A program made the position numbers and the translations under genes. DNA of 64,000 bases from Pontiellaceae bacterium B12227 (lineage in GTDB: Bacteria > Verrucomicrobiota > Kiritimatiellia > Kiritimatiellales > Pontiellaceae), in NCBI GenBank assembly GCA_029432775.1, contig JAROAZ010000001.1:558001-622000 (forward strand), in the 5' to 3' direction. The notes beneath the pieces were generated by a model. That model saw only the letters and a program-made list of their open reading frames with translations, ran no database searches and had not been told where the DNA came from. Position 1 is the stretch's first letter; every line of letters starts with the position of its first letter. Shown one piece after another: positions 1-64,000 of this stretch.

Positions 1-126
1 ACCAATATCCTTCCAGCCCAGATCGTCCATATAGATGAGTACAATATTCGGTTTTTCTGTCGCGGCCTGAATGCCCGAGGCCATCGCTGCAATGAGCACT
101 GCAGTCATCATCGTAGTTTTTTTCAT
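1..126 (-). CDS. S1 sulfatase, N-terminal fragment (runs off left edge)
   Basis: Reading the minus strand from an ATG at 126-124 gives a signal peptide (starts MKKTTMMTAVLIAAMA) followed by KPNIVLIYMDDLGW, the N-terminal beta strand and the metal-binding Asp pair of the alkaline-phosphatase-like sulfatase fold. Only the first 42 residues are in the window, so the formylglycine site and substrate subfamily cannot be judged. It begins 3 bases after the stop of the upstream sulfatase, so the two are surely co-transcribed. The product is probably exported and acts on sulfate esters of a polysaccharide. Confidence 0.85.
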   Translation of the reverse strand, partial: MKKTTMMTAVLIAAMASGIQAATEKPNIVLIYMDDLGWKDIG

Positions 127-129
127 CGT

Positions 130-1653
130 TTATTTACCTTTATGTAAATGTTTCTTGTAGAGATCGATTTCGGCATCGTTCGTGAGTGGTTTGCCCGGCA
201 TTGTTCTGCCCCGCGCCACACTGGAGACTAGTTTTTCGGTCATTGTTTGGACACGCTCGGGGTAGATATTCGCTAAATTGGTGATTTCGGCCACATCGTC
301 TTGCAGATTATAGAGCTGCACCATGGGGTCGCCGCGCTGGATGGCCTCGGCATTGGATGGCCCGCCGCCGAATCCCTGCCCGTTGCCCGGTGCTAGAATC
401 AACTTATAGGAGCCGTCGCGGAATGCAAATTCGCCATAGTAATTGTGCAGGATCAATGTCTTGCGCAGCGGGGTCGCCTGCGGGTCTTTCAGCAGCGGAA
501 GAAAACTGATGCTGTCCACTCCGGCTTCTTCAGGCATTTTAATGCCCAGCACGTCGGCCACCGTGGCCATGTAATCAATATGACAGACCATCTTATCGCA
601 AACGGAACCGGCCGGCACAACGCCGGGCCAACGGACGATGAACGGAACACGGGTGCCGCCCTCAAAGCTGGAGCCTTTATGCCCGCGCAGGTTGGCGCTG
701 GTATAGTGGCCGTATTCCCTGGCCAGCTTAACCGATTTTGACGGACCGCTCGAACAGCCGTTATCGCTGGAGAAAAAGATCAGTGTATTTTTATCCAGCC
801 CGCTTTTTTCCAATGCCTGGAGAACCTGTCCAACCGTGTGATCTGTTTCGAGCACAAAGTCGCAATACGCCCCCATACCGCTTTTTCCTTGCCAATCCTT
901 GGAAGGAACAATCGGCGTGTGCGGCGAGGTCAGGCCGAAATAGAGAAAGAATGGCATCTGATCGTTTGCGCGCGCCTTGAAATATTCGGCGGTCTTGTCT
1001 GCCATCTTCGAGAGCATCGCTTCCGGCTCCCAGCCCGGCACCAGCGGCCCGCCGCGTCCACCGCGCGGATCCGGTTTGCTGTTTTCCGTCGGCATCGCGG
1101 TGAGCCGATCGTTTTCGATCCAGGCAAACGGCGGAAAATCCGGCACGTCGGGGCCGAAGTAATAATCGTAGCCGTGATCGACCGGGCCGCCGCGCACCGG
1201 TTCGTCGAATACCCACAGGCCATCACTCTTCTGCCAGTCCCAGCCGAGGTGCCACTTGCCGATCGCTGCGGTGAGATAGCCCTTGGATCGAATCAATTCC
1301 GGCATCGTGATGCGTTCCGGCTTGACCAAATCCTCGCCCCACGGGTTGAGCACCCCCTTCTGCAGCTTGCTGCGCCAGGAATAACGCCCCGTCAGCATGC
1401 TGTAACGCGAGGGCGTACAGACCGCAGAAGAGCTGTGCCCATCGGTGAACACCATGCCGTCACGCGCGAGTGAATCAATCGCCGGTGTTTCCAGCCGGCA
1501 GCGATTAGGATTGAGCGCCTTCACTTCGCCATAGCCCAGATCATCAGCATAGATTATAATAACATTGGGACTCTGCGCCGAAACACAAACCGACGCCAGC
1601 AATGCCAACCCGACACTGAACAAAAATGAAAATCCAGTACTTCTCACGATCAT
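130..1653 (-). CDS. Secreted S1 arylsulfatase (CTPSR type)
   Basis: A 507-residue sulfatase. The ATG at 1653 is chosen over a longer reading (to 1752) because it follows AGAGGACGG at a good distance and starts a clean signal peptide (MIVRSTGFSFLFSVGLALLA). The active-site signature CTPSR, whose Cys79 would be converted to formylglycine, lies in SAVCTPSRYSMLTGRY. DD in YADDLGYG and a downstream DNG supply metal ligands. It resembles the 58925-60433 sulfatase closely around the active site (both have a GRY-WRS stretch) and is probably the same S1 subfamily. It is the first gene of a two-sulfatase unit divergent from the GH36-like gene. It contains two imperfect copies of the interspersed palindrome (808-822 and 890-904). 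The substrate is inferred to be a sulfated sugar; position specificity is not readable. Confidence 0.93.
   Translation of the reverse strand: MIVRSTGFSFLFSVGLALLASVCVSAQSPNVIIIYADDLGYGEVKALNPNRCRLETPAIDSLARDGMVFTDGHSSSAVCTPSRYSMLTGRYSWRSKLQKGVLNPWGEDLVKPERITMPELIRSKGYLTAAIGKWHLGWDWQKSDGLWVFDEPVRGGPVDHGYDYYFGPDVPDFPPFAWIENDRLTAMPTENSKPDPRGGRGGPLVPGWEPEAMLSKMADKTAEYFKARANDQMPFFLYFGLTSPHTPIVPSKDWQGKSGMGAYCDFVLETDHTVGQVLQALEKSGLDKNTLIFFSSDNGCSSGPSKSVKLAREYGHYTSANLRGHKGSSFEGGTRVPFIVRWPGVVPAGSVCDKMVCHIDYMATVADVLGIKMPEEAGVDSISFLPLLKDPQATPLRKTLILHNYYGEFAFRDGSYKLILAPGNGQGFGGGPSNAEAIQRGDPMVQLYNLQDDVAEITNLANIYPERVQTMTEKLVSSVARGRTMPGKPLTNDAEIDLYKKHLHKGK
808..822. repeat. Interspersed palindrome, degenerate (TTCCAATGCCTGGAG)
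   Basis: One base from the TTCCARNNNYTGGAA consensus. Read on the minus strand it encodes LQALE within the sulfatase. Confidence 0.6.
890..904. repeat. Interspersed palindrome, degenerate (TGCCAATCCTTGGAA)
   Basis: One mismatch to the consensus. Encodes SKDWQ in the sulfatase, the frame that elsewhere gives SNxWK. Confidence 0.6.
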
Positions 1654-1753
1654 GCCTATTCCCGTCCTCTCAACGCTTCCTGCGCATTCCCAACTACACG
1701 CACATGCACACAAATCTAAATGCTCCATCGCAACTCTAAACCACGTCATCAAT

Positions 1754-1767
1754 ATAAATCGTATTAT
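1754..1767. promoter_or_regulatory. Candidate operator, ATAAA-TCGT-ATTAT
   Basis: One-mismatch copy of the AT-rich palindrome ATAAA-N4-TTTAT, about 100 bases upstream of the sulfatase start at 1653. The centre TCGT keeps the CG typical of LacI-family operators. Confidence 0.4.
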
Positions 1768-1864
1768 TTACGTGTTTTTGGACATGTCATCCAGCTTTTA
1801 TCGTTTTTTGTTGGGCAGCTGACATCAAAATAGTGAATACTAACAACTAACGCTTTACAGCTTG

Positions 1865-1880
1865 AATATACTGTTTTATT
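1865..1880. promoter_or_regulatory. Candidate operator, AATATA-CTGT-TTTATT
   Basis: Lies 32 bases before the GH36-like start codon. The 17 bases 1865-1881 are identical to 40071-40087, upstream of the giant beta-helix gene. One arm base differs from a perfect AATAAA/TTTATT palindrome. Confidence 0.5.
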
Positions 1881-1911
1881 TATAACTCAACCTACCACTG
1901 GAGATGATTGA

Positions 1912-4185
1912 ATGAAACTCGCGACCCTGTTTCTGTCTTTTTTTGCCGTCGGCTCCCTCTGCGCCGCACCAACGATTGAAAACGATTATATGCGGATTGA
2001 ACTTAACGGTGAGAATCTGCATCTCTATTCCAAAGGGCCTGCTGCCGGTAAAATGACGGCCACTATTGATCTGCCGGGCCTTACAGGAACGGCCAAGGAG
2101 GCCGAACATACCGACGCACTCTGGGGGAACGGCACCCGCCTGACCATCAACCACGGCGAAAGCTTAACCACGCTCACCCTGTTCGAAGACAATCCATTCA
2201 TGCAGCTGGAAACCCATTTGGCCAATCGGGCAGAAAATATGCGTGATTTAAAAAAAGTGATTATCGCAAAGATGTCCATGGAAATTGAGGGCGTGAACAG
2301 CAACGACTTGAACACGCTCGGCAGTGGCGGACTTCGATCTGCCGACAGCCCCAAGGGCAGCTATGCCTACAGTGTGCTGGCCGACCCGAAATCGCGCAAC
2401 GGCGTGTTTTGCGGGTGGCTGACCCAATTGCGCGGGGTTGGGCTCATGCTCCCCTCCTACAAGGACGGCGTCCACCGACTTGAAACCCAGCTAGACTTCG
2501 GCCTGATGCGTCTGAACCCCGGCCAAACCCGTGCGACCGACACCCTGCTTATCGGCTTCTTCGACGATGCGCGGCGCGGCCTCGAACAGTATGCCGACGA
2601 CATTACCAAGGTCTACGACATCAACCTTCCCCCCAAGCCGAACGTCTACTGCACCTGGTACCATCGCAAACAGACCGGATCCGGGGCCTCGACAGAAAAA
2701 ATGCTCGCCGAAAACGGCGCGTTTGCCAAAGAACACCTTAAGCCCTTCGGCCTGGACGTCCTCCAAATCGACGACAATTGGCAGGCGCTCGAAAACGATC
2801 CGGGCAAACAAAACAAGGGCCCCAACAAAACCTTCATCTCAACCACCAAACATTACCCGAGCGGAATGGCCCGCACCGCCCAAACCATCCGCGAAGAAGG
2901 CTTCACGCCCGGCATCTGGTTCATGCCCTTCGCCGGCGACACCAACAACCCCACCTTCAACCCGTCCATTTTCGCCACCGACAAAACCACCGGCCTCCCC
3001 TTTGAGGAAAAACGCTGGTCCGGCGCCACTATCGACGCCTCCAACCCCCGAGGCGAAGCCTTCCTGCGCGAACGCTTCAAACGCATCCACGACTGGGGTT
3101 ACCGCTATATCAAAGTCGACGGCCTGCACGTCGGAACCCCCAGCCCGAACCTATACGTCAACCGCTCCTACGACGGCAAGGTGTTCGCCGATGCCGAGAT
3201 CCACGATAAAAGCCTGACTTTCATCGAAGCCTATCGCAAAGGGCTCACCATGTTACGCGAAGGGTTCCCGGACACCTTCATCCTTGGCTGCGCTGCCACC
3301 CAGAACTATCTTTCGCTTGCGCCGGTCTTCGGACTTGTCGATGCCATGCGCGTCGGCCCCGACAACGGCGGCGCAGTCAAAGGCAACTGGGCCCAGACCA
3401 CCGCCGGTGCCGACTATGCCGGCAACCTCTGGTTCCTCAACAACCGCGTCTGGTACAACGACCCCGACCCCATCTACGTGCGCAAAACAGTTCCACTGAA
3501 CAACGCGCGCTGGATGGCCTCATGGCTGGCCGTCAGTGGCTCCATGAACACCACCAGCGTACAGTATGGCCTGCTCGCCCCGGAACGGCTCGACATTATC
3601 AAACGCACCCTGCCCGCGCACAACTTCGATGCCCGCCCGGTCGATATTCTCGAAAACAGCAAACCGCAGATCTGGAAAGCCGAAAACGACCGCGTCGTTA
3701 TTCTCGGATTGTTTAACTGGGACGAAGAAAAAGAAACTGACATCAACTATCCACTCGAACGAATGGGCCTTGACTCGAAGACGGGATATGAAGCATTCGA
3801 TTTCTGGGACAACCGCTACCTCGGCACGATCAAGGGCGATCTAAACACCACACTGGAAGGCGCCCACTGCCAGGTGCTCGCCCTGCGCGAAGCCAAAGAC
3901 CACCCGCAACTGCTCAGCACCTCCCGCCACATCACCCAAGGGCTTATCGATGTGGTTTCCGAAGATTGGAACCCGAATAAACGCGAGTTGCGCGGCACCT
4001 GCAAGGTCGTCGCCAACGATCCCTACGAACTTCGCATCGTCTGCCCGCAAGGTTTCCAGGCACTGGAAATAAAAACCGACGACCACAATGCCACCATATC
4101 AACCATTGAGCAGGCCGACGGCCTTGCACGCATCTCTATCACTCCCTCCATCACAGGAACGATGAACTGGAGCGTCACATTCTAA
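1912..4185 (+). CDS. Secreted GH36-like alpha-galactosidase family enzyme
   Basis: A 757-residue exported glycosidase, with GGAG 8 bases before the ATG and a signal peptide ending near LCA. An N-terminal beta-sandwich (about 20-220) is followed by a (beta/alpha)8 barrel with clan GH-D features: YCTWYHR near 243, LQIDDNW near 283, YIKVDG with the candidate nucleophile Asp403, and RVGPDNGG with the candidate acid/base Asp484. A C-terminal beta domain follows. Family members release alpha-galactose or related alpha-linked sugars; the exact sugar here is not certain. It is the only enzyme gene on the plus strand, divergent from the sulfatase pair, with a candidate operator at 1865-1880. A perfect copy of the interspersed palindrome (4054-4068) is read in frame as FQALE near the C terminus. 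Confidence 0.85.
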   Translation: MKLATLFLSFFAVGSLCAAPTIENDYMRIELNGENLHLYSKGPAAGKMTATIDLPGLTGTAKEAEHTDALWGNGTRLTINHGESLTTLTLFEDNPFMQLETHLANRAENMRDLKKVIIAKMSMEIEGVNSNDLNTLGSGGLRSADSPKGSYAYSVLADPKSRNGVFCGWLTQLRGVGLMLPSYKDGVHRLETQLDFGLMRLNPGQTRATDTLLIGFFDDARRGLEQYADDITKVYDINLPPKPNVYCTWYHRKQTGSGASTEKMLAENGAFAKEHLKPFGLDVLQIDDNWQALENDPGKQNKGPNKTFISTTKHYPSGMARTAQTIREEGFTPGIWFMPFAGDTNNPTFNPSIFATDKTTGLPFEEKRWSGATIDASNPRGEAFLRERFKRIHDWGYRYIKVDGLHVGTPSPNLYVNRSYDGKVFADAEIHDKSLTFIEAYRKGLTMLREGFPDTFILGCAATQNYLSLAPVFGLVDAMRVGPDNGGAVKGNWAQTTAGADYAGNLWFLNNRVWYNDPDPIYVRKTVPLNNARWMASWLAVSGSMNTTSVQYGLLAPERLDIIKRTLPAHNFDARPVDILENSKPQIWKAENDRVVILGLFNWDEEKETDINYPLERMGLDSKTGYEAFDFWDNRYLGTIKGDLNTTLEGAHCQVLALREAKDHPQLLSTSRHITQGLIDVVSEDWNPNKRELRGTCKVVANDPYELRIVCPQGFQALEIKTDDHNATISTIEQADGLARISITPSITGTMNWSVTF
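4054..4068. repeat. Interspersed palindrome, exact (TTCCAGGCACTGGAA)
   Basis: Exact match with perfectly complementary arms. Encodes FQALE in the plus-strand GH36-like gene, so the motif is not restricted to minus-strand genes. Confidence 0.85.
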
Positions 4186-4652
4186 CGTGCAACACCCGGA
4201 TCTTCCTTTCGGAGGTCTAGTCTTGCAGCCAGAAAGGATCGAATTTCTTTTTTCTCTTCTGCGTGACGGTGAAGGCTACTCATATCTCACAAATATAACA
4301 TCGCCGCCCCAAGATTGCTTCCATACTCCTGTGCAAGGGAAAGCGACGAGGATGTCCCTTCAGACTCGGGATGTAGGCGCGCCTCTTCTGAATGAAGAGC
4401 GCGTGAATGCTAACAGAAACGCTGCCTTTGCTGCGAAAAGAACCGCGTTCTACAACGCCAATTTCCAGAAACAACACTTAATCTAAAAGCTCAAGCGAGT
4501 AGGACGCCGCTTCTACGAAAAATTCCGGACGGCGTCACAACTCCATTCAGCTTATTCGTTCTGCCAAAGTTTCTTGTCATACTGGAATACACGAAGAATA
4601 ACTTGGAGAATCAATTCCTTCCATCCAGTTCCTTCCGCTTATTAACCCGCAG
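4186..4652. other. 467-base gap between convergent genes
   Basis: Separates the GH36-like gene and the symporter. A 99-codon open frame at 4187-4486 has no ribosome binding site or recognisable protein features and is not called. The only structure seen is a hairpin at 4378-4403 (CGCG, bulged C, CTCTTC, loop TGAAT, GAAGAGCGCG). It lacks a following T run, so a role as terminator of the GH36-like transcript is only possible. Confidence 0.5.
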
Positions 4653-6449
4653 TTATTTCGTTTCTTTGGGCTTGTAGGCATGGGCCAGTACCCAACCGAG
4701 TATGCCCACCGAACCACCGATTCCGATGAATGCAAAGATCGACATCAGGGTAACCGGATTGCCCTGGATCAGATTAATCACCAACACCACGAGCCCGATA
4801 AGGAGCACGAAGCAACCATATACACCGGCAAGCGTTCCCAGCATTTTTCCCTGGGCATGATCCATGCATTCTTCGTGGTCATCCGCCATAACCGGACGTT
4901 CCTGATTATCGATAAATTCCTGCAGTTCCTTAGCCCGTTCGTCTTGATGGTCTCTATAGAAAAATTTGGTACAATAGAAGAAGATCGGCTGGAAAACGAC
5001 ACAGAGAATGACGGGTAACATCTGGCCGAAATCACCCAGTTCCCGCGGGGACATATCCAGGCCAAAGGTCGTATTCGCCCACTCCGGTGTGAGCGTAAAC
5101 TTGCAAAGCGAGGTGAAAATCAGACCGAACAAAGCCGTACCCCATGCCGCCCAGTCGGGCGTGCGTTTCACAAAGAACATCATGAGCAACGGGATAATGG
5201 TGGGTGTGGAAACCAGCGCCGTGAAATCCATCATCAGCTTGAAGAGCCCTGCCTTGGAATTGTTGAAGTACATCGCCATCGCCACGATGATGATCCCGAG
5301 CACCAGCGTGGTGATTTTGGAAGCAAGCATCTGCTCTTTACCTGACGCATTCTTGCGCAGAACCGGCTGATAGAAATTTTTCACAAAGATGCCGGCGTTG
5401 CGGTTCAGTCCGGTATCCATGGAAGAGATGGTTGCGGCAAACATGCCCGCAATCAACAACCCCATAAGCCCGACCGGAAGGGTTTCGAAAGCCATGACTA
5501 CATAGGCGGTCTGCTCCGGATTTCCCATGCCAGGGAACACCGCCGCAAGATCCGGATACTTGATAGCCGCCACCAACGGAGGGATAAACCAGACCAACGG
5601 ACCAACAATAAACAGTGCGGAAGCCATCCAGGCCGCCTTGCTGGCATTCTTACTATCCTTCGCGGTCAGATAGCGGGTGGCTTCCTGTGGATTATTAACG
5701 ATCATAATGAATTTCAACAGGTTGGAAATCATCCAGATTGCCAATAGCCATCCATAGTTAAAATCGTTACCGAAGGCCAGATTCTCGACCGGCGACTGCC
5801 GGATGATTTCCGAAGGTCCACCGATCACATTCAACGAACCAATCGCCATGACCACCGCAATCCCCATCAGGATGACCATCTGCATAAAGTCCGAAGCCAC
5901 CACGGCCCAGGAACCGCCCAAGGTGGAGTTGAACAGAACAATAATGGCGGTAATTACCATGATGTGCTCAACGCCAACCCAGGCCGGGAACATGGAACCG
6001 AAAACGGAATAAATAAAAATTGAAAGGCCATTGAGCCAGAGACCGGCAACAAAAACGCCGGTTGGAATGGATAGCCACGTATAGACTTGCTCCGTACCTG
6101 CACCAAACCGCTGGCGCACGCCCTGAATGGCGGTGATGACCCGCATCTGGCGGAATTTCCGCGCAAAATAGATTCCCGCAATAGCAAAACCGAGTGCATT
6201 ACCCCAGAAAACAGACAATATGCGCAGGCCGTTCGAATAGACATCACTGGCAGCACCGGTGAATGTCCACGCACTGAATTGCATCATGAAGGCCGATGCG
6301 CCCGCCATCCACCACAGCATCTGACCACTGCCGCGAAAGTAATCGCTGGTATTCTTAATGAATTTCTTGGAAAGCCATCCAATGGAAAAGAGAAAGCCAA
6401 AGTAAAAAACCAACACCCCGATATCAATAACACTAATTTCGTTTTGCAT
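4653..6449 (-). CDS. Sodium:solute symporter (SSS family)
   Basis: A 598-residue polytopic inner-membrane protein with about 13 hydrophobic segments. The N-terminal region (IDIGVLVFYFGFLFSIGW, then a DYFRGSGQMLWWMAGAS stretch) is typical of SGLT-like symporters of the SSS family, which import sugars, sugar acids or other small solutes with Na+. AGGAATGATCT precedes the start. It lies 98 bases downstream of the LacI-type regulator, with a near-perfect operator candidate between them (6493-6506), so it probably responds to that regulator. It is the only transporter in the window and so the best candidate for uptake of mono- or small oligosaccharides released outside. Substrate is inferred from context only. 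Confidence 0.92.
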   Translation of the reverse strand: MQNEISVIDIGVLVFYFGFLFSIGWLSKKFIKNTSDYFRGSGQMLWWMAGASAFMMQFSAWTFTGAASDVYSNGLRILSVFWGNALGFAIAGIYFARKFRQMRVITAIQGVRQRFGAGTEQVYTWLSIPTGVFVAGLWLNGLSIFIYSVFGSMFPAWVGVEHIMVITAIIVLFNSTLGGSWAVVASDFMQMVILMGIAVVMAIGSLNVIGGPSEIIRQSPVENLAFGNDFNYGWLLAIWMISNLLKFIMIVNNPQEATRYLTAKDSKNASKAAWMASALFIVGPLVWFIPPLVAAIKYPDLAAVFPGMGNPEQTAYVVMAFETLPVGLMGLLIAGMFAATISSMDTGLNRNAGIFVKNFYQPVLRKNASGKEQMLASKITTLVLGIIIVAMAMYFNNSKAGLFKLMMDFTALVSTPTIIPLLMMFFVKRTPDWAAWGTALFGLIFTSLCKFTLTPEWANTTFGLDMSPRELGDFGQMLPVILCVVFQPIFFYCTKFFYRDHQDERAKELQEFIDNQERPVMADDHEECMDHAQGKMLGTLAGVYGCFVLLIGLVVLVINLIQGNPVTLMSIFAFIGIGGSVGILGWVLAHAYKPKETK

Positions 6450-6492
6450 AGATCATTCCTATTTAATCCCAACACGGGTAATGCAAATACAT

Positions 6493-6506
6493 ATAAAACG
6501 CTTTAT
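6493..6506. promoter_or_regulatory. Candidate LacI-type operator, ATAAA-ACGC-TTTAT
   Basis: Exact ATAAA-N4-TTTAT palindrome with a central CG, 43 bases before the symporter start and directly downstream of the LacI-type gene. This is the copy most likely to be bound by that regulator. Confidence 0.6.
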
Positions 6507-6547
6507 CTCAGATGTCAAGTGAGCCTTTTCTATGACTCAGAATTTTA

Positions 6548-7588
6548 TTAACGCGTGGATTCGCCGATAACCAGCTCCGGGCGGAACTTGATTGAAGGAA
6601 CCTCCTGCTGATCCGCACCCTCAACCACCCGCAAGGCCATTTCCAAGGCCGCATAGCCCATATCATAGGCCGGTATTCGCATGGTGGTCAGCGGCCTCCA
6701 GGCAGAGAACGACGCATACGCACCATTGTAGCCCGCAAGCCCGATATCATCCGGAACATGGAGTTTTCTCCGATACAACAGCTTTGCAATGCTGTTCGCC
6801 AGGTCATCGTCGTAGGCAAATATGGCATCAGGCAAAGGTTTATCCAGCAACCATTCGTCAGGAATACGCTGATTCACTTCCAGCATTTCCTTCATCTGAA
6901 TCGTTCGTACATCGGGTTCCAGACCGGCGGCGGCCATCGCCTTCTTATATCCGCCAAGACGGTCCAATGCACTGTAATGCATATCTTCGAGTTTTTGCCC
7001 CTCGGAATGCGTCCGCAACGCAAAGACAATGTTGCGGTATCCCCGCTCGATCAAATAGTCGGTCATAATCCGGCCACCGGCCTGATCATCGAGCCAGGCG
7101 GAGTTGTACTTATGCTGATCATTCACATAAACCACTGGCAGGCCGCTGTCCGTTAACTCATCATGAATCAACGATGATAAATGGTGATAACTGGCCACCA
7201 CGAGTGCATCCAGGTTTTTTTCACGGAGCAACGAGGGCACCGTTTCCTGATAGTGCCCCTGCTCGTTTTCCAAACCCACCAGAATAACCCGGTATCCGTG
7301 CCGTTGAGCTGCATCACTGACCCCCATCAGGTATCCTTCAGGCGGACGCGTATAAACCCCCTTCTTTGCCACGAAGAAACCAATGTTATGAAATTTGTTC
7401 GACCGGACCGACCGAGCTCCGGCGTGCGGACGGAAACCGACTTTTCGCGCTGCTTCCTGAACACGCAACACCGTCTTCTCACTGACCTTGATGGTTGAAT
7501 TCGGGTTCGGACTGAGAGCTTGTGACACTGCTCCCAAACTTAACCCGGCTTCATTTGCAACATCCTTAATTGTAACGCGTGCCATCAT
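6548..7588 (-). CDS. LacI-family transcriptional regulator
   Basis: A 346-residue regulator. Residues about 4-26 form the LacI helix-turn-helix (VTIKDVANEAGLSLGAVSQAL); a hinge and a periplasmic-binding-protein-like effector domain follow, including IGFFV near 70 and a C-terminal EMALRVVEG stretch. GGAG lies a few bases before tandem ATG codons, so the start could be 7588 or 7585. Such proteins usually bind palindromes with a central CG and respond to a sugar. It heads a two-gene unit with the symporter and is the only LacI-type regulator seen here. I infer it may control the island through the AATAAA-N4-TTTATT sites. The effector sugar is unknown. Confidence 0.95.
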   Translation of the reverse strand: MMARVTIKDVANEAGLSLGAVSQALSPNPNSTIKVSEKTVLRVQEAARKVGFRPHAGARSVRSNKFHNIGFFVAKKGVYTRPPEGYLMGVSDAAQRHGYRVILVGLENEQGHYQETVPSLLREKNLDALVVASYHHLSSLIHDELTDSGLPVVYVNDQHKYNSAWLDDQAGGRIMTDYLIERGYRNIVFALRTHSEGQKLEDMHYSALDRLGGYKKAMAAAGLEPDVRTIQMKEMLEVNQRIPDEWLLDKPLPDAIFAYDDDLANSIAKLLYRRKLHVPDDIGLAGYNGAYASFSAWRPLTTMRIPAYDMGYAALEMALRVVEGADQQEVPSIKFRPELVIGESTR

Positions 7589-7685
7589 CCATCTCCTTTA
7601 GGCAGCCCATAAAAATCCGCCATTTCATAAAAATTTATTTATAGTATGCCGGACCAATCGGTGGCAATAAAATTTTATCTCCAAC

Positions 7686-8465
7686 TCAACGTGTTTTTAT
7701 TAAAAAATCATCAAATCGGGCAAAAGAATCGTTCATTGGTGCAAATTCCGGTGTTTGGCCGCCATGAAAGGTGGAAAAATAGAATGCATCAATCTCGCCC
7801 AGCTCTCCAATCCGTAAGCGCAGGCCCTTCAAATCGACCACCTTCTTCCCGTCAAGCCAGGCCTGTATGCGGCCATCCTTCCCGTCGGGAGCATTCAGCC
7901 TGATGCGCTGGCGGAACTCATACCACCTTCCCGTCTGCATCACCACGCCCTCGAAAGGATGCTGGTCCCCCCATTCGGACTTGTTATCAACATAATAGAG
8001 ATAAAGTTCGGCCGATCCGCCCTCTCGCCACATAAAGCGTGCGCTCCATCCCTCTCCTTTGGTTGGATGAATACCCCCTGTGTATTTTTCGCCCCCGCTC
8101 GTTAATCCCGGCAGCTTTCCACCGAGCCGAAAATCAAACCCCTGCTCAAACATAACCTTGTAGGAAAGCTCATACTCATCCGCTGGAGGAAGGTTCAGCA
8201 CAAAATGACTGCCGGTTTCCTGCGGCCCCACTCCGCCCTCGGGATAGGAAATACGAAGCACCTTGCCCTGCGAACCGTTTTCAACTACCGCGAGCTTGCC
8301 GTACAAATGTGCCCAACTGACATTTTTCCAATATTCGGAAAATTCGAGGTCGGCATAAATCATAGGCGCGAAACGCTCGAAATCCTCCTGCAACACCGCT
8401 TTTTCCGCCGCAATGCATCCATTCACACTGACCAGACAAACTAGGCTAATCATCCAATTGTTCAT
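7686..8465 (-). CDS. Secreted PL14-like polysaccharide lyase
   Basis: A 259-residue exported protein (signal peptide to about CIAAE) behind AAGGAG with six bases to the ATG. The beta-jelly-roll pattern GKLPGL, FMWREGGSAELYLYYV, GRWYEFRQRIRLN, DGRIQAWLDGKKV and a late FYFSTFHGG matches the PL14-type lyase fold known from alginate and glucuronan lyases. This points to beta-elimination on a uronate polymer, but the substrate cannot be fixed from sequence alone. It is a single-gene unit with its own operator candidate (8564-8577), directly after the long operon and before the LacI gene. One imperfect palindrome copy (8326-8340) lies inside it. Confidence 0.65.
   Translation of the reverse strand: MNNWMISLVCLVSVNGCIAAEKAVLQEDFERFAPMIYADLEFSEYWKNVSWAHLYGKLAVVENGSQGKVLRISYPEGGVGPQETGSHFVLNLPPADEYELSYKVMFEQGFDFRLGGKLPGLTSGGEKYTGGIHPTKGEGWSARFMWREGGSAELYLYYVDNKSEWGDQHPFEGVVMQTGRWYEFRQRIRLNAPDGKDGRIQAWLDGKKVVDLKGLRLRIGELGEIDAFYFSTFHGGQTPEFAPMNDSFARFDDFLIKTR
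8326..8340. repeat. Interspersed palindrome, degenerate (TTCCAATATTCGGAA)
   Basis: One mismatch to the consensus; lies inside the PL14-like gene, where the minus strand reads EYWKN. Confidence 0.6.
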
Positions 8466-8563
8466 GCAAGTCTCCTTAAAAATGGTTTCCGCCCCATGCG
8501 CGGTTCAGGGCGCACCAGCCCAGACCGACCGGCCTACATGAGGCCTTTTATCGCGCATTTTAT

Positions 8564-8577
8564 ATAAATTATTTTAT
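8564..8577. promoter_or_regulatory. Candidate operator, ATAAA-TTAT-TTTAT
   Basis: Exact arms of the AT-rich palindrome, about 98 bases upstream of the PL14-like start, in the 231-base gap 8466-8696. Confidence 0.5.
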
Positions 8578-8696
8578 CCCGTTTCAACCTTTTTACGGTC
8601 CGTCCCTATCATCAAGCGCATCACGTTAATGGAAGAGCCGATCCGGCCCGATGTGTTTGATATTAAATCCCCACCCAGTATAAAAACTCAACCGAC

Positions 8697-10661
8697 CTAG
8701 AAATCCCCCTTGGGAAACTCCGTGATGCGCAGCAAGGTGCTGCCCAATGGCTGGAGCGTGAGCGAAGCCTTGTTTTTGGTCTCAAGGGTTTCCGGGAACT
8801 CCGGAATTTCCTGATGATGGCTTAATTTCCAGTTCTTGACGTAGCGCCCCGGCACCTTAAGTTTGATCGGCGGGTTCTCCCACGGATACCCATCAATCGG
8901 CGTTTTGATCACCTTGATTTGTTCCGGCTTCAGGTTGGCGGAAAGGGCATAGCTCCAGGTGGAACGCGGCTGGAGCTGAATGGAAGGATACTCTTCCGAG
9001 CATTTCCCAACCCCTCCGTCGTCGGTCGTCAGCGTAGTTTTTGCTTTGATCGGAAGGGAGTAAACCAGCGGGCCATACTGTACGGCCATGCCCTGCCCGC
9101 GGTCGTTGATGACCGGAGCTGTTTCGAAGGTGATGGTAATGTAATCGCCGTTCTTAAACGTCCGGGCCAGTTTGGCATAGCTTGTATTTTCTATTCCGGC
9201 CAACACCTCTTTGCCGTTCAGACTCACGGTGTAGCGCTGGCTCCAGCCCGGAATGCGCATACGGAATTCGAGTTCCTCGGATTGCTCCATTTCAAAGTCG
9301 AAGCGGATAGAGTGTTCAAAAGGATAGTCGGTGGTCTGCTTGATTGAAAACGCGTCGCCGTTTTCCAATTCGAGATCAATCGTGCCGGGCACATAGAGCG
9401 CCGCCGTGATTTGACGGCCCTTCTGCAGCCAGGCACGTTTCAGGAAATCGGTAAACATGCGGTGGATGTTTCCGGCGCAGCATTCGGTGTCGTGGCCGGC
9501 GCGGTAGGTCATGCGCCCTTTGGTCATGTAGCCCCATCCGTCGTGATCATTCCAATGGCTGGTGCCGTCGGTGCTGATCATCAGATTGGGCGAACCGTAA
9601 TATTGATATGCCTTGAAGTCCTTGGTGATCGAGCTGAGTCCCGCATTGTAGAACACCTTTTCCATACGATCGGCATAGATGGGATCATCGGTAGCACGCA
9701 GTGCCCATCCGGCGGTCCAGGCAAACTCGGTGGCATTACAGGTTTCGTGCGCGGCGGCGCTGCTCACGGGGCGGATCCCTTCGACCCCCGTCGTGAGTCC
9801 ATCGGCCATCGCGCTGTAGCGCTCCATGGTCGCATACGCTTTTTTCAGCGCTTCCCGATACTGCTCGTCGCCGGTGTGCATATAGAGCACGGCCGGCAAC
9901 TTGAGAAATTCGAGATAGGAAACCGCATGCCCGGTTGGAGCTTTTACAGCCAGCATGCCGGGCACCGTCAAGCAGTGGTTTTCGCCCTTCGCATTCATGT
10001 AGGCCGCATAGAGTTCCTCTGCCCGATTCAGGTAGGACTCATCGCCAGTGATTTCCGTAAGCGAACAGAGATGCTCTACATGTAGAGCCGTGCGCTCGTT
10101 GAATCCGCTCAGGTCCGCTATCGAAATCGACTGACCGGCCGGATAAACCGCATTGTAATGTCCTTCGATTGCGGCCAGCAGTTCAGGTTCCTGCGTATTG
10201 GCATATTCCTCAAACAGCATGCGCATCAGCACCACCATCGGCCAGGAATCGTTTTCAACATTCGCGGCACCCAGTCGTCCGCCGGCCTTTGGATTTTCCA
10301 CCACCGCGTCAACGTTCGCCCGAACCCGCTCAAGCAGCGCATCCGAATTGAGCAGATAGCCGCAGCGCAGGGCACCTGTCAGATAGTAGGCCGTCTGTTC
10401 ATAGGGCCACCAATCGGAACCACTGCCCGAAAATTCCCGGTCGCGTACATTCATTTCCTCGGTCCACATACCGGTATTGAACGGGAAACCGCTCTCTTCC
10501 GGATGGCCCGTCAGGCCGCTCTCCTGTCGTTGCAGGAATTCAAGTGCCCAACCGGAAGGTTCAAGATTTCCGGAAGGCAGGTCGTTCAGAAATCCGTCCC
10601 CTGCCGCACAGAGGGCGGACGTTAGAAAAACGCCGAAAATGGTTTTGTTCCGTGTATTCAT
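8697..10661 (-). CDS. GH127-like (DUF1680) beta-L-arabinofuranosidase family protein
   Basis: A 654-residue exported protein; GGGAG precedes the ATG. The alpha/alpha-barrel family is recognised by HETCNATEFAW and by HDTECCAGNIHRMFTDF with Cys394-Cys395. In characterised GH127 enzymes these regions carry the zinc-binding cysteines and the catalytic Glu/Cys. A C-terminal beta region follows. Members cleave beta-linked L-arabinofuranose or related furanosides. It is the last gene of the long operon, 14 bases after the GH3-PA14 gene. The true substrate in a sulfated polymer may differ from plant arabinan. Confidence 0.85.
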   Translation of the reverse strand: MNTRNKTIFGVFLTSALCAAGDGFLNDLPSGNLEPSGWALEFLQRQESGLTGHPEESGFPFNTGMWTEEMNVRDREFSGSGSDWWPYEQTAYYLTGALRCGYLLNSDALLERVRANVDAVVENPKAGGRLGAANVENDSWPMVVLMRMLFEEYANTQEPELLAAIEGHYNAVYPAGQSISIADLSGFNERTALHVEHLCSLTEITGDESYLNRAEELYAAYMNAKGENHCLTVPGMLAVKAPTGHAVSYLEFLKLPAVLYMHTGDEQYREALKKAYATMERYSAMADGLTTGVEGIRPVSSAAAHETCNATEFAWTAGWALRATDDPIYADRMEKVFYNAGLSSITKDFKAYQYYGSPNLMISTDGTSHWNDHDGWGYMTKGRMTYRAGHDTECCAGNIHRMFTDFLKRAWLQKGRQITAALYVPGTIDLELENGDAFSIKQTTDYPFEHSIRFDFEMEQSEELEFRMRIPGWSQRYTVSLNGKEVLAGIENTSYAKLARTFKNGDYITITFETAPVINDRGQGMAVQYGPLVYSLPIKAKTTLTTDDGGVGKCSEEYPSIQLQPRSTWSYALSANLKPEQIKVIKTPIDGYPWENPPIKLKVPGRYVKNWKLSHHQEIPEFPETLETKNKASLTLQPLGSTLLRITEFPKGDF

Positions 10662-10675
10662 CGTGATTCTCCCGG

Positions 10676-13231
10676 TTATTTAATATGGATGGTCTTGCGT
10701 ACCCGGATGTCTGAAGACGAGGCGCCGACCTGCAGCTCGTACCCGCCGCTGTTGACGGTAAATCCGTCATTCCATTCGTCCCACCACCCCAGCGTTTCAA
10801 TCTCCAGCGGAAGCTCAACCGTGACGGACTTGCCGGCCGGAATATGGATCCGTTTAAAGCCCTTGAGCTGACGCTTCGGCTGATAAACCGCTGAGTCCAG
10901 GTTGGAGACATAGAGCTGCACCACTTCATCGCCATCGCGTTTCCCGACATTGGAAACCTCAACGGAAACCATCAATGTTTCATCCTTCGCGCACTCGGAT
11001 TTCGAGACCGCCACTTCGCCATACTCGAACGGGGAATAGCTCAGGCCGTGACCGAAGGGATAGACTACATTGTTGGTGGCAAACTGATAGGTGCGTCCCT
11101 TGTTGATCTCGTAGTTTTCGAAATCGGGCAGTTTCGTCACATCCGCATAAAAGCTGAGCGGCAGACGGCCGGACGGGTTGGCCACGCCCCCGATCAAATC
11201 GGCCAGCGCATAGCCGCCCTGCTGCCCGGGGAACCATTCCATCATGATGGCCGGCACCAGTTCGTCGAGTTCGCCCAGTTGCGGCGCGGTGCCTCCGGTG
11301 AGCACCACCAATAAATTCGGATAGATTTCAGCCAGTTCACGAATTTCCGTCATCTGTTCTTTCGGAATTTCCAGGCTTTGGAAATCGCGCGATTCGGTGC
11401 CCATGCTATGGGTCATCCCTCCGACATACACCATCAGCTCGCGTTGCGGGTTGCCGGGCTTTTGTTCCTCAAGCGGTTCGATCCATTTGAGACAGACACT
11501 GCTCTGATCGGACAGCTGCCGGTCATAATATTCCACTCGTAGCTCCACCGGCTTTCCGGCCGTCAGCTCCACCGGCTCGCTCAGCTGTTCGTGCTCGGCA
11601 TAGTAACTCCAGATATCGAGAATCTTTTTCCCGTCAATATATACCCGTGCGCCATCATGGGCTTCGATGGCAAAGACGTGGGTACCGCTTCGATTCGGCG
11701 TCAACACACCGGTCCAGCGAACCGAGAAAACCGGCTGGGGCACATCGGGGTCGACGTTTTCAAGCGGCCGCGCCCACGTAAAATTCGGAGCTTCATCGAT
11801 CCGTTGCGCCTTAACGCCGCCATCCAGTTTGTTGTCTTTAAAGTACTCCGCGTTCAACCCGGGGGTCGACGGATCGCCGGGCACATGGAGACTACGCCCG
11901 GGCACCGGTTGCAATGAACCCCCGAAAAGGGTCTGCACCTTATAGTCCCCGCCCAGCACCTCCGGCAGCCCGACCGCCGCGGAAACGGCAGTGTGCGTCG
12001 GCGTGCCGCTGTACCCCCCCAACGGAGCACTGTTCATATACGGGCCGCCAATGAGGATGCGATCATATTTTTCCGGTGTGGCGGGCAGCACGTTGTTTTC
12101 ATTTTTCAACAGCACAATCCCTTCGCGCGCAATCTGACGAGCAATACCGACATGCTTTTCGCAGCCGATCACATCCTCGCTGATCTTGTTATACGGATTA
12201 TCCTCATCAGAACGCAGCAGGCCCAGCTTGATGCGGGTGGCCAGGTTTTGCGCAATCGATTCGTCGAGCTCCTGTTGCGTCAACAGACCGGCCTTCACGG
12301 CCTCCAGCGCCCAGCCTCCATTGCTTCCACTCTGGATATGCACGCCGGCCTTGATCATGCCCGCCGATGCTTCAACCCCGTTCTTTGTGAAGTGGTGTTT
12401 TTGGGTGAGATGGCCCGGACAGCCGACATCGGTCACGACCGTGCCGCTGAAGCTCCATTCGTCGCGCAGCAGATCGGTCAGTAACCAGCGGTTGACGGTA
12501 CAGGGCGTTCCGTTGATCCCGTTGTAGGCGGTCATGATCGACTCCACCTTGCCCTCTTCAACTCCCGCTCTGAACGCCGGAAGATAATACTCGCGCAAGG
12601 CGCGCTCGGAAATCGACGGCCGCGCACTGTACCGGTTATGCTCGGTGTTGTTAGCCACAAAGTGCTTGAGTGTTGAAACGGTCTTCAGCCATTCCGGGTT
12701 GTCGCCCTGCAAACCGGTCACAAAAGAAACGGCCAGTTTGGAAGCCAGCAACGGATCTTCGCCGTAGGTTTCCTCGGTGCGGCCCCAGCGCGGATCGCGC
12801 GCCATATTCACGGTCGGGCTCCATATGGTCAGGCCGCGATAGCGCTTCGCCGCGGTTTCCGGATCAGCGGCATGATGCATCGCACGGGCTTCGTCGCCAA
12901 TGGCCACCGCCATTTCGTGGACCAATCCCGGGTTCCAGGTGGAGGCCATGCAGAGCGGAATGGGATAGGACGTCGCCTTGCCGGCGCGCGCCACGCCATG
13001 CAACGCTTCGTTCCACCAGTGGTGCCGCGGAATCCCGAGCCGTTCCACGGGCTTGCTGCCCATATCGATCAGGCCCGCCTTCTCTTCCGGTGTCATTTCC
13101 GCAACCACGGCCCGCGCCTGCTCCAATGCTTTCTGGTTCAGCTCCGAACGGTCCGGTGCCGCTACAGACTGCGACGCCTGCAACATCATGACAACTGTCA
13201 GTAATCCAAATTTAATACCCTTGTTCACCAT
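10676..13231 (-). CDS. Secreted GH3 beta-glycosidase with inserted PA14 domain
   Basis: An 851-residue GH3 enzyme. The ATG at 13231 is preferred to the one at 13243 because GGGAGA lies just upstream of it and it gives a clean signal peptide (MVNKGIKFGLLTVVMM). The N-terminal barrel contains FVANNTEHNRYSARP and the candidate nucleophile Asp268 in VVTDVGCPG. The second alpha/beta domain is interrupted by PA14 (about 460-585). A fibronectin-III-like end follows. This layout is common among beta-xylosidases, arabinosidases and beta-glucosidases. It carries palindrome copies at 11369-11383 and, with one mismatch, 10941-10955. Confidence 0.9.
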   Translation of the reverse strand: MVNKGIKFGLLTVVMMLQASQSVAAPDRSELNQKALEQARAVVAEMTPEEKAGLIDMGSKPVERLGIPRHHWWNEALHGVARAGKATSYPIPLCMASTWNPGLVHEMAVAIGDEARAMHHAADPETAAKRYRGLTIWSPTVNMARDPRWGRTEETYGEDPLLASKLAVSFVTGLQGDNPEWLKTVSTLKHFVANNTEHNRYSARPSISERALREYYLPAFRAGVEEGKVESIMTAYNGINGTPCTVNRWLLTDLLRDEWSFSGTVVTDVGCPGHLTQKHHFTKNGVEASAGMIKAGVHIQSGSNGGWALEAVKAGLLTQQELDESIAQNLATRIKLGLLRSDEDNPYNKISEDVIGCEKHVGIARQIAREGIVLLKNENNVLPATPEKYDRILIGGPYMNSAPLGGYSGTPTHTAVSAAVGLPEVLGGDYKVQTLFGGSLQPVPGRSLHVPGDPSTPGLNAEYFKDNKLDGGVKAQRIDEAPNFTWARPLENVDPDVPQPVFSVRWTGVLTPNRSGTHVFAIEAHDGARVYIDGKKILDIWSYYAEHEQLSEPVELTAGKPVELRVEYYDRQLSDQSSVCLKWIEPLEEQKPGNPQRELMVYVGGMTHSMGTESRDFQSLEIPKEQMTEIRELAEIYPNLLVVLTGGTAPQLGELDELVPAIMMEWFPGQQGGYALADLIGGVANPSGRLPLSFYADVTKLPDFENYEINKGRTYQFATNNVVYPFGHGLSYSPFEYGEVAVSKSECAKDETLMVSVEVSNVGKRDGDEVVQLYVSNLDSAVYQPKRQLKGFKRIHIPAGKSVTVELPLEIETLGWWDEWNDGFTVNSGGYELQVGASSSDIRVRKTIHIK
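10941..10955. repeat. Interspersed palindrome, degenerate (TTCCCGACATTGGAA)
   Basis: One mismatch to the consensus. The minus strand reads SNVGK, one base from the SNxWK form. Confidence 0.5.
11369..11383. repeat. Interspersed palindrome, exact (TTCCAGGCTTTGGAA)
   Basis: Exact match, encoding FQSLE in the GH3-PA14 gene. Confidence 0.8.
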
Positions 13232-13274
13232 CCTATCTCCCATTTAATTCAATCTGTGCAACGGTTAATTTTCT

Positions 13275-13297
13275 GACCTTCCAGGCATTGGAAGGTC
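13275..13297. repeat. Interspersed palindrome, exact, with extended 9-bp arms, between genes
   Basis: The core TTCCAGGCATTGGAA (13279-13293) is extended to arms GACCTTCCA and TGGAAGGTC around GGCAT. It lies in the 72-base gap between the GH43-like gene and the GH3-PA14 gene. In RNA it would form a stable hairpin but no U run follows, so it is not a classic terminator. Confidence 0.8.
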
Positions 13298-13303
13298 GTC
13301 TGT

Positions 13304-14497
13304 TTATTCACCGGCATCCTCAAGGGGAATGACGATATTCCAGGTGTTTTTTCCGTCATCGAATCCGCCGCGGCCATCCATCACCGCAAAGGTGAGATGG
13401 GTCAGCTTTCCATCCTGAACCAAGCCCTGAACGCGTTCCAGCTGGCCCATTTGGCGCTCGGTTCCGTCGACCCACTTGACCATCTTTGTGTAAGCCGTCG
13501 GGTTCTCGTCGAGCGTCCAGGCCAGGCCATCCTGCGAATGGGCCAGAATACCGCCCTGAAAAACGCCACCCACTTTGCCGTGCTGATCTTTGGCCAGCAT
13601 GTGATAGCCCGTTTCGTCCTGCCAGAGAAAGGGATCTTCCACGACGCCGAAACGTTCATCGCTGAAAATCGGCTCATCCATCACGACCGTATACGGACCG
13701 GTATAATGAGGGGCTTTGGCCACCCCGAGCAGCATACCGCCGTGGTAGGGAAATTCCTGGTTGTATTGGCGGGCCTTGAAGATCAACAACACGCTGCCGT
13801 CATCGTGAACGACCGGGGTCGGATTGGAAGTCAGGAAGCTGTAGAAGGTATCCGGCTTTACATCTAAAATGGGCTGATCCATGCGAGTCCACGGCCCGTT
13901 GGGACTCTTTGAGGTGGCGATACCGATCCGCTTGTTGCTGCGTCCGATAATCGAATAGTTGGACCCCAGAACCACTTCGTCCAAATGCTCCCGGGCATCG
14001 GCAAAGGGGTGGGTCGAGCCGGTATAAAAGAGGATGTAGGTATCCTCGTGTTTGAAAACCTTCGGATTGAACTGCGAACAGCCATCCCAGAACTGAGGAC
14101 TGCGAGGCCCCAGGGCCACATCGCTGAATTCGTAGGGGCCTTCCGGTTGGTCGGCTGTGGCATGAACAATTTCCGAGGCCACCATCCAGCCGGGGTGAAA
14201 CTTAATCCCCTTCGGCCAGCGGGAAACATACATGTGGTATTTCCCATCATCGCCTTTGATAATCGAGCTGCCCCAAACCCAGTAGTTGTCGTCCCGGTAG
14301 CCCCCCTCCACATGCACACGACCCAGGCTATGATAGATTTCGTTGCCTTGAACCTCCAGTGAATCATGCCTTACCATATAGGGGTTTGACTGCTCTTCAG
14401 GAGCTTTCGGTTGCGAGCTGCAAGCAGCACTCAGCAACAGACTCACGCTCAGCACGGAACACAGGTGAATGGAATTTGATGCTTTCATATTGGACAT
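13304..14497 (-). CDS. GH43-like five-bladed propeller lipoprotein
   Basis: A 397-residue lipoprotein: lipobox LSAAC near residue 26 and a Ser/Gln-rich linker, so membrane-anchored on the outside of the inner membrane or sorted to the outer membrane. GGAAGAG lies nine bases before the ATG. Repeated blade motifs (DDGKYHMYVSRW, GPYEFSDV, NPKVFKHEDTYILFYTG, NPTPVVHDDGSVLLIFK, VEDPFLWQDETGYHMLAKD) show a GH43/GH117-type beta-propeller. These enzymes cleave arabinose, xylose, galactose or anhydrogalactose links. The precise family is not certain. It sits inside the long operon between the PKD/PA14 protein and GH3-PA14. Confidence 0.7.
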   Translation of the reverse strand: MSNMKASNSIHLCSVLSVSLLLSAACSSQPKAPEEQSNPYMVRHDSLEVQGNEIYHSLGRVHVEGGYRDDNYWVWGSSIIKGDDGKYHMYVSRWPKGIKFHPGWMVASEIVHATADQPEGPYEFSDVALGPRSPQFWDGCSQFNPKVFKHEDTYILFYTGSTHPFADAREHLDEVVLGSNYSIIGRSNKRIGIATSKSPNGPWTRMDQPILDVKPDTFYSFLTSNPTPVVHDDGSVLLIFKARQYNQEFPYHGGMLLGVAKAPHYTGPYTVVMDEPIFSDERFGVVEDPFLWQDETGYHMLAKDQHGKVGGVFQGGILAHSQDGLAWTLDENPTAYTKMVKWVDGTERQMGQLERVQGLVQDGKLTHLTFAVMDGRGGFDDGKNTWNIVIPLEDAGE

Positions 14498-14529
14498 CGT
14501 TTTTCGCTCTTCCGTTTTTTATGAACTGT

Positions 14530-17500
14530 CTACTGGCAAGGGGATAGATATTCGCCTTCAATCGGCACGGGCAGGGCTGGCGAATCCTTCAGTTTCCAGG
14601 CATAGGAAAGGTGTTGATCGGGGCTCTGCATGTTGATGCGCGCCACCGCCTTGAGATAATACTTTTCGCCCGCTTCCAGATAGACCGGTTTAGACGACTG
14701 CCGCCACTGATAAAAATAATAGCCCTGCGGATTCCAGCTATAGACGCCGCATATCGACCGCATATTCTCCGGCGACTCATCCGTGCTCAGGGATAGCTCC
14801 GCTTGATTATGCGTAGAGACGTAAAATACATAATCTCCACTCACCGACGGATGCAGGTAGCCCTCGAAAAGCAGACCCACGTCGGCATGGTTTCCCTGGG
14901 TCAACTCAGCAAACCCATCGGTATCAAGTGCGGTGGCCTCCATTTCAAGATCCGGCTGTGCGGGAACCTTTTCCAAGGCCTGGAACTTTCCAAGGTCTGT
15001 TCCGTCCAGTCCTTCGGTCCAGGCCGAAACATGGAGTGAACCGGTACCGGTGCCGGCTTTCATACCGTTTACCACCACCGTTTCCATGGCGGCACCCCAG
15101 TGCCCGTTTTCATCGTAGGCGCGAACCGTTACGGCATGAAGATCCTGCTCGGTAAAGCAATGTGTAATCTCGCGCGTCGTGTAGTCAGTGGTTCCATCGC
15201 GATTCACATCCCACGCATAGCTGACGTGTCCTGACCCAGCCGCCGTCAGGGTCACCGGCTCGCCGATGGCGACACCGCTTTTGCGATCGGCCACAATTTC
15301 AACGGTCGGCGCGCTGCGTTTTCCCGGTTCGTCCAGCCCCTGTTCGAGCAGTTTCTGTCGCAGCATCGTCCATTCGCCTCCGCCATGCAGCCCGCATTCA
15401 GCGGCCGTGGCATCCTCGGCAAAGATATCATATAGCTCCGGCAGAAAGGCGGCGGTCCAAAGCATAGGATAGGATAAATGGCCGGGCTTAATACCACCGC
15501 GTCCATTGAGATTACCCGCCACCAGTTTTTTACCCTCAGCATTGCGCCCCAGATACATTCGGTAGCGGAAATTGTACGCCAACTCAAACGCTCGCGCATC
15601 CGTCATCACATCGGGATAGCGGCCGGAATAATAGGCCGTAGCGAATGGGGTGAAATCCAGAAAACTATAACCGGTCATTTCAGAGGCACTGCCCCAGCCC
15701 ACATCGGTGCAGGCATACGGAAAGTCCAGCACGGGAACCAGCTTGCCGTTCTTGCGCAGATACGAACGTTTATAACCGGCGGCGGGATCGAGGATGAAGT
15801 CCACATAGGCCGCAGCAATCTTGTGATAGAGCGCGGCGCGCTCCGGGTTATCAAGCTCGCGATGCGTATCCTGCATGCGGTCATAGATTTCCTCCAGCGT
15901 GATGCACACATCGATGAAGGCGGCATAGCGGTTCCAGGGCATCGTGATGCGGGCGGTTTCGGGATCGACATACTGCTGAATAGAATCATCCACGGTTTTT
16001 TCGGCTTCGCGAATAAAGAACAAGGCCTTTTCCAGCTGGGTCATACCCGGTGTATTGCTCGGCTTGTTCCAAACATTGGAATGGGCGGTTACATAGTCGG
16101 CATAGAAAACCATTGGAATCAGCGGCGAGCCGTTAAGCAGCTCACTGGCAGCTGGCTGGCCATTGAAATAGTATCGGTTCAGCCACCCCGGCCAACCGGG
16201 CCGTTCGGAATCCGGCTTAAAGTCGGAATTGATTGCATTCCTTGGAATCAACGGATGTCGACAGTGCTTGCCGCCGTTACGATGTTCAAGAATGCTATCG
16301 GCCCATCGTTCGAGAATCCCACGCAACTCATCGTCCTGGCTCAGCATCAGGGTAAAATAGATCCCGCGCGCCCCCTGCTCGGCACCGAAGATAATCTTGT
16401 TATTGTTGTTGGAGGTCGGCAGCGGGAAGTTGCGGGCATAAGCCTTAAAGTCCTGTAGTTCCTTTTCAGTCATGGCACCGTATTGCCGCTCCAGCCTCAG
16501 CACGGGCAGCTCCTTGCCCTGTTTTTCCAATGCATTCTTCCGCAAACGGTCCAGATTCCAGTCGTAAAGCGTTTCGCTCAACGTTTCTTCCTGATAGGGA
16601 TCTGCCACCGGCAATCTGGCGAGACCTCCTACCGGTTTTCCCACCTGCGCGGCGACTGCTGTTAGCGGTTCCTTTCCTAGCGATTTCAGAATCAGACCTA
16701 ATGGAAGAACCGTTGATGTTCCTTCCGGCAGCAGCGTTTCGCCATACACATCGTGCCGCTGCCCGAAAACAAACCATGTGATTGTGTCGCCCGTGCTGCT
16801 GCGGACCAGCATAAGGGTTATCTTAACGGGCGCCTTGCCCATCGCACGTTTGATGCGATGCTGTTTCCCGTCCGGGGTCGAAAGCACCGTATGTCCTTTG
16901 ATGGAAAAAATATATTCCCCTACCTTCAGGCCGAAGGTTTCATTGTTTTCTTTGGGCGTAATCTCGAAGGCATTGCGTTCAAACTCAACCGCAATGCCCT
17001 GACCCGGAGCCAATGTTGGAAGCGCGTTCACAGTTGCCGCATGCCCCTTAATGAGTTCGCGTAATTCCGGATGATGGTAAAGTTCAACGGTCGGAGATTG
17101 CTTGAGGGGGGTCACGTTTCCAGATGCCAGATTAATGCGATAGGCCGGAGCCGACGGCTCGGCGGCCAGCACGCCTAGATCCGCCTCGTACATCGTGCGC
17201 CATCGCGGGGACTTTAGCAGGAGCGTCACCCCTTTGAGTTTTTTTGCATCCGTTGTTCGAATAACGACATCGGTCGCCTTTGGATTCATGAGCAACCGGA
17301 ACGAAACCGCTTTATCTTTTGTGTCGAGTGCCGTGGCCGGATCCCCATCAAACAATGAAGGATCGCCATCGACAAATCCTGCAGGCGAACGCAGGTTGAG
17401 TGGTATCGGCCGCTCTCCATCATAAAGCAGGATATCCTGCAACACACCTTTTGGGAAACCCCTGGGCGCACTGAGAGCTCCATAATATACCCGGTCCGGC

Positions 17501-17625
17501 TTAGCCGGAGCCGGCCGCGCCATCTGCGGCAACGGCCGAGGCTCGTGATTTCCAAAACAGATAAACGGCACCGCAAAGATGAATGCCAACTGGACACCCG
17601 ACATTATTTTAGTCAAACGCATCAT
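14530..17625 (-). CDS. Large secreted protein of unknown function with PKD and PA14 domains
   Basis: A 1031-residue exported protein. AAAGGA lies just before the tandem ATG at 17625/17622, so the longer reading to 17679 is rejected. The first 350 residues look beta-rich. Residues about 400-770 look helical and toroid-like, with TMPWNRYAAFIDVCITLEE, DFPYACTDVGWGS and GRGGIKPGHLSYP. A PKD-type domain (about 775-850: AAGSGHVSYAWDVNRDGTTD) and a PA14-like carbohydrate-binding domain (about 860-1020) follow. I do not recognise the catalytic family. Its place among lyases and sulfatases suggests a new glycosidase or lyase. It has three palindrome copies (14594, 14971, 16067). Confidence 0.8.
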   Translation of the reverse strand: MMRLTKIMSGVQLAFIFAVPFICFGNHEPRPLPQMARPAPAKPDRVYYGALSAPRGFPKGVLQDILLYDGERPIPLNLRSPAGFVDGDPSLFDGDPATALDTKDKAVSFRLLMNPKATDVVIRTTDAKKLKGVTLLLKSPRWRTMYEADLGVLAAEPSAPAYRINLASGNVTPLKQSPTVELYHHPELRELIKGHAATVNALPTLAPGQGIAVEFERNAFEITPKENNETFGLKVGEYIFSIKGHTVLSTPDGKQHRIKRAMGKAPVKITLMLVRSSTGDTITWFVFGQRHDVYGETLLPEGTSTVLPLGLILKSLGKEPLTAVAAQVGKPVGGLARLPVADPYQEETLSETLYDWNLDRLRKNALEKQGKELPVLRLERQYGAMTEKELQDFKAYARNFPLPTSNNNNKIIFGAEQGARGIYFTLMLSQDDELRGILERWADSILEHRNGGKHCRHPLIPRNAINSDFKPDSERPGWPGWLNRYYFNGQPAASELLNGSPLIPMVFYADYVTAHSNVWNKPSNTPGMTQLEKALFFIREAEKTVDDSIQQYVDPETARITMPWNRYAAFIDVCITLEEIYDRMQDTHRELDNPERAALYHKIAAAYVDFILDPAAGYKRSYLRKNGKLVPVLDFPYACTDVGWGSASEMTGYSFLDFTPFATAYYSGRYPDVMTDARAFELAYNFRYRMYLGRNAEGKKLVAGNLNGRGGIKPGHLSYPMLWTAAFLPELYDIFAEDATAAECGLHGGGEWTMLRQKLLEQGLDEPGKRSAPTVEIVADRKSGVAIGEPVTLTAAGSGHVSYAWDVNRDGTTDYTTREITHCFTEQDLHAVTVRAYDENGHWGAAMETVVVNGMKAGTGTGSLHVSAWTEGLDGTDLGKFQALEKVPAQPDLEMEATALDTDGFAELTQGNHADVGLLFEGYLHPSVSGDYVFYVSTHNQAELSLSTDESPENMRSICGVYSWNPQGYYFYQWRQSSKPVYLEAGEKYYLKAVARINMQSPDQHLSYAWKLKDSPALPVPIEGEYLSPCQ
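14594..14608. repeat. Interspersed palindrome, degenerate (TTCCAGGCATAGGAA)
   Basis: One mismatch to the consensus; the minus strand reads SYAWK. Confidence 0.6.
14971..14985. repeat. Interspersed palindrome, exact (TTCCAAGGCCTGGAA)
   Basis: Exact match encoding FQALE. A half copy, TTCCAAGGTCTG, follows at 14988-14999. Confidence 0.85.
16067..16081. repeat. Interspersed palindrome, exact (TTCCAAACATTGGAA)
   Basis: Perfect arms. The minus strand reads SNVWN, a different frame from the FQxLE copies. Confidence 0.85.
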
Positions 17626-17678
17626 AATCCTTTTTTTATTTACTTTGATTACGATGCAATGGCCCCAGGATGGACACA

Positions 17679-18857
17679 CTATTCTTTAAGATCGCCGAAA
17701 CAGAGCGTATTCCAGTAATCGTTGTAGTATCCGGGGTTTTCGATGCGGGTCTGATCGATTACTTTTCTGGTGTATGGCATAGGCATTTTTTTACGATCAT
17801 GATAGTGGTGATAGACCAGTTCGTAGAGTGGCCGGAACCGGCCGCGATACTTATCGGATGGTGCCATAGCCTTGTCATGCGCATTGCCGTCCCCGACCGG
17901 CGAGGGATAAACTTCGAACGGCACATGGTCATCGCCCAGATTGTAGCGCGCCAGATACTCGACACATGTACCGATCGACACATCTTCGTAATCATAAAGA
18001 TCGATACCCTGGTTCCATGCGATCTCGCAGGCGCGGGCGAGAAAGTCCAGCCCCATCTGGGCATGGTCCTGGTCGCGGCCGGTTTCCTGGCACTGCCCGC
18101 TGGGCAGCAGATAGTTCGTCAACCGTGCGTTGCTATCACCGCTCTTCAACCACTCGATGTTTTCATCGAACAATTCGCGGTCATCCAGGAATACGGCAAT
18201 CGCCATCGTGCTCCAGGTGACCGACGCATCCCAGTTGCCGTTGTAAGTATTCGGCCGCGGTTCCATAGCCGGCAGAATCACATCGCGCAACCACTGCTCA
18301 AACTGAATTTGCTCCTCCTTGGGCCATGGAGCCCCGGAATAACGCAGTAGCTCGGCGGCCTGTGCCCAGTAGCCACTATGGATCCCCATGATCAGACGCG
18401 TGTGCAGATGCTCGTCGTCCGGTTTGGACCGGATGGATGTCAGGGTTGACGACCAATGGTTCATTACTCTGATCGCCTTCTTCGCATCGGACGCCTTTCC
18501 CGTCACGATCCACTGCAGCGCATAGCTGTTCACAATGGCCGCGGCAGTTTTGAAATGAAGGTTGTCCGGGCCGAGTATTTCGGTCGGTGCTTTCCACGGG
18601 TCGCCGCCCCACCCAGTCTTCCCTCGCGGATGCCTGAGCATGTCTTTCCAGGCATTGGAACGCAACTCATGACCCTGTTCCAAATCCAGTTTCATAGCAT
18701 CGAGCATGGCCTTGGATTGAAGAATGCCTGGGTGGCGCAAGCCCGACGAGGGCGAAACTGTTTCCCGCACCTTTACGGGAACCGTTGTGGTACAGGACGA
18801 AGTCAGGGCCACCAAGACCAATGTGAGGACGGCATACGAACATCCGTTTTTTTTCAT
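17679..18857 (-). CDS. Alginate-lyase-fold lipoprotein (PF05426-like; PL5/PL38 type)
   Basis: A 392-residue protein starting at the ATG at 18857, one base after the stop of the HAD gene, so translation is probably coupled. The N terminus is a lipoprotein signal ending LTSSC. The alpha/alpha-toroid pattern of the alginate-lyase superfamily is visible: LHFKTAAAIVNSYALQW, YNGNWDASVTWS and GQCQETGRDQDHAQMGLDF, the last two holding the Asn, His and Gln/Arg residues typical of the active cleft. Such enzymes cut uronate-containing chains by beta-elimination. PL38 is my closest guess, but the subfamily is not proven. A palindrome copy (18646-18660) is read as SNAWK. Confidence 0.8.
   Translation of the reverse strand: MKKNGCSYAVLTLVLVALTSSCTTTVPVKVRETVSPSSGLRHPGILQSKAMLDAMKLDLEQGHELRSNAWKDMLRHPRGKTGWGGDPWKAPTEILGPDNLHFKTAAAIVNSYALQWIVTGKASDAKKAIRVMNHWSSTLTSIRSKPDDEHLHTRLIMGIHSGYWAQAAELLRYSGAPWPKEEQIQFEQWLRDVILPAMEPRPNTYNGNWDASVTWSTMAIAVFLDDRELFDENIEWLKSGDSNARLTNYLLPSGQCQETGRDQDHAQMGLDFLARACEIAWNQGIDLYDYEDVSIGTCVEYLARYNLGDDHVPFEVYPSPVGDGNAHDKAMAPSDKYRGRFRPLYELVYHHYHDRKKMPMPYTRKVIDQTRIENPGYYNDYWNTLCFGDLKE
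18646..18660. repeat. Interspersed palindrome, exact (TTCCAGGCATTGGAA)
   Basis: Exact match, encoding SNAWK in the alginate-lyase-fold gene. Confidence 0.85.
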
Positions 18858-18858
18858 A

Positions 18859-19743
18859 TCAGTTCCAGTGCGGGTGTTCCGGCAGAGCGGCATCAAATTC
18901 TTCGATCAGCATCTGCTGATACTCGCCGCCAAAGGTGCCGGCGAAGAATTTATCAAGACCCTCTTCGAACAGGCGCTTCCATGAGGCTTCCTCATTGCCG
19001 GGAACAATCGGGTAAAAGAACGCATTGTTATCCATGGCGGCCTTATAGTCGCCGGGGGCGTCGCCCACCTTGAGGATCTTATCGGCGTCATAGCCCTTGC
19101 CCGTGGTGGCATAGTGAATATGCTCGGACTTGGTGCCGTGCTCCTGTCCGGCGATCAGATTGACGTAGGGCGTCATACCGTTTTCCTCCCACTCGCGCTC
19201 AAGCGCTTCGAGCGGGGTTTGGGAAACCACAATCATGTCGGCCTTTTCATTGCCTGCTTTGAGCACATCCATCACATGCGGGAACGGCGCCACGCCGGAA
19301 ACTATATCAGCGACACGGGCATTGACTTCCAGGCTCCAGTCAAGCATACGCTGGAGTTCTTCGTTGCCGGAATTTTCGACTTCGATTTGCAGCGCTGGAT
19401 TGCCCAGTTTGGTTTCGCGTTTGATCCAGGCATCAAGTTCCTTGAGTTCCAAGGGTTGGAAACCGCGCGCCTGAACATCCTTGCGCTCCTTGAGCAAGTC
19501 GCGGAAATGCTGGATGGCGAAGAAGCGATTGCAGCCGCGAGTCTTGCTGTAGAGGTTGACGAAGTCCCAGACTTCGCGGGCCGCCTTACTGACGGGCTGG
19601 CACTGCATGTGTTTGATCACCGCGGGGCAGAAACATTCCTTGTGCTTGAGTTCCATGGTATCGAACACGCAGCCATCGCTATCGAATCCAATAAAGTATT
19701 CGTTTTCTTTCGGGAGCGCCTTGAGTTGGGCAACATAGTCCAT
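18859..19743 (-). CDS. Cytoplasmic HAD-superfamily hydrolase
   Basis: A 294-residue soluble protein with no signal peptide. HAD motif I is FDSDGCVFD (residues about 20-28), motif II is VVSQT, and motif IV is VGDAPGDYKAA; a helical cap of about 120 residues lies between motifs I and II. These proteins are mostly phosphatases or phosphomutases on sugar phosphates. It lies within the operon between the alginate-lyase-fold gene and a sulfatase, so it may process an imported sugar product after phosphorylation. This is inferred from context only. A perfect palindrome (19447-19461) encodes FQPLE. Confidence 0.85.
   Translation of the reverse strand: MDYVAQLKALPKENEYFIGFDSDGCVFDTMELKHKECFCPAVIKHMQCQPVSKAAREVWDFVNLYSKTRGCNRFFAIQHFRDLLKERKDVQARGFQPLELKELDAWIKRETKLGNPALQIEVENSGNEELQRMLDWSLEVNARVADIVSGVAPFPHVMDVLKAGNEKADMIVVSQTPLEALEREWEENGMTPYVNLIAGQEHGTKSEHIHYATTGKGYDADKILKVGDAPGDYKAAMDNNAFFYPIVPGNEEASWKRLFEEGLDKFFAGTFGGEYQQMLIEEFDAALPEHPHWN
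19447..19461. repeat. Interspersed palindrome, exact (TTCCAAGGGTTGGAA)
   Basis: Perfect arms; encodes FQPLE in the HAD protein. Confidence 0.85.
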
Positions 19744-19764
19744 GATGAAGATCCTTTTCTTTAG

Positions 19765-21183
19765 CTATTGAAGATGAGGCCAGCCGGCCTTGAGTTCTTT
19801 CGACAGTTTTTTAACGACGCCCTTATATTCAGGATGCCCTGCCACATTGTTATTTTCGTCGGGGTCGACCTTGTGGTCGTAAAGCATACTGGAAATTTTT
19901 TCGCCTGCGGTGTTCCGCCATTCTGTGTAGAGATAACGTGCAGTACGGATTGAATCGCCTTTCCCGTACCGACCGAACACCGCCTTTTTCCAATCCTTGG
20001 AAGGATCGTCCAGCAGCGGCACAAAGCTCGTGCCTTCGAGATGCGCAGGCTTATCGATTCCTGCCAGATCGCAGACCGTTGGATAGAGGTCGACAAACTC
20101 GACCAGCGCGGCCGTATTTCGGGTCGATTTGCCCGGCACGCGGACAATCAACGGAGCCTGAAGCGCCGTGTTGAAGTTGGCGTGCTTGCACCAAAGCGTG
20201 TGTTCACCCAGTTGCCAACCGTGGTCGCCCCATAGAATCACAATCGTGTCATCCCACATTTCCAGTTCTTCCAAGGCCTGGAAAATGCGGCCGATCATCG
20301 CATCGGAAAAGGTGGTGCAGGCGCGATAGCCGCGAATCATGTTCAGCGCCATCTCCTCGGGAAGCGGGCCGGACTTCGGCACGCCGTAATAACCGCGCAG
20401 CTCGTTAAAATTGTGGATGGCTTCGTTCGGTGCGTTGGTCGGAACAAAGAAATTTACCGGCAGGACGATGGAGTCGGCCGGATAGAGGTCCCAGTATTTT
20501 TTCGGACAGTTGAATGGCAGGTGCGGTTTGGTGAATCCCGCAGTGATGAAAACCGGCTCGCCCGTCGCTTTCGCACGCTTGAGTTCCTCAATGGCCTTGG
20601 CGGCGACCTTGGCCCCCTGATACGACTCGTCCGGTTCGTCCGCCGCTTCATACGGCCAGCCCTTGATACTCATGCCGTTTTCACTTTTGGCGGTCTTCAG
20701 TATCTCAAGGTTTTCCTCAGTGAAGTATTGGCAGAATTCCTTCGGCCGGAAGATTTCATCCCACGATGCTTCGTTGTCGCTTTTGTGATGATAAATTTTA
20801 CCGTTATTGATGGTGCGGTAGCCCGCCTTCTTCAACGTGGCCGCTAGATCGGGGATACCGGCGGCATCTTCATCGGCCCGCGAATAATAGATATTAAAGC
20901 GCTCGGGCGTCGGCCGCAAACCGCTCATTAGACTGGCGCGCGATGCACCGCAAACCGGATAGTTGCAATAGGCTTTTTCAAAGAGCACCCCTTCATCCGC
21001 CAGACGGTCGATGTTGGGTGTGATCATGTAATTCTGCCCATAGCACCCCAGCTCCGGACGCAGGTCATCGACGGAAATGAACAGAATATTGGGTCGCTGA
21101 TCCGCACCTTGCGCCGTTACGAAGCCGAAGAGCACACTCAAAAGTGCCAACATCGGAAATGGTTTAATTTTATTCATCATCAT
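19765..21183 (-). CDS. S1 sulfatase, iduronate-2-sulfatase-like (CGASR type)
   Basis: A 472-residue exported sulfatase. The signal peptide is followed by ILFISVDDLRPELGCYG, where the DD binds metal. The formylglycine site is Cys78 in NYPVCGASRASLMSG, the variant seen in iduronate-2-sulfatase-like S1 enzymes. DHGWQLGEH carries later metal ligands. AGGATAAAAC precedes three tandem ATG codons. Its neighbours in the operon are another sulfatase and the HAD protein. A role in removing 2-O-type sulfates from uronic or fucose residues fits the family but is not proven. It carries palindrome copies at 19988 and 20269. Confidence 0.93.
   Translation of the reverse strand: MMMNKIKPFPMLALLSVLFGFVTAQGADQRPNILFISVDDLRPELGCYGQNYMITPNIDRLADEGVLFEKAYCNYPVCGASRASLMSGLRPTPERFNIYYSRADEDAAGIPDLAATLKKAGYRTINNGKIYHHKSDNEASWDEIFRPKEFCQYFTEENLEILKTAKSENGMSIKGWPYEAADEPDESYQGAKVAAKAIEELKRAKATGEPVFITAGFTKPHLPFNCPKKYWDLYPADSIVLPVNFFVPTNAPNEAIHNFNELRGYYGVPKSGPLPEEMALNMIRGYRACTTFSDAMIGRIFQALEELEMWDDTIVILWGDHGWQLGEHTLWCKHANFNTALQAPLIVRVPGKSTRNTAALVEFVDLYPTVCDLAGIDKPAHLEGTSFVPLLDDPSKDWKKAVFGRYGKGDSIRTARYLYTEWRNTAGEKISSMLYDHKVDPDENNNVAGHPEYKGVVKKLSKELKAGWPHLQ
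19988..20002. repeat. Interspersed palindrome, exact (TTCCAATCCTTGGAA)
   Basis: Perfect arms, encoding SKDWK in the CGASR sulfatase. Confidence 0.85.
20269..20283. repeat. Interspersed palindrome, exact (TTCCAAGGCCTGGAA)
   Basis: Exact match, encoding FQALE; only 267 bases from the previous copy and in a different reading frame of the same gene. Confidence 0.85.
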
Positions 21184-21202
21184 GTTTTATCCTACCTATC
21201 GG

Positions 21203-22726
21203 TTATCTGGGCGTAACGGTATGCGTCTTTTTGTATTCGGTGCGTTGGTTATTCAGATCGTCCGACCCGTTTTGACACATCGTTCGTAACTCAGAGAGGA
21301 GATCCGAGCCTTCATACTCGCCTATTAGGTTCACCCTTTCTCCGGGGTCGTCTTCCAAATCAAACAGCTGTTCAAAGTCGGGGGTTCTTCCTCTGAAATC
21401 TGTGTCTTTTTCCGTGTAGGGATCAACCCCGTCAACCATCCGGATATATTTCCATTGTCCCGTTCGGATTCCTTCGGAAAACGGGGTATCGCGGCCGGTA
21501 TACAGATTTTCAAGGAAGATGGATTCCCGCCACGGCGCATGCTCGTCGACGATCAACGGGCGCAGGCTTTTTCCAGTCATTTCAGACGGTTGGTCTACCC
21601 CGGCATAGTCCAGAATGGTACTGGTGATATCCAGGCTTGAAATGAGCGCCTTGATATTCCGACCCCGTTTCCCTTCGGGCATATGCGGGTCGTATACAAA
21701 ACAGGGAAATTTTGCGGTCAGGTCATACAGCAGCGCCTTTCCTCCCATGCCGTATTCCCCCATCAGCAAACCATGGTCACTGGCAAAAATGATCACCGTG
21801 TTTTTATCCAGCCCTTTTTTCTTCAACGTTTCAACCATATCACCAATCACCAGGTCCAGTCCCGTGATCTGCTGGTAATACCGGATGTGATGTTCCCGAC
21901 AGGCCTCAACGGTATAATCGTACGGATAGATCTTGTCTTTACGTCCCTGCTCCTGATCCATCAGCGCCTTCGGAATATATTGATATGGATCCGTTGCGGT
22001 TTCCTTCGGAATTCCAACCCCCTGATCGCGGTACAGGTAGCCATAGACCGAATGACCTTTCAGCTTTGGATTTTCGCACGCCCGCTTTTCCCAATCATGC
22101 ATGGAAAACATTTGCGATCCGTGTGGCACCGAAAAACTCACCGACAGGCAGAACGGCTTATCCGCAGGAGCCTGATCCAGGAATTGCGTAATGCTCTCGC
22201 CCATCACCGGGGTAATAATGTCCTCTCCGGAATCGTGGTAGCTTTTACAGTTTTCCTTTGTCTTAGGGAAAAAATTCGCCCACCCATCGTGGCCGCGCCA
22301 GAAGTCGAACCGTTTATCCGCCAACCCTCTGAACGTGTAGTACTCGACCCCGAACTTTCCGATGAAGCCCGTGAAGTATCCATTCCGCTTCAATACAGCG
22401 GGATAGGTCTGCTCCCATTGCTCTTCGTTGAGCTTATAGCTGGAAGAGAATCCAACGCCGTTCACCCGCTCATGCATTCCTGTAAAAAATGACACCCTGC
22501 TCGGTGCACAGGTCGGTTCGGCAATATAGGCATTGCTGAAACGCACTCCGTTTTTAATAAGTTTGTCTACGTTGGGCGTCTTAACGAATTCATGCCCCAT
22601 GAAACCGAATGAATTGTCCCGCTGGTCATCGGTCAGCAGGAAAATAATATTCGGCTTTCCGGCGGCATGAGCTGAAACAGAAACCAGAGCCAGCAGCACC
22701 ATCAGCACCGTGTATTTTCCAGGCAT
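21203..22726 (-). CDS. S1 sulfatase (CAPSR type)
   Basis: A 507-residue exported sulfatase. The ATG at 22726 is chosen over 22768 because AAGGAG lies six bases upstream and it gives a proper signal peptide (MPGKYTVLMVLLALVSVSAHA). FLLTDDQRDN binds metal and Cys73 of EPTCAPSRVSFFTG is the formylglycine site. The C terminus has a long DLEDDPGE-type region typical of S1 enzymes. The start codon lies inside a copy of the interspersed palindrome (22717-22731), so the motif overlaps the translation-initiation region. It follows the DUF2264 gene by 10 bases. Confidence 0.92.
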   Translation of the reverse strand: MPGKYTVLMVLLALVSVSAHAAGKPNIIFLLTDDQRDNSFGFMGHEFVKTPNVDKLIKNGVRFSNAYIAEPTCAPSRVSFFTGMHERVNGVGFSSSYKLNEEQWEQTYPAVLKRNGYFTGFIGKFGVEYYTFRGLADKRFDFWRGHDGWANFFPKTKENCKSYHDSGEDIITPVMGESITQFLDQAPADKPFCLSVSFSVPHGSQMFSMHDWEKRACENPKLKGHSVYGYLYRDQGVGIPKETATDPYQYIPKALMDQEQGRKDKIYPYDYTVEACREHHIRYYQQITGLDLVIGDMVETLKKKGLDKNTVIIFASDHGLLMGEYGMGGKALLYDLTAKFPCFVYDPHMPEGKRGRNIKALISSLDITSTILDYAGVDQPSEMTGKSLRPLIVDEHAPWRESIFLENLYTGRDTPFSEGIRTGQWKYIRMVDGVDPYTEKDTDFRGRTPDFEQLFDLEDDPGERVNLIGEYEGSDLLSELRTMCQNGSDDLNNQRTEYKKTHTVTPR

Positions 22727-22731
22727 TGGAA
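22717..22731. repeat. Interspersed palindrome, exact, overlapping a start codon
   Basis: TTCCAGGCATTGGAA contains the complement of the ATG (22724-22726) of the CAPSR sulfatase; in the gene it reads FPMPGK across the start. Confidence 0.85.
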
Positions 22732-22736
22732 ACTCC

Positions 22737-24740
22737 TTAGTAGGCAACGTTGCCTTCGATATGGCCAAAGTCGACTTTCAAGCTACGCCCATCATTCAGC
22801 TCGACCTCTGCTCCGAGCGGCTGTCCGCTCTTGAACCAGGAAACCGTTTTATAGCTCTTTACGACAGAGAGTTCCTCGTCAGTCCACGGGGTATCGTCGG
22901 TCTTCTGCAGCATCAGGGTAACCAGCAGCGGCATGCCCTGATAGTGCTCTTCGCGGCGACGCTTGGCGAAAATGACGGTGCTGTCGGCGGCTTCCGGATG
23001 TTTTCCGGTGTGAACCAGGTGGTCGAGCCCGTCCCAGCCAGCCAGTGCAACCATAGCAACCTGACGGCCCGGGATGGAGGCGGTCAGACATTCGCAACCG
23101 TTCACCGTACGCTTCTCAACCTTGGCAGCCAACCCATCGATGTGCGGCAGGCCGTAATGGCCGAGCGACACTTCGTGACGGGTGGAGAGACGCTGCCGAT
23201 CCACGCGCAGCAGTCCGCCCGGCACCACGATGTCGGCGAGATCGAAACGGCCCGGCACATCGTGATGGGCTTTAACTTCCACATGGCGGTAAACAACGCC
23301 ATCGCGCTCGCCGGCTGTACCCACGCTGTAGGGCAGCAGGAAATCTTCCGGATAGTCGAGCTCAACCGCGCAGTACTGCTGCGGAACGGCGCCATCGGTG
23401 TTATCGTCTTCCCACGGGAAGTCGGAGTTGAACGCCAGACGGCTGTAGTATGGAGGCAGGTTATTATAGCCTTCCGACGATTTAATCTTACCCATCTGAA
23501 CGGTACTGGTTCCGGTTTTGCCGTCGGCCGTGATGGTCAGGCCGGGCCCCGGCAGGGTTACGGTCTTGAAGCCGTCGTCGATTTCGTCCCACTCGCCGTT
23601 ATTTTCGGTGGCGGTCCAGAACGGGCTGTCTTCCGGCAGCGTGAGGCAGACAAAGGCCTTGGCCATCCAGAACGGGCTGGCGGCGCAGCTGTAGAACTGC
23701 ACCATCGGATCCCAAGGACCGTAGTAGCCGAGACAGGGAACGCCTTCGTCGGTGTAGAAATCATCACGCCCCACAAACTGCATTAGATTGGCCGAAGCAA
23801 TACGGCGCATCCAGCCGAAGTCGACCGGCGAATCTTTCACCATCGCGGAGGTGCCAAGCGCGGCGCTGGCGGCGAAACGGTAAATGATGGAACGGCCGTA
23901 CATGATCTGATGGCCCTCGCGGCTGAACATTAGCGGATAGGTCTGCATGAATTCGGCATGGCGCTGATCAATGATCTTTGCCAGTTCCGGCTCGTGCTCA
24001 TTGCCGTACCATTTGCACCAGATCGGCGCGTAGAAATGGAATCCCCACGGGGTGTAATAATCAAAGCCGAGATCCCGATACCATCCGTCGCCGCAGTACA
24101 GAGCCATGATGTGCTGCAGATGATCCTGCAACAGGCCATCATCGACTTCATAGCCGTTGACGCGCAGGAAGGTCAGCAGCATGACGTTAAAGAAGCGCCA
24201 GTTGTGCGAAAGGGTTTTGCTATGCGCATAGTCGCTGAGGAAGGCGGCAATCTGATCTTTTTCCTCCTGGGTGTATTTGTCCCAGATCTGTTCCTTGGAG
24301 TTCATCAGGCTGATGGCCAGCGCGGCACCTTCGCAGGTATGCTGATACCAGCCGGGGCCATACTCTTCGATCAATTCACTGGTGGTGCCAAGATAGCGCT
24401 CGGACGTTTTGTCGGTGGCCAGCAGCAACTGGTGCGCGTAGTAGTCGGCCACGTTGTAGCCGTTGCACTCCAGATCCGGTTTCGCGCTAATCAGCGGCGC
24501 GGCCAGCAGGAAAGTGCGTGACAGCCCCTCGTATTCTTCGGCCTTGAAGCGCCAGGCCGGATCGTCGGCCTTCGGATAAATCACATCGCTCTGCTTGGGC
24601 AGAACAATCGGGTCGTCCATGGTCGGAATGTGTTTAAAGATTCCTTCCAGCAGATAGGTGCCTGCATCAATCCAGTGTTGGCGGGTCATGCCGGTTTCGG
24701 GACTCAGGGTATAGTCGGGGTTCTGAATTTGATAGGCCAT
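22737..24740 (-). CDS. DUF2264 family protein, cytoplasmic
   Basis: A 667-residue protein with no signal peptide, preceded by GGAAGG seven bases from the ATG. DUF2264 proteins have an N-terminal alpha/alpha-toroid and a C-terminal beta domain. Here SHNWRFFNVMLLTFLR, GWYRDLGFDYYTPWGFHFYAPIW and MYGRSIIYRF are the conserved blocks. The family is found in polysaccharide-degradation loci and resembles unsaturated-uronate hydrolases and lyases in fold; its chemistry is not generally fixed. Grouping with the signal-less GH3 and GH2 genes upstream suggests intracellular processing of imported oligosaccharides. Confidence 0.85.
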   Translation of the reverse strand: MAYQIQNPDYTLSPETGMTRQHWIDAGTYLLEGIFKHIPTMDDPIVLPKQSDVIYPKADDPAWRFKAEEYEGLSRTFLLAAPLISAKPDLECNGYNVADYYAHQLLLATDKTSERYLGTTSELIEEYGPGWYQHTCEGAALAISLMNSKEQIWDKYTQEEKDQIAAFLSDYAHSKTLSHNWRFFNVMLLTFLRVNGYEVDDGLLQDHLQHIMALYCGDGWYRDLGFDYYTPWGFHFYAPIWCKWYGNEHEPELAKIIDQRHAEFMQTYPLMFSREGHQIMYGRSIIYRFAASAALGTSAMVKDSPVDFGWMRRIASANLMQFVGRDDFYTDEGVPCLGYYGPWDPMVQFYSCAASPFWMAKAFVCLTLPEDSPFWTATENNGEWDEIDDGFKTVTLPGPGLTITADGKTGTSTVQMGKIKSSEGYNNLPPYYSRLAFNSDFPWEDDNTDGAVPQQYCAVELDYPEDFLLPYSVGTAGERDGVVYRHVEVKAHHDVPGRFDLADIVVPGGLLRVDRQRLSTRHEVSLGHYGLPHIDGLAAKVEKRTVNGCECLTASIPGRQVAMVALAGWDGLDHLVHTGKHPEAADSTVIFAKRRREEHYQGMPLLVTLMLQKTDDTPWTDEELSVVKSYKTVSWFKSGQPLGAEVELNDGRSLKVDFGHIEGNVAY

Positions 24741-24812
24741 TATGAAACCTTCCTTTTGAAAAAATGAGCAAGGGAACCGATTCCTGGTTCCCTTGCTTAT
24801 GGATCGTTCTAT

Positions 24813-26615
24813 TTACGCAGTAACCAGTTCCTCTGCGACTTCGGTCCGACCAGCGTATGCCTGGAAGTTACTGACCGGCATGGAGCCTGTGGCCTGCTTC
24901 TTTCCATAGAGAACTTCGGCGACTTCCTTGAGGGACTCGCCCATCAGGCTCCAGCAGTTCACCACGGTGCCGGCTGTTGCCGGAGCACCTTCGGCATATG
25001 GATCGTTGGTTACCACAACGACTTTGTTGCCTTCGGCGATCAGGCGCTCAACGAGCTTGGTATTCGCCTGGTTGCCGGCATGACGCCAGAAAAAGTTCGT
25101 GACTACAACAACGTCCGCCTCGTTCTTCGCCAAGTCGCAAAGGAAGTCGACTTCCTCGTCGGATGGGATGAACGTGCAGTCAGAGTTGATGACGTTGTCG
25201 GAATGCTTCAGGACTTCCGCGTTCAGGCGCCAGTGACCCTGATAGACATCATTCGGCGTAAACTCAGCCATCTTCAGTTGTTCAATGATCAGAACTTTTT
25301 TATCCTGGCTCAGTGGCAGCAGGCATTCTTCATCGCGCATCAGAGTCAGCGATTTTTCTGCAGATTGCTGGGCAACATTGAGGATTTCGTCACTGCGAAC
25401 AGCCGCACTAGCCGCCGGAGCATCAACCTGGGCATTTTCGAAAAGGCCCTGGTCATACTTGGCTTCGAGCACCTTGCGAACGGATCCTTCCAGCAGGTCC
25501 ATGGTGACTTCGTTGGAGCGAACGGCGTCGAGCATGCGGTAGTAAACCTGCTCGCGGGTTTCATCATCGGACTTGCAGAGCATGAGGTTAACACCGGCTT
25601 TCAGCGCCATCACACAGGCGTTCGGCAGGCCGTAACGGTTGACGATTGCGCCCATGCCCATCGCGTCGGAGGTGATTACCCCATCAAACCCAAGCTCGTT
25701 GCGCAGGATATCCGTGACGAGCACCTTGGAGAGCGTGGCCGGCAGATCTTCGCCCACCACCAGCGGATAGGCACTGTGACAGGTCATTACCCCCTTCAGG
25801 CAGCCTTTTTCGATCATGCGTTTATAAGGACGCAGCTCGACGTCGAGCAGACGCTCTTTGTCCACTTCGATCTGTTCGAGTTCGTAGTGCGCATCGGTGG
25901 AGGAATCGCCGCGGCCCGGATAGTGCTTGGCCATCGGGATGATGCCGCCGGCGATCAGACCTTCAGAAAACGCGGAAACGAATTCAGAAACTTTTTCCGG
26001 ATCATCGGAGAAACCGCGGAAACGGATTTCCGGATTGGCCGCGTTGACGTTGATGTCGCAAACCGGCGAGTGCAGCATGGTGATACCCACCGCACGGAGC
26101 TGTTTACCAATCGATTCACCCACTTGCTTAGTCAGTTCCAGATCACCGGTAGCAGCCAGGCCCATCAGAGCCGGGTAACCGGGCATACCGCCAAACTGGT
26201 AGTCGTTGGTGCAGGCTCCTTCGTTATCGGTGCAGATGTTAAGCGGAATGCCGGCCGGTGTGCTGGTTGCAATCTGCTGAAGCTCGTTGATGCGCTCCGC
26301 ATATTCGGAGGGCATAATGTAGTTGCCCGGCGTTTTTGCCGTGAAGTAGGTCTTCGGCATATCGGTGTAGCCTTCCGGCTTCACATAGTCCGTATCCGCC
26401 AGCGTCTTGCCGTAGTAGGTGGACCGGGCGGATTCAGCCGTGTAGGGTTCGATGCGCAACCCACCGACATGCAGTTTTTCAATCAGCGCTTTGACCGACG
26501 GGGTAACGATTGATCCACGCCAGGAGAATGTAAAACACTGGCCTACTTTTTCTTCCACCGTCATTTTTTTCAGTAGGTCGTCGATGAATTCGTTACGTTT
26601 CGCTTGTTCGCTCAT
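24813..26615 (-). CDS. Cytoplasmic GH3 enzyme, NagZ-like
   Basis: A 600-residue GH3 protein without a signal peptide. The ATG at 26615 follows AAAGGACA and avoids the weak longer frame to 26678, which would overlap the GH2 gene. The NagZ-type signature is MAKHYPGRGDSSTDAHYEL, with His231 in place of the usual KHFPGHG history. The nucleophile candidate is Asp317 in VITSDAMGMGAI. NagZ relatives use a His-Asp dyad and remove beta-linked N-acetylhexosamine or glucuronic acid. Directly downstream of the GH2 gene, it belongs to the internal processing set. Confidence 0.88.
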   Translation of the reverse strand: MSEQAKRNEFIDDLLKKMTVEEKVGQCFTFSWRGSIVTPSVKALIEKLHVGGLRIEPYTAESARSTYYGKTLADTDYVKPEGYTDMPKTYFTAKTPGNYIMPSEYAERINELQQIATSTPAGIPLNICTDNEGACTNDYQFGGMPGYPALMGLAATGDLELTKQVGESIGKQLRAVGITMLHSPVCDINVNAANPEIRFRGFSDDPEKVSEFVSAFSEGLIAGGIIPMAKHYPGRGDSSTDAHYELEQIEVDKERLLDVELRPYKRMIEKGCLKGVMTCHSAYPLVVGEDLPATLSKVLVTDILRNELGFDGVITSDAMGMGAIVNRYGLPNACVMALKAGVNLMLCKSDDETREQVYYRMLDAVRSNEVTMDLLEGSVRKVLEAKYDQGLFENAQVDAPAASAAVRSDEILNVAQQSAEKSLTLMRDEECLLPLSQDKKVLIIEQLKMAEFTPNDVYQGHWRLNAEVLKHSDNVINSDCTFIPSDEEVDFLCDLAKNEADVVVVTNFFWRHAGNQANTKLVERLIAEGNKVVVVTNDPYAEGAPATAGTVVNCWSLMGESLKEVAEVLYGKKQATGSMPVSNFQAYAGRTEVAEELVTA

Positions 26616-26668
26616 ATTTTTGTCCTTTGTATCTAATTTAATTATTGTTTCCCCAGCAAGAGATGCCT

Positions 26669-28462
26669 CTATTTCCACTCAGCGTAGAAGTCCTGAAGAA
26701 TCCTGAACGCTAATTTTTTTTCTGTCTTTTCCGGGTTCAGCAGCCCCTTGCGGTTATAAAATGATTGCTGGTAGCGATTGGTTCTACGCGGGCAGCGGAA
26801 ATCGTAGAGAATCCAGGGACTGAAGCCGGCCATGTAGTCGATCTTGCGGACCGTTTCGACCTGTTGGATATAGACGTTTTCCTGATACTCTTCCGTCCAC
26901 AGTTCATCCTTAGTTCCATGCTCGCCATAGGGAGCATCTGCACCGCATTCGGTGATGACCACGGGTTTGTCCGACTTCGAGTTTTCGAACAGCTTGATCA
27001 GTTTCTCAAAATGAGGGTCATACCAACCGAAGTATTCGTTGATGCCCATCACATCCAGATATTCCGTCAGACGGTCCTCGATCTTCAATTCCGACTTATT
27101 CCAAAGGCAGGCTGCTGAAATCAGGCGGCTCGAATCCATATCTTTCGCCTTGATCGCCAGCTTACTCATAAACGACAGGCGTTCATCGGAATCGGCGTTC
27201 TCATTACCGACCGACCACATGATGACCGACGCTCGGTTTATATCGCGTTTGATCATTTCACACAGCTGGTTTTCCGCATCGGAATATGTATCCGGATTGG
27301 TAAAGGCGATAGACCAGTAAACCGGAATTTCTTCCCAAAGCAACATGCCGATCTCATCCGCAATACGTGCCGCTTTTTCGGTGTGAGGATAATGCGCAAG
27401 GCGCATATAGTTGGCATTCATCTCCTTTGCCAGAGCAAAGTTTTCGCGGATTTCGGCTTCGGTCATGGTCTTTCCGCCGATGACGCTCTCTTCGTGAGCA
27501 GAAATACCTTTCAGTTTAATCGACTTTCCATTCAGCAAGATCTCGGTGCCGCGAGTGGCGATCTCACGGAAGCCTATTTTCTCGGTCAGGGTATCGGTGG
27601 CGTAGCGGATGACCACATCGTACAATTTAGGGCTGTCGACATCCCACAGCTCCGGCTCCGCATCGAGCACCATGCTTCCTTCGCCTTCTGTAATTTCCAA
27701 TGATTGGAAAATGCCGAGCTCCTCAATCTCAAAAGAAGCGGTCCCGCTCTGCTCCGGGCCTTCTACCGAAACCTTCACATCAATTTTCTTAAAGCCGGAG
27801 CCCTTCTTCAGGCCAACAAATGTATCCGCGATGAATGTTTTCGGTAGACGGATCAGGCCGATGTCGCGATAGAGCCCGCCATAGTTAAACCAGTCTGTAT
27901 TCTGCATCGGCACCTGCGTGGGCTTTCGGTCATTATTGGTGACCAGCAAAATGCGATTCGTTTCGTTGCCGATATCTTTATTCAGGAAATCGGTCACATC
28001 CACAAACATCGGGGTGGATCCACCGAGGTGGCGACCGACAAACTGGCGGTTGATAAAGATCAGGGCCTCATAGTTGACCGCTCCCACCTTCAGATAGACC
28101 CGTTCATTCCCTTCTTCTTCATAATAGGGAAATTCGCGGGTGTAGACGGCCGGGCCCTCGTACCAGAAGTATTCCGGCTTCTGCAGGTTGATGCAGGATG
28201 GGACCGTTGTTAGCTCCCAGTCCTTGAAGTTATAATCAACCGGAACGAATGCACCTTGCTTATCGCGGTTTTCTTCCTGCCACCACTTGCCGCGAAGGCA
28301 GGTGTCGTAAGGATCGATCGTAAAACTCCACTGCCCATTCAGAAGCTCAATCGTTCGGCCGAAATCATTAATCAGCGACTCACTGGTAATGAGGTTTTCC
28401 CGAAACGGTTCGAGATAGGCCTCGTTATGGATCATATCTACAAAATTCTTTGGTTTGTTCAT
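26669..28462 (-). CDS. GH2 beta-glucuronidase-like enzyme, cytoplasmic
   Basis: A 597-residue GH2 protein without a signal peptide. It has a sugar-binding jelly roll (about 40-210), an immunoglobulin-like domain (about 215-310) and a TIM barrel. SVGNENADSD carries the acid/base Glu421 and VVITECGADAP carries the nucleophile Glu505. The N-terminal MLYP-like blocks and NGQWSF match beta-glucuronidases more than beta-galactosidases. AAGGCAG lies before tandem ATG codons at 28465 and 28462. It is the first gene of the long operon, with a promoter and operator candidate just upstream. It likely releases glucuronate or iduronate-type sugars from imported oligomers. Confidence 0.9.
   Translation of the reverse strand: MNKPKNFVDMIHNEAYLEPFRENLITSESLINDFGRTIELLNGQWSFTIDPYDTCLRGKWWQEENRDKQGAFVPVDYNFKDWELTTVPSCINLQKPEYFWYEGPAVYTREFPYYEEEGNERVYLKVGAVNYEALIFINRQFVGRHLGGSTPMFVDVTDFLNKDIGNETNRILLVTNNDRKPTQVPMQNTDWFNYGGLYRDIGLIRLPKTFIADTFVGLKKGSGFKKIDVKVSVEGPEQSGTASFEIEELGIFQSLEITEGEGSMVLDAEPELWDVDSPKLYDVVIRYATDTLTEKIGFREIATRGTEILLNGKSIKLKGISAHEESVIGGKTMTEAEIRENFALAKEMNANYMRLAHYPHTEKAARIADEIGMLLWEEIPVYWSIAFTNPDTYSDAENQLCEMIKRDINRASVIMWSVGNENADSDERLSFMSKLAIKAKDMDSSRLISAACLWNKSELKIEDRLTEYLDVMGINEYFGWYDPHFEKLIKLFENSKSDKPVVITECGADAPYGEHGTKDELWTEEYQENVYIQQVETVRKIDYMAGFSPWILYDFRCPRRTNRYQQSFYNRKGLLNPEKTEKKLAFRILQDFYAEWK
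27695..27709. repeat. Interspersed palindrome, exact (TTCCAATGATTGGAA)
   Basis: Perfect arms, encoding FQSLE in the GH2 gene. The identical 15-mer occurs at 31743. Confidence 0.85.
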
Positions 28463-28483
28463 CATCTGCCTTGTCAAAAATTC

Positions 28484-28512
28484 ATTATATGCATCAATCG
28501 CCGATTGCTTAA
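28484..28512 (-). promoter_or_regulatory. Candidate sigma70-type promoter of the long operon
   Basis: On the minus strand a TATAAT -10 box (28484-28489) is separated by 17 bases from TTAAGC (28507-28512). The start of the GH2 gene is about 20 bases downstream, so the leader is short. The operator candidate 28511-28526 overlaps the -35 position. Confidence 0.5.
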
Positions 28513-28526
28513 TAAAGCGATTTATT
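28511..28526. promoter_or_regulatory. Candidate operator, AATAAA-GCGA-TTTATT
   Basis: Perfect 6-bp arms around a centre containing CG, 48 bases upstream of the GH2 start; the clearest copy of the AT-rich palindrome and well placed for control of the 11-gene operon. Confidence 0.65.
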
Positions 28527-28710
28527 TATGTTTATTAGCAGAGCCGTGATAATGCAAGTGTTTTTTCATGCTTAATGATTCATTTTATCCTAACAGGCAT
28601 CACCGTCCCCATTAGGGCAAGGCCTTAAAACCGAAGAACAGACGTTCCTTCCCTTTCAAACGAAAAAAGTAGTCCTCCCAAGCATGTGTTCAAAGGAACG
28701 ATAAAAACGC

Positions 28711-30696
28711 CTAGTAACCTCGGGGAAATGTAGTCTTGGCATTATATTTGAACAAGCGAGCCTCAACCACTTCGCGCGGCATGGGATATTGGCTGAAACG
28801 TCCTAACTGCCCCTCAATCAACTGCGCATCCCACACTTCCAGTTGGTAGTCCATGAAGTCGGCATAGGCCTTGTCTGAACCATATTTTCCAATATAGCGG
28901 CCGTATTCAGGAACATAATGAAGGTGCCAGCTGGGAAATACGGAGGGATCTTTTCCCGGGACATTGGGACCAATATCCCGTTGCATACCGCCGGTTTCCA
29001 TATTGAATGCAGAGATGAGCAGCATGGTGGCCATTTTCGTCTTAAAGTCCTCGGTCAGGATCGTTGGGTCGAGTTCCAGCACACTGTCGATCGCCTCGAC
29101 ATCCATCTGGATATGCGCAAAGTCCTCGGTGTTCTCGCGATCATACGCATAGGCCCAGATTACATAGGGGCCATAGGGGCTCGTGAAAACCTGTTGCGTT
29201 TCATCCCACGGCATACTCACCCGCTTGCAGGCTCGGAGCCGATCGCCCGTCAACAGGCACTCGCCCTGAAAGAAGGCCGCGATCTCTTTCGCCATGCGGT
29301 CGTTTTTTTCCGACCATTCGCCATATTCAGCCGAATCCAACGCGATGGCCGCATCCGATGCAGCCATTAAAAAATGCAAATAATAGAGGAACCTATTGAT
29401 CGCCATCCCGTCGCCTTCCAGCCACTTTCCATTCTGATACTCACCTTTCTTCAGATGCCCTTCGGTTACCTGTATCACTCGCGGCATCCAGGATTGCGCC
29501 TTTTCCAGATAAGTTTCCCTGCCCATCATTGCCGGAGCCGTTTTTTTCTGTAGCTTCGGCGATTTCATAATTTCGATAATGACTTCACAGACACCGGAAA
29601 AACCACGACCTAATCCAAGCGTGCCGTTGTTGGCAATAACCTCATCAAAATATGCCGCTTCATCGCGATCATTGCGATAGTCACTCATCACATAATCGGC
29701 CTCAACCATGGCACATTCCAGATTCCGAAGATCGCCGGTGGCTCGATAGCGTAGGACGTTTTTATAGACCGCATAGCCATCATAAAACAGTTCAGCGCCT
29801 TTTTCCTTCTTGCGACTTTTTGTATCAATCCGTTCACGGGTCTTTTCCCAGCTGATATCACGTTCCGGGTCTCCGTAGAGCAACAGCTTGAGAATTTCCA
29901 GCTCGCGTTTCGCAGGGGCTTTCTTGAAGTTTTTATGAACCAACAGGCGCAGCTCCTGCTGCAGCTCAAACAGTTCCCGGCCGGAATAACCATCGCCCAT
30001 ATGAGTGTCATTTTTTGCAACACCTTCATAGGAAGCCTTCTTAACGGCCAGAATACGTTGTGAAAGACTCAAGTTAAGCCGGGGTTTTCGAAAATCCGCA
30101 TAATAGCATTCGATGTCCGCCACCTGCCTGAAAGCGATGCCGGCCAGCTCAAAGTCGATGGCGGCCACTCGCTCGCGGGTTCCATAGGTGTTGCAGAACA
30201 GATATGCGTGCGTGACGCGATCAACCGGGCATAAAAAATAATCCAGCGGAATCATGCAGTTATAAAATCCATCCGCATCCTTCCCAGAGACGGTGTATTG
30301 AGAAAGGTTCACCGATTCCGAAAAGTCGTCCGAGCCCGTTTTCTGCAGTCGCAGATGCATTTCCTTAAACTGCTCGACGGCACCATCCAATCGAAATTTC
30401 AGATGGAGCAGGTTAAAGTTGGTCTGCTCAACGCCGTCTTCACCCAGGCGAATGGCCGGGGCATAGACCCCTGCCCCGCGATAGGAAAAGGTGATATGAT
30501 TCCTTCCATTGACCGGATCAACGCCCTTTTCAATTCCGACCTCACCGATCAGCGTGTTAAAGCGATCATAATGAATCACCGTTCCATCGGCATCCAATGC
30601 GCAATCATCCGCAAAGCCGCTCATTCCGAATACGCCGCATTGAATCACCAGTACAGCTATCAACGGTTGAATTGGTTTCATTTTGAATCTCGTCAT
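28711..30696 (-). CDS. Secreted protein of unknown function, probably helical
   Basis: A 661-residue exported protein. The ATG at 30696 lies two bases after the stop of the GH29 gene and is preceded by GGAG, so translation is probably coupled; the longer frame to 30789 is rejected. A signal peptide (MKPIQPLIAVLVIQC) begins five residues in. An N-terminal beta-rich part (about 30-200) is followed by a helical region including GRGFSGVCEVIIEIMKSP, EGDGMAINRFLYYLHFLMAASDAA and MPWDETQQVFTSPYGPYVIWAYAYD. The order of a beta domain and a toroid recalls lyase-like proteins, but I do not recognise the family. It ends the GH28/GH29 operon. Confidence 0.75.
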   Translation of the reverse strand: MTRFKMKPIQPLIAVLVIQCGVFGMSGFADDCALDADGTVIHYDRFNTLIGEVGIEKGVDPVNGRNHITFSYRGAGVYAPAIRLGEDGVEQTNFNLLHLKFRLDGAVEQFKEMHLRLQKTGSDDFSESVNLSQYTVSGKDADGFYNCMIPLDYFLCPVDRVTHAYLFCNTYGTRERVAAIDFELAGIAFRQVADIECYYADFRKPRLNLSLSQRILAVKKASYEGVAKNDTHMGDGYSGRELFELQQELRLLVHKNFKKAPAKRELEILKLLLYGDPERDISWEKTRERIDTKSRKKEKGAELFYDGYAVYKNVLRYRATGDLRNLECAMVEADYVMSDYRNDRDEAAYFDEVIANNGTLGLGRGFSGVCEVIIEIMKSPKLQKKTAPAMMGRETYLEKAQSWMPRVIQVTEGHLKKGEYQNGKWLEGDGMAINRFLYYLHFLMAASDAAIALDSAEYGEWSEKNDRMAKEIAAFFQGECLLTGDRLRACKRVSMPWDETQQVFTSPYGPYVIWAYAYDRENTEDFAHIQMDVEAIDSVLELDPTILTEDFKTKMATMLLISAFNMETGGMQRDIGPNVPGKDPSVFPSWHLHYVPEYGRYIGKYGSDKAYADFMDYQLEVWDAQLIEGQLGRFSQYPMPREVVEARLFKYNAKTTFPRGY

Positions 30697-30698
30697 CT

Positions 30699-32228
30699 TT
30701 ACTCCACTTCGATTGCAAAGGAGACTGCAGAAACATCGGGCGCCTTCGAGGGCATGACGACATGCAGGCCGTCGGCCGCAAGCGACCACTCGAGCTTTTC
30801 ATCACAACCAAGCATTCGAACCGCTTTGACGCTCGATGCATCCTCGGCAAAAGCTTCGAACACGCTGGTTTCGCCGGCGCCCGGCCAACCAAGGATCATG
30901 GCATAGACCGTCTGACCATCCTTGCTGCGGGTGTAGCGGATGTCCTTGGCGGTATACTTCAGCTTCAGGAATTTCTTGGCATCGGCAAAGCCGCCGGAGG
31001 GCTCGGCGGTCGGTCCTTCGGCAGAAATTGTCCAGGGCCGTGTTTCGTAGATCGCCTCGCCGTTCATCTTTAACCATTCACCGAGTTCGTTCATCACCGC
31101 ACGCTGGTCATCGGGAATCACGCCGTCGGCGCGCGGGGAAACGTTCAGCAGCATGATGCCGTTCTTGGCAACGGTATCGATCAGCGAGTGGATCACCTGG
31201 CTGACCGGCTTGACCTTCAGCCCGCTGGTATAGGACCAGCTACCGGTGCTGATGGTATCGTCCGTCATCCAGACTTCCGGCAGCGCTTTCGGCTCGCGCG
31301 ATTTTTCATGGTCGTTCACCGTAAACTCAACCGGCAGATCCTTCTGCTTGCGCACAATAACCACGTCCTTGTTCCATTTTTCGGCGGCATTGAGATAGGT
31401 CGCGCAGAATTCCTGGCGGGTATGTTCCGGAATAGAATCGAGCCACGAGTCGAACCAGATGATGTCGGGCTGATACTGGCTGATCACTTCCTTGAGCTTG
31501 GCCAGCCAGATTTCCTCGACCCACTGCTCTTCCGGCATATTGCCATACAGTTTTTGTAACTCCGGATCACCGGACGACGGCGGCATCCCCTCAATATTCG
31601 TATAGTGGCTGTTCCAGTGTGGATTCCCTTTGTACTCTCCTCCGACCTTAAGGTCATCCATATGCGCTGGCTCCACAACTGCCGGATAGCGCTGGAGATT
31701 ACGGGCGTGGTGGAAGGTGGCGATGGTTTTTACGTCACGCTTTTCCAATGATTGGAAAAGTTCCCCCAGCACATCGCGCTTCGGCCCGCGCTCGGCCGCA
31801 TTCCACGGGGTCGCTTTGCTTGCCCACATGGCAAACCCATCGTGGTGTTCAGCGACCGGACCGGCAAAACGCGCGCCGGTGGCCACGAATAGGTCAGCCC
31901 ACTCTTCGGGGTCAAAATGCTCCGCCTTAAACATCGGCACAAAGTCATGGTAGCCAAACTCCGACGGATGACCGTACGTCTTTTTGTGATAGTCGTAGAC
32001 CCCGTCACCAGGACGATGCATGCCCCACGGATACCACTCCGTGCGATAGGCCGGAACGGAATAAACGCCCCAGTGGAAATAGATCCCCAGCTTGGCATCC
32101 TGAAACCATTCCGGCGCCGCTTCGTGCACTGCCATGGATTCCCAGGTTTCTTCATATTTGGTTGTCGAACACCCCTGCACCAGGAATGCCGCAATCACCA
32201 CAGCACCAACATATTTGACCGGGTTCAT
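30699..32228 (-). CDS. GH29 alpha-L-fucosidase, lipoprotein
   Basis: A 509-residue lipoprotein (lipobox LVQGC). The GH29 barrel shows WFQDAKLGIYFHWG, HHDGFAMWAS and the nucleophile Asp260 in IIWFDSWLD; a C-terminal beta domain follows. GH29 enzymes are retaining and release alpha-linked L-fucose. It starts one base after the stop of the second GH29 gene, so the two are coupled. Two adjacent paralogs suggest different fucosyl linkages or sulfation states, which is an inference. Perfect palindrome at 31743-31757. Confidence 0.93.
   Translation of the reverse strand: MNPVKYVGAVVIAAFLVQGCSTTKYEETWESMAVHEAAPEWFQDAKLGIYFHWGVYSVPAYRTEWYPWGMHRPGDGVYDYHKKTYGHPSEFGYHDFVPMFKAEHFDPEEWADLFVATGARFAGPVAEHHDGFAMWASKATPWNAAERGPKRDVLGELFQSLEKRDVKTIATFHHARNLQRYPAVVEPAHMDDLKVGGEYKGNPHWNSHYTNIEGMPPSSGDPELQKLYGNMPEEQWVEEIWLAKLKEVISQYQPDIIWFDSWLDSIPEHTRQEFCATYLNAAEKWNKDVVIVRKQKDLPVEFTVNDHEKSREPKALPEVWMTDDTISTGSWSYTSGLKVKPVSQVIHSLIDTVAKNGIMLLNVSPRADGVIPDDQRAVMNELGEWLKMNGEAIYETRPWTISAEGPTAEPSGGFADAKKFLKLKYTAKDIRYTRSKDGQTVYAMILGWPGAGETSVFEAFAEDASSVKAVRMLGCDEKLEWSLAADGLHVVMPSKAPDVSAVSFAIEVE
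31743..31757. repeat. Interspersed palindrome, exact (TTCCAATGATTGGAA)
   Basis: Perfect arms, encoding FQSLE; identical to 27695-27709 in an unrelated family. Confidence 0.85.
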
Positions 32229-32229
32229 A

Positions 32230-33714
32230 TTAAAGTTCTACCTTGATGACATCTGCATATTTAGTCTGCATTTCATTCGCCACGGAAATGCTCAGCACAC
32301 CGTTCCCATACTCAAATGGAAGGGCTTGGTCGTTGTGCAACATCAGTACCTGTTTCGGTTTTGAGACGCCGGTGAACTCGATGGTTTCCGGGCGCGGCAC
32401 TCGGTCTTCCCAAATATTGGAAGGCATCAGGTAGGCATAGCACACATCGCCTTTTTGCGAGGCGTAGGTCGAGCAGTCCTCACCCTTGGCCAGCGGCTTT
32501 ACTCCAGTGACCGACTCGCCGTTGGCCTTCATCCACTTTTCGAACAGGTCGAAGCCTTCGTAGGCGCGATAGCACAAGTCGCCATCCGCTTTGGGGCCAA
32601 TGCCCAAGAGGTAGTTGATGCCGTGGATGCGGCAGCGGATCAGTTCGTCGAGCACGCGGTTGAAATGGCGGTAGTCCTTATCGACATAAGGCCAGTTAAA
32701 GTTCCATGTGTTGCAGAACTCGGCCCACTCCCCGTCTTTCAACTCCGGGTCTTCCGGCAGGTGGCGCTCGAAGGTGCGGAAGTCGCCGTTGCCTCCCATG
32801 CGCGGATTGATAACCATCCCCGGCTGGAGCCGACGCATTTCGTCCTGCCCAATGAGCAGCTTCGCGGAATCGCCGACCTTCGGATTGCCATCGAACCAGA
32901 GGATATCTATTTTACCATAGTTCGTCAGCAGTTCGCGGATCTGGCCGCTGACCATCTCCGCATAGGCTTTCTGATGCGCCGCGAGTTCTTCGCCCTCCAT
33001 CGACGATCCCTTCGGTTGCAGGTTGTAATCCAACGGAGAAAGCTCCGGGTTACTCTTGCGCAGATTGCGATGCGTGAAGTTGACGTTTTCCCGATCAAAA
33101 TACCAATCCGGTGGCGAATAGTAGAGTCCCACCTTGATATCCGCCTTACGGCATCCATCCACAAACTCCTTCACGAGATCGCGACCGCCCATATAGTTTT
33201 TGGTGCTGAAGTTTCCGTAGGCACTCGGCCACATGGCAAAGCCGTCATGATGTTTGGTCGTCAGCACCACATATTCAAAACCGGCGGCCTTCGCTTTCGC
33301 GAGCCAATGGTCTGGATGATAATTCTGCGGGTTGAATTCCTTCGCCATCGCCCAGTAATCCATCGGCGTCATTTCCGGCTTGCCCTTGAGCTCCCAATCC
33401 CTTTCCCGAATGATGCGGTCGCGCTCGGCTTGATCTTCGATGCGCGGCAAGCGCGCACCGACCATCATCGGCCATGAAATATTCATGCTCTCGACGCTGC
33501 AAATGCTCCAGTGCAGGAAAAGCCCCAATCCGGCATCCGGAAACCACTGCGCATCCGGGTGCGCGGTATGACCAGAAACCGTTTCGGTCATATTACCGAT
33601 CTCGCCATGCTGGCCCTTGACAATCGCCGTGTTTTTCTTCGCCTCTTCGCTGCCCGAAAATGCAGCGCAAACACCCAGCTGAAAAGCCAGAATGATCTGT
33701 AGATAGTTTTTCAT
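32230..33714 (-). CDS. Secreted GH29 alpha-L-fucosidase
   Basis: A 494-residue protein with a signal peptide and AGGAAGA before the ATG. The GH29 features are WFPDAGLGLFLHW, TTKHHDGFAMWPS, KVGLYYSPPDWYF and nucleophile Asp275 in DILWFDGNPK. No extra C-terminal module is apparent beyond the usual beta-sandwich. It sits between the GH28-like gene and the other GH29. An imperfect palindrome (32408-32422) reads SNIWE. Confidence 0.93.
   Translation of the reverse strand: MKNYLQIILAFQLGVCAAFSGSEEAKKNTAIVKGQHGEIGNMTETVSGHTAHPDAQWFPDAGLGLFLHWSICSVESMNISWPMMVGARLPRIEDQAERDRIIRERDWELKGKPEMTPMDYWAMAKEFNPQNYHPDHWLAKAKAAGFEYVVLTTKHHDGFAMWPSAYGNFSTKNYMGGRDLVKEFVDGCRKADIKVGLYYSPPDWYFDRENVNFTHRNLRKSNPELSPLDYNLQPKGSSMEGEELAAHQKAYAEMVSGQIRELLTNYGKIDILWFDGNPKVGDSAKLLIGQDEMRRLQPGMVINPRMGGNGDFRTFERHLPEDPELKDGEWAEFCNTWNFNWPYVDKDYRHFNRVLDELIRCRIHGINYLLGIGPKADGDLCYRAYEGFDLFEKWMKANGESVTGVKPLAKGEDCSTYASQKGDVCYAYLMPSNIWEDRVPRPETIEFTGVSKPKQVLMLHNDQALPFEYGNGVLSISVANEMQTKYADVIKVEL
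32408..32422. repeat. Interspersed palindrome, degenerate (TCCCAAATATTGGAA)
   Basis: One mismatch to the consensus; in GH29, minus strand reads SNIWE. A weaker relative, with ATA at the same centre, lies at 53982-53996 in the GH92 gene. Confidence 0.55.
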
Positions 33715-33732
33715 ATTCGTATTTCTTCCTGT

Positions 33733-35334
33733 TTATTTTGAGATCGTATTTTTCAGGTGTCCACTGAACGGAGCCGGATGGACGACCGAAACGAACACCG
33801 TATTTTCCAGTTGAAGCAACGCTTCCACTTCTCCGTCACTGCGGATCCGGTCGAAGACGATGCGTGAGCAATCTTTCGCGACAGCCAGACTGGAGGCACC
33901 CGGCGAGATCGCAGCCCGCGTTCCGGTCACTGTACAGTCGTTGCATTTGTTCAGGAACAAGGCCGGACGGGCATCCTCGTCTGCGAGGAAAAACCGCACG
34001 TTGCGAAGATAAAGCCCATCCACGTGATGGGCATACAGCCCGTAAGACGGAGGCACACCAAAGGCCGACTTGTTGGTGTACCAGTATCCGGCTTCGTCCC
34101 ACTTGATGTCATGCGTGTCGCGCATATCGCGGCGCGCCGCCTGCTCGGCTGTACCACCGCCGAGCAGTGTGATCTGTATATTATCCATATAGATATTCTT
34201 CACGATGGCTTCAATATGTCCTTGAATCCAGATGATCGGGTTATGGTTCGGATTAATGTTTGGGCCACCCATGGTATGGATGATCATGTTGCTGAATCGC
34301 AGGTCATGAATCGGCGAAGCCGGCATCAGTTTGCGGCCTTTTTCGTTCCAGCCTCCGACACCGATCTCCGGCCAGCGCGCGCTCTGGATGCAAATGGGCC
34401 CCCGTACACGATCCATGCGGATATTATTGAACAGGCAGTTGCGCACGGCACCGCCTTCGCACGGATCAATCTTTATGCCGCCGCCCTCGCTATCATGAAT
34501 GACCAGATTATTGAACAAGACGTTTTCGAAGTCGCCCTTGGAAAGCGGACCGAAACGAATGGCCGACCAATGGCTCTTCACCGTACAGTTGTCGATCGTA
34601 ACGTTGCGGATCGGCTTGTCCTGATGGCTGGTGGTCAGCGCAAAGCCATCATCGTAGCAGTCGAGCGAGCAGTCGCTGATGCGCACATCCTGGCAGCTTT
34701 CAATATTGAAACCGTCCTGATAGGGATTGTCGACCGTGATGCCGGTGATGATGACATCAGAGCAAAACTGAAGATGGGTGAACCACGCGCGGGAGTTTGT
34801 GAACAGCAGATCGCGCATGTGGACACGCTTGCAGTTGCGAAACCGAATGGCCACGGAACGGTTATGGCTTTTCTCACCGTTTTCTTTGAGCAGCTTTGCA
34901 CATTCGCTCGGTTTGTTTTTCACACCCCGGTTGCCGCCATCAATCGTACCGGTGCCGATGAGGGCGATATTTACCGCGCCTTCGGCAAAAACCAACGCAC
35001 GGTCAATCCCTTCGCCATAGGGGCACCCGCCAACAACTTCACGATAATCTTTCAAATGGTCGCTGCCGACGATGCGGGCATTTCCGTCCAGGTGCAGCGT
35101 GACGTTGCTCTTGATCTCAATGGTTCCGGTCAGGAATGCGTGCCCCGGCGCAAAATAGACCGTACCGCCACCCTGTTCACTGCAGGTGTCGATGGCCTGC
35201 TGAATCGCGGCGGTGTCCATTGCTTTCCCATCGCCCTTGGCACCAAAGTCTAACACACTCTGGGATTCAGCCATCGCCAAAACAGCCGTCATGGCCCATG
35301 CAAAAGAAACGCCTATCATAGCACTTCGGTTCAT
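33733..35334 (-). CDS. Secreted GH28-like right-handed beta-helix enzyme
   Basis: A 533-residue exported protein with AGGAAGG before the ATG. VLDFGAKGDGKAMDTAAIQQAID is the standard start of polygalacturonase-type helices. The DGFNIESC and CYDDGFALTTS turns retain the catalytic Asp positions, and GGIKIDPC may replace RIK. The usual GHG is not seen (SHWSAIRFG lies in its place), so substrate or mechanism may differ from pectin hydrolases. It is the first gene of a four-gene unit with two fucosidases. The 147-base gap upstream shows no clear operator copy. Confidence 0.85.
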   Translation of the reverse strand: MNRSAMIGVSFAWAMTAVLAMAESQSVLDFGAKGDGKAMDTAAIQQAIDTCSEQGGGTVYFAPGHAFLTGTIEIKSNVTLHLDGNARIVGSDHLKDYREVVGGCPYGEGIDRALVFAEGAVNIALIGTGTIDGGNRGVKNKPSECAKLLKENGEKSHNRSVAIRFRNCKRVHMRDLLFTNSRAWFTHLQFCSDVIITGITVDNPYQDGFNIESCQDVRISDCSLDCYDDGFALTTSHQDKPIRNVTIDNCTVKSHWSAIRFGPLSKGDFENVLFNNLVIHDSEGGGIKIDPCEGGAVRNCLFNNIRMDRVRGPICIQSARWPEIGVGGWNEKGRKLMPASPIHDLRFSNMIIHTMGGPNINPNHNPIIWIQGHIEAIVKNIYMDNIQITLLGGGTAEQAARRDMRDTHDIKWDEAGYWYTNKSAFGVPPSYGLYAHHVDGLYLRNVRFFLADEDARPALFLNKCNDCTVTGTRAAISPGASSLAVAKDCSRIVFDRIRSDGEVEALLQLENTVFVSVVHPAPFSGHLKNTISK

Positions 35335-35481
35335 TTCTGCCTTCCTCTCTCCAATTAATGATTCAAATACAGTGAGTACGGGATAACTTCGCGGATTAGG
35401 ACATGAGTAGAGATTATTTTGACGTTGTATTCGAAGGACGGTCCTCGCGCCTGCTGCCGAAACGAATAATACGAACGAAAC

Positions 35482-38400
35482 TCATTGAATCTCCGCTTCT
35501 ACCTTGAAGAAGCCATTGGAGGGCGTGAGATCCAACTCGAGTGTATCCTCCGGCGGAGTCAGTGCGTTGGTCCAATTGCGGGCGACGACCCAGCTGGCCA
35601 GATCCGGGCTTTCCCAGATGCGGTAGAGCACACCGGTGGCACTCGGCCACGTGATCTCTATTTTTCCAGTGATTGGAAGCGGCAAGCCGTCGATGCCGAA
35701 TCCGGAGTTCGGATCGTAGGGATCGGTGCCTAATGCAATTTCCTGTGCATCGGTCAGTCCATCACCATCGGTGTCGACCACCACAACTGTGGTTTCGCGT
35801 TCCACCTTGATTACAACATTCGAGAAGGTGTAATCAGCGGTGCCGGAACTGAGGTTGCGACGGATGTGGAATTCATCAATGAAATCGATCTTAACGCCTT
35901 CATCGCGCGTGACCGCCATCGTAAACGAGTTGGCAGGCACGGCCGTGTTCTGAACCGTCCATGCCAGATCGTATTCCGTGCCGCCCTTGTAGGTGGCCGA
36001 GAGGATCATGTGGGCCGTCTCGTTGTTGTCATACAAGTCGTAGGCCGTGCCTTCGATGCCCGTATAACGAACCCGGTCTCCGCTGCTGTACAGATTTGCG
36101 GACATCGACCCGGCACTACCCGCCGATGAATCGATCGAACTATTTGCGAACTGATAGCTATCGGCCTGGTGCTTAATGCCCCAGCAGATCGCCTGCGCAT
36201 TGTCGCCCAATCCAAAACCAAGGCTCATTGCCGAACTATTGTAATCAATCGGATCGGTTGAAGCAACCACCTGCACATCACACTCCAGAATCACCGTCTC
36301 GCCCACGTTCCAGACGCGGTTGGAGCCGGGATAACCGACCGGACGAATCGCCTGCGATGCCGTTCCTGGCGCTGACCAGGAATTGGTGGCGGAAGCATCG
36401 AACTCCAGATAATCCACTGCGATTTGCGTTGTGGTTCCTCGCACCACGATTTGCAGTGTGGCCACATCGGTTCCGCCGTTGCCGTCGTCCACCTCGATGG
36501 TGAAACTATTTAGGCCGACATCGCCGCTCGATGGCATGCCGCCAAGCACGCCGTTGGTCGAAACAGTCAGCCAGGTCGGGATGCTGGTCAGGCTGTAGCT
36601 CAGGCTGTTGCCGTCAACATCGGTCGCGGCAATGCTTCCGGCGTAGGCAACATCCTGCGTGGCATGGCTTCCAATGATTGGATCCGCACTGAAAACCGGG
36701 TCGTCGTTCACCGGGTTGATTGTGATTGAGACCGTGGCAGCCGCACTGGTGGCGGAGCCGTCGCTGACGGTGAAGGTGAAGAGATCCGCACCGAAATAGT
36801 CGGCACCCGGTGCATAGGCCAGGTTCGGGGCACTTCCAGTTAATGTTCCAAAGGTTGGAAGAGATTCAACCGTAAAGGTCAGGTTGCTGCCTTCGGCATC
36901 GAAGCCGGTCAGCACGAGGTTGACCGAAATATCCTCCAGCGTGTTGGTACTCTGCGCATAGGCCACGGGCGGCGTATTGATTACCGCCGTTTCTTTAAAT
37001 GCCGCCTTGCCGAGGTTGGAGCCGATGCCGGCATGCCCGGAGGTGAAGATGGAGTCGGTGGCCTGCAGGCTTTGGCCGTCGTAGATCAGCTCAACGGTAT
37101 TGTCGGCACGGGCAAAGGAAATAGTCTTCCAGTCATTGGAAGCCAGTAGGATGGCCGAATCTGAGGCAAGGACAGAACCACTGCCGTTCTGTACGCGAAT
37201 GATCTGTGCGCCGTTGGTCGCGCTGACGGAGGTATAGAGATAATTTTCGTCGTCCTGATAGCCGAGAACAAGCGCCACATCCGCACCGGGCTGCCAGAAG
37301 AGGTCTTCCAAGGTCTGGACTCGCATCTCGATTTCTGTTTCGGGCGTGTTGGTATAAATACTGTAGGTGCTCAGTCGGTCCCCCGGCACGGCGGGCGTTT
37401 CGCCGAAGAGGATTTCGTAGGCCGGTTCCGCGCCATTGGAAACGCGCCAACGAGCGGGATCGCGCTCAAACCAATTGGAACGTTCGCCGAACGCACCGCT
37501 TGCAAAGGCCGGGTCGGCCGGCGGGTTGAGACGGCGGGAGAGCTGCGCATCATAGATGTTGGCCGGGCTGACACTGGTAATATTTTCAGTCCAATCGCGG
37601 GTAACCGTATGGCTGTCGGGCAGTGCAGTCGGCCCGATGATCGAGGTGCCAATATATTTATAGTTTCCGGGCTCGAAGGTATTGCTGCCAGTGAGATTCC
37701 AGTAGGTGTTACCATGGGCACCATGCGGCTGCGAGCCGGCGGTTCCACTGCTGCCATCGCCCCACGCGGTGGTGACGCCAGTGAACAGGTTTTCCATCGG
37801 GCAGTTACCGTGCAGGTCGAGGGTAATGGTCGCGGTGCCCGAAAGATCGCAAGCCACATTGCCGGTCGCCTTGTGGGTGAAGGTGATCGAATGGACAAAG
37901 GAATTGGTCTGATCAAAAACGATATTGCGGATCAGGTTGTTGCCGTCGTAATCCGCCGTTGGACCGTGATGCGCGGCGCGACCGGTGAAGAGCAGATCTT
38001 CCATATTGGAGTTACTACACCGGCCGAATGCCACAGGATTGTCGGCATTTTCGAACTCCATGCGGCGGATCCAGCCGTGTTCGACATATTTAAAATGAAT
38101 GCCGTTATATCCGTCTTCCTGAAGATGTTCCGGCACCGGTGTGTCGGGGAATTCCATCTTAAAGTCCTCTGCCCCGACTTCGCTCATGCCCTTGCGTTCA
38201 AAAACCTTCGGTTGCCACACGAGGCGGACATCGCAGCGCAACGGTTCGCGGAAGGTGACCAGCTTGCCGGAGACCCGTTCCACGGTATAGGGCCAGGTTC
38301 CGCTGCCGCCGCACCACGGGCTGGGGTCGGGGTTGAAGTCGGCTTGGTTGTTGTGCAGATGCAACCACAGGGATCCCTGCAGATCGGGCCCTTCCTCGGT

Positions 38401-40020
38401 CAAACCCAGATGGACCTTCTGGCCGGGCTGCCAGGACGGAGCGGAAGTGAGCAGCAGGGTACGGTCGCCGCGTTTGGCCTCTGCCGCTACGGTTTTGGAA
38501 TTGAAGGTGTTGTAGTTTCCGTTATTCCCTTCGAACTCGATCATATGGTCGTTCAGCGTGCTATCCCCAAAATCTTTCTGTGGGATGGGGCAATAGAGCA
38601 CCGTTCCGCCTGCATCACGCCCTGCCCCGCGAAGAATCAGATTGCCACGATTAATACTGACCATATTTTCGAGGAGGAACTGCCCCGATGGCATATAAAC
38701 AATCGCTCCAGCGGTTGAGGCGGCATTCACGGCGGCCTGAATGGCGGCGCTGTCATCGTTGCCGTCGTTGACGATTGCACCGTAATCCGTGATGTCATAA
38801 ACCGGCCAGTCGGCGTGATCAGGAATAGGGTCTTCGCCCCAGTGATAACCGGCATGAGACCAGTCGGGCAGACGGCTATAGGAATTCCACAGCTCTCCGT
38901 TCACGCCCCACAAAGACGAGTTGGTTCTGGCCGGATCGCCGTCGGCCACGTTGATCACGTCGATATCGACCTCAACCCCGGGCGAGCGGCTGGTGCCATC
39001 GGATACGCTAATCGCGATACGGTGCGTGGTGAACTGTTCAAAATCGAGTTTACTGCTGTCGGCTACAAAAATCTCGCCCGAAACCGGGTCGATACCGAAG
39101 GCGCCGATATCCACGGTTTTATCAAGAGAACCGACCGGTTCGATGCGCCAATCCGAGGCGACGAAGGTGGCGTTGGTTGAAAGAGCAACCGGGGTTCCGA
39201 TCGTAGTGCCATTGGCGGCATTTTCAGCAATGGAAAAACTCTGCCCGAACTCGACGCCGAAATCGTCGGAATAGAAGGGATGGGTCGGATCCATGACAAA
39301 CCCCCACTTGTTACGCAGTTCGAATTCAATGGTCTGAACCTGAAGCGCCGTGAGCGCTTTTTTATAAATGATGACTTCGCAAATGCGGCCGTCGAGCGCG
39401 TTGCGATCAAAGGTGGTGGCGTTGCCAAGCATGAGGTCGGAAGTGCCGGATGTATCCTGGGAAAGGGCTTCCTGTAGCGGTGGAGTCAAGCCATCCATGC
39501 CGGAATGGAGCGTGGAACCATCATAGCGGAAGCTGGTAAGATGCAGGTCGTAATCACGGTTTCCATGTTCCGTGCGCCCATCGCCGTAAAGTGCCATGTA
39601 TCCGCCGTAGCTCACGTTCCAGTAATGCACAGCGAAACGCTTGCTGAAAGTGGTCCATTCCACATCGGTTAAAATGGACTGAGTCTTAGAGGTATCATCC
39701 AATTGCGCCACCACAAAAACAGTGATTTCGTCGTTGGGGCCGCACTCGCTGCCACCCGTTATGCGCAGGCCGTCGTCTATGCCGTCGAACTCGATCGAGC
39801 CCTTGACGCTGTCGTAGGTGGGTCGGTTGGTGGAGGCAGGAGCAATGGCGTGGTTTCCGTTACCGCTCTTATCGTTCCATTGCTGCACCAGGCCGCCCGA
39901 GAACTGGATGGTGGATGCATCGGACGCATCCAGCCAAATGTCAGGATTATAGCCTGCACCATGGGCCAGTGCGGATAGGATCAACGTGGAAATAAGAAGC
40001 AGGCTGCGGTTATTTATCAT
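35482..40020 (-). CDS. Giant secreted multidomain beta-helix protein
   Basis: A 1512-residue exported protein; AAGGAA lies before the ATG at 40020. Domains in order: signal peptide; LamG-like sandwich (about 25-245); cadherin-like spacer; pectate-lyase-3-type beta-helix (about 350-830) starting SLWGVNGELWNSYSRLP; a second lectin-like domain (about 850-1000); two cadherin/Ig-like repeats (about 1010-1200); a beta-sandwich resembling the PEP-CTERM and 49897-50643 proteins (about 1210-1400); and a thrombospondin-3-like DTDGDGLTDAQE stretch before a C-terminal beta domain. It is probably cell-surface or released and cuts or binds polysaccharide. It has five palindrome copies, more than any other gene here, and a paralogous helix at 50682-52172. 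Confidence 0.88.
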   Translation of the reverse strand: MINNRSLLLISTLILSALAHGAGYNPDIWLDASDASTIQFSGGLVQQWNDKSGNGNHAIAPASTNRPTYDSVKGSIEFDGIDDGLRITGGSECGPNDEITVFVVAQLDDTSKTQSILTDVEWTTFSKRFAVHYWNVSYGGYMALYGDGRTEHGNRDYDLHLTSFRYDGSTLHSGMDGLTPPLQEALSQDTSGTSDLMLGNATTFDRNALDGRICEVIIYKKALTALQVQTIEFELRNKWGFVMDPTHPFYSDDFGVEFGQSFSIAENAANGTTIGTPVALSTNATFVASDWRIEPVGSLDKTVDIGAFGIDPVSGEIFVADSSKLDFEQFTTHRIAISVSDGTSRSPGVEVDIDVINVADGDPARTNSSLWGVNGELWNSYSRLPDWSHAGYHWGEDPIPDHADWPVYDITDYGAIVNDGNDDSAAIQAAVNAASTAGAIVYMPSGQFLLENMVSINRGNLILRGAGRDAGGTVLYCPIPQKDFGDSTLNDHMIEFEGNNGNYNTFNSKTVAAEAKRGDRTLLLTSAPSWQPGQKVHLGLTEEGPDLQGSLWLHLHNNQADFNPDPSPWCGGSGTWPYTVERVSGKLVTFREPLRCDVRLVWQPKVFERKGMSEVGAEDFKMEFPDTPVPEHLQEDGYNGIHFKYVEHGWIRRMEFENADNPVAFGRCSNSNMEDLLFTGRAAHHGPTADYDGNNLIRNIVFDQTNSFVHSITFTHKATGNVACDLSGTATITLDLHGNCPMENLFTGVTTAWGDGSSGTAGSQPHGAHGNTYWNLTGSNTFEPGNYKYIGTSIIGPTALPDSHTVTRDWTENITSVSPANIYDAQLSRRLNPPADPAFASGAFGERSNWFERDPARWRVSNGAEPAYEILFGETPAVPGDRLSTYSIYTNTPETEIEMRVQTLEDLFWQPGADVALVLGYQDDENYLYTSVSATNGAQIIRVQNGSGSVLASDSAILLASNDWKTISFARADNTVELIYDGQSLQATDSIFTSGHAGIGSNLGKAAFKETAVINTPPVAYAQSTNTLEDISVNLVLTGFDAEGSNLTFTVESLPTFGTLTGSAPNLAYAPGADYFGADLFTFTVSDGSATSAAATVSITINPVNDDPVFSADPIIGSHATQDVAYAGSIAATDVDGNSLSYSLTSIPTWLTVSTNGVLGGMPSSGDVGLNSFTIEVDDGNGGTDVATLQIVVRGTTTQIAVDYLEFDASATNSWSAPGTASQAIRPVGYPGSNRVWNVGETVILECDVQVVASTDPIDYNSSAMSLGFGLGDNAQAICWGIKHQADSYQFANSSIDSSAGSAGSMSANLYSSGDRVRYTGIEGTAYDLYDNNETAHMILSATYKGGTEYDLAWTVQNTAVPANSFTMAVTRDEGVKIDFIDEFHIRRNLSSGTADYTFSNVVIKVERETTVVVVDTDGDGLTDAQEIALGTDPYDPNSGFGIDGLPLPITGKIEITWPSATGVLYRIWESPDLASWVVARNWTNALTPPEDTLELDLTPSNGFFKVEAEIQ
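35664..35678. repeat. Interspersed palindrome, exact (TTCCAGTGATTGGAA)
   Basis: Exact match, encoding PITGK (third frame) near the C terminus of the giant protein. Confidence 0.8.
36669..36683. repeat. Interspersed palindrome, degenerate (TTCCAATGATTGGAT)
   Basis: One mismatch; minus strand reads DPIIGS. Confidence 0.65.
36846..36860. repeat. Interspersed palindrome, exact (TTCCAAAGGTTGGAA)
   Basis: Perfect arms, encoding LPTFGT. The same 15-mer recurs at 46447. Confidence 0.85.
37127..37141. repeat. Interspersed palindrome, exact (TTCCAGTCATTGGAA)
   Basis: Exact match, encoding SNDWK. Confidence 0.8.
37306..37320. repeat. Interspersed palindrome, degenerate (TTCCAAGGTCTGGAC)
   Basis: One mismatch to the consensus; encodes VQTLE, a shifted form of FQxLE. 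Confidence 0.55.
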
Positions 40021-40048
40021 GGGGTTCCTTAATTTTGTTGATAGACCC

Positions 40049-40063
40049 TTCCAGCCTCTGGAA
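40049..40063. repeat. Interspersed palindrome, exact, in a leader region
   Basis: TTCCAGCCTCTGGAA has complementary arms even at the variable inner base (G paired with C). It lies between the operator candidate at 40071 and the ribosome binding site of the giant gene, outside coding sequence. Confidence 0.85.
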
Positions 40064-40070
40064 GTTGAAA

Positions 40071-40086
40071 AATATACTGTTTTATT
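40071..40086. promoter_or_regulatory. Candidate operator, AATATA-CTGT-TTTATT
   Basis: Fifty bases upstream of the giant protein start; identical over 17 bases to the site upstream of the GH36-like gene, although the two genes run in opposite directions. Confidence 0.55.
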
Positions 40087-40276
40087 TTCAGGCTTTAGAG
40101 CCTCTTGCAAAACTCTTCGGGGGTGCCGAGGCGGTTATTCGTTAAAAAGTTATTGGTTATTAGGCCAACAAACTCAACTGCAGATGTATGCAGCGGCTAT
40201 CCCTGATAACAAATAACAGATAATTGCCTCTTAAACCCAAAGGGTTTTTCAAGATGCTCTCTCTTTAGCGCAAACG

Positions 40277-40302
40277 GGCTCCGCCGGTTTCGCGGCGGAG
40301 CC
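40277..40302 (-). terminator. Strong GC hairpin after the PEP-CTERM gene
   Basis: Perfect 9-bp arms GGCTCCGCC and GGCGGAGCC around an 8-base loop, 32 bases after the PEP-CTERM stop. The following T tract on the minus strand is weak (CGTTTG). Confidence 0.6.
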
Positions 40303-40334
40303 TTTACTTCTTCAATCCATGTCGTCAGAAGGGA

Positions 40335-41084
40335 TTAGATCATGAAACGACGGCGAATGAACAGCAGTCCACCACCAACCATCGCAACCAGTCCCAAGGT
40401 GGCCGGTTCCGGAATGACCTCAGACGTAAAGTTTGTGATGGCCAGCTGAGAATCAGGACTACCGGTCTGCAATGAATTCACACGAATCAGAAAGTTATCC
40501 AGGGAATCAAAGGTGAATCCGCTAACGGTAGCCGTCGCCGGAGCGGCCGTGCCCCACGTCCATGACAGGTCATAACTCTGCAACGCCGTTCTTTCTACAC
40601 TGAAGACCATATCGCCATTGTTGAACCCGCTTTCGAAATCGATAGCAGGATCACCAGCTATATTGGATCCGTTCCAAATGGTTCCAAAATTACCCGCACC
40701 ACCCGTCGAGGTATCCGCCCCGATACGCAGGTGATTATTTCCCCCATCAAGGAAAAAACTAACTCCGAGACCAACCGCTGTATCACTGTCCTGAATGCCG
40801 ATTGAAATGGAGCCCGACGAAGCCCAAAGAGGCACATTGGCCGTATTGTTTTTCATATTAAACGATGCCGTGTAGGTATCGCCCACGTTCAATGCCGTAT
40901 TCCGGTTATGGGTTCCCACTTCCTGGATTGCAGTCGTCAGCGAGCGTATAGATGTCGTCGCCGCGACATATGCGCTGTTCCGTTCGGCAGTCGTTCCGTT
41001 CTGCAGCAACAATTCGGCTTGCGAGCTGAATACCACCGAAGAAACCAACATGGCCAACTGTGCTGTTTTTATTATTTTCATCAT
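40335..41084 (-). CDS. PEP-CTERM sorting-domain protein
   Basis: A 249-residue secreted protein with AAGGAAGG before tandem ATG codons. The C terminus, PEPATLGLVAMVGGGLLF followed by RRR, is a classic PEP-CTERM signal, so the protein is probably processed by an exosortase encoded elsewhere. The body is a beta-sandwich (ALNVGDTYTASFNMKN, VGLGVSFFLDG, YDLSWTWG, DSLDNFLIRVN) like a domain of the giant helix protein and the 49897-50643 protein. No catalytic residues are apparent. It is probably a surface or matrix carbohydrate-binding factor. It follows the LamG-like gene, with the hairpin at 40277-40302 after it. Confidence 0.88.
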   Translation of the reverse strand: MMKIIKTAQLAMLVSSVVFSSQAELLLQNGTTAERNSAYVAATTSIRSLTTAIQEVGTHNRNTALNVGDTYTASFNMKNNTANVPLWASSGSISIGIQDSDTAVGLGVSFFLDGGNNHLRIGADTSTGGAGNFGTIWNGSNIAGDPAIDFESGFNNGDMVFSVERTALQSYDLSWTWGTAAPATATVSGFTFDSLDNFLIRVNSLQTGSPDSQLAITNFTSEVIPEPATLGLVAMVGGGLLFIRRRFMI

Positions 41085-41176
41085 GAGTTGCCTTCCTTTT
41101 ATTTTCTCTTAACTAACACTAGACGGGAAGCTCGGATTCACCGGGCTTCCCGACAGGAAATGCCTCGAACAAAACC

Positions 41177-42904
41177 TTAGGGCGTGAATTCAATCTGAAG
41201 CTGAATAAACTGCTTTGCCTCAACGTCGGTTGGAATACGGTTGGTGACCGCTGTGAAGTCGGCAGGCCCTGCACCGCGATCGATTTCATATCCGCTGGCA
41301 TCGGCCCAGTTCGTGTTCACCAGATCGGTGCCGTACTCGAAAATTGAACTCAGTCCGCGGGCAGCCGCATCGTCGCGCTCGTAGTAGATGTATTCGATGT
41401 AGTCGGTGCCACCGTCGTTGACGATGGATTGAACCGGAATATTACCCTGATCGGCCACATTGTCCGGTTCTCCGCCCCACATATATTCGGTCAAATTGTC
41501 GAGTTTATCGCCATCGGCATCATCAGCCATATCGGTATCCGTTCCCACGGAGTATCCACTCAACCAGGCACTGTAGTGCATCTCGGGGGTGACAACTCCC
41601 ATGGAAGAACCGAACGCGAGGCCGACCAGGGTGACCTGACCGGGATTGACCGAGGTCCAGACATTATCGAGCGAAGCCAGACCGCTGAATTCTCCGGAGC
41701 CCACATTGCGCTTATTCTGGTTGCCATAGCTTACCACGGTATTCGTATTGTCCGGATGCCATTCGTTGTTAAACGAGGAGATGGCTTCAATATAAACGCC
41801 GACATAGTTGGTGCCCAGTGTATAGCTGTTAGTGGCGGACCCGCCAGTCACTTTGCCAGCTTGCACGCCCCCAAGCAGTTGAGGTGCAGAGTATCCATCT
41901 GCCGCGCGAATCTGGAAAGCGCCTGGCTTCCAGTAAGCGGTTCCGTTACGAAGCGTTTCAACCGGAACCGTTCCGTCGGCGGTAACTGTGGTGTACCAAT
42001 AGCGGGTCGCAGAACCTGCGTACGGGTCTGCCGTGCCCATCGTAACCGGATCGAGGGTTGCAGTGCCTCCACCGATCACAACCGAGTCATTGCCCGGCTC
42101 ATCCTTGTTGGTTGAAGGCGCCACGACCACGATGACATCACCCGCCACTGCATCAAAGGTTTTGACCACATTGGTTTCCGCAGCATTGGAATCACCTGAT
42201 ATAAACCGATCGAATATATAGGCCCCTGCCGGCGGATCGTCAGAAACAAAATTCAAACTCATCTCGTCGACTTTCAATACCGCTCCCAGGGCTGCCTCAA
42301 AACCTTGTTTCTGCAAAAGGATGCGTACTATTGAGGGGATTGACAGGCCAGAAATGCTCTCTTTTTCTACCCCATCGAGAAAATAGGTGGCCGTTCCGTC
42401 ATCAAGATTAAAATCGATGCGCGCAACGGCATTGGAACCGGTCAAACCACCGACCCAATGGGTTTTATAGTTACTGTTTCCGCTAATAAACGTAAAGCCG
42501 AGCCCATTGACTGGGTCCAGCTTGGTTTGAATGGAAATCTGCTTATCTGTATTCGCAGCGTTACACAGCCGGTAGTTAAATTGGGCCAAAGCATTCGTGG
42601 ACTGAATGACCCATTGAGCAACCTTAATTTCCAGCGAATAATTTCCAGCGCTATCCGCCAGGTCCGGGAACGAATCAGATATTCCATACCCTCCGTCTCC
42701 AGCCAATACATCCAGATTGCCATTACCATCCGCAGCATACCGCGTGGCAGTCTGCCAACCCAACAGAGTTCCGACACTGCCCGAGTTGACACAGCTGCGA
42801 ATCTGCGTACCCGCCGCGTCATCAAATTTCCACTCTTCCAGAACTTGCCCTGAAGCACTCAAACCGGCTCCGGCCAACATTGCGACTGCAATCCACTTTT
42901 TCAT
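41177..42904 (-). CDS. Secreted LamG-like protein of unknown function
   Basis: A 575-residue exported protein. AAGGAG stands six bases before the ATG at 42904; the upstream ATG at 42910 abuts the binding site and the long frame to 43048 is rejected. Residues about 20-230 resemble a LamG/concanavalin sandwich (VLEEWKFDDAAGTQI, ARIDFNLDDGTATYFLDG). The middle is beta-rich. Near the C terminus DMADDADGDKLDNLTEYMWGG is a calcium-binding thrombospondin-3-like linker before a final beta domain. No enzyme motif is evident. It probably forms a unit with the PEP-CTERM gene and has an operator candidate 48 bases upstream. Confidence 0.8.
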   Translation of the reverse strand: MKKWIAVAMLAGAGLSASGQVLEEWKFDDAAGTQIRSCVNSGSVGTLLGWQTATRYAADGNGNLDVLAGDGGYGISDSFPDLADSAGNYSLEIKVAQWVIQSTNALAQFNYRLCNAANTDKQISIQTKLDPVNGLGFTFISGNSNYKTHWVGGLTGSNAVARIDFNLDDGTATYFLDGVEKESISGLSIPSIVRILLQKQGFEAALGAVLKVDEMSLNFVSDDPPAGAYIFDRFISGDSNAAETNVVKTFDAVAGDVIVVVAPSTNKDEPGNDSVVIGGGTATLDPVTMGTADPYAGSATRYWYTTVTADGTVPVETLRNGTAYWKPGAFQIRAADGYSAPQLLGGVQAGKVTGGSATNSYTLGTNYVGVYIEAISSFNNEWHPDNTNTVVSYGNQNKRNVGSGEFSGLASLDNVWTSVNPGQVTLVGLAFGSSMGVVTPEMHYSAWLSGYSVGTDTDMADDADGDKLDNLTEYMWGGEPDNVADQGNIPVQSIVNDGGTDYIEYIYYERDDAAARGLSSIFEYGTDLVNTNWADASGYEIDRGAGPADFTAVTNRIPTDVEAKQFIQLQIEFTP

Positions 42905-42951
42905 CTTCATCTCCTTTGTATGCATTAACTGACACCTCGAACACAAATTAT

Positions 42952-42967
42952 AATAAATTGTTTTATT
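42952..42967. promoter_or_regulatory. Candidate operator, AATAAA-TTGT-TTTATT, with adjacent -10 box
   Basis: Perfect 6-bp arms. On the minus strand TATAAT at 42947-42952 directly abuts it, so a bound protein would lie between -10 and -35. Confidence 0.6.
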
Positions 42968-43143
42968 CTTACTGTACACACTTAAACAAGTTAACTGCAA
43001 GAGGATAACAATTCCACGTTGTGGTTTATTCCCTTCCCGATCACTCAACTACGAGCGCTGACACAACCTTGACTAAAAATAGATACGGAGAGTCATCCAA
43101 GCTACTGGACACAAAATTATTATTTTTCATCCAATCCCTGTCC

Positions 43144-43159
43144 CTGATTCCGGAATCAG
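43144..43159. promoter_or_regulatory. Perfect 16-bp palindrome upstream of the kinase
   Basis: CTGATTCCGGAATCAG is fully self-complementary and lies 30 bases before the first possible kinase start, in the 284-base divergent gap. It differs from both other palindrome families. An operator for the kinase gene is possible. Confidence 0.45.
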
Positions 43160-43188
43160 CCCCGGTCGGCTAAAAAACCCTTGTCAAC

Positions 43189-45252
43189 ATGACCGCTTGG
43201 TTTATCTTGCTCAGCATGAATACCGATATGGAACAACACTTTCTGAAGCGTAAGAAAATCCTCGGTGCACTGCAGGATACGCCACTCGCGACGGAGGGCG
43301 ACGAAGCCTTGACACCCATCCTGAATGCGCTAATGACCCCCGAAATGCGCTACGACGCCCCGGAACTGTTGGCGGAAGGCGGGGAAAAACGTATTTTCCG
43401 GGCCTTCGACCACCACCTAAACCGGCACGTCGCCATGGCCCAGGCAGCCCATGCCGAGACCCCTGAAGACCAGGAACGTTTTTTGCGCGAAGGCCAGCTG
43501 ACCGCCAACTTGACCCACCCCAACATTGTGCCGATCCACAACATGGGAATCGCAAGCGACGGCGCACCGTTCTTCTCCATGGAACTGGTGCCCGGCGACA
43601 GCCTGAGGGACATTATTGAAAAACTAAAGGCGGGCGACCCCGTATATAAAACCCGATATACCCTCAAGGATCTGCTGGATATTTTCAACAAGGTGTGTGA
43701 TGCCCTGGCCTATGCCCATTCGCGCAATGTCCTGCATTTGGACATCAAGCCGGACAATATCCGCGTCGGGCAGTTTGGTGAAGTACTCTTGTGCGATTGG
43801 GGTCTGGCGCGGATCGAGGGCCACATCGATTCCGGAGAAGCGGAACGGGGCCAGCTCGACAGCGATCTCCTTAACGACATGACGCTTACCGGCACCATGA
43901 AGGGCACCCCGGGGTTTATGGCACCGGAACAGGTGATGAATCAGGAAAAATCAAGACAGACGGACATCTATGCCCTTGGGGCCATTCTGTACCTTATCTT
44001 AACCCACCAACTGCCTGTTGATGGAAAAACGGTTAGCGAAGTGGTGGAAAATACGCGAAAGGGAAACGTCATCCATCCCCGCAAATGCAACCTACTTCAT
44101 CCGGTTCCGGTCGGGTTGGCCGCCGTAGCCATGCAGGCCCTTGCTTTCGAGCCGGATAAACGCTATGCAAGCGTGAAGAATCTCCAGTCCGATATAAACC
44201 GCTTTCTAACCGGTTTCCCCACCACAGCGGAGCAGGCCGGCCTCTTCCACCGAATGGCTTTGCTGACCCAGCGTCATCGCAATCTGACGATGTGGTTAAT
44301 GACCTTTTTCATCCTTCTGATCCTCGTGATGAGCATCAGCCTATCCATTATTCATCGGGGCAAACAGCTTGCGGAAGAAAACTTCGTCCTCTACAAGACC
44401 CAACAGGAACAGGCCAACCGGATCAATGAAAAGCTGTCTGCCCTCTCTTTCAGCACCAAGAACGTGCTCAGCTATGTCAGCGCAAGAAGCATGATTCAAG
44501 TCGCCGAACAACTCCTTGAACATAACACGCTCACCCCGGACCGCAAGCAGGACATCCAGGTACATAAAGCGCGTATGCACATGGTGCTCCAGGAGTTCAA
44601 TGCCGCGACATCCACCTTCCAGTCCATGGAAGATCCGGAAGAGAATTCGCCGGGCATGCTTGACGTCTGCCGGAAATTCGCAGCGATCAAGCCGGACGAT
44701 ACCATGTTGCTGTCTGATCAGGATCTGGCTCGGTTCCTGACGACCCACTATAAAATACTCCCGCGCTCTCTGGCGCTGTATACCTATTACCACGACCGCC
44801 AGAGAAACCGGTCTTCGAATCCAGAAGACCACATCGCTGTGGCCGGAGCCATGCTGGCTCGGTTGAACCAGATTAACTCATCAAAAATACCCGAATTAAA
44901 ACTCAGCAAAGGCCCTGAAGGCTATCACCTGAACCTGACCCATACACCCTATAGTGTCTACATCGTAGGCATTCCATTGGTCTATGGGAAAAATGTCCTC
45001 CAGCCACTGAACCTTTATTCGCTCGATATCAGCCACACCCCCATATCGCTTGTTCGGGAATTATGGGAGCTGAAGGTGAAGAAGCTCCGCATGGTGGGCG
45101 TGATTCTCGAACCCACGGAGGGCATGGCCGGAATGCTGAAACATATGGGAGCCGAACAGGTGATTCTCGGGAAAGGCGACTATTCAGAAGGAACAGTCAA
45201 CTATATCCGCAAACAGGGTATTGAGGTGATTGAAGAAGGGTATGAACTCTGA
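43189..45252 (+). CDS. Membrane Ser/Thr protein kinase with extracytoplasmic sensor-like region
   Basis: A protein of up to 687 residues; no clear ribosome binding site is seen, and starts at 43189, 43216 or 43228 are possible. Residues about 55-340 are a Hanks-type kinase: HLDIKPDN with catalytic Asp185, LCDWGLA with Asp203 (DWG in place of DFG) and GFMAPEQ. The usual beta-3 lysine is absent: the VAIK position reads VAMA (Ala84). A lysine occurs in the glycine-rich loop (Lys67 in GGEKRIF), as in WNK kinases. One membrane helix (about 364-386) is followed by a coiled region and a C-terminal leucine-rich-like part. Convergent with the ECF sigma gene, it may control envelope or polysaccharide responses. 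Confidence 0.88.
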   Translation: MTAWFILLSMNTDMEQHFLKRKKILGALQDTPLATEGDEALTPILNALMTPEMRYDAPELLAEGGEKRIFRAFDHHLNRHVAMAQAAHAETPEDQERFLREGQLTANLTHPNIVPIHNMGIASDGAPFFSMELVPGDSLRDIIEKLKAGDPVYKTRYTLKDLLDIFNKVCDALAYAHSRNVLHLDIKPDNIRVGQFGEVLLCDWGLARIEGHIDSGEAERGQLDSDLLNDMTLTGTMKGTPGFMAPEQVMNQEKSRQTDIYALGAILYLILTHQLPVDGKTVSEVVENTRKGNVIHPRKCNLLHPVPVGLAAVAMQALAFEPDKRYASVKNLQSDINRFLTGFPTTAEQAGLFHRMALLTQRHRNLTMWLMTFFILLILVMSISLSIIHRGKQLAEENFVLYKTQQEQANRINEKLSALSFSTKNVLSYVSARSMIQVAEQLLEHNTLTPDRKQDIQVHKARMHMVLQEFNAATSTFQSMEDPEENSPGMLDVCRKFAAIKPDDTMLLSDQDLARFLTTHYKILPRSLALYTYYHDRQRNRSSNPEDHIAVAGAMLARLNQINSSKIPELKLSKGPEGYHLNLTHTPYSVYIVGIPLVYGKNVLQPLNLYSLDISHTPISLVRELWELKVKKLRMVGVILEPTEGMAGMLKHMGAEQVILGKGDYSEGTVNYIRKQGIEVIEEGYEL
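44617..44631. repeat. Interspersed palindrome, degenerate (TTCCAGTCCATGGAA)
   Basis: One mismatch to the consensus; encodes FQSME in the kinase. Confidence 0.6.
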
Positions 45253-45515
45253 ATATTGAACAACGAATCCGGACTGCCGGGCTGACCGCAGGAGACGTGA
45301 TTTTAAAGCTTCGAAGTAGGCAACTACACCTTCAATCTACAGCAAACCAGGCCATACCCATATCCAGGATAAGTACCGCAGAGGCTGGTGCGCGTAAGCA
45401 ATGCGGCGCATACTTCCGAAGAGCTCTTTTCCTTCAATATGCGTGCTGTTCGCGTTGCTCTCTGTTTCCTTCGAAAGCCTCTGCGCGAGTACGCGTGTGT
45501 TCGATATTTTTCAGC

Positions 45516-46115
45516 TCAGTCAAATTCCTGACGCAACTGCTCCAGCTCCAGCGTGAGCTGCTTCCTGACCCGGGCTCGCAGTCGGTATACCGAGTTTTCC
45601 TTGAGCCCCATGTTCTGAGCAATTTCCTTCGCTTCGACCCCCTCCAGGCTCGCCCGGAAAACTGCGATCGCCTTGCCGGAAAATAATTTTTCAATCCGTT
45701 CCATCGCCACATTGGCTAAATGAATATACCACTCCTGTTCGGCAATCTGTTCAATCTCGGGGAGCCGAATCGCGGTAAGATAAGCGAGGGTCCGATCCTT
45801 TGTAGCCTTCTCCAGCCGCAGGGCATCCGTTTTGCACTTCCGCATATAATCCTTCACACAATTCGCCGTCACCGTGCTCAACCAGCTGCGAAAAGGCTTG
45901 TCAGGAGCATTCTCCAACCCCTGTATCCCTTTCCAGACCTTAATCATGACCTGCTGAACAAGATCCTCTGCATCGTTTCCAGAAATTTGCATATTTCGGA
46001 TGATTGCATAGATATATCGACTATAGATTCGCTGAAACTCCTCCCACGACTGTTCGTCCTGGTTCTCCTTCAGCCGCTGTATCAGCGTCTTCCTGGTTTT
46101 ATACGGATCGTTCAT
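45516..46115 (-). CDS. ECF-type RNA polymerase sigma factor
   Basis: A 199-residue sigma factor with AGGAAAAAG before the ATG. Region 2 includes YIYAIIRNMQISGNDAEDLVQQV and RSWLSTVTANCVKDYMRK; region 4 includes GVEAKEIAQNMGLKENSVY near the C terminus. No anti-sigma factor gene is beside it. The convergent kinase gene is the only plausible partner. It keeps the acidic DAED of region 2, unlike ECF43-type factors that depend on kinase phosphorylation, so direct activation by that route is doubtful. The 263-base gap 45253-45515 between the two genes shows nothing else. Confidence 0.93.
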   Translation of the reverse strand: MNDPYKTRKTLIQRLKENQDEQSWEEFQRIYSRYIYAIIRNMQISGNDAEDLVQQVMIKVWKGIQGLENAPDKPFRSWLSTVTANCVKDYMRKCKTDALRLEKATKDRTLAYLTAIRLPEIEQIAEQEWYIHLANVAMERIEKLFSGKAIAVFRASLEGVEAKEIAQNMGLKENSVYRLRARVRKQLTLELEQLRQEFD

Positions 46116-46284
46116 TTCACTTTTTCCTGAACTGCAATGGACTGTCGCATAATACGAGGAAAGAGAAAATGAAGATTTTGGCTTATGGCCACTTTCTACA
46201 GAGAAGGAGCCATGCGGGAAAATGAGTAATCCCGCCGCAAAGACGGAAACGACCTTTTAAGAGGGATGCCCCTCCATACCGCTT

Positions 46285-46476
46285 TTATTTCAATACGATG
46301 CCGTACGTTTCACCCTTCGTGGAAGAAAACGTAATCCTGTTTTCTGCCGGGCTTGTGGTTTTGACACCTTTTCCATTGCTGTCGATGACTGAGACCAACC
46401 CGACCGCAGGATAGTTAATACGGCATGAGCCACTGGCAGACCAGTTTTCCAAAGGTTGGAAACAGGTCAAGAGCAA
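46285..46476 (-). pseudogene. Remnant of a GH95 C terminus
   Basis: From about 46440 to the stop at 46285 the minus strand encodes GSCRINYPAVGLVSVIDSNG, then VKTTSP and ITFSSTKGETYGIVLK. This aligns with the last 45 residues of the intact GH95 gene (ECRLAYPGIEAARVKDSNG, VKTT, INFSSTKGETYTVAF). The rest of the enzyme is missing. The similarity begins 7 bases from a perfect interspersed palindrome (46447-46461). No ribosome binding site is seen for the 63-codon frame. It is most likely the leftover of a deleted second GH95 copy. Confidence 0.75.
46447..46461. repeat. Interspersed palindrome, exact (TTCCAAAGGTTGGAA)
   Basis: Perfect arms at the broken edge of the GH95 remnant; same 15-mer as 36846-36860. 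Confidence 0.85.
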
Positions 46477-46593
46477 CTGTGTTTGTTCAGGAATGATGCC
46501 GGACTATTTCATAATACACGGGGCGCGCTGCCCCCCCTCGAAACAGGGGCCCGTTGCGAAGCGGAAGCGCCCGCCCGGCAGAACTCAAATACA

Positions 46594-47118
46594 TCATTTT
46601 TCAGGCTCAGTTGCTTTGTTCGAAAATTTCATAGGCATCCAGAGAATGGTGTAATATTTAGTTCCACCCACTTCCTGTGCAGATCCAAATGCCCTGAATA
46701 AAAAGGATTTTTTTACTGAACCGGTGGAGTTATTCATATGTTCATCGATATCGCTCTCAAAAAGCATACCATAAAGTATATTTAAGGATGCTGAGTGATG
46801 TTCATTCCATTGGGGAATTCCTTCTTCATCAAAATGCCGCGTTGTTCCTCCTTCGAAAAGCAAACCTCCAAGAAAAGAAACATAATTAACAAAACGGAAG
46901 CCATCAGGTTGCTTCTGCAGCTGTTCCCTTACATGGAGCAGCGGAAGAAGAGTCCCATGGGCTTCAGCAACAGAGGGTGTTGGTTTGTCCTTAAAATATT
47001 CTAAATATTCGGGTTGGATATGGTCCTTATTTAGGTGATCTTCGATTCCACATAATTTCGGATTTAAACAACCGGTTATGCATAGAGCAATGGGGATGAG
47101 CAGGATCTTTTTTTTCAT
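46594..47118 (-). CDS. Small lipoprotein of unknown function
   Basis: A 174-residue protein. The ATG at 47118 follows AAAGGAG and starts a lipoprotein signal with lipobox CITGC; the longer frame to 47157 is rejected. The mature part includes EAHGTLLPLLHVREQLQKQ, VSFLGGLLFEG and YYTILWMPMKFS. I recognise no family. A VSFLGGLLFEG-type hydrophobic stretch may be a beta-barrel or membrane-contact segment. It lies between the GH95 remnant and the intact GH95 gene, in a stretch that looks rearranged. Confidence 0.7.
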   Translation of the reverse strand: MKKKILLIPIALCITGCLNPKLCGIEDHLNKDHIQPEYLEYFKDKPTPSVAEAHGTLLPLLHVREQLQKQPDGFRFVNYVSFLGGLLFEGGTTRHFDEEGIPQWNEHHSASLNILYGMLFESDIDEHMNNSTGSVKKSFLFRAFGSAQEVGGTKYYTILWMPMKFSNKATEPEK

Positions 47119-47295
47119 CGTATATTTCTCCTTTGCTTTTCGAACAATTACAGCCATCCAGAGAACGCTCCTGTTCGCTTAGTTCCCATTTCTTAAATGC
47201 AGGATGTGCGGCATGGAGCCTTAAATTTTACCGAAAAAAAAACGTCTACCGTGAAAATGCCGACGAGAGTCGCCAAGGTTCAGGCACATGCATTC

Positions 47296-49707
47296 TCAGA
47301 ATGCAACCGTGTATGTTTCACCTTTGGTGGAGGAAAAGTTGATCCGGCCTTTCCCATCACGGGTCGTTTTGACAACCTTTCCGTTGCTGTCTTTAACCCG
47401 GGCGGCTTCGATGCCGGGATAAGCGAGGCGGCATTCGCCGCCGCTTCTGGATGTGATGGAGATGGCGGAGGCTTTGCCCTCTTTCCACTTGGCGGAGACG
47501 ACAAAGTTGCCGCGGGCGACAAGGCCGTCGAAGGAGCCGGTGCTCCATGCTTTCGGCAGCGCGGGAAGGATATCGATATATTCTTCGTGACTCTGCAGCA
47601 GCATTTCGGCAACGCCGGCCATGGTGCCGAAGTTGCCGTCGATCTGGAACGGCGGGTGCAGCGTCCAGAGGTTGGGTACGGTGCGTTCGCTGATGAACTT
47701 TTGGTAGACTTCGAGCGCCTCTTCGCCCTGCTTGAGGCGGGCGCGGCAGTTCATGCGATGCGCCATGGCCCAGCCAGTGGTTTCGTTGCCCCGGAAATCG
47801 AGAGTTGTACGGGCGGCGTCCATCCATTCCGGTTGGTCTGAATTAATGAGCGAACCCGGATAGAGCGAGCAGAGGTGCGAGATATGGCGATGCTTGGGAT
47901 CGCCGATATCGCTGTAGGCCTGCTCCTCGCGGTATTCCTTAATCTGGCCGGAAGTGCCAATCAGAATCGGATCGAGTTTGGTAATTTCCTTTCGAATCGT
48001 TTTAAGAAAGTCATCCTTTTTACCGAGAGCGTCAGCCATGATGAGGGTGTCGTTATAATTTTCCCAGACAAAGCCCTGATCGAAGGTGCAGCCGACCGTG
48101 GTGTAGTTTCCCTTTTTATCAACATGCCCCGGATTTTTAATTTTATCGAGTTGCTCCAGCTTGCGCACTTTCTGCTCCGGGGAGGCCGAAGGCTCAACCA
48201 GCAGCAGCAGATCCCCATGGGGCACCAGCGCCTTGGAGAAAAACTTGCTCATGCCGAGCATGGCCGGATAGCCAACCTCTTCGAGGAACTCTTTATCCTG
48301 CGTGAACAGGTAGTATTCCATTAACAACTTAGAGGTAAAGCCGCCGGTGCCGGGACCGGAGTGTCCGCCGCCGGCACCAGAAATGTTATAGCCGTTGGCG
48401 GAGGTTCCGATAATCCAGCCGTTCTCCCCTTCGCCTTCGGCCAACCGGGCGGGATTTCGTTTCTCCACAAAATCGCGGGCGTGCTCCTGCGCTTTGGGGA
48501 GGTAGGCCTTGAAATATTCAATGTAGGCTTCGAAGCATTCAGCCAGGTTGGCACTGCATGCACCCCAATAGTTCATCTGGACATTGATGTTGTGCCAGTA
48601 GCCGCCGGTCCATGGGGTTTTGTGGTATTGGCTCCAGACCCCCTGCAGATTGGACGGCAGGGACTTTTCGCGCGAGCTGGCAACGAGGAGATAGCGCCCG
48701 TATTGGAACATGAGTTCTTCGAGGTAGGCGTTCTTTTCACCCGCCTTGTATTTTTCCAGCAGGACGTGGGTTGGATCGGACGACACCGTGGAGTTCAGGT
48801 TGATGGCCACACGACCAAACAGGTTTTGATAGTCTTCGAGGTGGGTCTTTTTGAGGCCGGCGAAACCTTTGGCCTGCGCATTGGCGATCAGCGTTGACAC
48901 CGCCTCGTGGGGAAAGAGATTTGCATCCAGTTTTTCGTTGTTGGCACTGGAGAAAATGTGCGTCCCCGGACGGTAGTTGGTGCCGGTTGCAACCAGCAGC
49001 ATAACGGAGTCGGCATTGGAAACCGTGATGGTTCCTTTGCCGGCCTTCAGGGAACCGCCTTGGTTGAGCACCTTCACTTGGCCCTCATAGTTGATGTTGA
49101 AAAACGGCAGATTGCCGGAAAGCGTCAGCAGGTTCTTTTTCGCCACAACCTGGCCCGTGCGCTTGTCCTCCTTGTTGAGATACGGAATTTCCGGCCGCAC
49201 CACGAAAGAGAGTGCACCCTTTTTATTTGCGCTCACTTTGATGGCCAGGATGTTGTCCGGGTAGGACATAAAATACTCACGTGTATAGTTCACACCGTCC
49301 ATTTCATAGGAGACTTGGGCTATGGCTTCGTTGAGGTTCAACGAGCGGCGGTAATTCGTGACATTCTCATGATTAAAATCCAGATAGACTTCAGCGAAGC
49401 TGGTTAGCCCGCCGCCGCTGTAAATACCTTTGTTATGAAGGGTTTTCTCCGTGATCTGGATGCGCTCGGTATCTACACGCCCGAACAGGTTGGCTCCCAT
49501 ATAGCCGTTGCCAATAGGATAGGACCACTCTTCCCAGTCCTGATCAAAGGGAACGCCCCCCGCCTTGACCGTGTCCCAGTCGCTGCCGCCGTTGGGTGCC
49601 GGCTCGTTTTCCCAGATTTCATACGTGCGTTGAGAAGCACTGGCGCATACCGACAAGCTTATCCCTGCAACCAGCAGCAAGCTTCCATTTTTTATCATCT
49701 TAAGCAT
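47296..49707 (-). CDS. Secreted GH95 alpha-L-fucosidase/galactosidase
   Basis: An 803-residue exported enzyme; AGAGG lies nine bases before the ATG at 49707. The GH95 order is clear: N-terminal beta domain with EEWSYPIGNGYMGANLFG, helical barrel with SSREKSLPSNLQGVW, WTGGYWHNINVQMNYWGA, then HRHISHLCSLYPG, and GNFGTMAGVAEMLLQSH before the C-terminal beta domain. GH95 enzymes invert and cleave alpha-1,2-fucose or alpha-galactose links. A short palindrome GCATTCT-C-AGAATGC (47290-47304) overlaps the stop codon. No operator copy was found upstream. A TATACT-like box lies about 125 bases before the start. Confidence 0.93.
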   Translation of the reverse strand: MLKMIKNGSLLLVAGISLSVCASASQRTYEIWENEPAPNGGSDWDTVKAGGVPFDQDWEEWSYPIGNGYMGANLFGRVDTERIQITEKTLHNKGIYSGGGLTSFAEVYLDFNHENVTNYRRSLNLNEAIAQVSYEMDGVNYTREYFMSYPDNILAIKVSANKKGALSFVVRPEIPYLNKEDKRTGQVVAKKNLLTLSGNLPFFNINYEGQVKVLNQGGSLKAGKGTITVSNADSVMLLVATGTNYRPGTHIFSSANNEKLDANLFPHEAVSTLIANAQAKGFAGLKKTHLEDYQNLFGRVAINLNSTVSSDPTHVLLEKYKAGEKNAYLEELMFQYGRYLLVASSREKSLPSNLQGVWSQYHKTPWTGGYWHNINVQMNYWGACSANLAECFEAYIEYFKAYLPKAQEHARDFVEKRNPARLAEGEGENGWIIGTSANGYNISGAGGGHSGPGTGGFTSKLLMEYYLFTQDKEFLEEVGYPAMLGMSKFFSKALVPHGDLLLLVEPSASPEQKVRKLEQLDKIKNPGHVDKKGNYTTVGCTFDQGFVWENYNDTLIMADALGKKDDFLKTIRKEITKLDPILIGTSGQIKEYREEQAYSDIGDPKHRHISHLCSLYPGSLINSDQPEWMDAARTTLDFRGNETTGWAMAHRMNCRARLKQGEEALEVYQKFISERTVPNLWTLHPPFQIDGNFGTMAGVAEMLLQSHEEYIDILPALPKAWSTGSFDGLVARGNFVVSAKWKEGKASAISITSRSGGECRLAYPGIEAARVKDSNGKVVKTTRDGKGRINFSSTKGETYTVAF

Positions 49708-49896
49708 AGTTAAAGACCTCTGCATTCATTCGAAATTTTTAGTTTATGGATAATGGAAATCATTATACCGATATCTGATCAGAAATTTATCCCGCATATG
49801 ATTTCACCCGAAAGTATAAAGCAAATACATATAGTATACCCAACTCATGCGACAAACAGGACACCACCCTTTATAAAAAGAACGACATCAATGCCA

Positions 49897-50643
49897 TCAC
49901 ATCGTAAGCAGACCAATGGTTCTCTCTTCCGATTTCACCTTCATTCTGAGGTTGGAAACCGACCAGGTCGTGTTTGCAACAAGAGCCTCTTCATTGGCTC
50001 GAAATATCAGTTCATTAAAGAACTCCACGGGTTCAGCGGCAGCAACCGTCCCGGAGATGCTCTCTCCGGCCCAGGTGACAGAAACAGTATATGAGTTGAT
50101 ATCAACTCGAGTTGCTTTGAAGGTAAAATGGGCACGCTCTCCATGATCCCGCAGATCATTTTCATCAGGCACGGCAACGGATGCCCGGTTTCCGGAGGTC
50201 GTTAAATTAATACTGAAATTATTTCCGTTTTTATATAATTTATCTATAGATGCCGCCAAATAATCGTTGTCGTCATTCCACATTCCCAGCCCGAACCCCA
50301 AGGCTCTTCCTTCAGCGTTTCCGTCACCAACCCCAATCATAAATGAAGCCACTCCCCCCCTCGTTTCAACATCCGGGTTGGCGATACTTAAATCGAAAGA
50401 AATGGATATCTCCTCGCCAATATCCCAGGCAAGATCTCCTCCGTTGGCGTTGATCAGATCTATAGTTCCATTTTTTCCGTCTACGGAGTTGAACGAGTTT
50501 CCTCCTCCGGCAAGCACCAGTTCATCGGCCGGCACGACCCCTGCTGCGCACAGGAAAAATCCCATAAGCAGCATGTATGTTTTTTTACTCCAATATCCGC
50601 TTAGGCGAGAATCGTCTTTAAATATCTGCAGCATCATTTTCAT
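49897..50643 (-). CDS. Secreted beta-sandwich protein of unknown function
   Basis: A 248-residue exported protein; AAGG precedes the ATG and the signal segment is TYMLLMGFFLCAAGVVPA. The remainder is one beta-sandwich with AWDIGEEISISFDLS, ALGFGLGMWND, YTVSVTWAGES and FFNELIFRANE. The same pattern is seen in the PEP-CTERM protein and near the end of the giant helix protein. No PEP-CTERM tail and no catalytic motif are present. It is the last gene of the eight-gene operon, after a paralog of the giant protein's helix, which suggests that the same two modules are fused in one locus and separate in the other. Confidence 0.78.
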   Translation of the reverse strand: MKMMLQIFKDDSRLSGYWSKKTYMLLMGFFLCAAGVVPADELVLAGGGNSFNSVDGKNGTIDLINANGGDLAWDIGEEISISFDLSIANPDVETRGGVASFMIGVGDGNAEGRALGFGLGMWNDDNDYLAASIDKLYKNGNNFSINLTTSGNRASVAVPDENDLRDHGERAHFTFKATRVDINSYTVSVTWAGESISGTVAAAEPVEFFNELIFRANEEALVANTTWSVSNLRMKVKSEERTIGLLTM

Positions 50644-50681
50644 TTTAGTTACCTTAAGTATATTTTATCTTTTCAAAATGC

Positions 50682-52172
50682 TCACTTCCCCCGTCGTTTT
50701 AATTGCGCTTCGTACAGGTCAGGCGGTGACACGTTGCCGCCAAGCGGTTCCACATGCCACTCGTCCTGGTTGCTCTTCACGACACCTTTAATGCCGATCA
50801 TGTTGAGTTGCGGAAAATGTCCTTTTTTCGGGGCTGCAGGTGTATCGCCATTGTGTCGAATATTCCAGGCGGTGGAACGCGCGGCGGAATGCGGCCCGCG
50901 GTGCCCGGAACCGCTGGAGTCCCACAACCGGTCGGGATTGCCGACATCGATATCGGTCAGGAGGTTTTCGAAAGGAGCATTGCGGTGATGGTCGAAGTTA
51001 AGGCGCACGCCCTTGCCGCGGCGCATCACGTTTCCGTGCGCCATTCCCTCATAAGTAATGTCGTGCACATATTCCGTTTCGATATGGAAGTCAGAAACAA
51101 GGCACCCCTGTGTGACGCCTGAAAGCCAGATGGCGTGATGCCCGGTCGAGCCGTCTTCAAGCTTCCGCTTCTCAGCACGAATGAGCACGCGTTCAATCTG
51201 GCAGAAGCGCGAGCGGTTATCGAGCTTAATGCCCATGTCAGCATCGATTATTTCAATGCGCCGTGCCCAGCAGTTGACGGCCGCCGTCATTTGAATGGCG
51301 TTGAACCCCTCTTCGAGCAGATGCGGTTCCTTGGGCCTGCCCGCCATTTCGATGGTAAAGTTTTCCAGCCCGACCTCCTCGATGCTCGGTTCAAAATTTC
51401 CAACCGTTGGATTCCATTCCGGGCGTACATCCAGCCGTAACGGCCGATCCAGTTTTATACTCTTTTTATCCACCGACTTCACCTGCGCCACGGTGGAACA
51501 AACAAAGCCCAAGGTGCCCTCGCCCGCATCGCAACAGCCGGCATGCACGTGGCGGCCCAGCTCTTCATTCATCTTCATATTGAGCTGAATCCATGAACCG
51601 CGGTCTATGCCCTTGGTGCTTTTGAGCTGCAGCCGAGTATCCCCGCGCCTGGCCGGTTCCACCACCGCCACACCACGTTCCTTCGGGCGCGTTCCTTCGA
51701 TCGACAGAAATGCACCGCCAAAGGAATAGGCCAGCTTGGTTCCTCCATCCGCATTGCTCTCCAGCGGATTGAGCTCTTGCAACGAACAAGGAACATACAG
51801 AATGGTTTTGCGCGGCCCCGCCCCGCGTAGCACAACGTTTGACTTTTTGATCGTGATCGGCTTGTCCAGAATAAAACGCCCGGCCGGAATCAGCACCGCC
51901 CCGCTATCCATTTTGTCGATGGCCGCCTGAATGGCGTCGGAATCGCCGATATCATCATTCGCTTTGGCACCATAGTCCAACACGCTGCAAACCGCCTTCA
52001 CATCAGGGATCGGCTTGTCGCCGCAATGGTAACCGGCATAGCCGAAGAAAGGCAGCCGACTATCAGACTTCCAGAGCTCCCCGCGCCGCCCCCACAGCTT
52101 GGAAGGAGAACCCGCCATGCAGACCGATGGCAGAATCAAAGCCCCTAGTAAGAGTACCCGAACGTATCTCAT
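50682..52172 (-). CDS. Secreted pectate-lyase-3-like beta-helix protein
   Basis: A 496-residue exported protein. The ATG at 52172 has AGG six bases upstream; a second ATG at 52178 is possible. The stop of the upstream GH43-like gene is seven bases away. After the signal peptide, LWGRRGELWKSDSRLPFFG and the helix start VLDYGAKANDDIGDSDAIQAAID align with the giant protein at 35482-40020. NVVLRGAGPRKTILYVP and VNCWARRIEIIDADMG show the coils. The activity is probably a lyase or hydrolase on a uronate or fucose polymer; catalytic residues could not be assigned. It holds palindrome copies at 50863 and 51398. Confidence 0.8.
   Translation of the reverse strand: MRYVRVLLLGALILPSVCMAGSPSKLWGRRGELWKSDSRLPFFGYAGYHCGDKPIPDVKAVCSVLDYGAKANDDIGDSDAIQAAIDKMDSGAVLIPAGRFILDKPITIKKSNVVLRGAGPRKTILYVPCSLQELNPLESNADGGTKLAYSFGGAFLSIEGTRPKERGVAVVEPARRGDTRLQLKSTKGIDRGSWIQLNMKMNEELGRHVHAGCCDAGEGTLGFVCSTVAQVKSVDKKSIKLDRPLRLDVRPEWNPTVGNFEPSIEEVGLENFTIEMAGRPKEPHLLEEGFNAIQMTAAVNCWARRIEIIDADMGIKLDNRSRFCQIERVLIRAEKRKLEDGSTGHHAIWLSGVTQGCLVSDFHIETEYVHDITYEGMAHGNVMRRGKGVRLNFDHHRNAPFENLLTDIDVGNPDRLWDSSGSGHRGPHSAARSTAWNIRHNGDTPAAPKKGHFPQLNMIGIKGVVKSNQDEWHVEPLGGNVSPPDLYEAQLKRRGK
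50863..50877. repeat. Interspersed palindrome, degenerate (TTCCAGGCGGTGGAA)
   Basis: One mismatch to the consensus; the minus strand reads STAWN. Confidence 0.6.
51398..51412. repeat. Interspersed palindrome, degenerate (TTCCAACCGTTGGAT)
   Basis: One mismatch; the minus strand reads NPTVGN. Confidence 0.65.
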
Positions 52173-52179
52173 CAGCATC

Positions 52180-53214
52180 CTAATAATTATTGACCGGGAA
52201 AACGAGAATGCGCGATCCCTCTTTGTTTTTCGGTGGCAGGCAGGCGGCCAGCACCGCAATGACTTCCCCCTTTTCATTGAGCACCACGTTGGGGCGTTCG
52301 ATACGGGAAAATTTAAATTCGCTGCCGTCATCGAAACGGATCGGGTGCATCATTGAAAAAAGCGGATCCTTCGAAACCAGCTCATAATTCAGCCCATCTG
52401 CCGAAGTATAGTACGTAAAACCACGTCTGAGCCCGGTGGCATACCCATGCAGGTCGGTGACCATCACATGATAGCGGCTGCCGTCGTACCAAATACACGG
52501 ATCTTCGTTTTCAAAGTTTTCCGGCAGTGCATTTTCGCCCTTCGCATGCAGCCGAGTGTAAGGGCCGAAAATGGAATCAGCCTTGATCGCCTGCAGATAA
52601 TGAAACTGGTGGTTAAACTCCTTGCTGCCGCTTTCATATTTTGGATTCGGCACCTTCACCTTGCCGACACCATAGACCGAGCCGTCTTCGTGGATCCACA
52701 TGGCCGGGTTGTTCGCGGGGATGCACCAGTCATCGCGCCGCTCCCACGGCCCCTCGACCGAATCGCTGACGGCCACCCCGCTCTTCCACGCCGGAATGCC
52801 GAGGTGGTAAAGATAATATTTACCGTCGTGGAACGTGACCTTCGGATTATGCACCCCCTGACTGTCAAAAAAGTTTCCAGGCCTTGGAAGCAACACATCC
52901 TCCACATAGGTGTAAGGTCCCAGCAGGTTTTTAGACGAGGCACGTACCGCATAGCTCTGCTTCCATTTCTGGAAATCGTCGTTCGGCCAGCAGGAGGCGA
53001 ACAGGTGGTACGTATCGCCCACCTTAACAATGGACGGATCCCACAGATGGAACCCCTCGCGTACAAAGCCGCCACCTTTCTTCGGCAGCCCCATTTTTTG
53101 CAGCAGCGGATTATCCGTCGGCCCTTCCGAATAGGGTTTAAAGGGTTCGGTTCCGGAGCTCTGCAAAGCCCATGCTGCGAATATCGTTCCACATATCATT
53201 TTAAAATATCTCAT
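52180..53214 (-). CDS. Secreted GH43-like beta-propeller enzyme
   Basis: A 344-residue exported protein starting at the ATG at 53214, which lies one base after the stop of the GH92 gene and is preceded by GGAG. The propeller motifs are HLWDPSIVKVGDTYHLFASCW, GVHNPKVTFHDGKYYLYHLG, NNPAMWIHEDGSVYG and NEDPCIWYDGSRYHVMVTD. The first Asp and the Glu of NEDP fit a GH43-type active centre. Arabinose, xylose or galactose release is possible; the family number is uncertain. A perfect-spacing palindrome lies at 52875 and a spacing variant at 52971. Confidence 0.75.
   Translation of the reverse strand: MRYFKMICGTIFAAWALQSSGTEPFKPYSEGPTDNPLLQKMGLPKKGGGFVREGFHLWDPSIVKVGDTYHLFASCWPNDDFQKWKQSYAVRASSKNLLGPYTYVEDVLLPRPGNFFDSQGVHNPKVTFHDGKYYLYHLGIPAWKSGVAVSDSVEGPWERRDDWCIPANNPAMWIHEDGSVYGVGKVKVPNPKYESGSKEFNHQFHYLQAIKADSIFGPYTRLHAKGENALPENFENEDPCIWYDGSRYHVMVTDLHGYATGLRRGFTYYTSADGLNYELVSKDPLFSMMHPIRFDDGSEFKFSRIERPNVVLNEKGEVIAVLAACLPPKNKEGSRILVFPVNNY
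52875..52889. repeat. Interspersed palindrome, exact (TTCCAGGCCTTGGAA)
   Basis: Exact match, encoding LPRPGN in the GH43-like gene. Confidence 0.8.
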
Positions 53215-53215
53215 A

Positions 53216-55534
53216 CTATTTATCTCCTGAAAATAATCGTCTAATGCTCTGCGGTTCCGAAACCGGCTTCGGTAACGTAGCGTTCCCCCATTGCTTATTG
53301 GGCATTGGTCCCATGAACAACTCCAACGTTCCGCCGCCCACAATTTCCTCATGCGTAATCCACGCACGCTTCAATGGTTGGTCATTGAGTTTGGCTGACT
53401 GGATATAGATGTTGTCAGCAGAATTATTTATGGACTTAACCGCAAATGATTTCCCCGTATAATAGGTCGAGTCGAGCCGGAGGGAGATCTCGGAGAAGAC
53501 CGGACTGGTAATTTGGTAAATAGTATCCCCCGGACAAACCGGATGAAGTCCCATGGCCGCAAGAATGTACCAGGCCGACATCTGCCCGACATCCTCGTTG
53601 CCGCACAGTCCACGCACCCCGGTTCCGTAGGCAGTTGCACAGATATGCCGGGTCCACTTTTGCGTGAGCCAGGGCTTGCCGATATGGTTGAATAAGTAGG
53701 CGACGTGATGACAGGGTTCATTAGGGTGGTTGTAATAATCGTTCCACAGGCAATCCGCGGGCGCTTTATCAAAGAAAGCCTCTAACTCCTGCGCAAAATA
53801 ATCCTCGCCCATCAGCTTGATCAATCCGGCTACATCGTGCGGAACAAACCACCCCTGCTGGTAGGGATTCGATTCTGTGGTTCCCTTATGTTTATGATCG
53901 GTCCTGCTGGACCATGGCGCCCAGTTGGCCGAGCCGTCGCATTTATTCTTCAGCCGAGTACGGAACCATTTGACCTCGGGTTCCCAAATATTGGTATAGG
54001 AGAGAGAACGACGGTAATATTTGCTGGCATCACCCTCATGCCCGAGGCTTTCGGCAAAGCGTCCCATGCACCAGTCGGAGTAGGCATATTCAAGAGTATG
54101 CGACATGCTGCCGGGCGTGAAACCTCCCGGGCCATTGCCAAACTTTTCAACGGAATTTTTACATTGCCGATAGGCTTCATCCACATCGTAGTTGCGGATC
54201 CCCTTTTCGTGAGCATCAACGATCACAGAAACGGCCGGATTACCCAGCATGCAACCGGAATAGGAATTCAACAATTCCCAACGCGGCAAATAGCCGCGGC
54301 CACTCAGTTTGGCCATTTGCAGCAGGGAATTGATTTCGTCGTTGACGACATCGGGACGAATGAGAGTTAGCAACGGAAACTGGCTGCGAAAAACATCCCA
54401 ACCGCTGAAAATCGACCGATAGACAAAACCGTCCGCCTGATGCTTTTGGTTGTCGGCTCCAATATACCAGCCATCGATGTCTGACACACTGCGAGGATCG
54501 ATCAGACAGTGATAAAGCGCCGTGGCAAAAATTTCCTTTTCAGTCTCCGTTCCGCCCTGAACCGAAACGCCTTGGAGGGCATCACTCCATAGGCCCCGTG
54601 CCGAACTACACAAGGCATCGAAATCCCACCCCGGCATATCGTGGGCAAGATTCATCCGGGCACCTTCCTGCCGAACATAGGAAAAGCCGGCCTTAACCAA
54701 AACTTCCTGATTGGCCTCCGTGGCGAACTCAACAAAAAATCCGGTGTTGCGGCCTTCGTATTCCCGTCGCCCTTCGAACACCTGATCCTTGTCCCAGACC
54801 CCGAACGTTTTGATCGGAACACTGAACTTGGCCTCGAAGTGCTGCGTATAATTCACCCGACCCTTGCCGTGCCCCCAACCGCCATCCTTACTGGAACACT
54901 GCATGTAGCCTTCAATCGTATGCTCATCCACCACGCGGACGGACTGAAGACTGTGCTCCAGCCAGCGATTCTTCTGACCGATCCGCCGGGCCAAATCGAT
55001 CTGGATTCGGCTGGCCGTCGATTCCGGGAACGTGAAGCGGATCATGCCGGCGCGCGGCGCGGCGGTCAGCTCGGCACGGATGCCGTAGCGCTGCAGTTCA
55101 ACCTGATAATACCCGGCCTCCGACTCTTCCGCACTGTGACTGAATTCCGACTTAGCCTTCTCGCGATCCAGCATGCGCTCGCCGGTGGTCGCCATCACCT
55201 GGAAATTGCCCAGATCGCCGAACCAACCAATGCCGCTCATATGGGTAAAGCTGAATCCCTCGATCGTTTCGTGATGCGCTGAATAGCCCGACCCGTTATC
55301 ACCCCCGGTGATAGTATCGGGACTCAACTGCACCATACCGAACGGCGTAGCCGCTCCGGGGAACGTTTTGCCCAGGCCATGCCCGCCATATCCGCCCAGC
55401 GTAATCGCACCGATCATCGGGTTGACATAGTCCACCATCTCCTTTTTCGCAACGCCCCTATTCTCAGCGAAACCGTTCCTTTCCACTGAGAACAATCCTG
55501 CCGCGACAAGACACATGATCGAAAGTCGGTTCAT
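53216..55534 (-). CDS. Secreted GH92 alpha-mannosidase-like enzyme
   Basis: A 772-residue exported protein. The family marks are VNPMIGAITLGGYGGHGLGKTFPGA, FSFTHMSG, the helical-domain block NEPCHHVAYLFNHIGKPW and GNEDVGQMSAWYILAAMGLHP, which carry calcium-binding and catalytic residues. GH92 enzymes invert and usually release alpha-mannose. Mannose is not otherwise obvious in this island, so this enzyme may point to mannose in the substrate or in host glycans. It lies between a sulfatase and the GH43-like gene; spacing is 18 and 1 bases. Confidence 0.93.
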   Translation of the reverse strand: MNRLSIMCLVAAGLFSVERNGFAENRGVAKKEMVDYVNPMIGAITLGGYGGHGLGKTFPGAATPFGMVQLSPDTITGGDNGSGYSAHHETIEGFSFTHMSGIGWFGDLGNFQVMATTGERMLDREKAKSEFSHSAEESEAGYYQVELQRYGIRAELTAAPRAGMIRFTFPESTASRIQIDLARRIGQKNRWLEHSLQSVRVVDEHTIEGYMQCSSKDGGWGHGKGRVNYTQHFEAKFSVPIKTFGVWDKDQVFEGRREYEGRNTGFFVEFATEANQEVLVKAGFSYVRQEGARMNLAHDMPGWDFDALCSSARGLWSDALQGVSVQGGTETEKEIFATALYHCLIDPRSVSDIDGWYIGADNQKHQADGFVYRSIFSGWDVFRSQFPLLTLIRPDVVNDEINSLLQMAKLSGRGYLPRWELLNSYSGCMLGNPAVSVIVDAHEKGIRNYDVDEAYRQCKNSVEKFGNGPGGFTPGSMSHTLEYAYSDWCMGRFAESLGHEGDASKYYRRSLSYTNIWEPEVKWFRTRLKNKCDGSANWAPWSSRTDHKHKGTTESNPYQQGWFVPHDVAGLIKLMGEDYFAQELEAFFDKAPADCLWNDYYNHPNEPCHHVAYLFNHIGKPWLTQKWTRHICATAYGTGVRGLCGNEDVGQMSAWYILAAMGLHPVCPGDTIYQITSPVFSEISLRLDSTYYTGKSFAVKSINNSADNIYIQSAKLNDQPLKRAWITHEEIVGGGTLELFMGPMPNKQWGNATLPKPVSEPQSIRRLFSGDK

Positions 55535-55552
55535 AGATCGAATCCGTTAAAC

Positions 55553-57049
55553 CTAGTGGCTCTTTTTCTTCGACGTTTTCTTTTTATTCATTCCTGCGGC
55601 CTCGCGGTAGGCATTCCAGGATTCCTTCGGATTATCAAAATCCAGCGGATCGTTGTATTGCTTCTGCAACTGCGCCATCGCCGCTTCCAGCTCGGTGATT
55701 TTCACAGCATATTCCGGATTCCCGGCCAGATCGGTTTTTTCGAATGGATCGGCCTTGAGGTTATAAAGACGCGTTTTTCCAATGGCTGGATAATAGATCA
55801 GTTTCCAGCCGTCCTTAGACACCATGCGCTGCTGGTGCTGATAGGAACTGTACATGGCGGGATAGTGTTTCGTTTTCCCCTTCAACAACGGAAGCAGGCT
55901 CTTGAACTCAACATAATCCGGAACAGGTTGCTCAGCCAGCTCCAACGTGGTCGGCATGACATCCTGCAGATAGATCGGTATCTCGAACTTGGAGCCCGGT
56001 TTGATCCCCGGCCCCACCGCGAGAAACGGAGCCCGCACACTGTGATCATACATGTTCTGCTTACCGATCAACCCATGACGACCGCAGCCAAGGCCGTGGT
56101 CGGCCGTAAAAAAGATATAGGTATTATCGCCCTTGCCGCTCTTTTCAAGCGCCTCAAGGATGCGCCCGATCTGGTGATCCATGTGGGTGATGATCGCAAA
56201 ATACTCCTGCCGGTTGACCTTCACCGCATATTCGGTACGCGGGAACGGAGCCAGTGCTTCATCGCGCAATCCCTTGCCGCAGCCGATGGCATCCTTATAG
56301 GGATATTCGATCAAATAGTTTTCGGGAATCTGGATGCGCTCCAACGGATACATGTCGACATATTCCCTGGGCGCCTGCCGCGGATCGTGCGGGGCATTGA
56401 AGGCGAGATGCATGAAGAACGGCTGGTCCTCCTTGGCGGCCTGTTCCAGAAACTCCACCCCATAATCACCCACGAGTTCGCTGGCATGTTTGCCGTCTTT
56501 GTCCCAGTAGCCCTTCTGGGTTTTGTCCCAGGGCTTCCACCCGGCTTCATAGTCGGCTTCGTCCCTGGGACGGTTGTAGCCGATGCCGCTCATCGGCGTG
56601 GTGGGAAGCATGCCGCCGCGGCGGCCCTTGGCCACATCAAAATAGTCTTCGGGTTTTGCGCGGACATGCCACTTGCCGGTGAAGTAGGTTTTGTAGCCGG
56701 CGGCCTTCATCTGCTGCGCCCACATGTGGCCCTGTTCGACCTCCCGCCCCATGTCTTGTTCCAGCATGCCGGCGTTCCAGACCGAACGCCCGGTGGTCAG
56801 CATGGTGCGACTGGCCACACACACCGCGCCGTGCCACGCACCCATATTATAGGCATGCGTAAAGCTCGCACCCCGCTCCACCAGCTTGTCGAGGTTGGGC
56901 GTATCGATGTCGAGATGCCCGAAGGCGCGGATCGCTTCGTAGCTGTGATCATCCGCAAAGATAAACAGAATGTTGGGCTTATCCTCTGCTGCATAGCCGC
57001 CGCTGAGCAACAGACTCAGAACTGTTAATTTTGTAAATATATGTTTCAT
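55553..57049 (-). CDS. S1 sulfatase (CVASR type)
   Basis: A 498-residue exported sulfatase with AGGGAATATC before the ATG. ILFIFADDHSYEAI binds metal and Cys77 of GAVCVASRTMLTTGRS is the formylglycine site. TADHGLGCGRHGLIGKQNMYDHS carries later metal ligands. The C terminus is Lys-rich. A 490-codon frame on the plus strand over the same region is only its shadow. An imperfect palindrome (55777-55791) reads YPAIGK. It lies between GH29 and GH92 in the operon, so it may free fucose or mannose residues of sulfate. Confidence 0.92.
   Translation of the reverse strand: MKHIFTKLTVLSLLLSGGYAAEDKPNILFIFADDHSYEAIRAFGHLDIDTPNLDKLVERGASFTHAYNMGAWHGAVCVASRTMLTTGRSVWNAGMLEQDMGREVEQGHMWAQQMKAAGYKTYFTGKWHVRAKPEDYFDVAKGRRGGMLPTTPMSGIGYNRPRDEADYEAGWKPWDKTQKGYWDKDGKHASELVGDYGVEFLEQAAKEDQPFFMHLAFNAPHDPRQAPREYVDMYPLERIQIPENYLIEYPYKDAIGCGKGLRDEALAPFPRTEYAVKVNRQEYFAIITHMDHQIGRILEALEKSGKGDNTYIFFTADHGLGCGRHGLIGKQNMYDHSVRAPFLAVGPGIKPGSKFEIPIYLQDVMPTTLELAEQPVPDYVEFKSLLPLLKGKTKHYPAMYSSYQHQQRMVSKDGWKLIYYPAIGKTRLYNLKADPFEKTDLAGNPEYAVKITELEAAMAQLQKQYNDPLDFDNPKESWNAYREAAGMNKKKTSKKKSH
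55777..55791. repeat. Interspersed palindrome, degenerate (TTCCAATGGCTGGAT)
   Basis: One mismatch; the minus strand reads YPAIGK in the CVASR sulfatase. Confidence 0.55.
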
Positions 57050-57057
57050 GATATTCC

Positions 57058-58914
57058 CTATTTAACCGGTTTTAAAATGAGAGCCTGGGGGCGGAAGCGT
57101 TCCACACCGTCGGTGTCGGTGATGCGCCAGACCAGTTTATTGCTGCCGACAACCACCTTAAAGGTGCCCAGCGGTTGCTTGACGTCCGCACCAGCGCTTG
57201 TTTTTCCGCCAACCGAAGCGTTACCCAACTCAACCTTAATGCCGGCGCCTTCCTTTAAACCGTGATAGCAGGCGATCACTTCATATTCCCCTGCCTCGCG
57301 AACATACAGATTCCAGTTGACGGTATCAGAGCCTTTCGTCCAGCCCTTCAGGCAGTCGCGGTGATTATCAGCCTTATAGCCGCGCGCACCGTTTTCATAC
57401 TTCAACGTCGATCCATCAATCTTGCCGTCGAACACATTCAGCGTGTTCAATGCAACAGGGTCTAGCAGGCGCGCTTTCGAGGTCTGGATATCGGCTTCAA
57501 ACTCCAGCGCGATCACCGTGGAGGCCTCGGACACCGGCGAGGCCGGAACGTTGAGTTCCAACGTGTTGTCATCGAGCCGCTTTGCAGCTACCCCGACTTC
57601 GTCTGCACCAAGAAGGTGAATGAATGCAGGATCGTTCTGTAGTCCGCCGATGCGCAGTTTTCCATCGATCGGCCAATCAAAGACCTGCAGATAAACCATG
57701 TGATCTTTGGCGGTGGACTCGCCCCACGCCTGTACCGGGAGTCCGGACCTGCCGGCACCATGGATCGACTCGGAAGCCATCGTCATCCACTCGGCAAAGC
57801 CGTTCAGGATATTCACATCCGGGTCGTCGATTTTCCCGTCTGCGCGCGGGCCGAGGTTCATCAGGATATTACCTCCGCGGGCCACGGCCTTAATTAACAA
57901 TTGGATCAGTTCGGCGGCGGGCTTGTGGCTCTTGTCTTCGCTGTGATAGCCGTACGACTCGTTGGTGGTCGGGATGGCTTCCCAGTACTTTTCAGAAGTC
58001 GGCTTGATCTGCGCCGGCTTGTCACACGTTGTTGTGTAGTCGCCGAAGCCATAGATGAAACGACCGTTGACCACCACTTCTGAATCGGTATCGCGCAGCG
58101 CCTTAAAGATGCGCCAGTTCTCGGAATTGGGCAGCTTGTGCGGGGTGTCGAACCACATAATATCGGGATCATATTTCTTAAGCAGCTCCACCACTTGCGG
58201 GATTGATTTTTTATTCACATAATTTTCGCGGATACGCGGCAGTTCTTTACCCATGACCGGATCATCCCACCAGTTGCGGCCGCCCAGGTTTTTGTCGCCA
58301 CCGGGATTCTTGAATTCCCAATCGTTGCCGGGGCCGTCGGCCTCGCCCCAATCAAAGGCGTGCGAGTAGTAGAATCCAAACTTGATGCCGTGTTTAACGC
58401 AGGCCGCCTTGAGTTCCGCCATCGGATCGCGCTTGAACGGGGTGGCATCCACAATGTTCCAGTCCGACACCTGCGAATCGTACATCGCGAAACCGTCATG
58501 GTGCTTAGCGGTAATGACCAGGTAGCGCATGCCCGCAGCCTTGATCAGCTTAACCCATTCTTCCGCATCAAAATCAACGGGATTAAATTTATCCGCGCAA
58601 ACCTCCGCATATGTTGCCTGATCGATCTGACCCTTACGCTGAATGTGTTCTGAATAGCCGTGCACCTTTTCGTCCTGCCACACGCCGCCGAGCTGGGCAT
58701 AGATACCCCAGTGGATGAAGCAGCCGAAGCGGCCGTCGACCCACCACTGGATGCGCTCGTCGCGCGTCTTCATCGACTCTTCATAAAACTTCGGAGCCTT
58801 GGCGCCCGGCGCAAACTCCGGTTCCAGATAGATGTCCCCGGCAAGGAGTGTTTCCTGATCTACCGCGCTTCCAAGCATTGGAAGCAGCAACGTTGCCATT
58901 AATAATTTTCGCAT
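57058..58914 (-). CDS. Secreted GH29 alpha-L-fucosidase with C-terminal beta module
   Basis: A 618-residue exported enzyme with AAAGGATACT before the ATG. WWVDGRFGCFIHWGIYAQ, TAKHHDGFAMYDS and the nucleophile Asp256 in DIMWFDTPHK identify GH29. The last 130 residues look like an extra beta-sandwich (NWNLYVREAGEYEVIACYHG), perhaps carbohydrate-binding. The signal peptide includes a perfect palindrome (58869-58883, LPMLGS). It is the third GH29 gene in the window and the only one in this operon, next to two sulfatases. Confidence 0.93.
   Translation of the reverse strand: MRKLLMATLLLPMLGSAVDQETLLAGDIYLEPEFAPGAKAPKFYEESMKTRDERIQWWVDGRFGCFIHWGIYAQLGGVWQDEKVHGYSEHIQRKGQIDQATYAEVCADKFNPVDFDAEEWVKLIKAAGMRYLVITAKHHDGFAMYDSQVSDWNIVDATPFKRDPMAELKAACVKHGIKFGFYYSHAFDWGEADGPGNDWEFKNPGGDKNLGGRNWWDDPVMGKELPRIRENYVNKKSIPQVVELLKKYDPDIMWFDTPHKLPNSENWRIFKALRDTDSEVVVNGRFIYGFGDYTTTCDKPAQIKPTSEKYWEAIPTTNESYGYHSEDKSHKPAAELIQLLIKAVARGGNILMNLGPRADGKIDDPDVNILNGFAEWMTMASESIHGAGRSGLPVQAWGESTAKDHMVYLQVFDWPIDGKLRIGGLQNDPAFIHLLGADEVGVAAKRLDDNTLELNVPASPVSEASTVIALEFEADIQTSKARLLDPVALNTLNVFDGKIDGSTLKYENGARGYKADNHRDCLKGWTKGSDTVNWNLYVREAGEYEVIACYHGLKEGAGIKVELGNASVGGKTSAGADVKQPLGTFKVVVGSNKLVWRITDTDGVERFRPQALILKPVK
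58869..58883. repeat. Interspersed palindrome, exact (TTCCAAGCATTGGAA)
   Basis: Perfect arms with GC extended on each side; encodes LPMLGS in a GH29 signal peptide. Confidence 0.85.
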
Positions 58915-58924
58915 AGTATCCTTT

Positions 58925-60433
58925 TTACGCTGCGGGTGCGCTGCGGTCTTCGTTCTTATATTTTTCCAACAACGCCTTCAGCCGTTCAACGGTTTCCGGA
59001 TGCTGATCCTGTACATTGGTGGCTTCGGCGGGATCGGCTTCCATATCGAACAGCTGGACTGCCGGAAGGCTTTTCCATGCATCCTTATCCTTGGGGCGTG
59101 GCGCGCTCCACCCACCGGAATGCGGCGCATCGACCAGCTTCCATTTCCCCTGACGAATGGCGAAGGTTCCGTTGATGGAATGATGCACGGTGGCTTCGCG
59201 CACCGGCTGGTCGGCCGTGCCGATCAGGTTGGGCAACATGCTGACCGAATCCTCGCCGGCATCGGCCGGAAGTTTGGCACCGACAATATCGGCGCAGGTG
59301 GCCAGCATATCGGTCAGGCAGGTGGTATCGGCACAAATCGAACCGGCCTGAACCTTTGCCGGCCAGCGCACAATGAACGGAACGCGGTGACCGCCCTCAA
59401 AAATGTCGGCCTTGTGGCCGCGATATATTGAGCTGGGATTATGACCCTGCGCAATGAGTTCTTTAAAATCGGCCTCGGGCGAACAGCCGTTGTCGCTGGT
59501 GACAATGATCAGGGTGTTGTCGGCAATCCCGGCCTTTTCCACCGCCTTCATCACCTGCCCGATGCACTCGTCGTTCATGGTTGTAAAGTCGGCATAGGCA
59601 CTGTCGATTCCGCTCTTTCCCTTGTATTCAGAGGTCGGCAGCACCGGGGTGTGCGGCGAGGAATACGGCAGGTAGAGAAAGAAAGGTTTGTCCGTCCTGG
59701 CCTGCTCCTCCACATACTTCACCGCGCGGCGCGTAAAATTGGGCAACACGTCCCAGTGGTCGAAATCAGGTGCAGTCGGCCCCTTGCGCCACCAACCGTT
59801 TTTCACTTCGCTTTTATGGGCAACCGTTTCGCGGTCCGGCACGGCGGTGGGAATACCGTTCTCCACATAAACATAGGGCGGCATGTCGAGCGAACCACAA
59901 TGGCCATAGGAATAGATAAAACCGTTTTCCTTCGGACCGTTTTTAATCGGTTTTGTAAAGTCCACCGGCGTGATGCTATTCAAACCTGTTCCTGTAGACG
60001 CTTCGCCGGTTTTATGCCAATCCCAACCCATGTGCCACTTTCCAATGTAGGCGGTGTGGTAGCCATTTTCCTTCAAAAGCGAGGCAACCGTCATACGGCC
60101 CTCTTCAATCAGGTGTTCCGAATAGCCGCTCAACACACCGCTCTTCTTGCGGCTGCGCCAACAGTAACGGCCAGTCAGAACGCCATAGCGCGTCGGAGTG
60201 CAAACAGCGGAACCGGAATGAGCATCGGTAAAGACCATGCCTTCACGGCCGAGCCGATCCATGTTCGGCGTCGGGATTTTCCCGTCGGGGTTGCAGATAC
60301 CTACGTCGCCGTAACCAAGGTCGTCGCACAGAATATAAATAATATTAGGCCGTTGCGGCACGGGCTTCGCGCCCCCCATTACTACCGTGCTTGCCGCCAT
60401 GGCAGCAAATGCCAGCAGGTTTCTTTTTTTCAT
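58925..60433 (-). CDS. S1 arylsulfatase (CTPTR type)
   Basis: A 502-residue exported sulfatase with TAGGACTAAA before the ATG. IYILCDDLGYGDVG and NPDGKIPTPNMDR start the fold; Cys78 in GSAVCTPTRYGVLTGRY is the formylglycine site. It resembles the 130-1653 enzyme through the whole N-terminal half, for example PTSEYKGKSG against PSKDWQGKSG, so the two are recent or close paralogs. It opens the eight-gene operon. An operator candidate lies 216 bases upstream, with a palindrome between. Confidence 0.93.
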   Translation of the reverse strand: MKKRNLLAFAAMAASTVVMGGAKPVPQRPNIIYILCDDLGYGDVGICNPDGKIPTPNMDRLGREGMVFTDAHSGSAVCTPTRYGVLTGRYCWRSRKKSGVLSGYSEHLIEEGRMTVASLLKENGYHTAYIGKWHMGWDWHKTGEASTGTGLNSITPVDFTKPIKNGPKENGFIYSYGHCGSLDMPPYVYVENGIPTAVPDRETVAHKSEVKNGWWRKGPTAPDFDHWDVLPNFTRRAVKYVEEQARTDKPFFLYLPYSSPHTPVLPTSEYKGKSGIDSAYADFTTMNDECIGQVMKAVEKAGIADNTLIIVTSDNGCSPEADFKELIAQGHNPSSIYRGHKADIFEGGHRVPFIVRWPAKVQAGSICADTTCLTDMLATCADIVGAKLPADAGEDSVSMLPNLIGTADQPVREATVHHSINGTFAIRQGKWKLVDAPHSGGWSAPRPKDKDAWKSLPAVQLFDMEADPAEATNVQDQHPETVERLKALLEKYKNEDRSAPAA

Positions 60434-60603
60434 TTTAGTCCTACTTCTGTTTTTAACTCTTTCAAAATCGGTTTAATCGACCGCCCATGATCAACCAGGT
60501 CTTGCCCTAGACCATAGAAACGTCACCCAAATAAGTTTCCATCGACGATTCGATGCTTACTGCGAGACCATTTCCCAGGTTCGCGCCTATGTTTTCAGCC
60601 TTT

Positions 60604-60618
60604 TTCCAACCATTGGAA
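60604..60618. repeat. Interspersed palindrome, exact, between genes
   Basis: TTCCAACCATTGGAA with perfect arms, outside coding sequence, between the operator candidate and the first gene of the eight-gene operon. The same order is found at 40049. Confidence 0.85.
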
Positions 60619-60648
60619 ACTCAGACTCTATTGCAGACGAATCCGCTG

Positions 60649-60664
60649 AATAAAACATATTATT
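60649..60664. promoter_or_regulatory. Candidate operator, AATAAA-ACAT-ATTATT
   Basis: One-mismatch copy of the AT-rich palindrome, upstream of the CTPTR sulfatase. At about 216 bases it is the most distant copy from its gene. Confidence 0.4.
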
Positions 60665-60776
60665 ATCATGTATAATTTGGTTTGTCGTCCTGAAACAATC
60701 AGTAAAACCAAATTCGAACAGAACCGGCCCTAAACAGCCCTATTCAGGGTGATGAAGGAATAATATGGATGTTCCT

Positions 60777-62921
60777 TTATAGATTGATCCATATCGTTTT
60801 CGTCTCTGGTTTAATGATCGAAACGGTTCGGTCGTCCAATAGAATTTGGATTTTCAGGTCTCGGGCCGGAATATGCATTTGACCGCCGATTTTCTCCAGC
60901 TGAATACCTATGCGGTTACCAACCTTTTTGGCCCGGAAGTCAGTTTTTCGATAGTCCCCCTCCTTAAAGCCCCATCCATCGCCGGCATCTTCGTAGAGAA
61001 TCCCCGCCGCCTCGCCCTTTTTATTCAACCGCACCATCAGGGTTAGATCAGAATGATTATATTCCGTGGTATTCTGCATCACCTTGGTCAGCGGAATAAT
61101 CGCGCCATCACGAATGCGGAGCGTGGGTAGATATTGATTGGCCTGCTTATTCGAAGGCTCAACAATCGTGACCTCCCGATTAAATCCAGCAGGGAGAACG
61201 GGCGAGTCGGCCCATTTTGGAATAACAAGCAGATCACCCCCAAACAAAAAGGCCTGATCCTCCTTACGCAAATCCTGATTCGTGGGGTCCACAAAAAACA
61301 GGGGGCGCATAACCGGCATCCCCGTCTGCGACGCTTCTTGAAACAGGGTATAAAGATACGGCATCAAACGATAGCGTTTCTCAAATGAAACCTTGGCCGC
61401 CTCTTCCACAACCGCACCAAATTCCCACGGCTCTTTATTAATGGTTTTCTCCATCGCGTGGCCTCGTGAAAATGGATAAAACGCCGCCAGCGAAAACCAG
61501 TGCCCCATCAAGTCCGGTTGTGGATTTTTCCCGAACCCGCCCGCATCAGGCCCACTGAAGGGCTGGCCGGACAAGCCAATCGAAAGCGACATCGGAATCG
61601 ACATCTCCATATGCTCCTGCGTCGACTCATTATCTCCGGTCCACATCGCGGCATAGCGATGCCCCCCCAGATAATTAGACCGACTCAGGATGAAGGGTCT
61701 TTTATCCGGATTGGCCGCCATGATCCCCTCTCGGCTGGCTTTGACCATCAGCATTCCATACACATTATGATAAAGCTCATGGGAACCCGCAGGAATCGTT
61801 TGGCCGTTCTCCAACACCAGCCCTCCGCGATGCTGATTCCCATCCGGCATGGTTCCCCCGCCGAAGATAGCGGGTTCATTCATATCGTTCCAAACCCCGT
61901 CAATGCCGGTTGCCATGAAATCGGCATAAAGATCGCTCCACCATGCGGCAACATGCGGCGCGGTATAATCGGGAAATGCGCAATCCCCCGGCCACACCTT
62001 TCCGTGGTATTCCCCGCCCTGGGCATCCCTGACCCAGACATCGTTCTTCGTACCACTCTGATAGACGCTGTAATCGGCATCCACCTTCACACCGGGATCA
62101 ATCATCCAAACGGTTTTGAATCCGTTTCCATGCAAATAGTTATTCAACCCGGTCGGATCCGGAAAGCGCTTCTGATCAAAGGTAAAAACGCGATACCCAT
62201 CCATATAGTGAATATCCAACCAAATGACATCACACGGAATCTCTCTCGAACGAAAGCCGTCCGCAATCTCCCGCACGCGGGCATCCGGATAATAGGACCA
62301 GCGACACTGCTGATATCCAAGCGCCCACATCGGCGGCATTTCAATGGTGCCCGTCAATTCCCCCAGTGCTTTCATCACGTCCTGTGGAGAATCTTTCTCG
62401 ATCACCAACACCCGAAAAGGAGCCTTGTCGGAATAAATTTTTATCCCGTCAGTCAGATCAAAAACAGAAAAACAGCTCGTATCTGCAATCACCCCGAAGG
62501 CCGTTCCATCGGCCCGCACGCCCAGTACAAACGGATGCGTCTGATAGAGCCGTTTTCCTCCGGCGGAGCGATACGCATAGTTATCCGTATTATACAGTTC
62601 AACCACAGTGCCTGACCGCTCCAAAGCTCCGGTCACCTCGCCCGTTCCATAGAGACTCGTTCCCTCATCAACCGTCAGCGTCCATTGATAGGTTGCGCCT
62701 ACTTTAGACCAAACAGGAACCATCTTCCAATCGGCAGCCACTTCCCCTGTAACCTTGGGTTCCTGAATGAGCGCAAAGGATGGAGGCAATAAAGAGCGCT
62801 CGCCCCCTTCCGGATAGAAGATCGCCAGATCGTCCCCCGCCTGTTCCGCATCAGCATATACACCACGCGGCAAAACAAGACTCAGACTAGACAGGATTAG
62901 AAATACAGTCCTCTTTCCCAT
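60777..62921 (-). CDS. Secreted GH31 alpha-glycosidase
   Basis: A 714-residue exported enzyme with AAGGAAAAC before the ATG. The GH31 barrel shows GYQQCRWSYYPDARVREIAD, IWLDIHYMDGYRVFTFD, the nucleophile Asp346 in WNDMNEPAIFGGG, SRSNYLGGHRYAAMWTGDN with acid/base Asp430, and GPDAGGFG. Members release alpha-glucose, alpha-xylose or other alpha-linked sugars. It is separate from the operon downstream and follows the partial helix protein by about 65 bases. Confidence 0.93.
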   Translation of the reverse strand: MGKRTVFLILSSLSLVLPRGVYADAEQAGDDLAIFYPEGGERSLLPPSFALIQEPKVTGEVAADWKMVPVWSKVGATYQWTLTVDEGTSLYGTGEVTGALERSGTVVELYNTDNYAYRSAGGKRLYQTHPFVLGVRADGTAFGVIADTSCFSVFDLTDGIKIYSDKAPFRVLVIEKDSPQDVMKALGELTGTIEMPPMWALGYQQCRWSYYPDARVREIADGFRSREIPCDVIWLDIHYMDGYRVFTFDQKRFPDPTGLNNYLHGNGFKTVWMIDPGVKVDADYSVYQSGTKNDVWVRDAQGGEYHGKVWPGDCAFPDYTAPHVAAWWSDLYADFMATGIDGVWNDMNEPAIFGGGTMPDGNQHRGGLVLENGQTIPAGSHELYHNVYGMLMVKASREGIMAANPDKRPFILSRSNYLGGHRYAAMWTGDNESTQEHMEMSIPMSLSIGLSGQPFSGPDAGGFGKNPQPDLMGHWFSLAAFYPFSRGHAMEKTINKEPWEFGAVVEEAAKVSFEKRYRLMPYLYTLFQEASQTGMPVMRPLFFVDPTNQDLRKEDQAFLFGGDLLVIPKWADSPVLPAGFNREVTIVEPSNKQANQYLPTLRIRDGAIIPLTKVMQNTTEYNHSDLTLMVRLNKKGEAAGILYEDAGDGWGFKEGDYRKTDFRAKKVGNRIGIQLEKIGGQMHIPARDLKIQILLDDRTVSIIKPETKTIWINL

Positions 62922-62986
62922 AGGTTTTCCTTATTTTTATAATGTCATACCGCTATTCAGATCTACGCCTCCGGCACTCGATTAGA

Positions 62987-64000
62987 TTACCGATCCTGAA
63001 TATCAACCACGTAGGTGCTGTTCGTTCCAAGCGCCGCATTGGAGGGGGTTGTCAGGTGTAATTTAAAGCTTTCTGAGCCTTCAGGAATATCATCTCGAAG
63101 CAGCAGGATATTAATGACCTGCCTGCGCTGCAACGGGTGGAATGTAATGCTTCGACTTCCGAGCACGCGGAAATCGATGCCCTCTTGCGCAGTCCCCTCT
63201 TCGGTCGTCAGGTTCACCGTGATCGTATCATCAACGGGTTCTGATACGGTGACGGGCACCTGAAGCACCATGCGGGATTCGCGCGCGGTGGCCCATGTGC
63301 CATCGAATTCGACTGTCACCTGGCCCTGATTTACAAACGGCGGCGAATTCACCGGCAGTAACGTCGAGGTTGAATCGTTGTAGAAGGTGTTAAGTTCGTC
63401 GATCGACATATAGCTTCCATTTCCTGCGACCGTGCCGAAATGCGGCGTTTGGGTCGAGTGCGCATAGGGCGCGTAGTAGGTGTTGTTGTCCGATGTAATC
63501 GTATCGGCGACCAGTTGGGAATCGCGCGTATTAAATCCAATAAGCCGCCCGGAAGCCGCCCCGAACGAGGAGACCATGTTGTTGCGAATGACGGCATCTT
63601 TGGCCATGTATATGGGCCCCATGTGAGGTTGTTCATCCCGACTTGTATATCCGAGGGTCGTAAAGAGTCCCCACGCACCAGAGGTTCGTTTTTGCTGGAC
63701 CATGTTGTTGATGACCCGCACGTTTTCGCCGGAAAAATGGACACTGGAGTTTACGTTGTCATAGAGCGCGCTGTTGATTAGCTCCTGATTCAATGTGCCG
63801 ATTTCGAACCACAGGCAGGAGCGATTATCGCGCAGATAACAGTTATTCACCGTTATATCCCAGTTTTGAATATCCGCCCATAAGCCGATTCGGTTGTGGT
63901 GCGCAATATGCACCCGGTCGAAATAGACGCGGCTGGCTCGTCCTATTTTGGCAAATCCAGCCAGGTCGGCGCCGGTATAATTTCCAACATCCACTCGCCA
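62987..64000 (-). CDS. Secreted beta-helix and Calx-beta protein, partial (runs off right edge)
   Basis: The frame is open to the window end, and the nominal GTG at 63994 is not a real start, so the N terminus lies outside. Residues to about 220 of the fragment form right-handed beta-helix coils (INNMVQQKRTSGAW, VIRNNMVSSFG, SDNNTYYAPYAHS). The last 110 residues are a Calx-beta domain with EEGTAQEGIDFRVLG and EGSESFKLHLTTPSNAALG. The helix may bind or cut polysaccharide; Calx-beta binds calcium and usually supports adhesion. A half palindrome, TTCCAACAT, lies at 63982-63990. Confidence 0.8.
   Translation of the reverse strand, partial: WRVDVGNYTGADLAGFAKIGRASRVYFDRVHIAHHNRIGLWADIQNWDITVNNCYLRDNRSCLWFEIGTLNQELINSALYDNVNSSVHFSGENVRVINNMVQQKRTSGAWGLFTTLGYTSRDEQPHMGPIYMAKDAVIRNNMVSSFGAASGRLIGFNTRDSQLVADTITSDNNTYYAPYAHSTQTPHFGTVAGNGSYMSIDELNTFYNDSTSTLLPVNSPPFVNQGQVTVEFDGTWATARESRMVLQVPVTVSEPVDDTITVNLTTEEGTAQEGIDFRVLGSRSITFHPLQRRQVINILLLRDDIPEGSESFKLHLTTPSNAALGTNSTYVVDIQDR

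Follow-up and report, generated by a model that had tools for sequence, protein, structure and literature searches.

Short palindromes lie under a chromosome-organising protein in the matS/MatP, Noc and SlmA systems, with tens of sites, while NrdR boxes are paired palindromes three helical turns apart, built on a 16-bp even palindrome and found at few promoters. DNA-uptake words (DUS/USS) affect the proteome, a likeness to the word described here, and to our knowledge they are non-palindromic. Uptake dialects differ among lineages, including one genome described with two (Frye 2013, PMC3630211), and van Passel reports Pasteurellaceae uptake words biased to gene termini. A review of the archaeal Lrp family (PMC2995911) has neighbouring sites on the same face of the DNA, separated by two or three turns of the helix. 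For the HIP sequences of cyanobacteria, Elhai 2015 (PMC4390886) proposes a methyltransferase with repair bias, and terms the HIP1-methylase link a mystery.

The window (the whole stretch of DNA analysed, 64,000 nt) contains 22 exact copies of a palindromic 15-letter word, TTCCA-N5-TGGAA (refined form, TTCCARNSNYTGGAA; Table 1), and a narrower pattern, TTCCAGNNNCTGGAA, matched 28 times with ≤2 mismatches (2.65 ± 1.89 in 100 shuffles). Half-site spacings of 0–14 were tested in the window and enrichment occurred at 5 only (n = 22), with two other spacings found once each. On the 708-kb contig of the window, TTCCA had 240 copies among 5+5 palindromes with a spacing of 5, compared to 12 for the runner-up and a mean of 0.89 for the others. 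Genome-wide, the exact word occurred 2297 times compared to six for a reversed control, making it both palindromic and strongly over-represented, as HIP sequences are. Near-misses (n = 210) outlined a half-site with a rigid TCC core, a soft outer T (78 at the outer position) and a fifth position (81) at which A>G is tolerated. No prior report of the word, or of a palindrome in Kiritimatiellota, was found in the open-access literature searched, where broader terms brought up a single unrelated paper, and ‘palindrom’ was absent from the Pontiella papers that were text-searched.

Table 1. Exact copies of TTCCA-N5-TGGAA in the window.
Copy	Strand	Frame	Peptide	Place (gene strand as + or -)	Basis
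4054..4068	.	0	FQALE	gene 1912-4185 +	exact match, frame check
11369..11383	.	0	FQSLE	glycoside hydrolase 3 gene 10676-13243 -	exact match, frame, Pfam
13279..13293	.			intergenic, between 13243 and 13304	exact match
14971..14985	.	0	FQALE	gene 14530-17679 -	exact match, frame
16067..16081	.	2	SNVWN	gene 14530-17679 -	exact match, frame
18646..18660	.	2	SNAWK	alginate-lyase-like gene 17679-18896 -	exact match, frame, Pfam
19447..19461	.	0	FQPLE	gene 18859-19743 -	exact match, frame
19988..20002	.	2	SKDWK	sulfatase gene 19765-21183 - (Pfam Sulfatase)	exact match, frame
20269..20283	.	0	FQALE	sulfatase gene 19765-21183 - (Pfam Sulfatase)	exact match, frame
22717..22731	.	1	PMPG	sulfatase gene 21203-22768 -	exact match, frame, Pfam
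27695..27709	.	0	FQSLE	glycoside hydrolase 2 gene 26669-28477 -	exact match, frame, Pfam
31743..31757	.	0	FQSLE	alpha-L-fucosidase gene 30699-32228 -	exact match, frame, Pfam
35664..35678	.	1	PITG	gene 35482-40110 -	exact match, frame
36846..36860	.	1	PTFG	gene 35482-40110 -	exact match, frame
37127..37141	.	2	SNDWK	gene 35482-40110 -	exact match, frame
40049..40063	.	2	SRGWK	by start of ORF 35482-40110 -; may precede true start	exact match, frame
44617..44631	.	0	FQSME	protein-kinase gene 43189-45252 +	exact match, frame, Pfam
46447..46461	.			intergenic	exact match
50863..50877	.	2	STAWN	gene 50682-52331 -	exact match, frame
52875..52889	.	1	PRPG (LPRPG)	ORF 52180-53367 -	exact match, translation
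58869..58883	.	1	PMLG	alpha-L-fucosidase gene 57058-58914 -	exact match, frame, Pfam
60604..60618	.			intergenic, between 60433 and 60777	exact match

By our own codon-usage gene calls, which are uncurated, 18 of the 22 window copies fall in called genes and four between them (13279, 46447, 52875, 60604). The copy at 52875 is probably coding, since the surrounding ORF, omitted by the gene caller, has a GH43 match above the Pfam cut-off, if barely. The copy at 44617 has an identical counterpart at the equivalent place in a related Pontiella sulfatireligans gene (L005:6330). A sequence-only reading of the window had listed 16 exact coding copies, spread over all three codon frames, and ascribed them to selection on DNA and not on peptide. 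Each of the 16 is an exact copy in the frame assigned, but the list was incomplete, as those at 40049, 44617 and 50863 are also in genes; the sulfatase gene 19765-21183 does hold two copies in different frames, though their starts are 281 bases apart with 266 between, not 267. The use of all frames extends across the contig, where 193 of the 240 copies lie within called genes (73/72/48 by frame) and 46 are intergenic. Missing from the same reading were the arrays in helical phase, the spread of the word across the class and the dialects, all described below.

A shared protein motif is insufficient as a cause, as that reading had argued: synonymous shuffling of the contig genes predicts 20.9 ± 3.9 coding copies compared to the actual 193. 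The rarer synonyms that it proposed looking for were found in frame 1, which forces GGA (23.6%) and, for proline, the least used of its codons, CCA (9.5%), but not in frame 0, where the codons are common (TTC, 51%; GAA, 64%). While DNA stands as the target of selection, the effect is larger than had been claimed, because the peptides themselves are altered. The F[QH]x[LMV]E peptide occurs 74 times on the contig compared to 4.8 in amino-acid shuffles, with the palindrome underlying 73 of the 74, and the other two word-encoded types occur 53 and 142 times (shuffles, 6.4 and 56). The amino-acid shuffle is blind to domain structure, and reversed-peptide controls with slightly different patterns were added (8, 87 and 5, against 74, 156 and 54); with PxxG peptides, the reversed control exceeds the shuffle. 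In a relative with fewer copies (G380), the three peptides number 11, 58 and 16, where the rate of the window contig would predict 37, 78 and 27. The encoded peptides are over-represented, and the DNA word therefore rewrites proteins, mostly via substitution, an unusually clear example of a DNA-level signal overriding both codon choice and amino-acid sequence.

Paralogue alignments spanned the site for 63 of the 193 coding copies, of which 44 were gapless, 10 were gapped in the partner and nine in the host protein. A comparison with 400 kb of G380 covered only six of the 193 sites (five gapless, one with a host-protein gap), and one intergenic place near lrp was gapped at the site relative to G050 and G127 and ungapped relative to G159, G035, G245, G380 and G087. 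Insertion of a 15-bp element was rejected on the mostly gapless alignments (44/63 paralogue-covered sites; one orthologous place in congeners), and the best explanation on these alignments is that copies would arise and vanish through point mutation. Gapless sites also count against a mobile repeat scattered through the genome, or a hairpin formed by RNA or DNA (a terminator or REP-like element), a very improbable reading that the covariation and flank tests largely refute. The two halves do not covary, whether at 6/10, at 7/9 or at the three nearest flanking bases, a result that speaks against a hairpin; conservation is absent from the flanks beyond about 2 bases, and most copies on the contig are intragenic (193/240). 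In favour of this reading, when three typed copies were folded, one was clearly better than its shuffles (z = -3.2) and two slightly (z = -1.5 and -2.1). The arrays of one relative (G383) resemble duplicated blocks and are a possible exception to the lack of sequence conserved past the palindrome; among those listed, they share the same spacers in the same order, and some arrays therefore seem to have spread as duplicated blocks.

Across a 387-genome sample of the phylum, ≥50 copies were present in 44 of the 131 genomes from the class of the window and in none of the 256 others. Within one genus, a 1.2-Mb genome had as few as 7 copies and a 6.3-Mb genome as many as 2297. Pontiella sulfatireligans F21(T), a relative that is both named and in culture, carries five copies in the 11.9 kb examined, and the question is therefore testable at the bench. 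While copies in the window genome are mostly single, relatives carry tandem arrays with a 31–32-bp repeat, and spacings of 31–32 and 22 bp are the commonest. Of 48 genomes searched, 44 of which had been picked for richness in the word, 45 had tandem pairs with 14–20 bases between copies, and the control gave none in all 48. Exact and one-mismatch copies pooled from the window genome (G000), G081 and G380 (117 pairs) had a best period of 10.55 bp (Rayleigh p ~ 8e-9, with pairs inside one cluster not independent), a strength matched by 0 of 2000 random draws, and the signal persisted among the 44 pairs in which both copies were exact (p ~ 5e-5). Phasing was strong in G081 alone (Z = 24, 32 pairs), weaker in the window genome (Z = 5.3, 75 pairs) and absent in G380 (Z = 0.34, 10 pairs). 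This tendency of adjacent copies toward the same side of the helix is a physical clue to their purpose. No gene convincingly recurred next to the arrays, the largest cluster resembling antisense ORFs; a protein that we read as type I hsdM-like lies beside arrays in two genomes.

The two- and three-turn spacing (22 and 31–32 bp, period about 10.5) is that of clustered Lrp/AsnC sites, and the copies might be operators of a regulator, of this family or a different one, that controls a very large regulon, which we consider quite unlikely. All 26 word-bearing genomes tested had an Lrp/AsnC gene, as did 9 of the 12 that were word-poor (Fisher p = 0.026, weak as the genomes are related). Against this, the intergenic copies ignore promoter orientation (0.56, 0.47 and 0.57 sites per kb in tandem, divergent and convergent gaps), the copies on the window contig are mostly intragenic, and no arrays lie near lrp in 35 loci of 2.7–5 kb, some ended by contig edges. 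The gene precedes what we read as an aminotransferase-like gene in at least four genomes, which suggests a local job, and by eye its recognition-helix region is similar in word-rich G000 and word-poor G050 and G087 and does not track the dialects. Lrp/AsnC is present, yet follows neither the presence nor the dialect of the word. Two other factors were set aside: NrdR, with exactly one gene in all 38 genomes, word present or not, and Fur (7-1-7 box), with no match in word-bearing G012, G065, G118, G162, G300 and G053.

Some lineages carry other words of similar layout. Among the pairs listed for G262 the word is mostly TTCCACNNNGTGGAA, and G230 carries TTACGTNNNACGTAA (degenerate pattern, 190 compared to 0), with the 50 sites listed forming arrays of 31, 32 or 62 bp, except for one single, and G/C at the centre throughout. 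Both genomes hold two dialects. The degenerate pattern is also enriched in family f5 (277 compared to 0 and 370 compared to 3), for which the array layout is known from one pair. In G061, AAGGTN5ACCTT is nearly constant and frequently at contig ends, and is therefore a different phenomenon; no convincing dialect was found in samples of G101 (67 kb) and G050 (46 kb). Some genomes that carry the usual word also have the pattern TTMCGN5CGKAA at roughly double the control count (G000, 80 compared to 41). The dialects offer a natural experiment for locating the putative binding protein.

Dialects, two per genome in G262 and G230, would also suit a DNA-uptake signal, with competent cells favouring word-bearing DNA and transformation accumulating copies, as would copy numbers resembling those of DUS genomes, a skew of intragenic copies toward the 3' end (15 in the first tenth of the gene, 34 in the last) and a ComEC family match in 35 of 38 genomes. 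This reading is unlikely, as a palindromic 15-mer is unlike known DUS/USS and tandem arrays with helical phasing are unexpected; G118 lacks a ComEC match despite 418 copies, a weak point given an assembly 94% complete. Distinctly unlikely is a HIP1-like origin, in which an orphan DNA methyltransferase acting on the core (e.g., CCAN5TGG) and a linked repair bias create and maintain copies. Palindromic copies in the thousands and in every frame are in its favour, as are outer-base near-misses (78/210), frequent as is reported for HIP1, and the swapping of lineages to other palindromes, as PMC4390886 has for HIP genomes. Methylation leaves the phasing and the 31–32-bp arrays unexplained, and position 5 tolerates A>G well (57/210). 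Beta-class N6/N4 methylases (PF01555) do not track the word and were rejected as the factor: in a search of 26 genomes, limited to this class, 10 word-bearing genomes had no match (G127, G300, G032, G047, G053, G056, G230, G262, G162 and G383) and word-poor G101, G209 and G107 did.

We infer instead that TTCCARNSNYTGGAA is the putative double-stranded site of an abundant, oligomerising, homodimeric DNA-binding protein, probably chromosome-organising, with a probability of about 0.5. Dimers would stack on a single helix face at sites two, three or more turns apart, and a DNA-level selection or biased process would maintain the copies strongly enough to force rare codons and residue replacements. 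The graded tolerance of the half-site and the lack of covariation between halves are as expected for independent half-site contacts, and the other words are as expected if the specificity of the protein drifts and the word of the genome then follows. A nucleoid-associated role is likelier than local gene control because the copies are spread, not promoter-concentrated and not confined to the terminus. On the 3.88-Mb G081 chromosome (20 stretches, 77 sites; terminus from GC skew) there was no terminus confinement and no clear exclusion, with a weak gradient possible, and the copies formed clumps, at a mean of 3.85 per 20 kb with a variance of 8.8. This clumping counts against the chromosome-organising reading, as do the mostly single copies and weaker phasing of the window genome, the lack of phasing in G380, the seemingly duplicated arrays of G383, the single pair behind the f5 layout and the range of 7 to 2297 copies within a genus, which is odd for an essential organiser. 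By rough gene calls, copies in array-rich genomes are mostly, or roughly half, intergenic (G065, 27/50; G012, 9/13; G162, 7/12), unlike in the window genome, suggesting that the role may differ between lineages. It is possible, though doubtful, that a class-wide Kiritimatiellia chromosome-organising system exists, in which a fast-diverging dimeric protein co-evolves with hundreds to thousands of palindromic sites, the word shifting by point mutation and the proteome rewritten as a by-product; if true, it would be a bacterial counterpart of a periodic, sequence-specified chromatin fibre.

Compared to HIP1 and the alternate HIPs, the word shares the genome-wide palindrome excess, the replacement by other palindromes between lineages and perhaps the frequent near-misses at the ends, which are equalled here by those at the fifth position, but is a longer, interrupted 15-mer in another phylum, with helical phasing and 31–32-bp arrays, and does not follow beta-class methylases. 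With the DUS/USS of the Neisseriaceae and Pasteurellaceae it has in common hundreds to thousands of copies, dialects, intragenic copies and a gene-end bias, and differs in being palindromic and in its helically phased arrays. Clustered Lrp/AsnC sites are likewise semi-palindromes two or three turns apart on one face, whereas the copies here are far more numerous and, in the window genome, mostly intragenic. NrdR boxes share paired palindromes at three turns, but are even, 16 bp long and at few promoters. Finally, matS/MatP, Noc and SlmA also use short palindromes, whereas the sites described here number in the hundreds to thousands and, in G081, are not confined to the terminus.

The sequence-only reading had listed 16 coding palindromes, read in all three codon frames, and had taken them to indicate selection on DNA and not on peptide. 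Each of these positions was confirmed to carry an exact TTCCA-N5-TGGAA, a word with 22 exact copies in the window, where half-site spacings of 0–14 were tested and every spacing other than 5 gave at most one copy. The whole genome (6.29 Mb) contained 2297 copies, compared to 6 for the reversed pattern used as a control. The window's contig (708,628 bp) held 240, and among 5+5 palindromes of spacing 5 on this contig the runner-up had 12 copies and the mean of the others was 0.89. The refined word was TTCCARNSNYTGGAA, with A or G at the sixth base (96%), G or C at the centre (96%), and a preceding T in 53%. Copies with one mismatch were in excess (210 observed, ~20 expected), with the mismatch at the outer base in 78 and at the fifth base in 81 (57 of these A to G).

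Codon-usage-based gene calls on the contig (396 genes, 87.4% coding) placed 193 of the 240 copies within genes (frames 0/1/2, 73/72/48), 46 between genes, and one on an edge. Shuffling synonymous codons within each gene predicted 20.9 ± 3.9 copies (15.9/0.46/4.6 by frame), compared to the 193 genic copies. The peptides were themselves over-represented relative to amino-acid shuffles, including the F[QH]x[LMV]E type of frame 0 (74 vs 4.8; 73 are word copies), the serine-tryptophan type of frame 2 (53 vs 6.4; 48 are word copies), and the proline-glycine type of frame 1 (142 vs 56; 72 are word copies). Reversed-peptide controls, which used slightly different patterns, gave 8 vs 74, 5 vs 54, and 87 vs 156, respectively. 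Because of these excesses over shuffled and reversed peptides, and because CCA, the rarest proline codon (9.5%), is obligatory in each frame-1 copy, amino-acid changes were needed for many copies of the word. Paralogue alignments covered 63 of the 193 coding copies and were gap-free for 44, with a gap in the partner for 10 and in the host protein for 9. For one intergenic copy (L297:274), the corresponding place carried the word with a changed centre in two genomes (G159 and G035), lacked it at equal length in two others (G245 and G380), and was gapped in alignments to G050 and G127. The one named relative, Pontiella (76% identity), is assigned to ‘Kiritimatiellae’ in the abstract describing it, and the window's class is taken on this basis to be Kiritimatiellia.

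Coordinates of individual copies and arrays
Sequence	Position	Feature	Observation
Window	44617	Copy of the word	Identical copy at the corresponding place in a Pontiella sulfatireligans relative
L297 (window genome)	274	Copy between two ORFs	Lies ~1.3 kb upstream of lrp
L149 (IMGVR_UViG_3300035698_006241, Mu-like phage contig)	650–726	Three-site array at 31 bp	Contig genes: Mu portal, Mu-like protease, terminase, C5 methylase
L138 (G017, family f6)	3007–3043	GACCC-N5-GGGTC pair	Centre not G/C
L139 (G017, family f6)	19283–19341	GACCC-N5-GGGTC palindromes	

The two halves of the word did not covary at positions 6/10 (141 vs 135 expected) or 7/9 (58 vs 70), so that a hairpin is unlikely to be the selected feature; no covariation was detected in the first three flanking bases. 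On the contig, intergenic copies occurred at similar densities in convergent (0.57/kb), tandem (0.56/kb), and divergent (0.47/kb) gaps, and genic copies were skewed towards the gene 3′ end. Rough gene calls assigned a greater intergenic share to the array-rich genomes G065 (27/50), G012 (9/13), and G162 (7/12). Twenty sampled 20-kb stretches of another genome, G081, contained 77 clumped copies (variance 8.8, mean 3.85) across the chromosome, with no confinement to the terminus.

Of 48 genomes examined, 44 had been picked as word-rich; a two-site search (14–20 bases between sites) recovered arrays in 45 of the 48, and the control pattern gave none in any genome. In stretches of other families, picked because sites had been listed there, gaps <400 bp measured 31 bp (n = 13), 32 bp (n = 6), or 62 bp (n = 1). 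Pooling exact and one-mismatch copies from G000 (the window genome), G081, and G380 (117 pairs within 130 bp) placed the best period at 10.55 bp, with Z reaching 18.6 for 10.5 bp (p ~ 8e-9), and exact copies alone (44 pairs) gave Z = 10.0 (p ~ 5e-5), though pairs inside one cluster are not independent. Among the relaxed sets, G081 had Z = 24.3 (32 pairs, phase near zero), the window genome Z = 5.3 (75 pairs), and G380 no helical phase (Z = 0.34, 10 pairs). Both sites lay within called genes in 7 of the 11 exact neighbour pairs <130 bp apart in G081. Three IMG/VR contigs matched the strict two-site pattern. In G383 (L006, L007, and listed arrays), several arrays share spacer sequences in identical order and some lie at contig ends, and for these reasons they seem to have spread as duplicated blocks.

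Among 387 sampled genomes of the phylum, at least 50 copies were present in 44 of 131 genomes of the window's class and in none of the 256 outside it (highest count, 30), and copy number ranged from 7 to 2297 within the window genome's genus. Congeners can be word-rich or word-poor, as with G035 (1146 copies) and G050 (20 copies). Other words were found in two motif-poor groups. Two congeners (genus g17) carry two dialects each in opposite proportions: TTACGTNNNACGTAA in G230 and mostly TTCCACNNNGTGGAA in G262, each with the other's word as a minority. The TTCCA word numbered 209 in G262 and 29 in G230, and the degenerate TTMCGW 36 and 190, respectively (G230 control, 0), possibly reflecting a word switch under way. 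The 50 listed G230 sites formed arrays of 31, 32, and 62 bp, apart from one single site, and all had G or C at the centre. A degenerate pattern was enriched in 6 of 6 genomes of family f5 (142–432 vs 19–36; stricter pattern, 277 vs 0 and 370 vs 3), and both copies read (n = 2) were TTCCGANNNTCGGAA, 31 bp apart. The GACCC-N5-GGGTC palindromes of G017, 22 and 44 bp apart, may be another dialect or may be an unrelated hairpin. In G061, from another class of the phylum, AAGGTN5ACCTT (55 copies) looks like an ordinary repeat, as most copies read AAGGTCAGCGACCTT and they often lie close to the ends of contigs.

The phasing of neighbouring sites, the graded tolerance within each half-site, and the lack of dependence between the two halves point to a putative dimeric protein that would bind the word as double-stranded DNA, its dimers stacking along one helix face. 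Copies occur inside genes as well as in every type of gap, a distribution that points to a role that would be chromosome-wide rather than promoter-based. Candidate families for such sites were searched in a chosen set of 38 genomes, of which 26 carry the word. NrdR (single-copy in 38 of 38) and Fur (absent from several word-bearing genomes) were rejected as the word's protein, as were beta-class methylases (patchy among the 38) as its factor. An Lrp/AsnC gene was present in all 26 word-bearing genomes and also in 9 of 12 word-poor genomes; its recognition-helix region, compared by eye, did not track the dialects, and no arrays occurred at the gene in 35 loci. At L295, L304, L317, and L318, the Lrp/AsnC gene precedes an aminotransferase-like gene, with frames as read here.

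The closest known geometry to these arrays is that of the Lrp family, for which the cited account describes neighbouring sites two or three helical turns apart (PMC2995911). The word shares iteration and a switch to other palindromes with the HIP sequences of cyanobacteria, which the source cited links to methylases (PMC4390886), and shares copy number, dialects, and gene-end bias with DNA uptake dialects as presented in the cited reports (PMC3630211, PMC2346458). Helical phasing, a feature of the word, is predicted by neither system in the cited portions of these papers. Given these likenesses and this difference, the word is classed here as a variant among ‘highly iterated DNA word’ systems, and a putative binding protein is the preferred mechanism.
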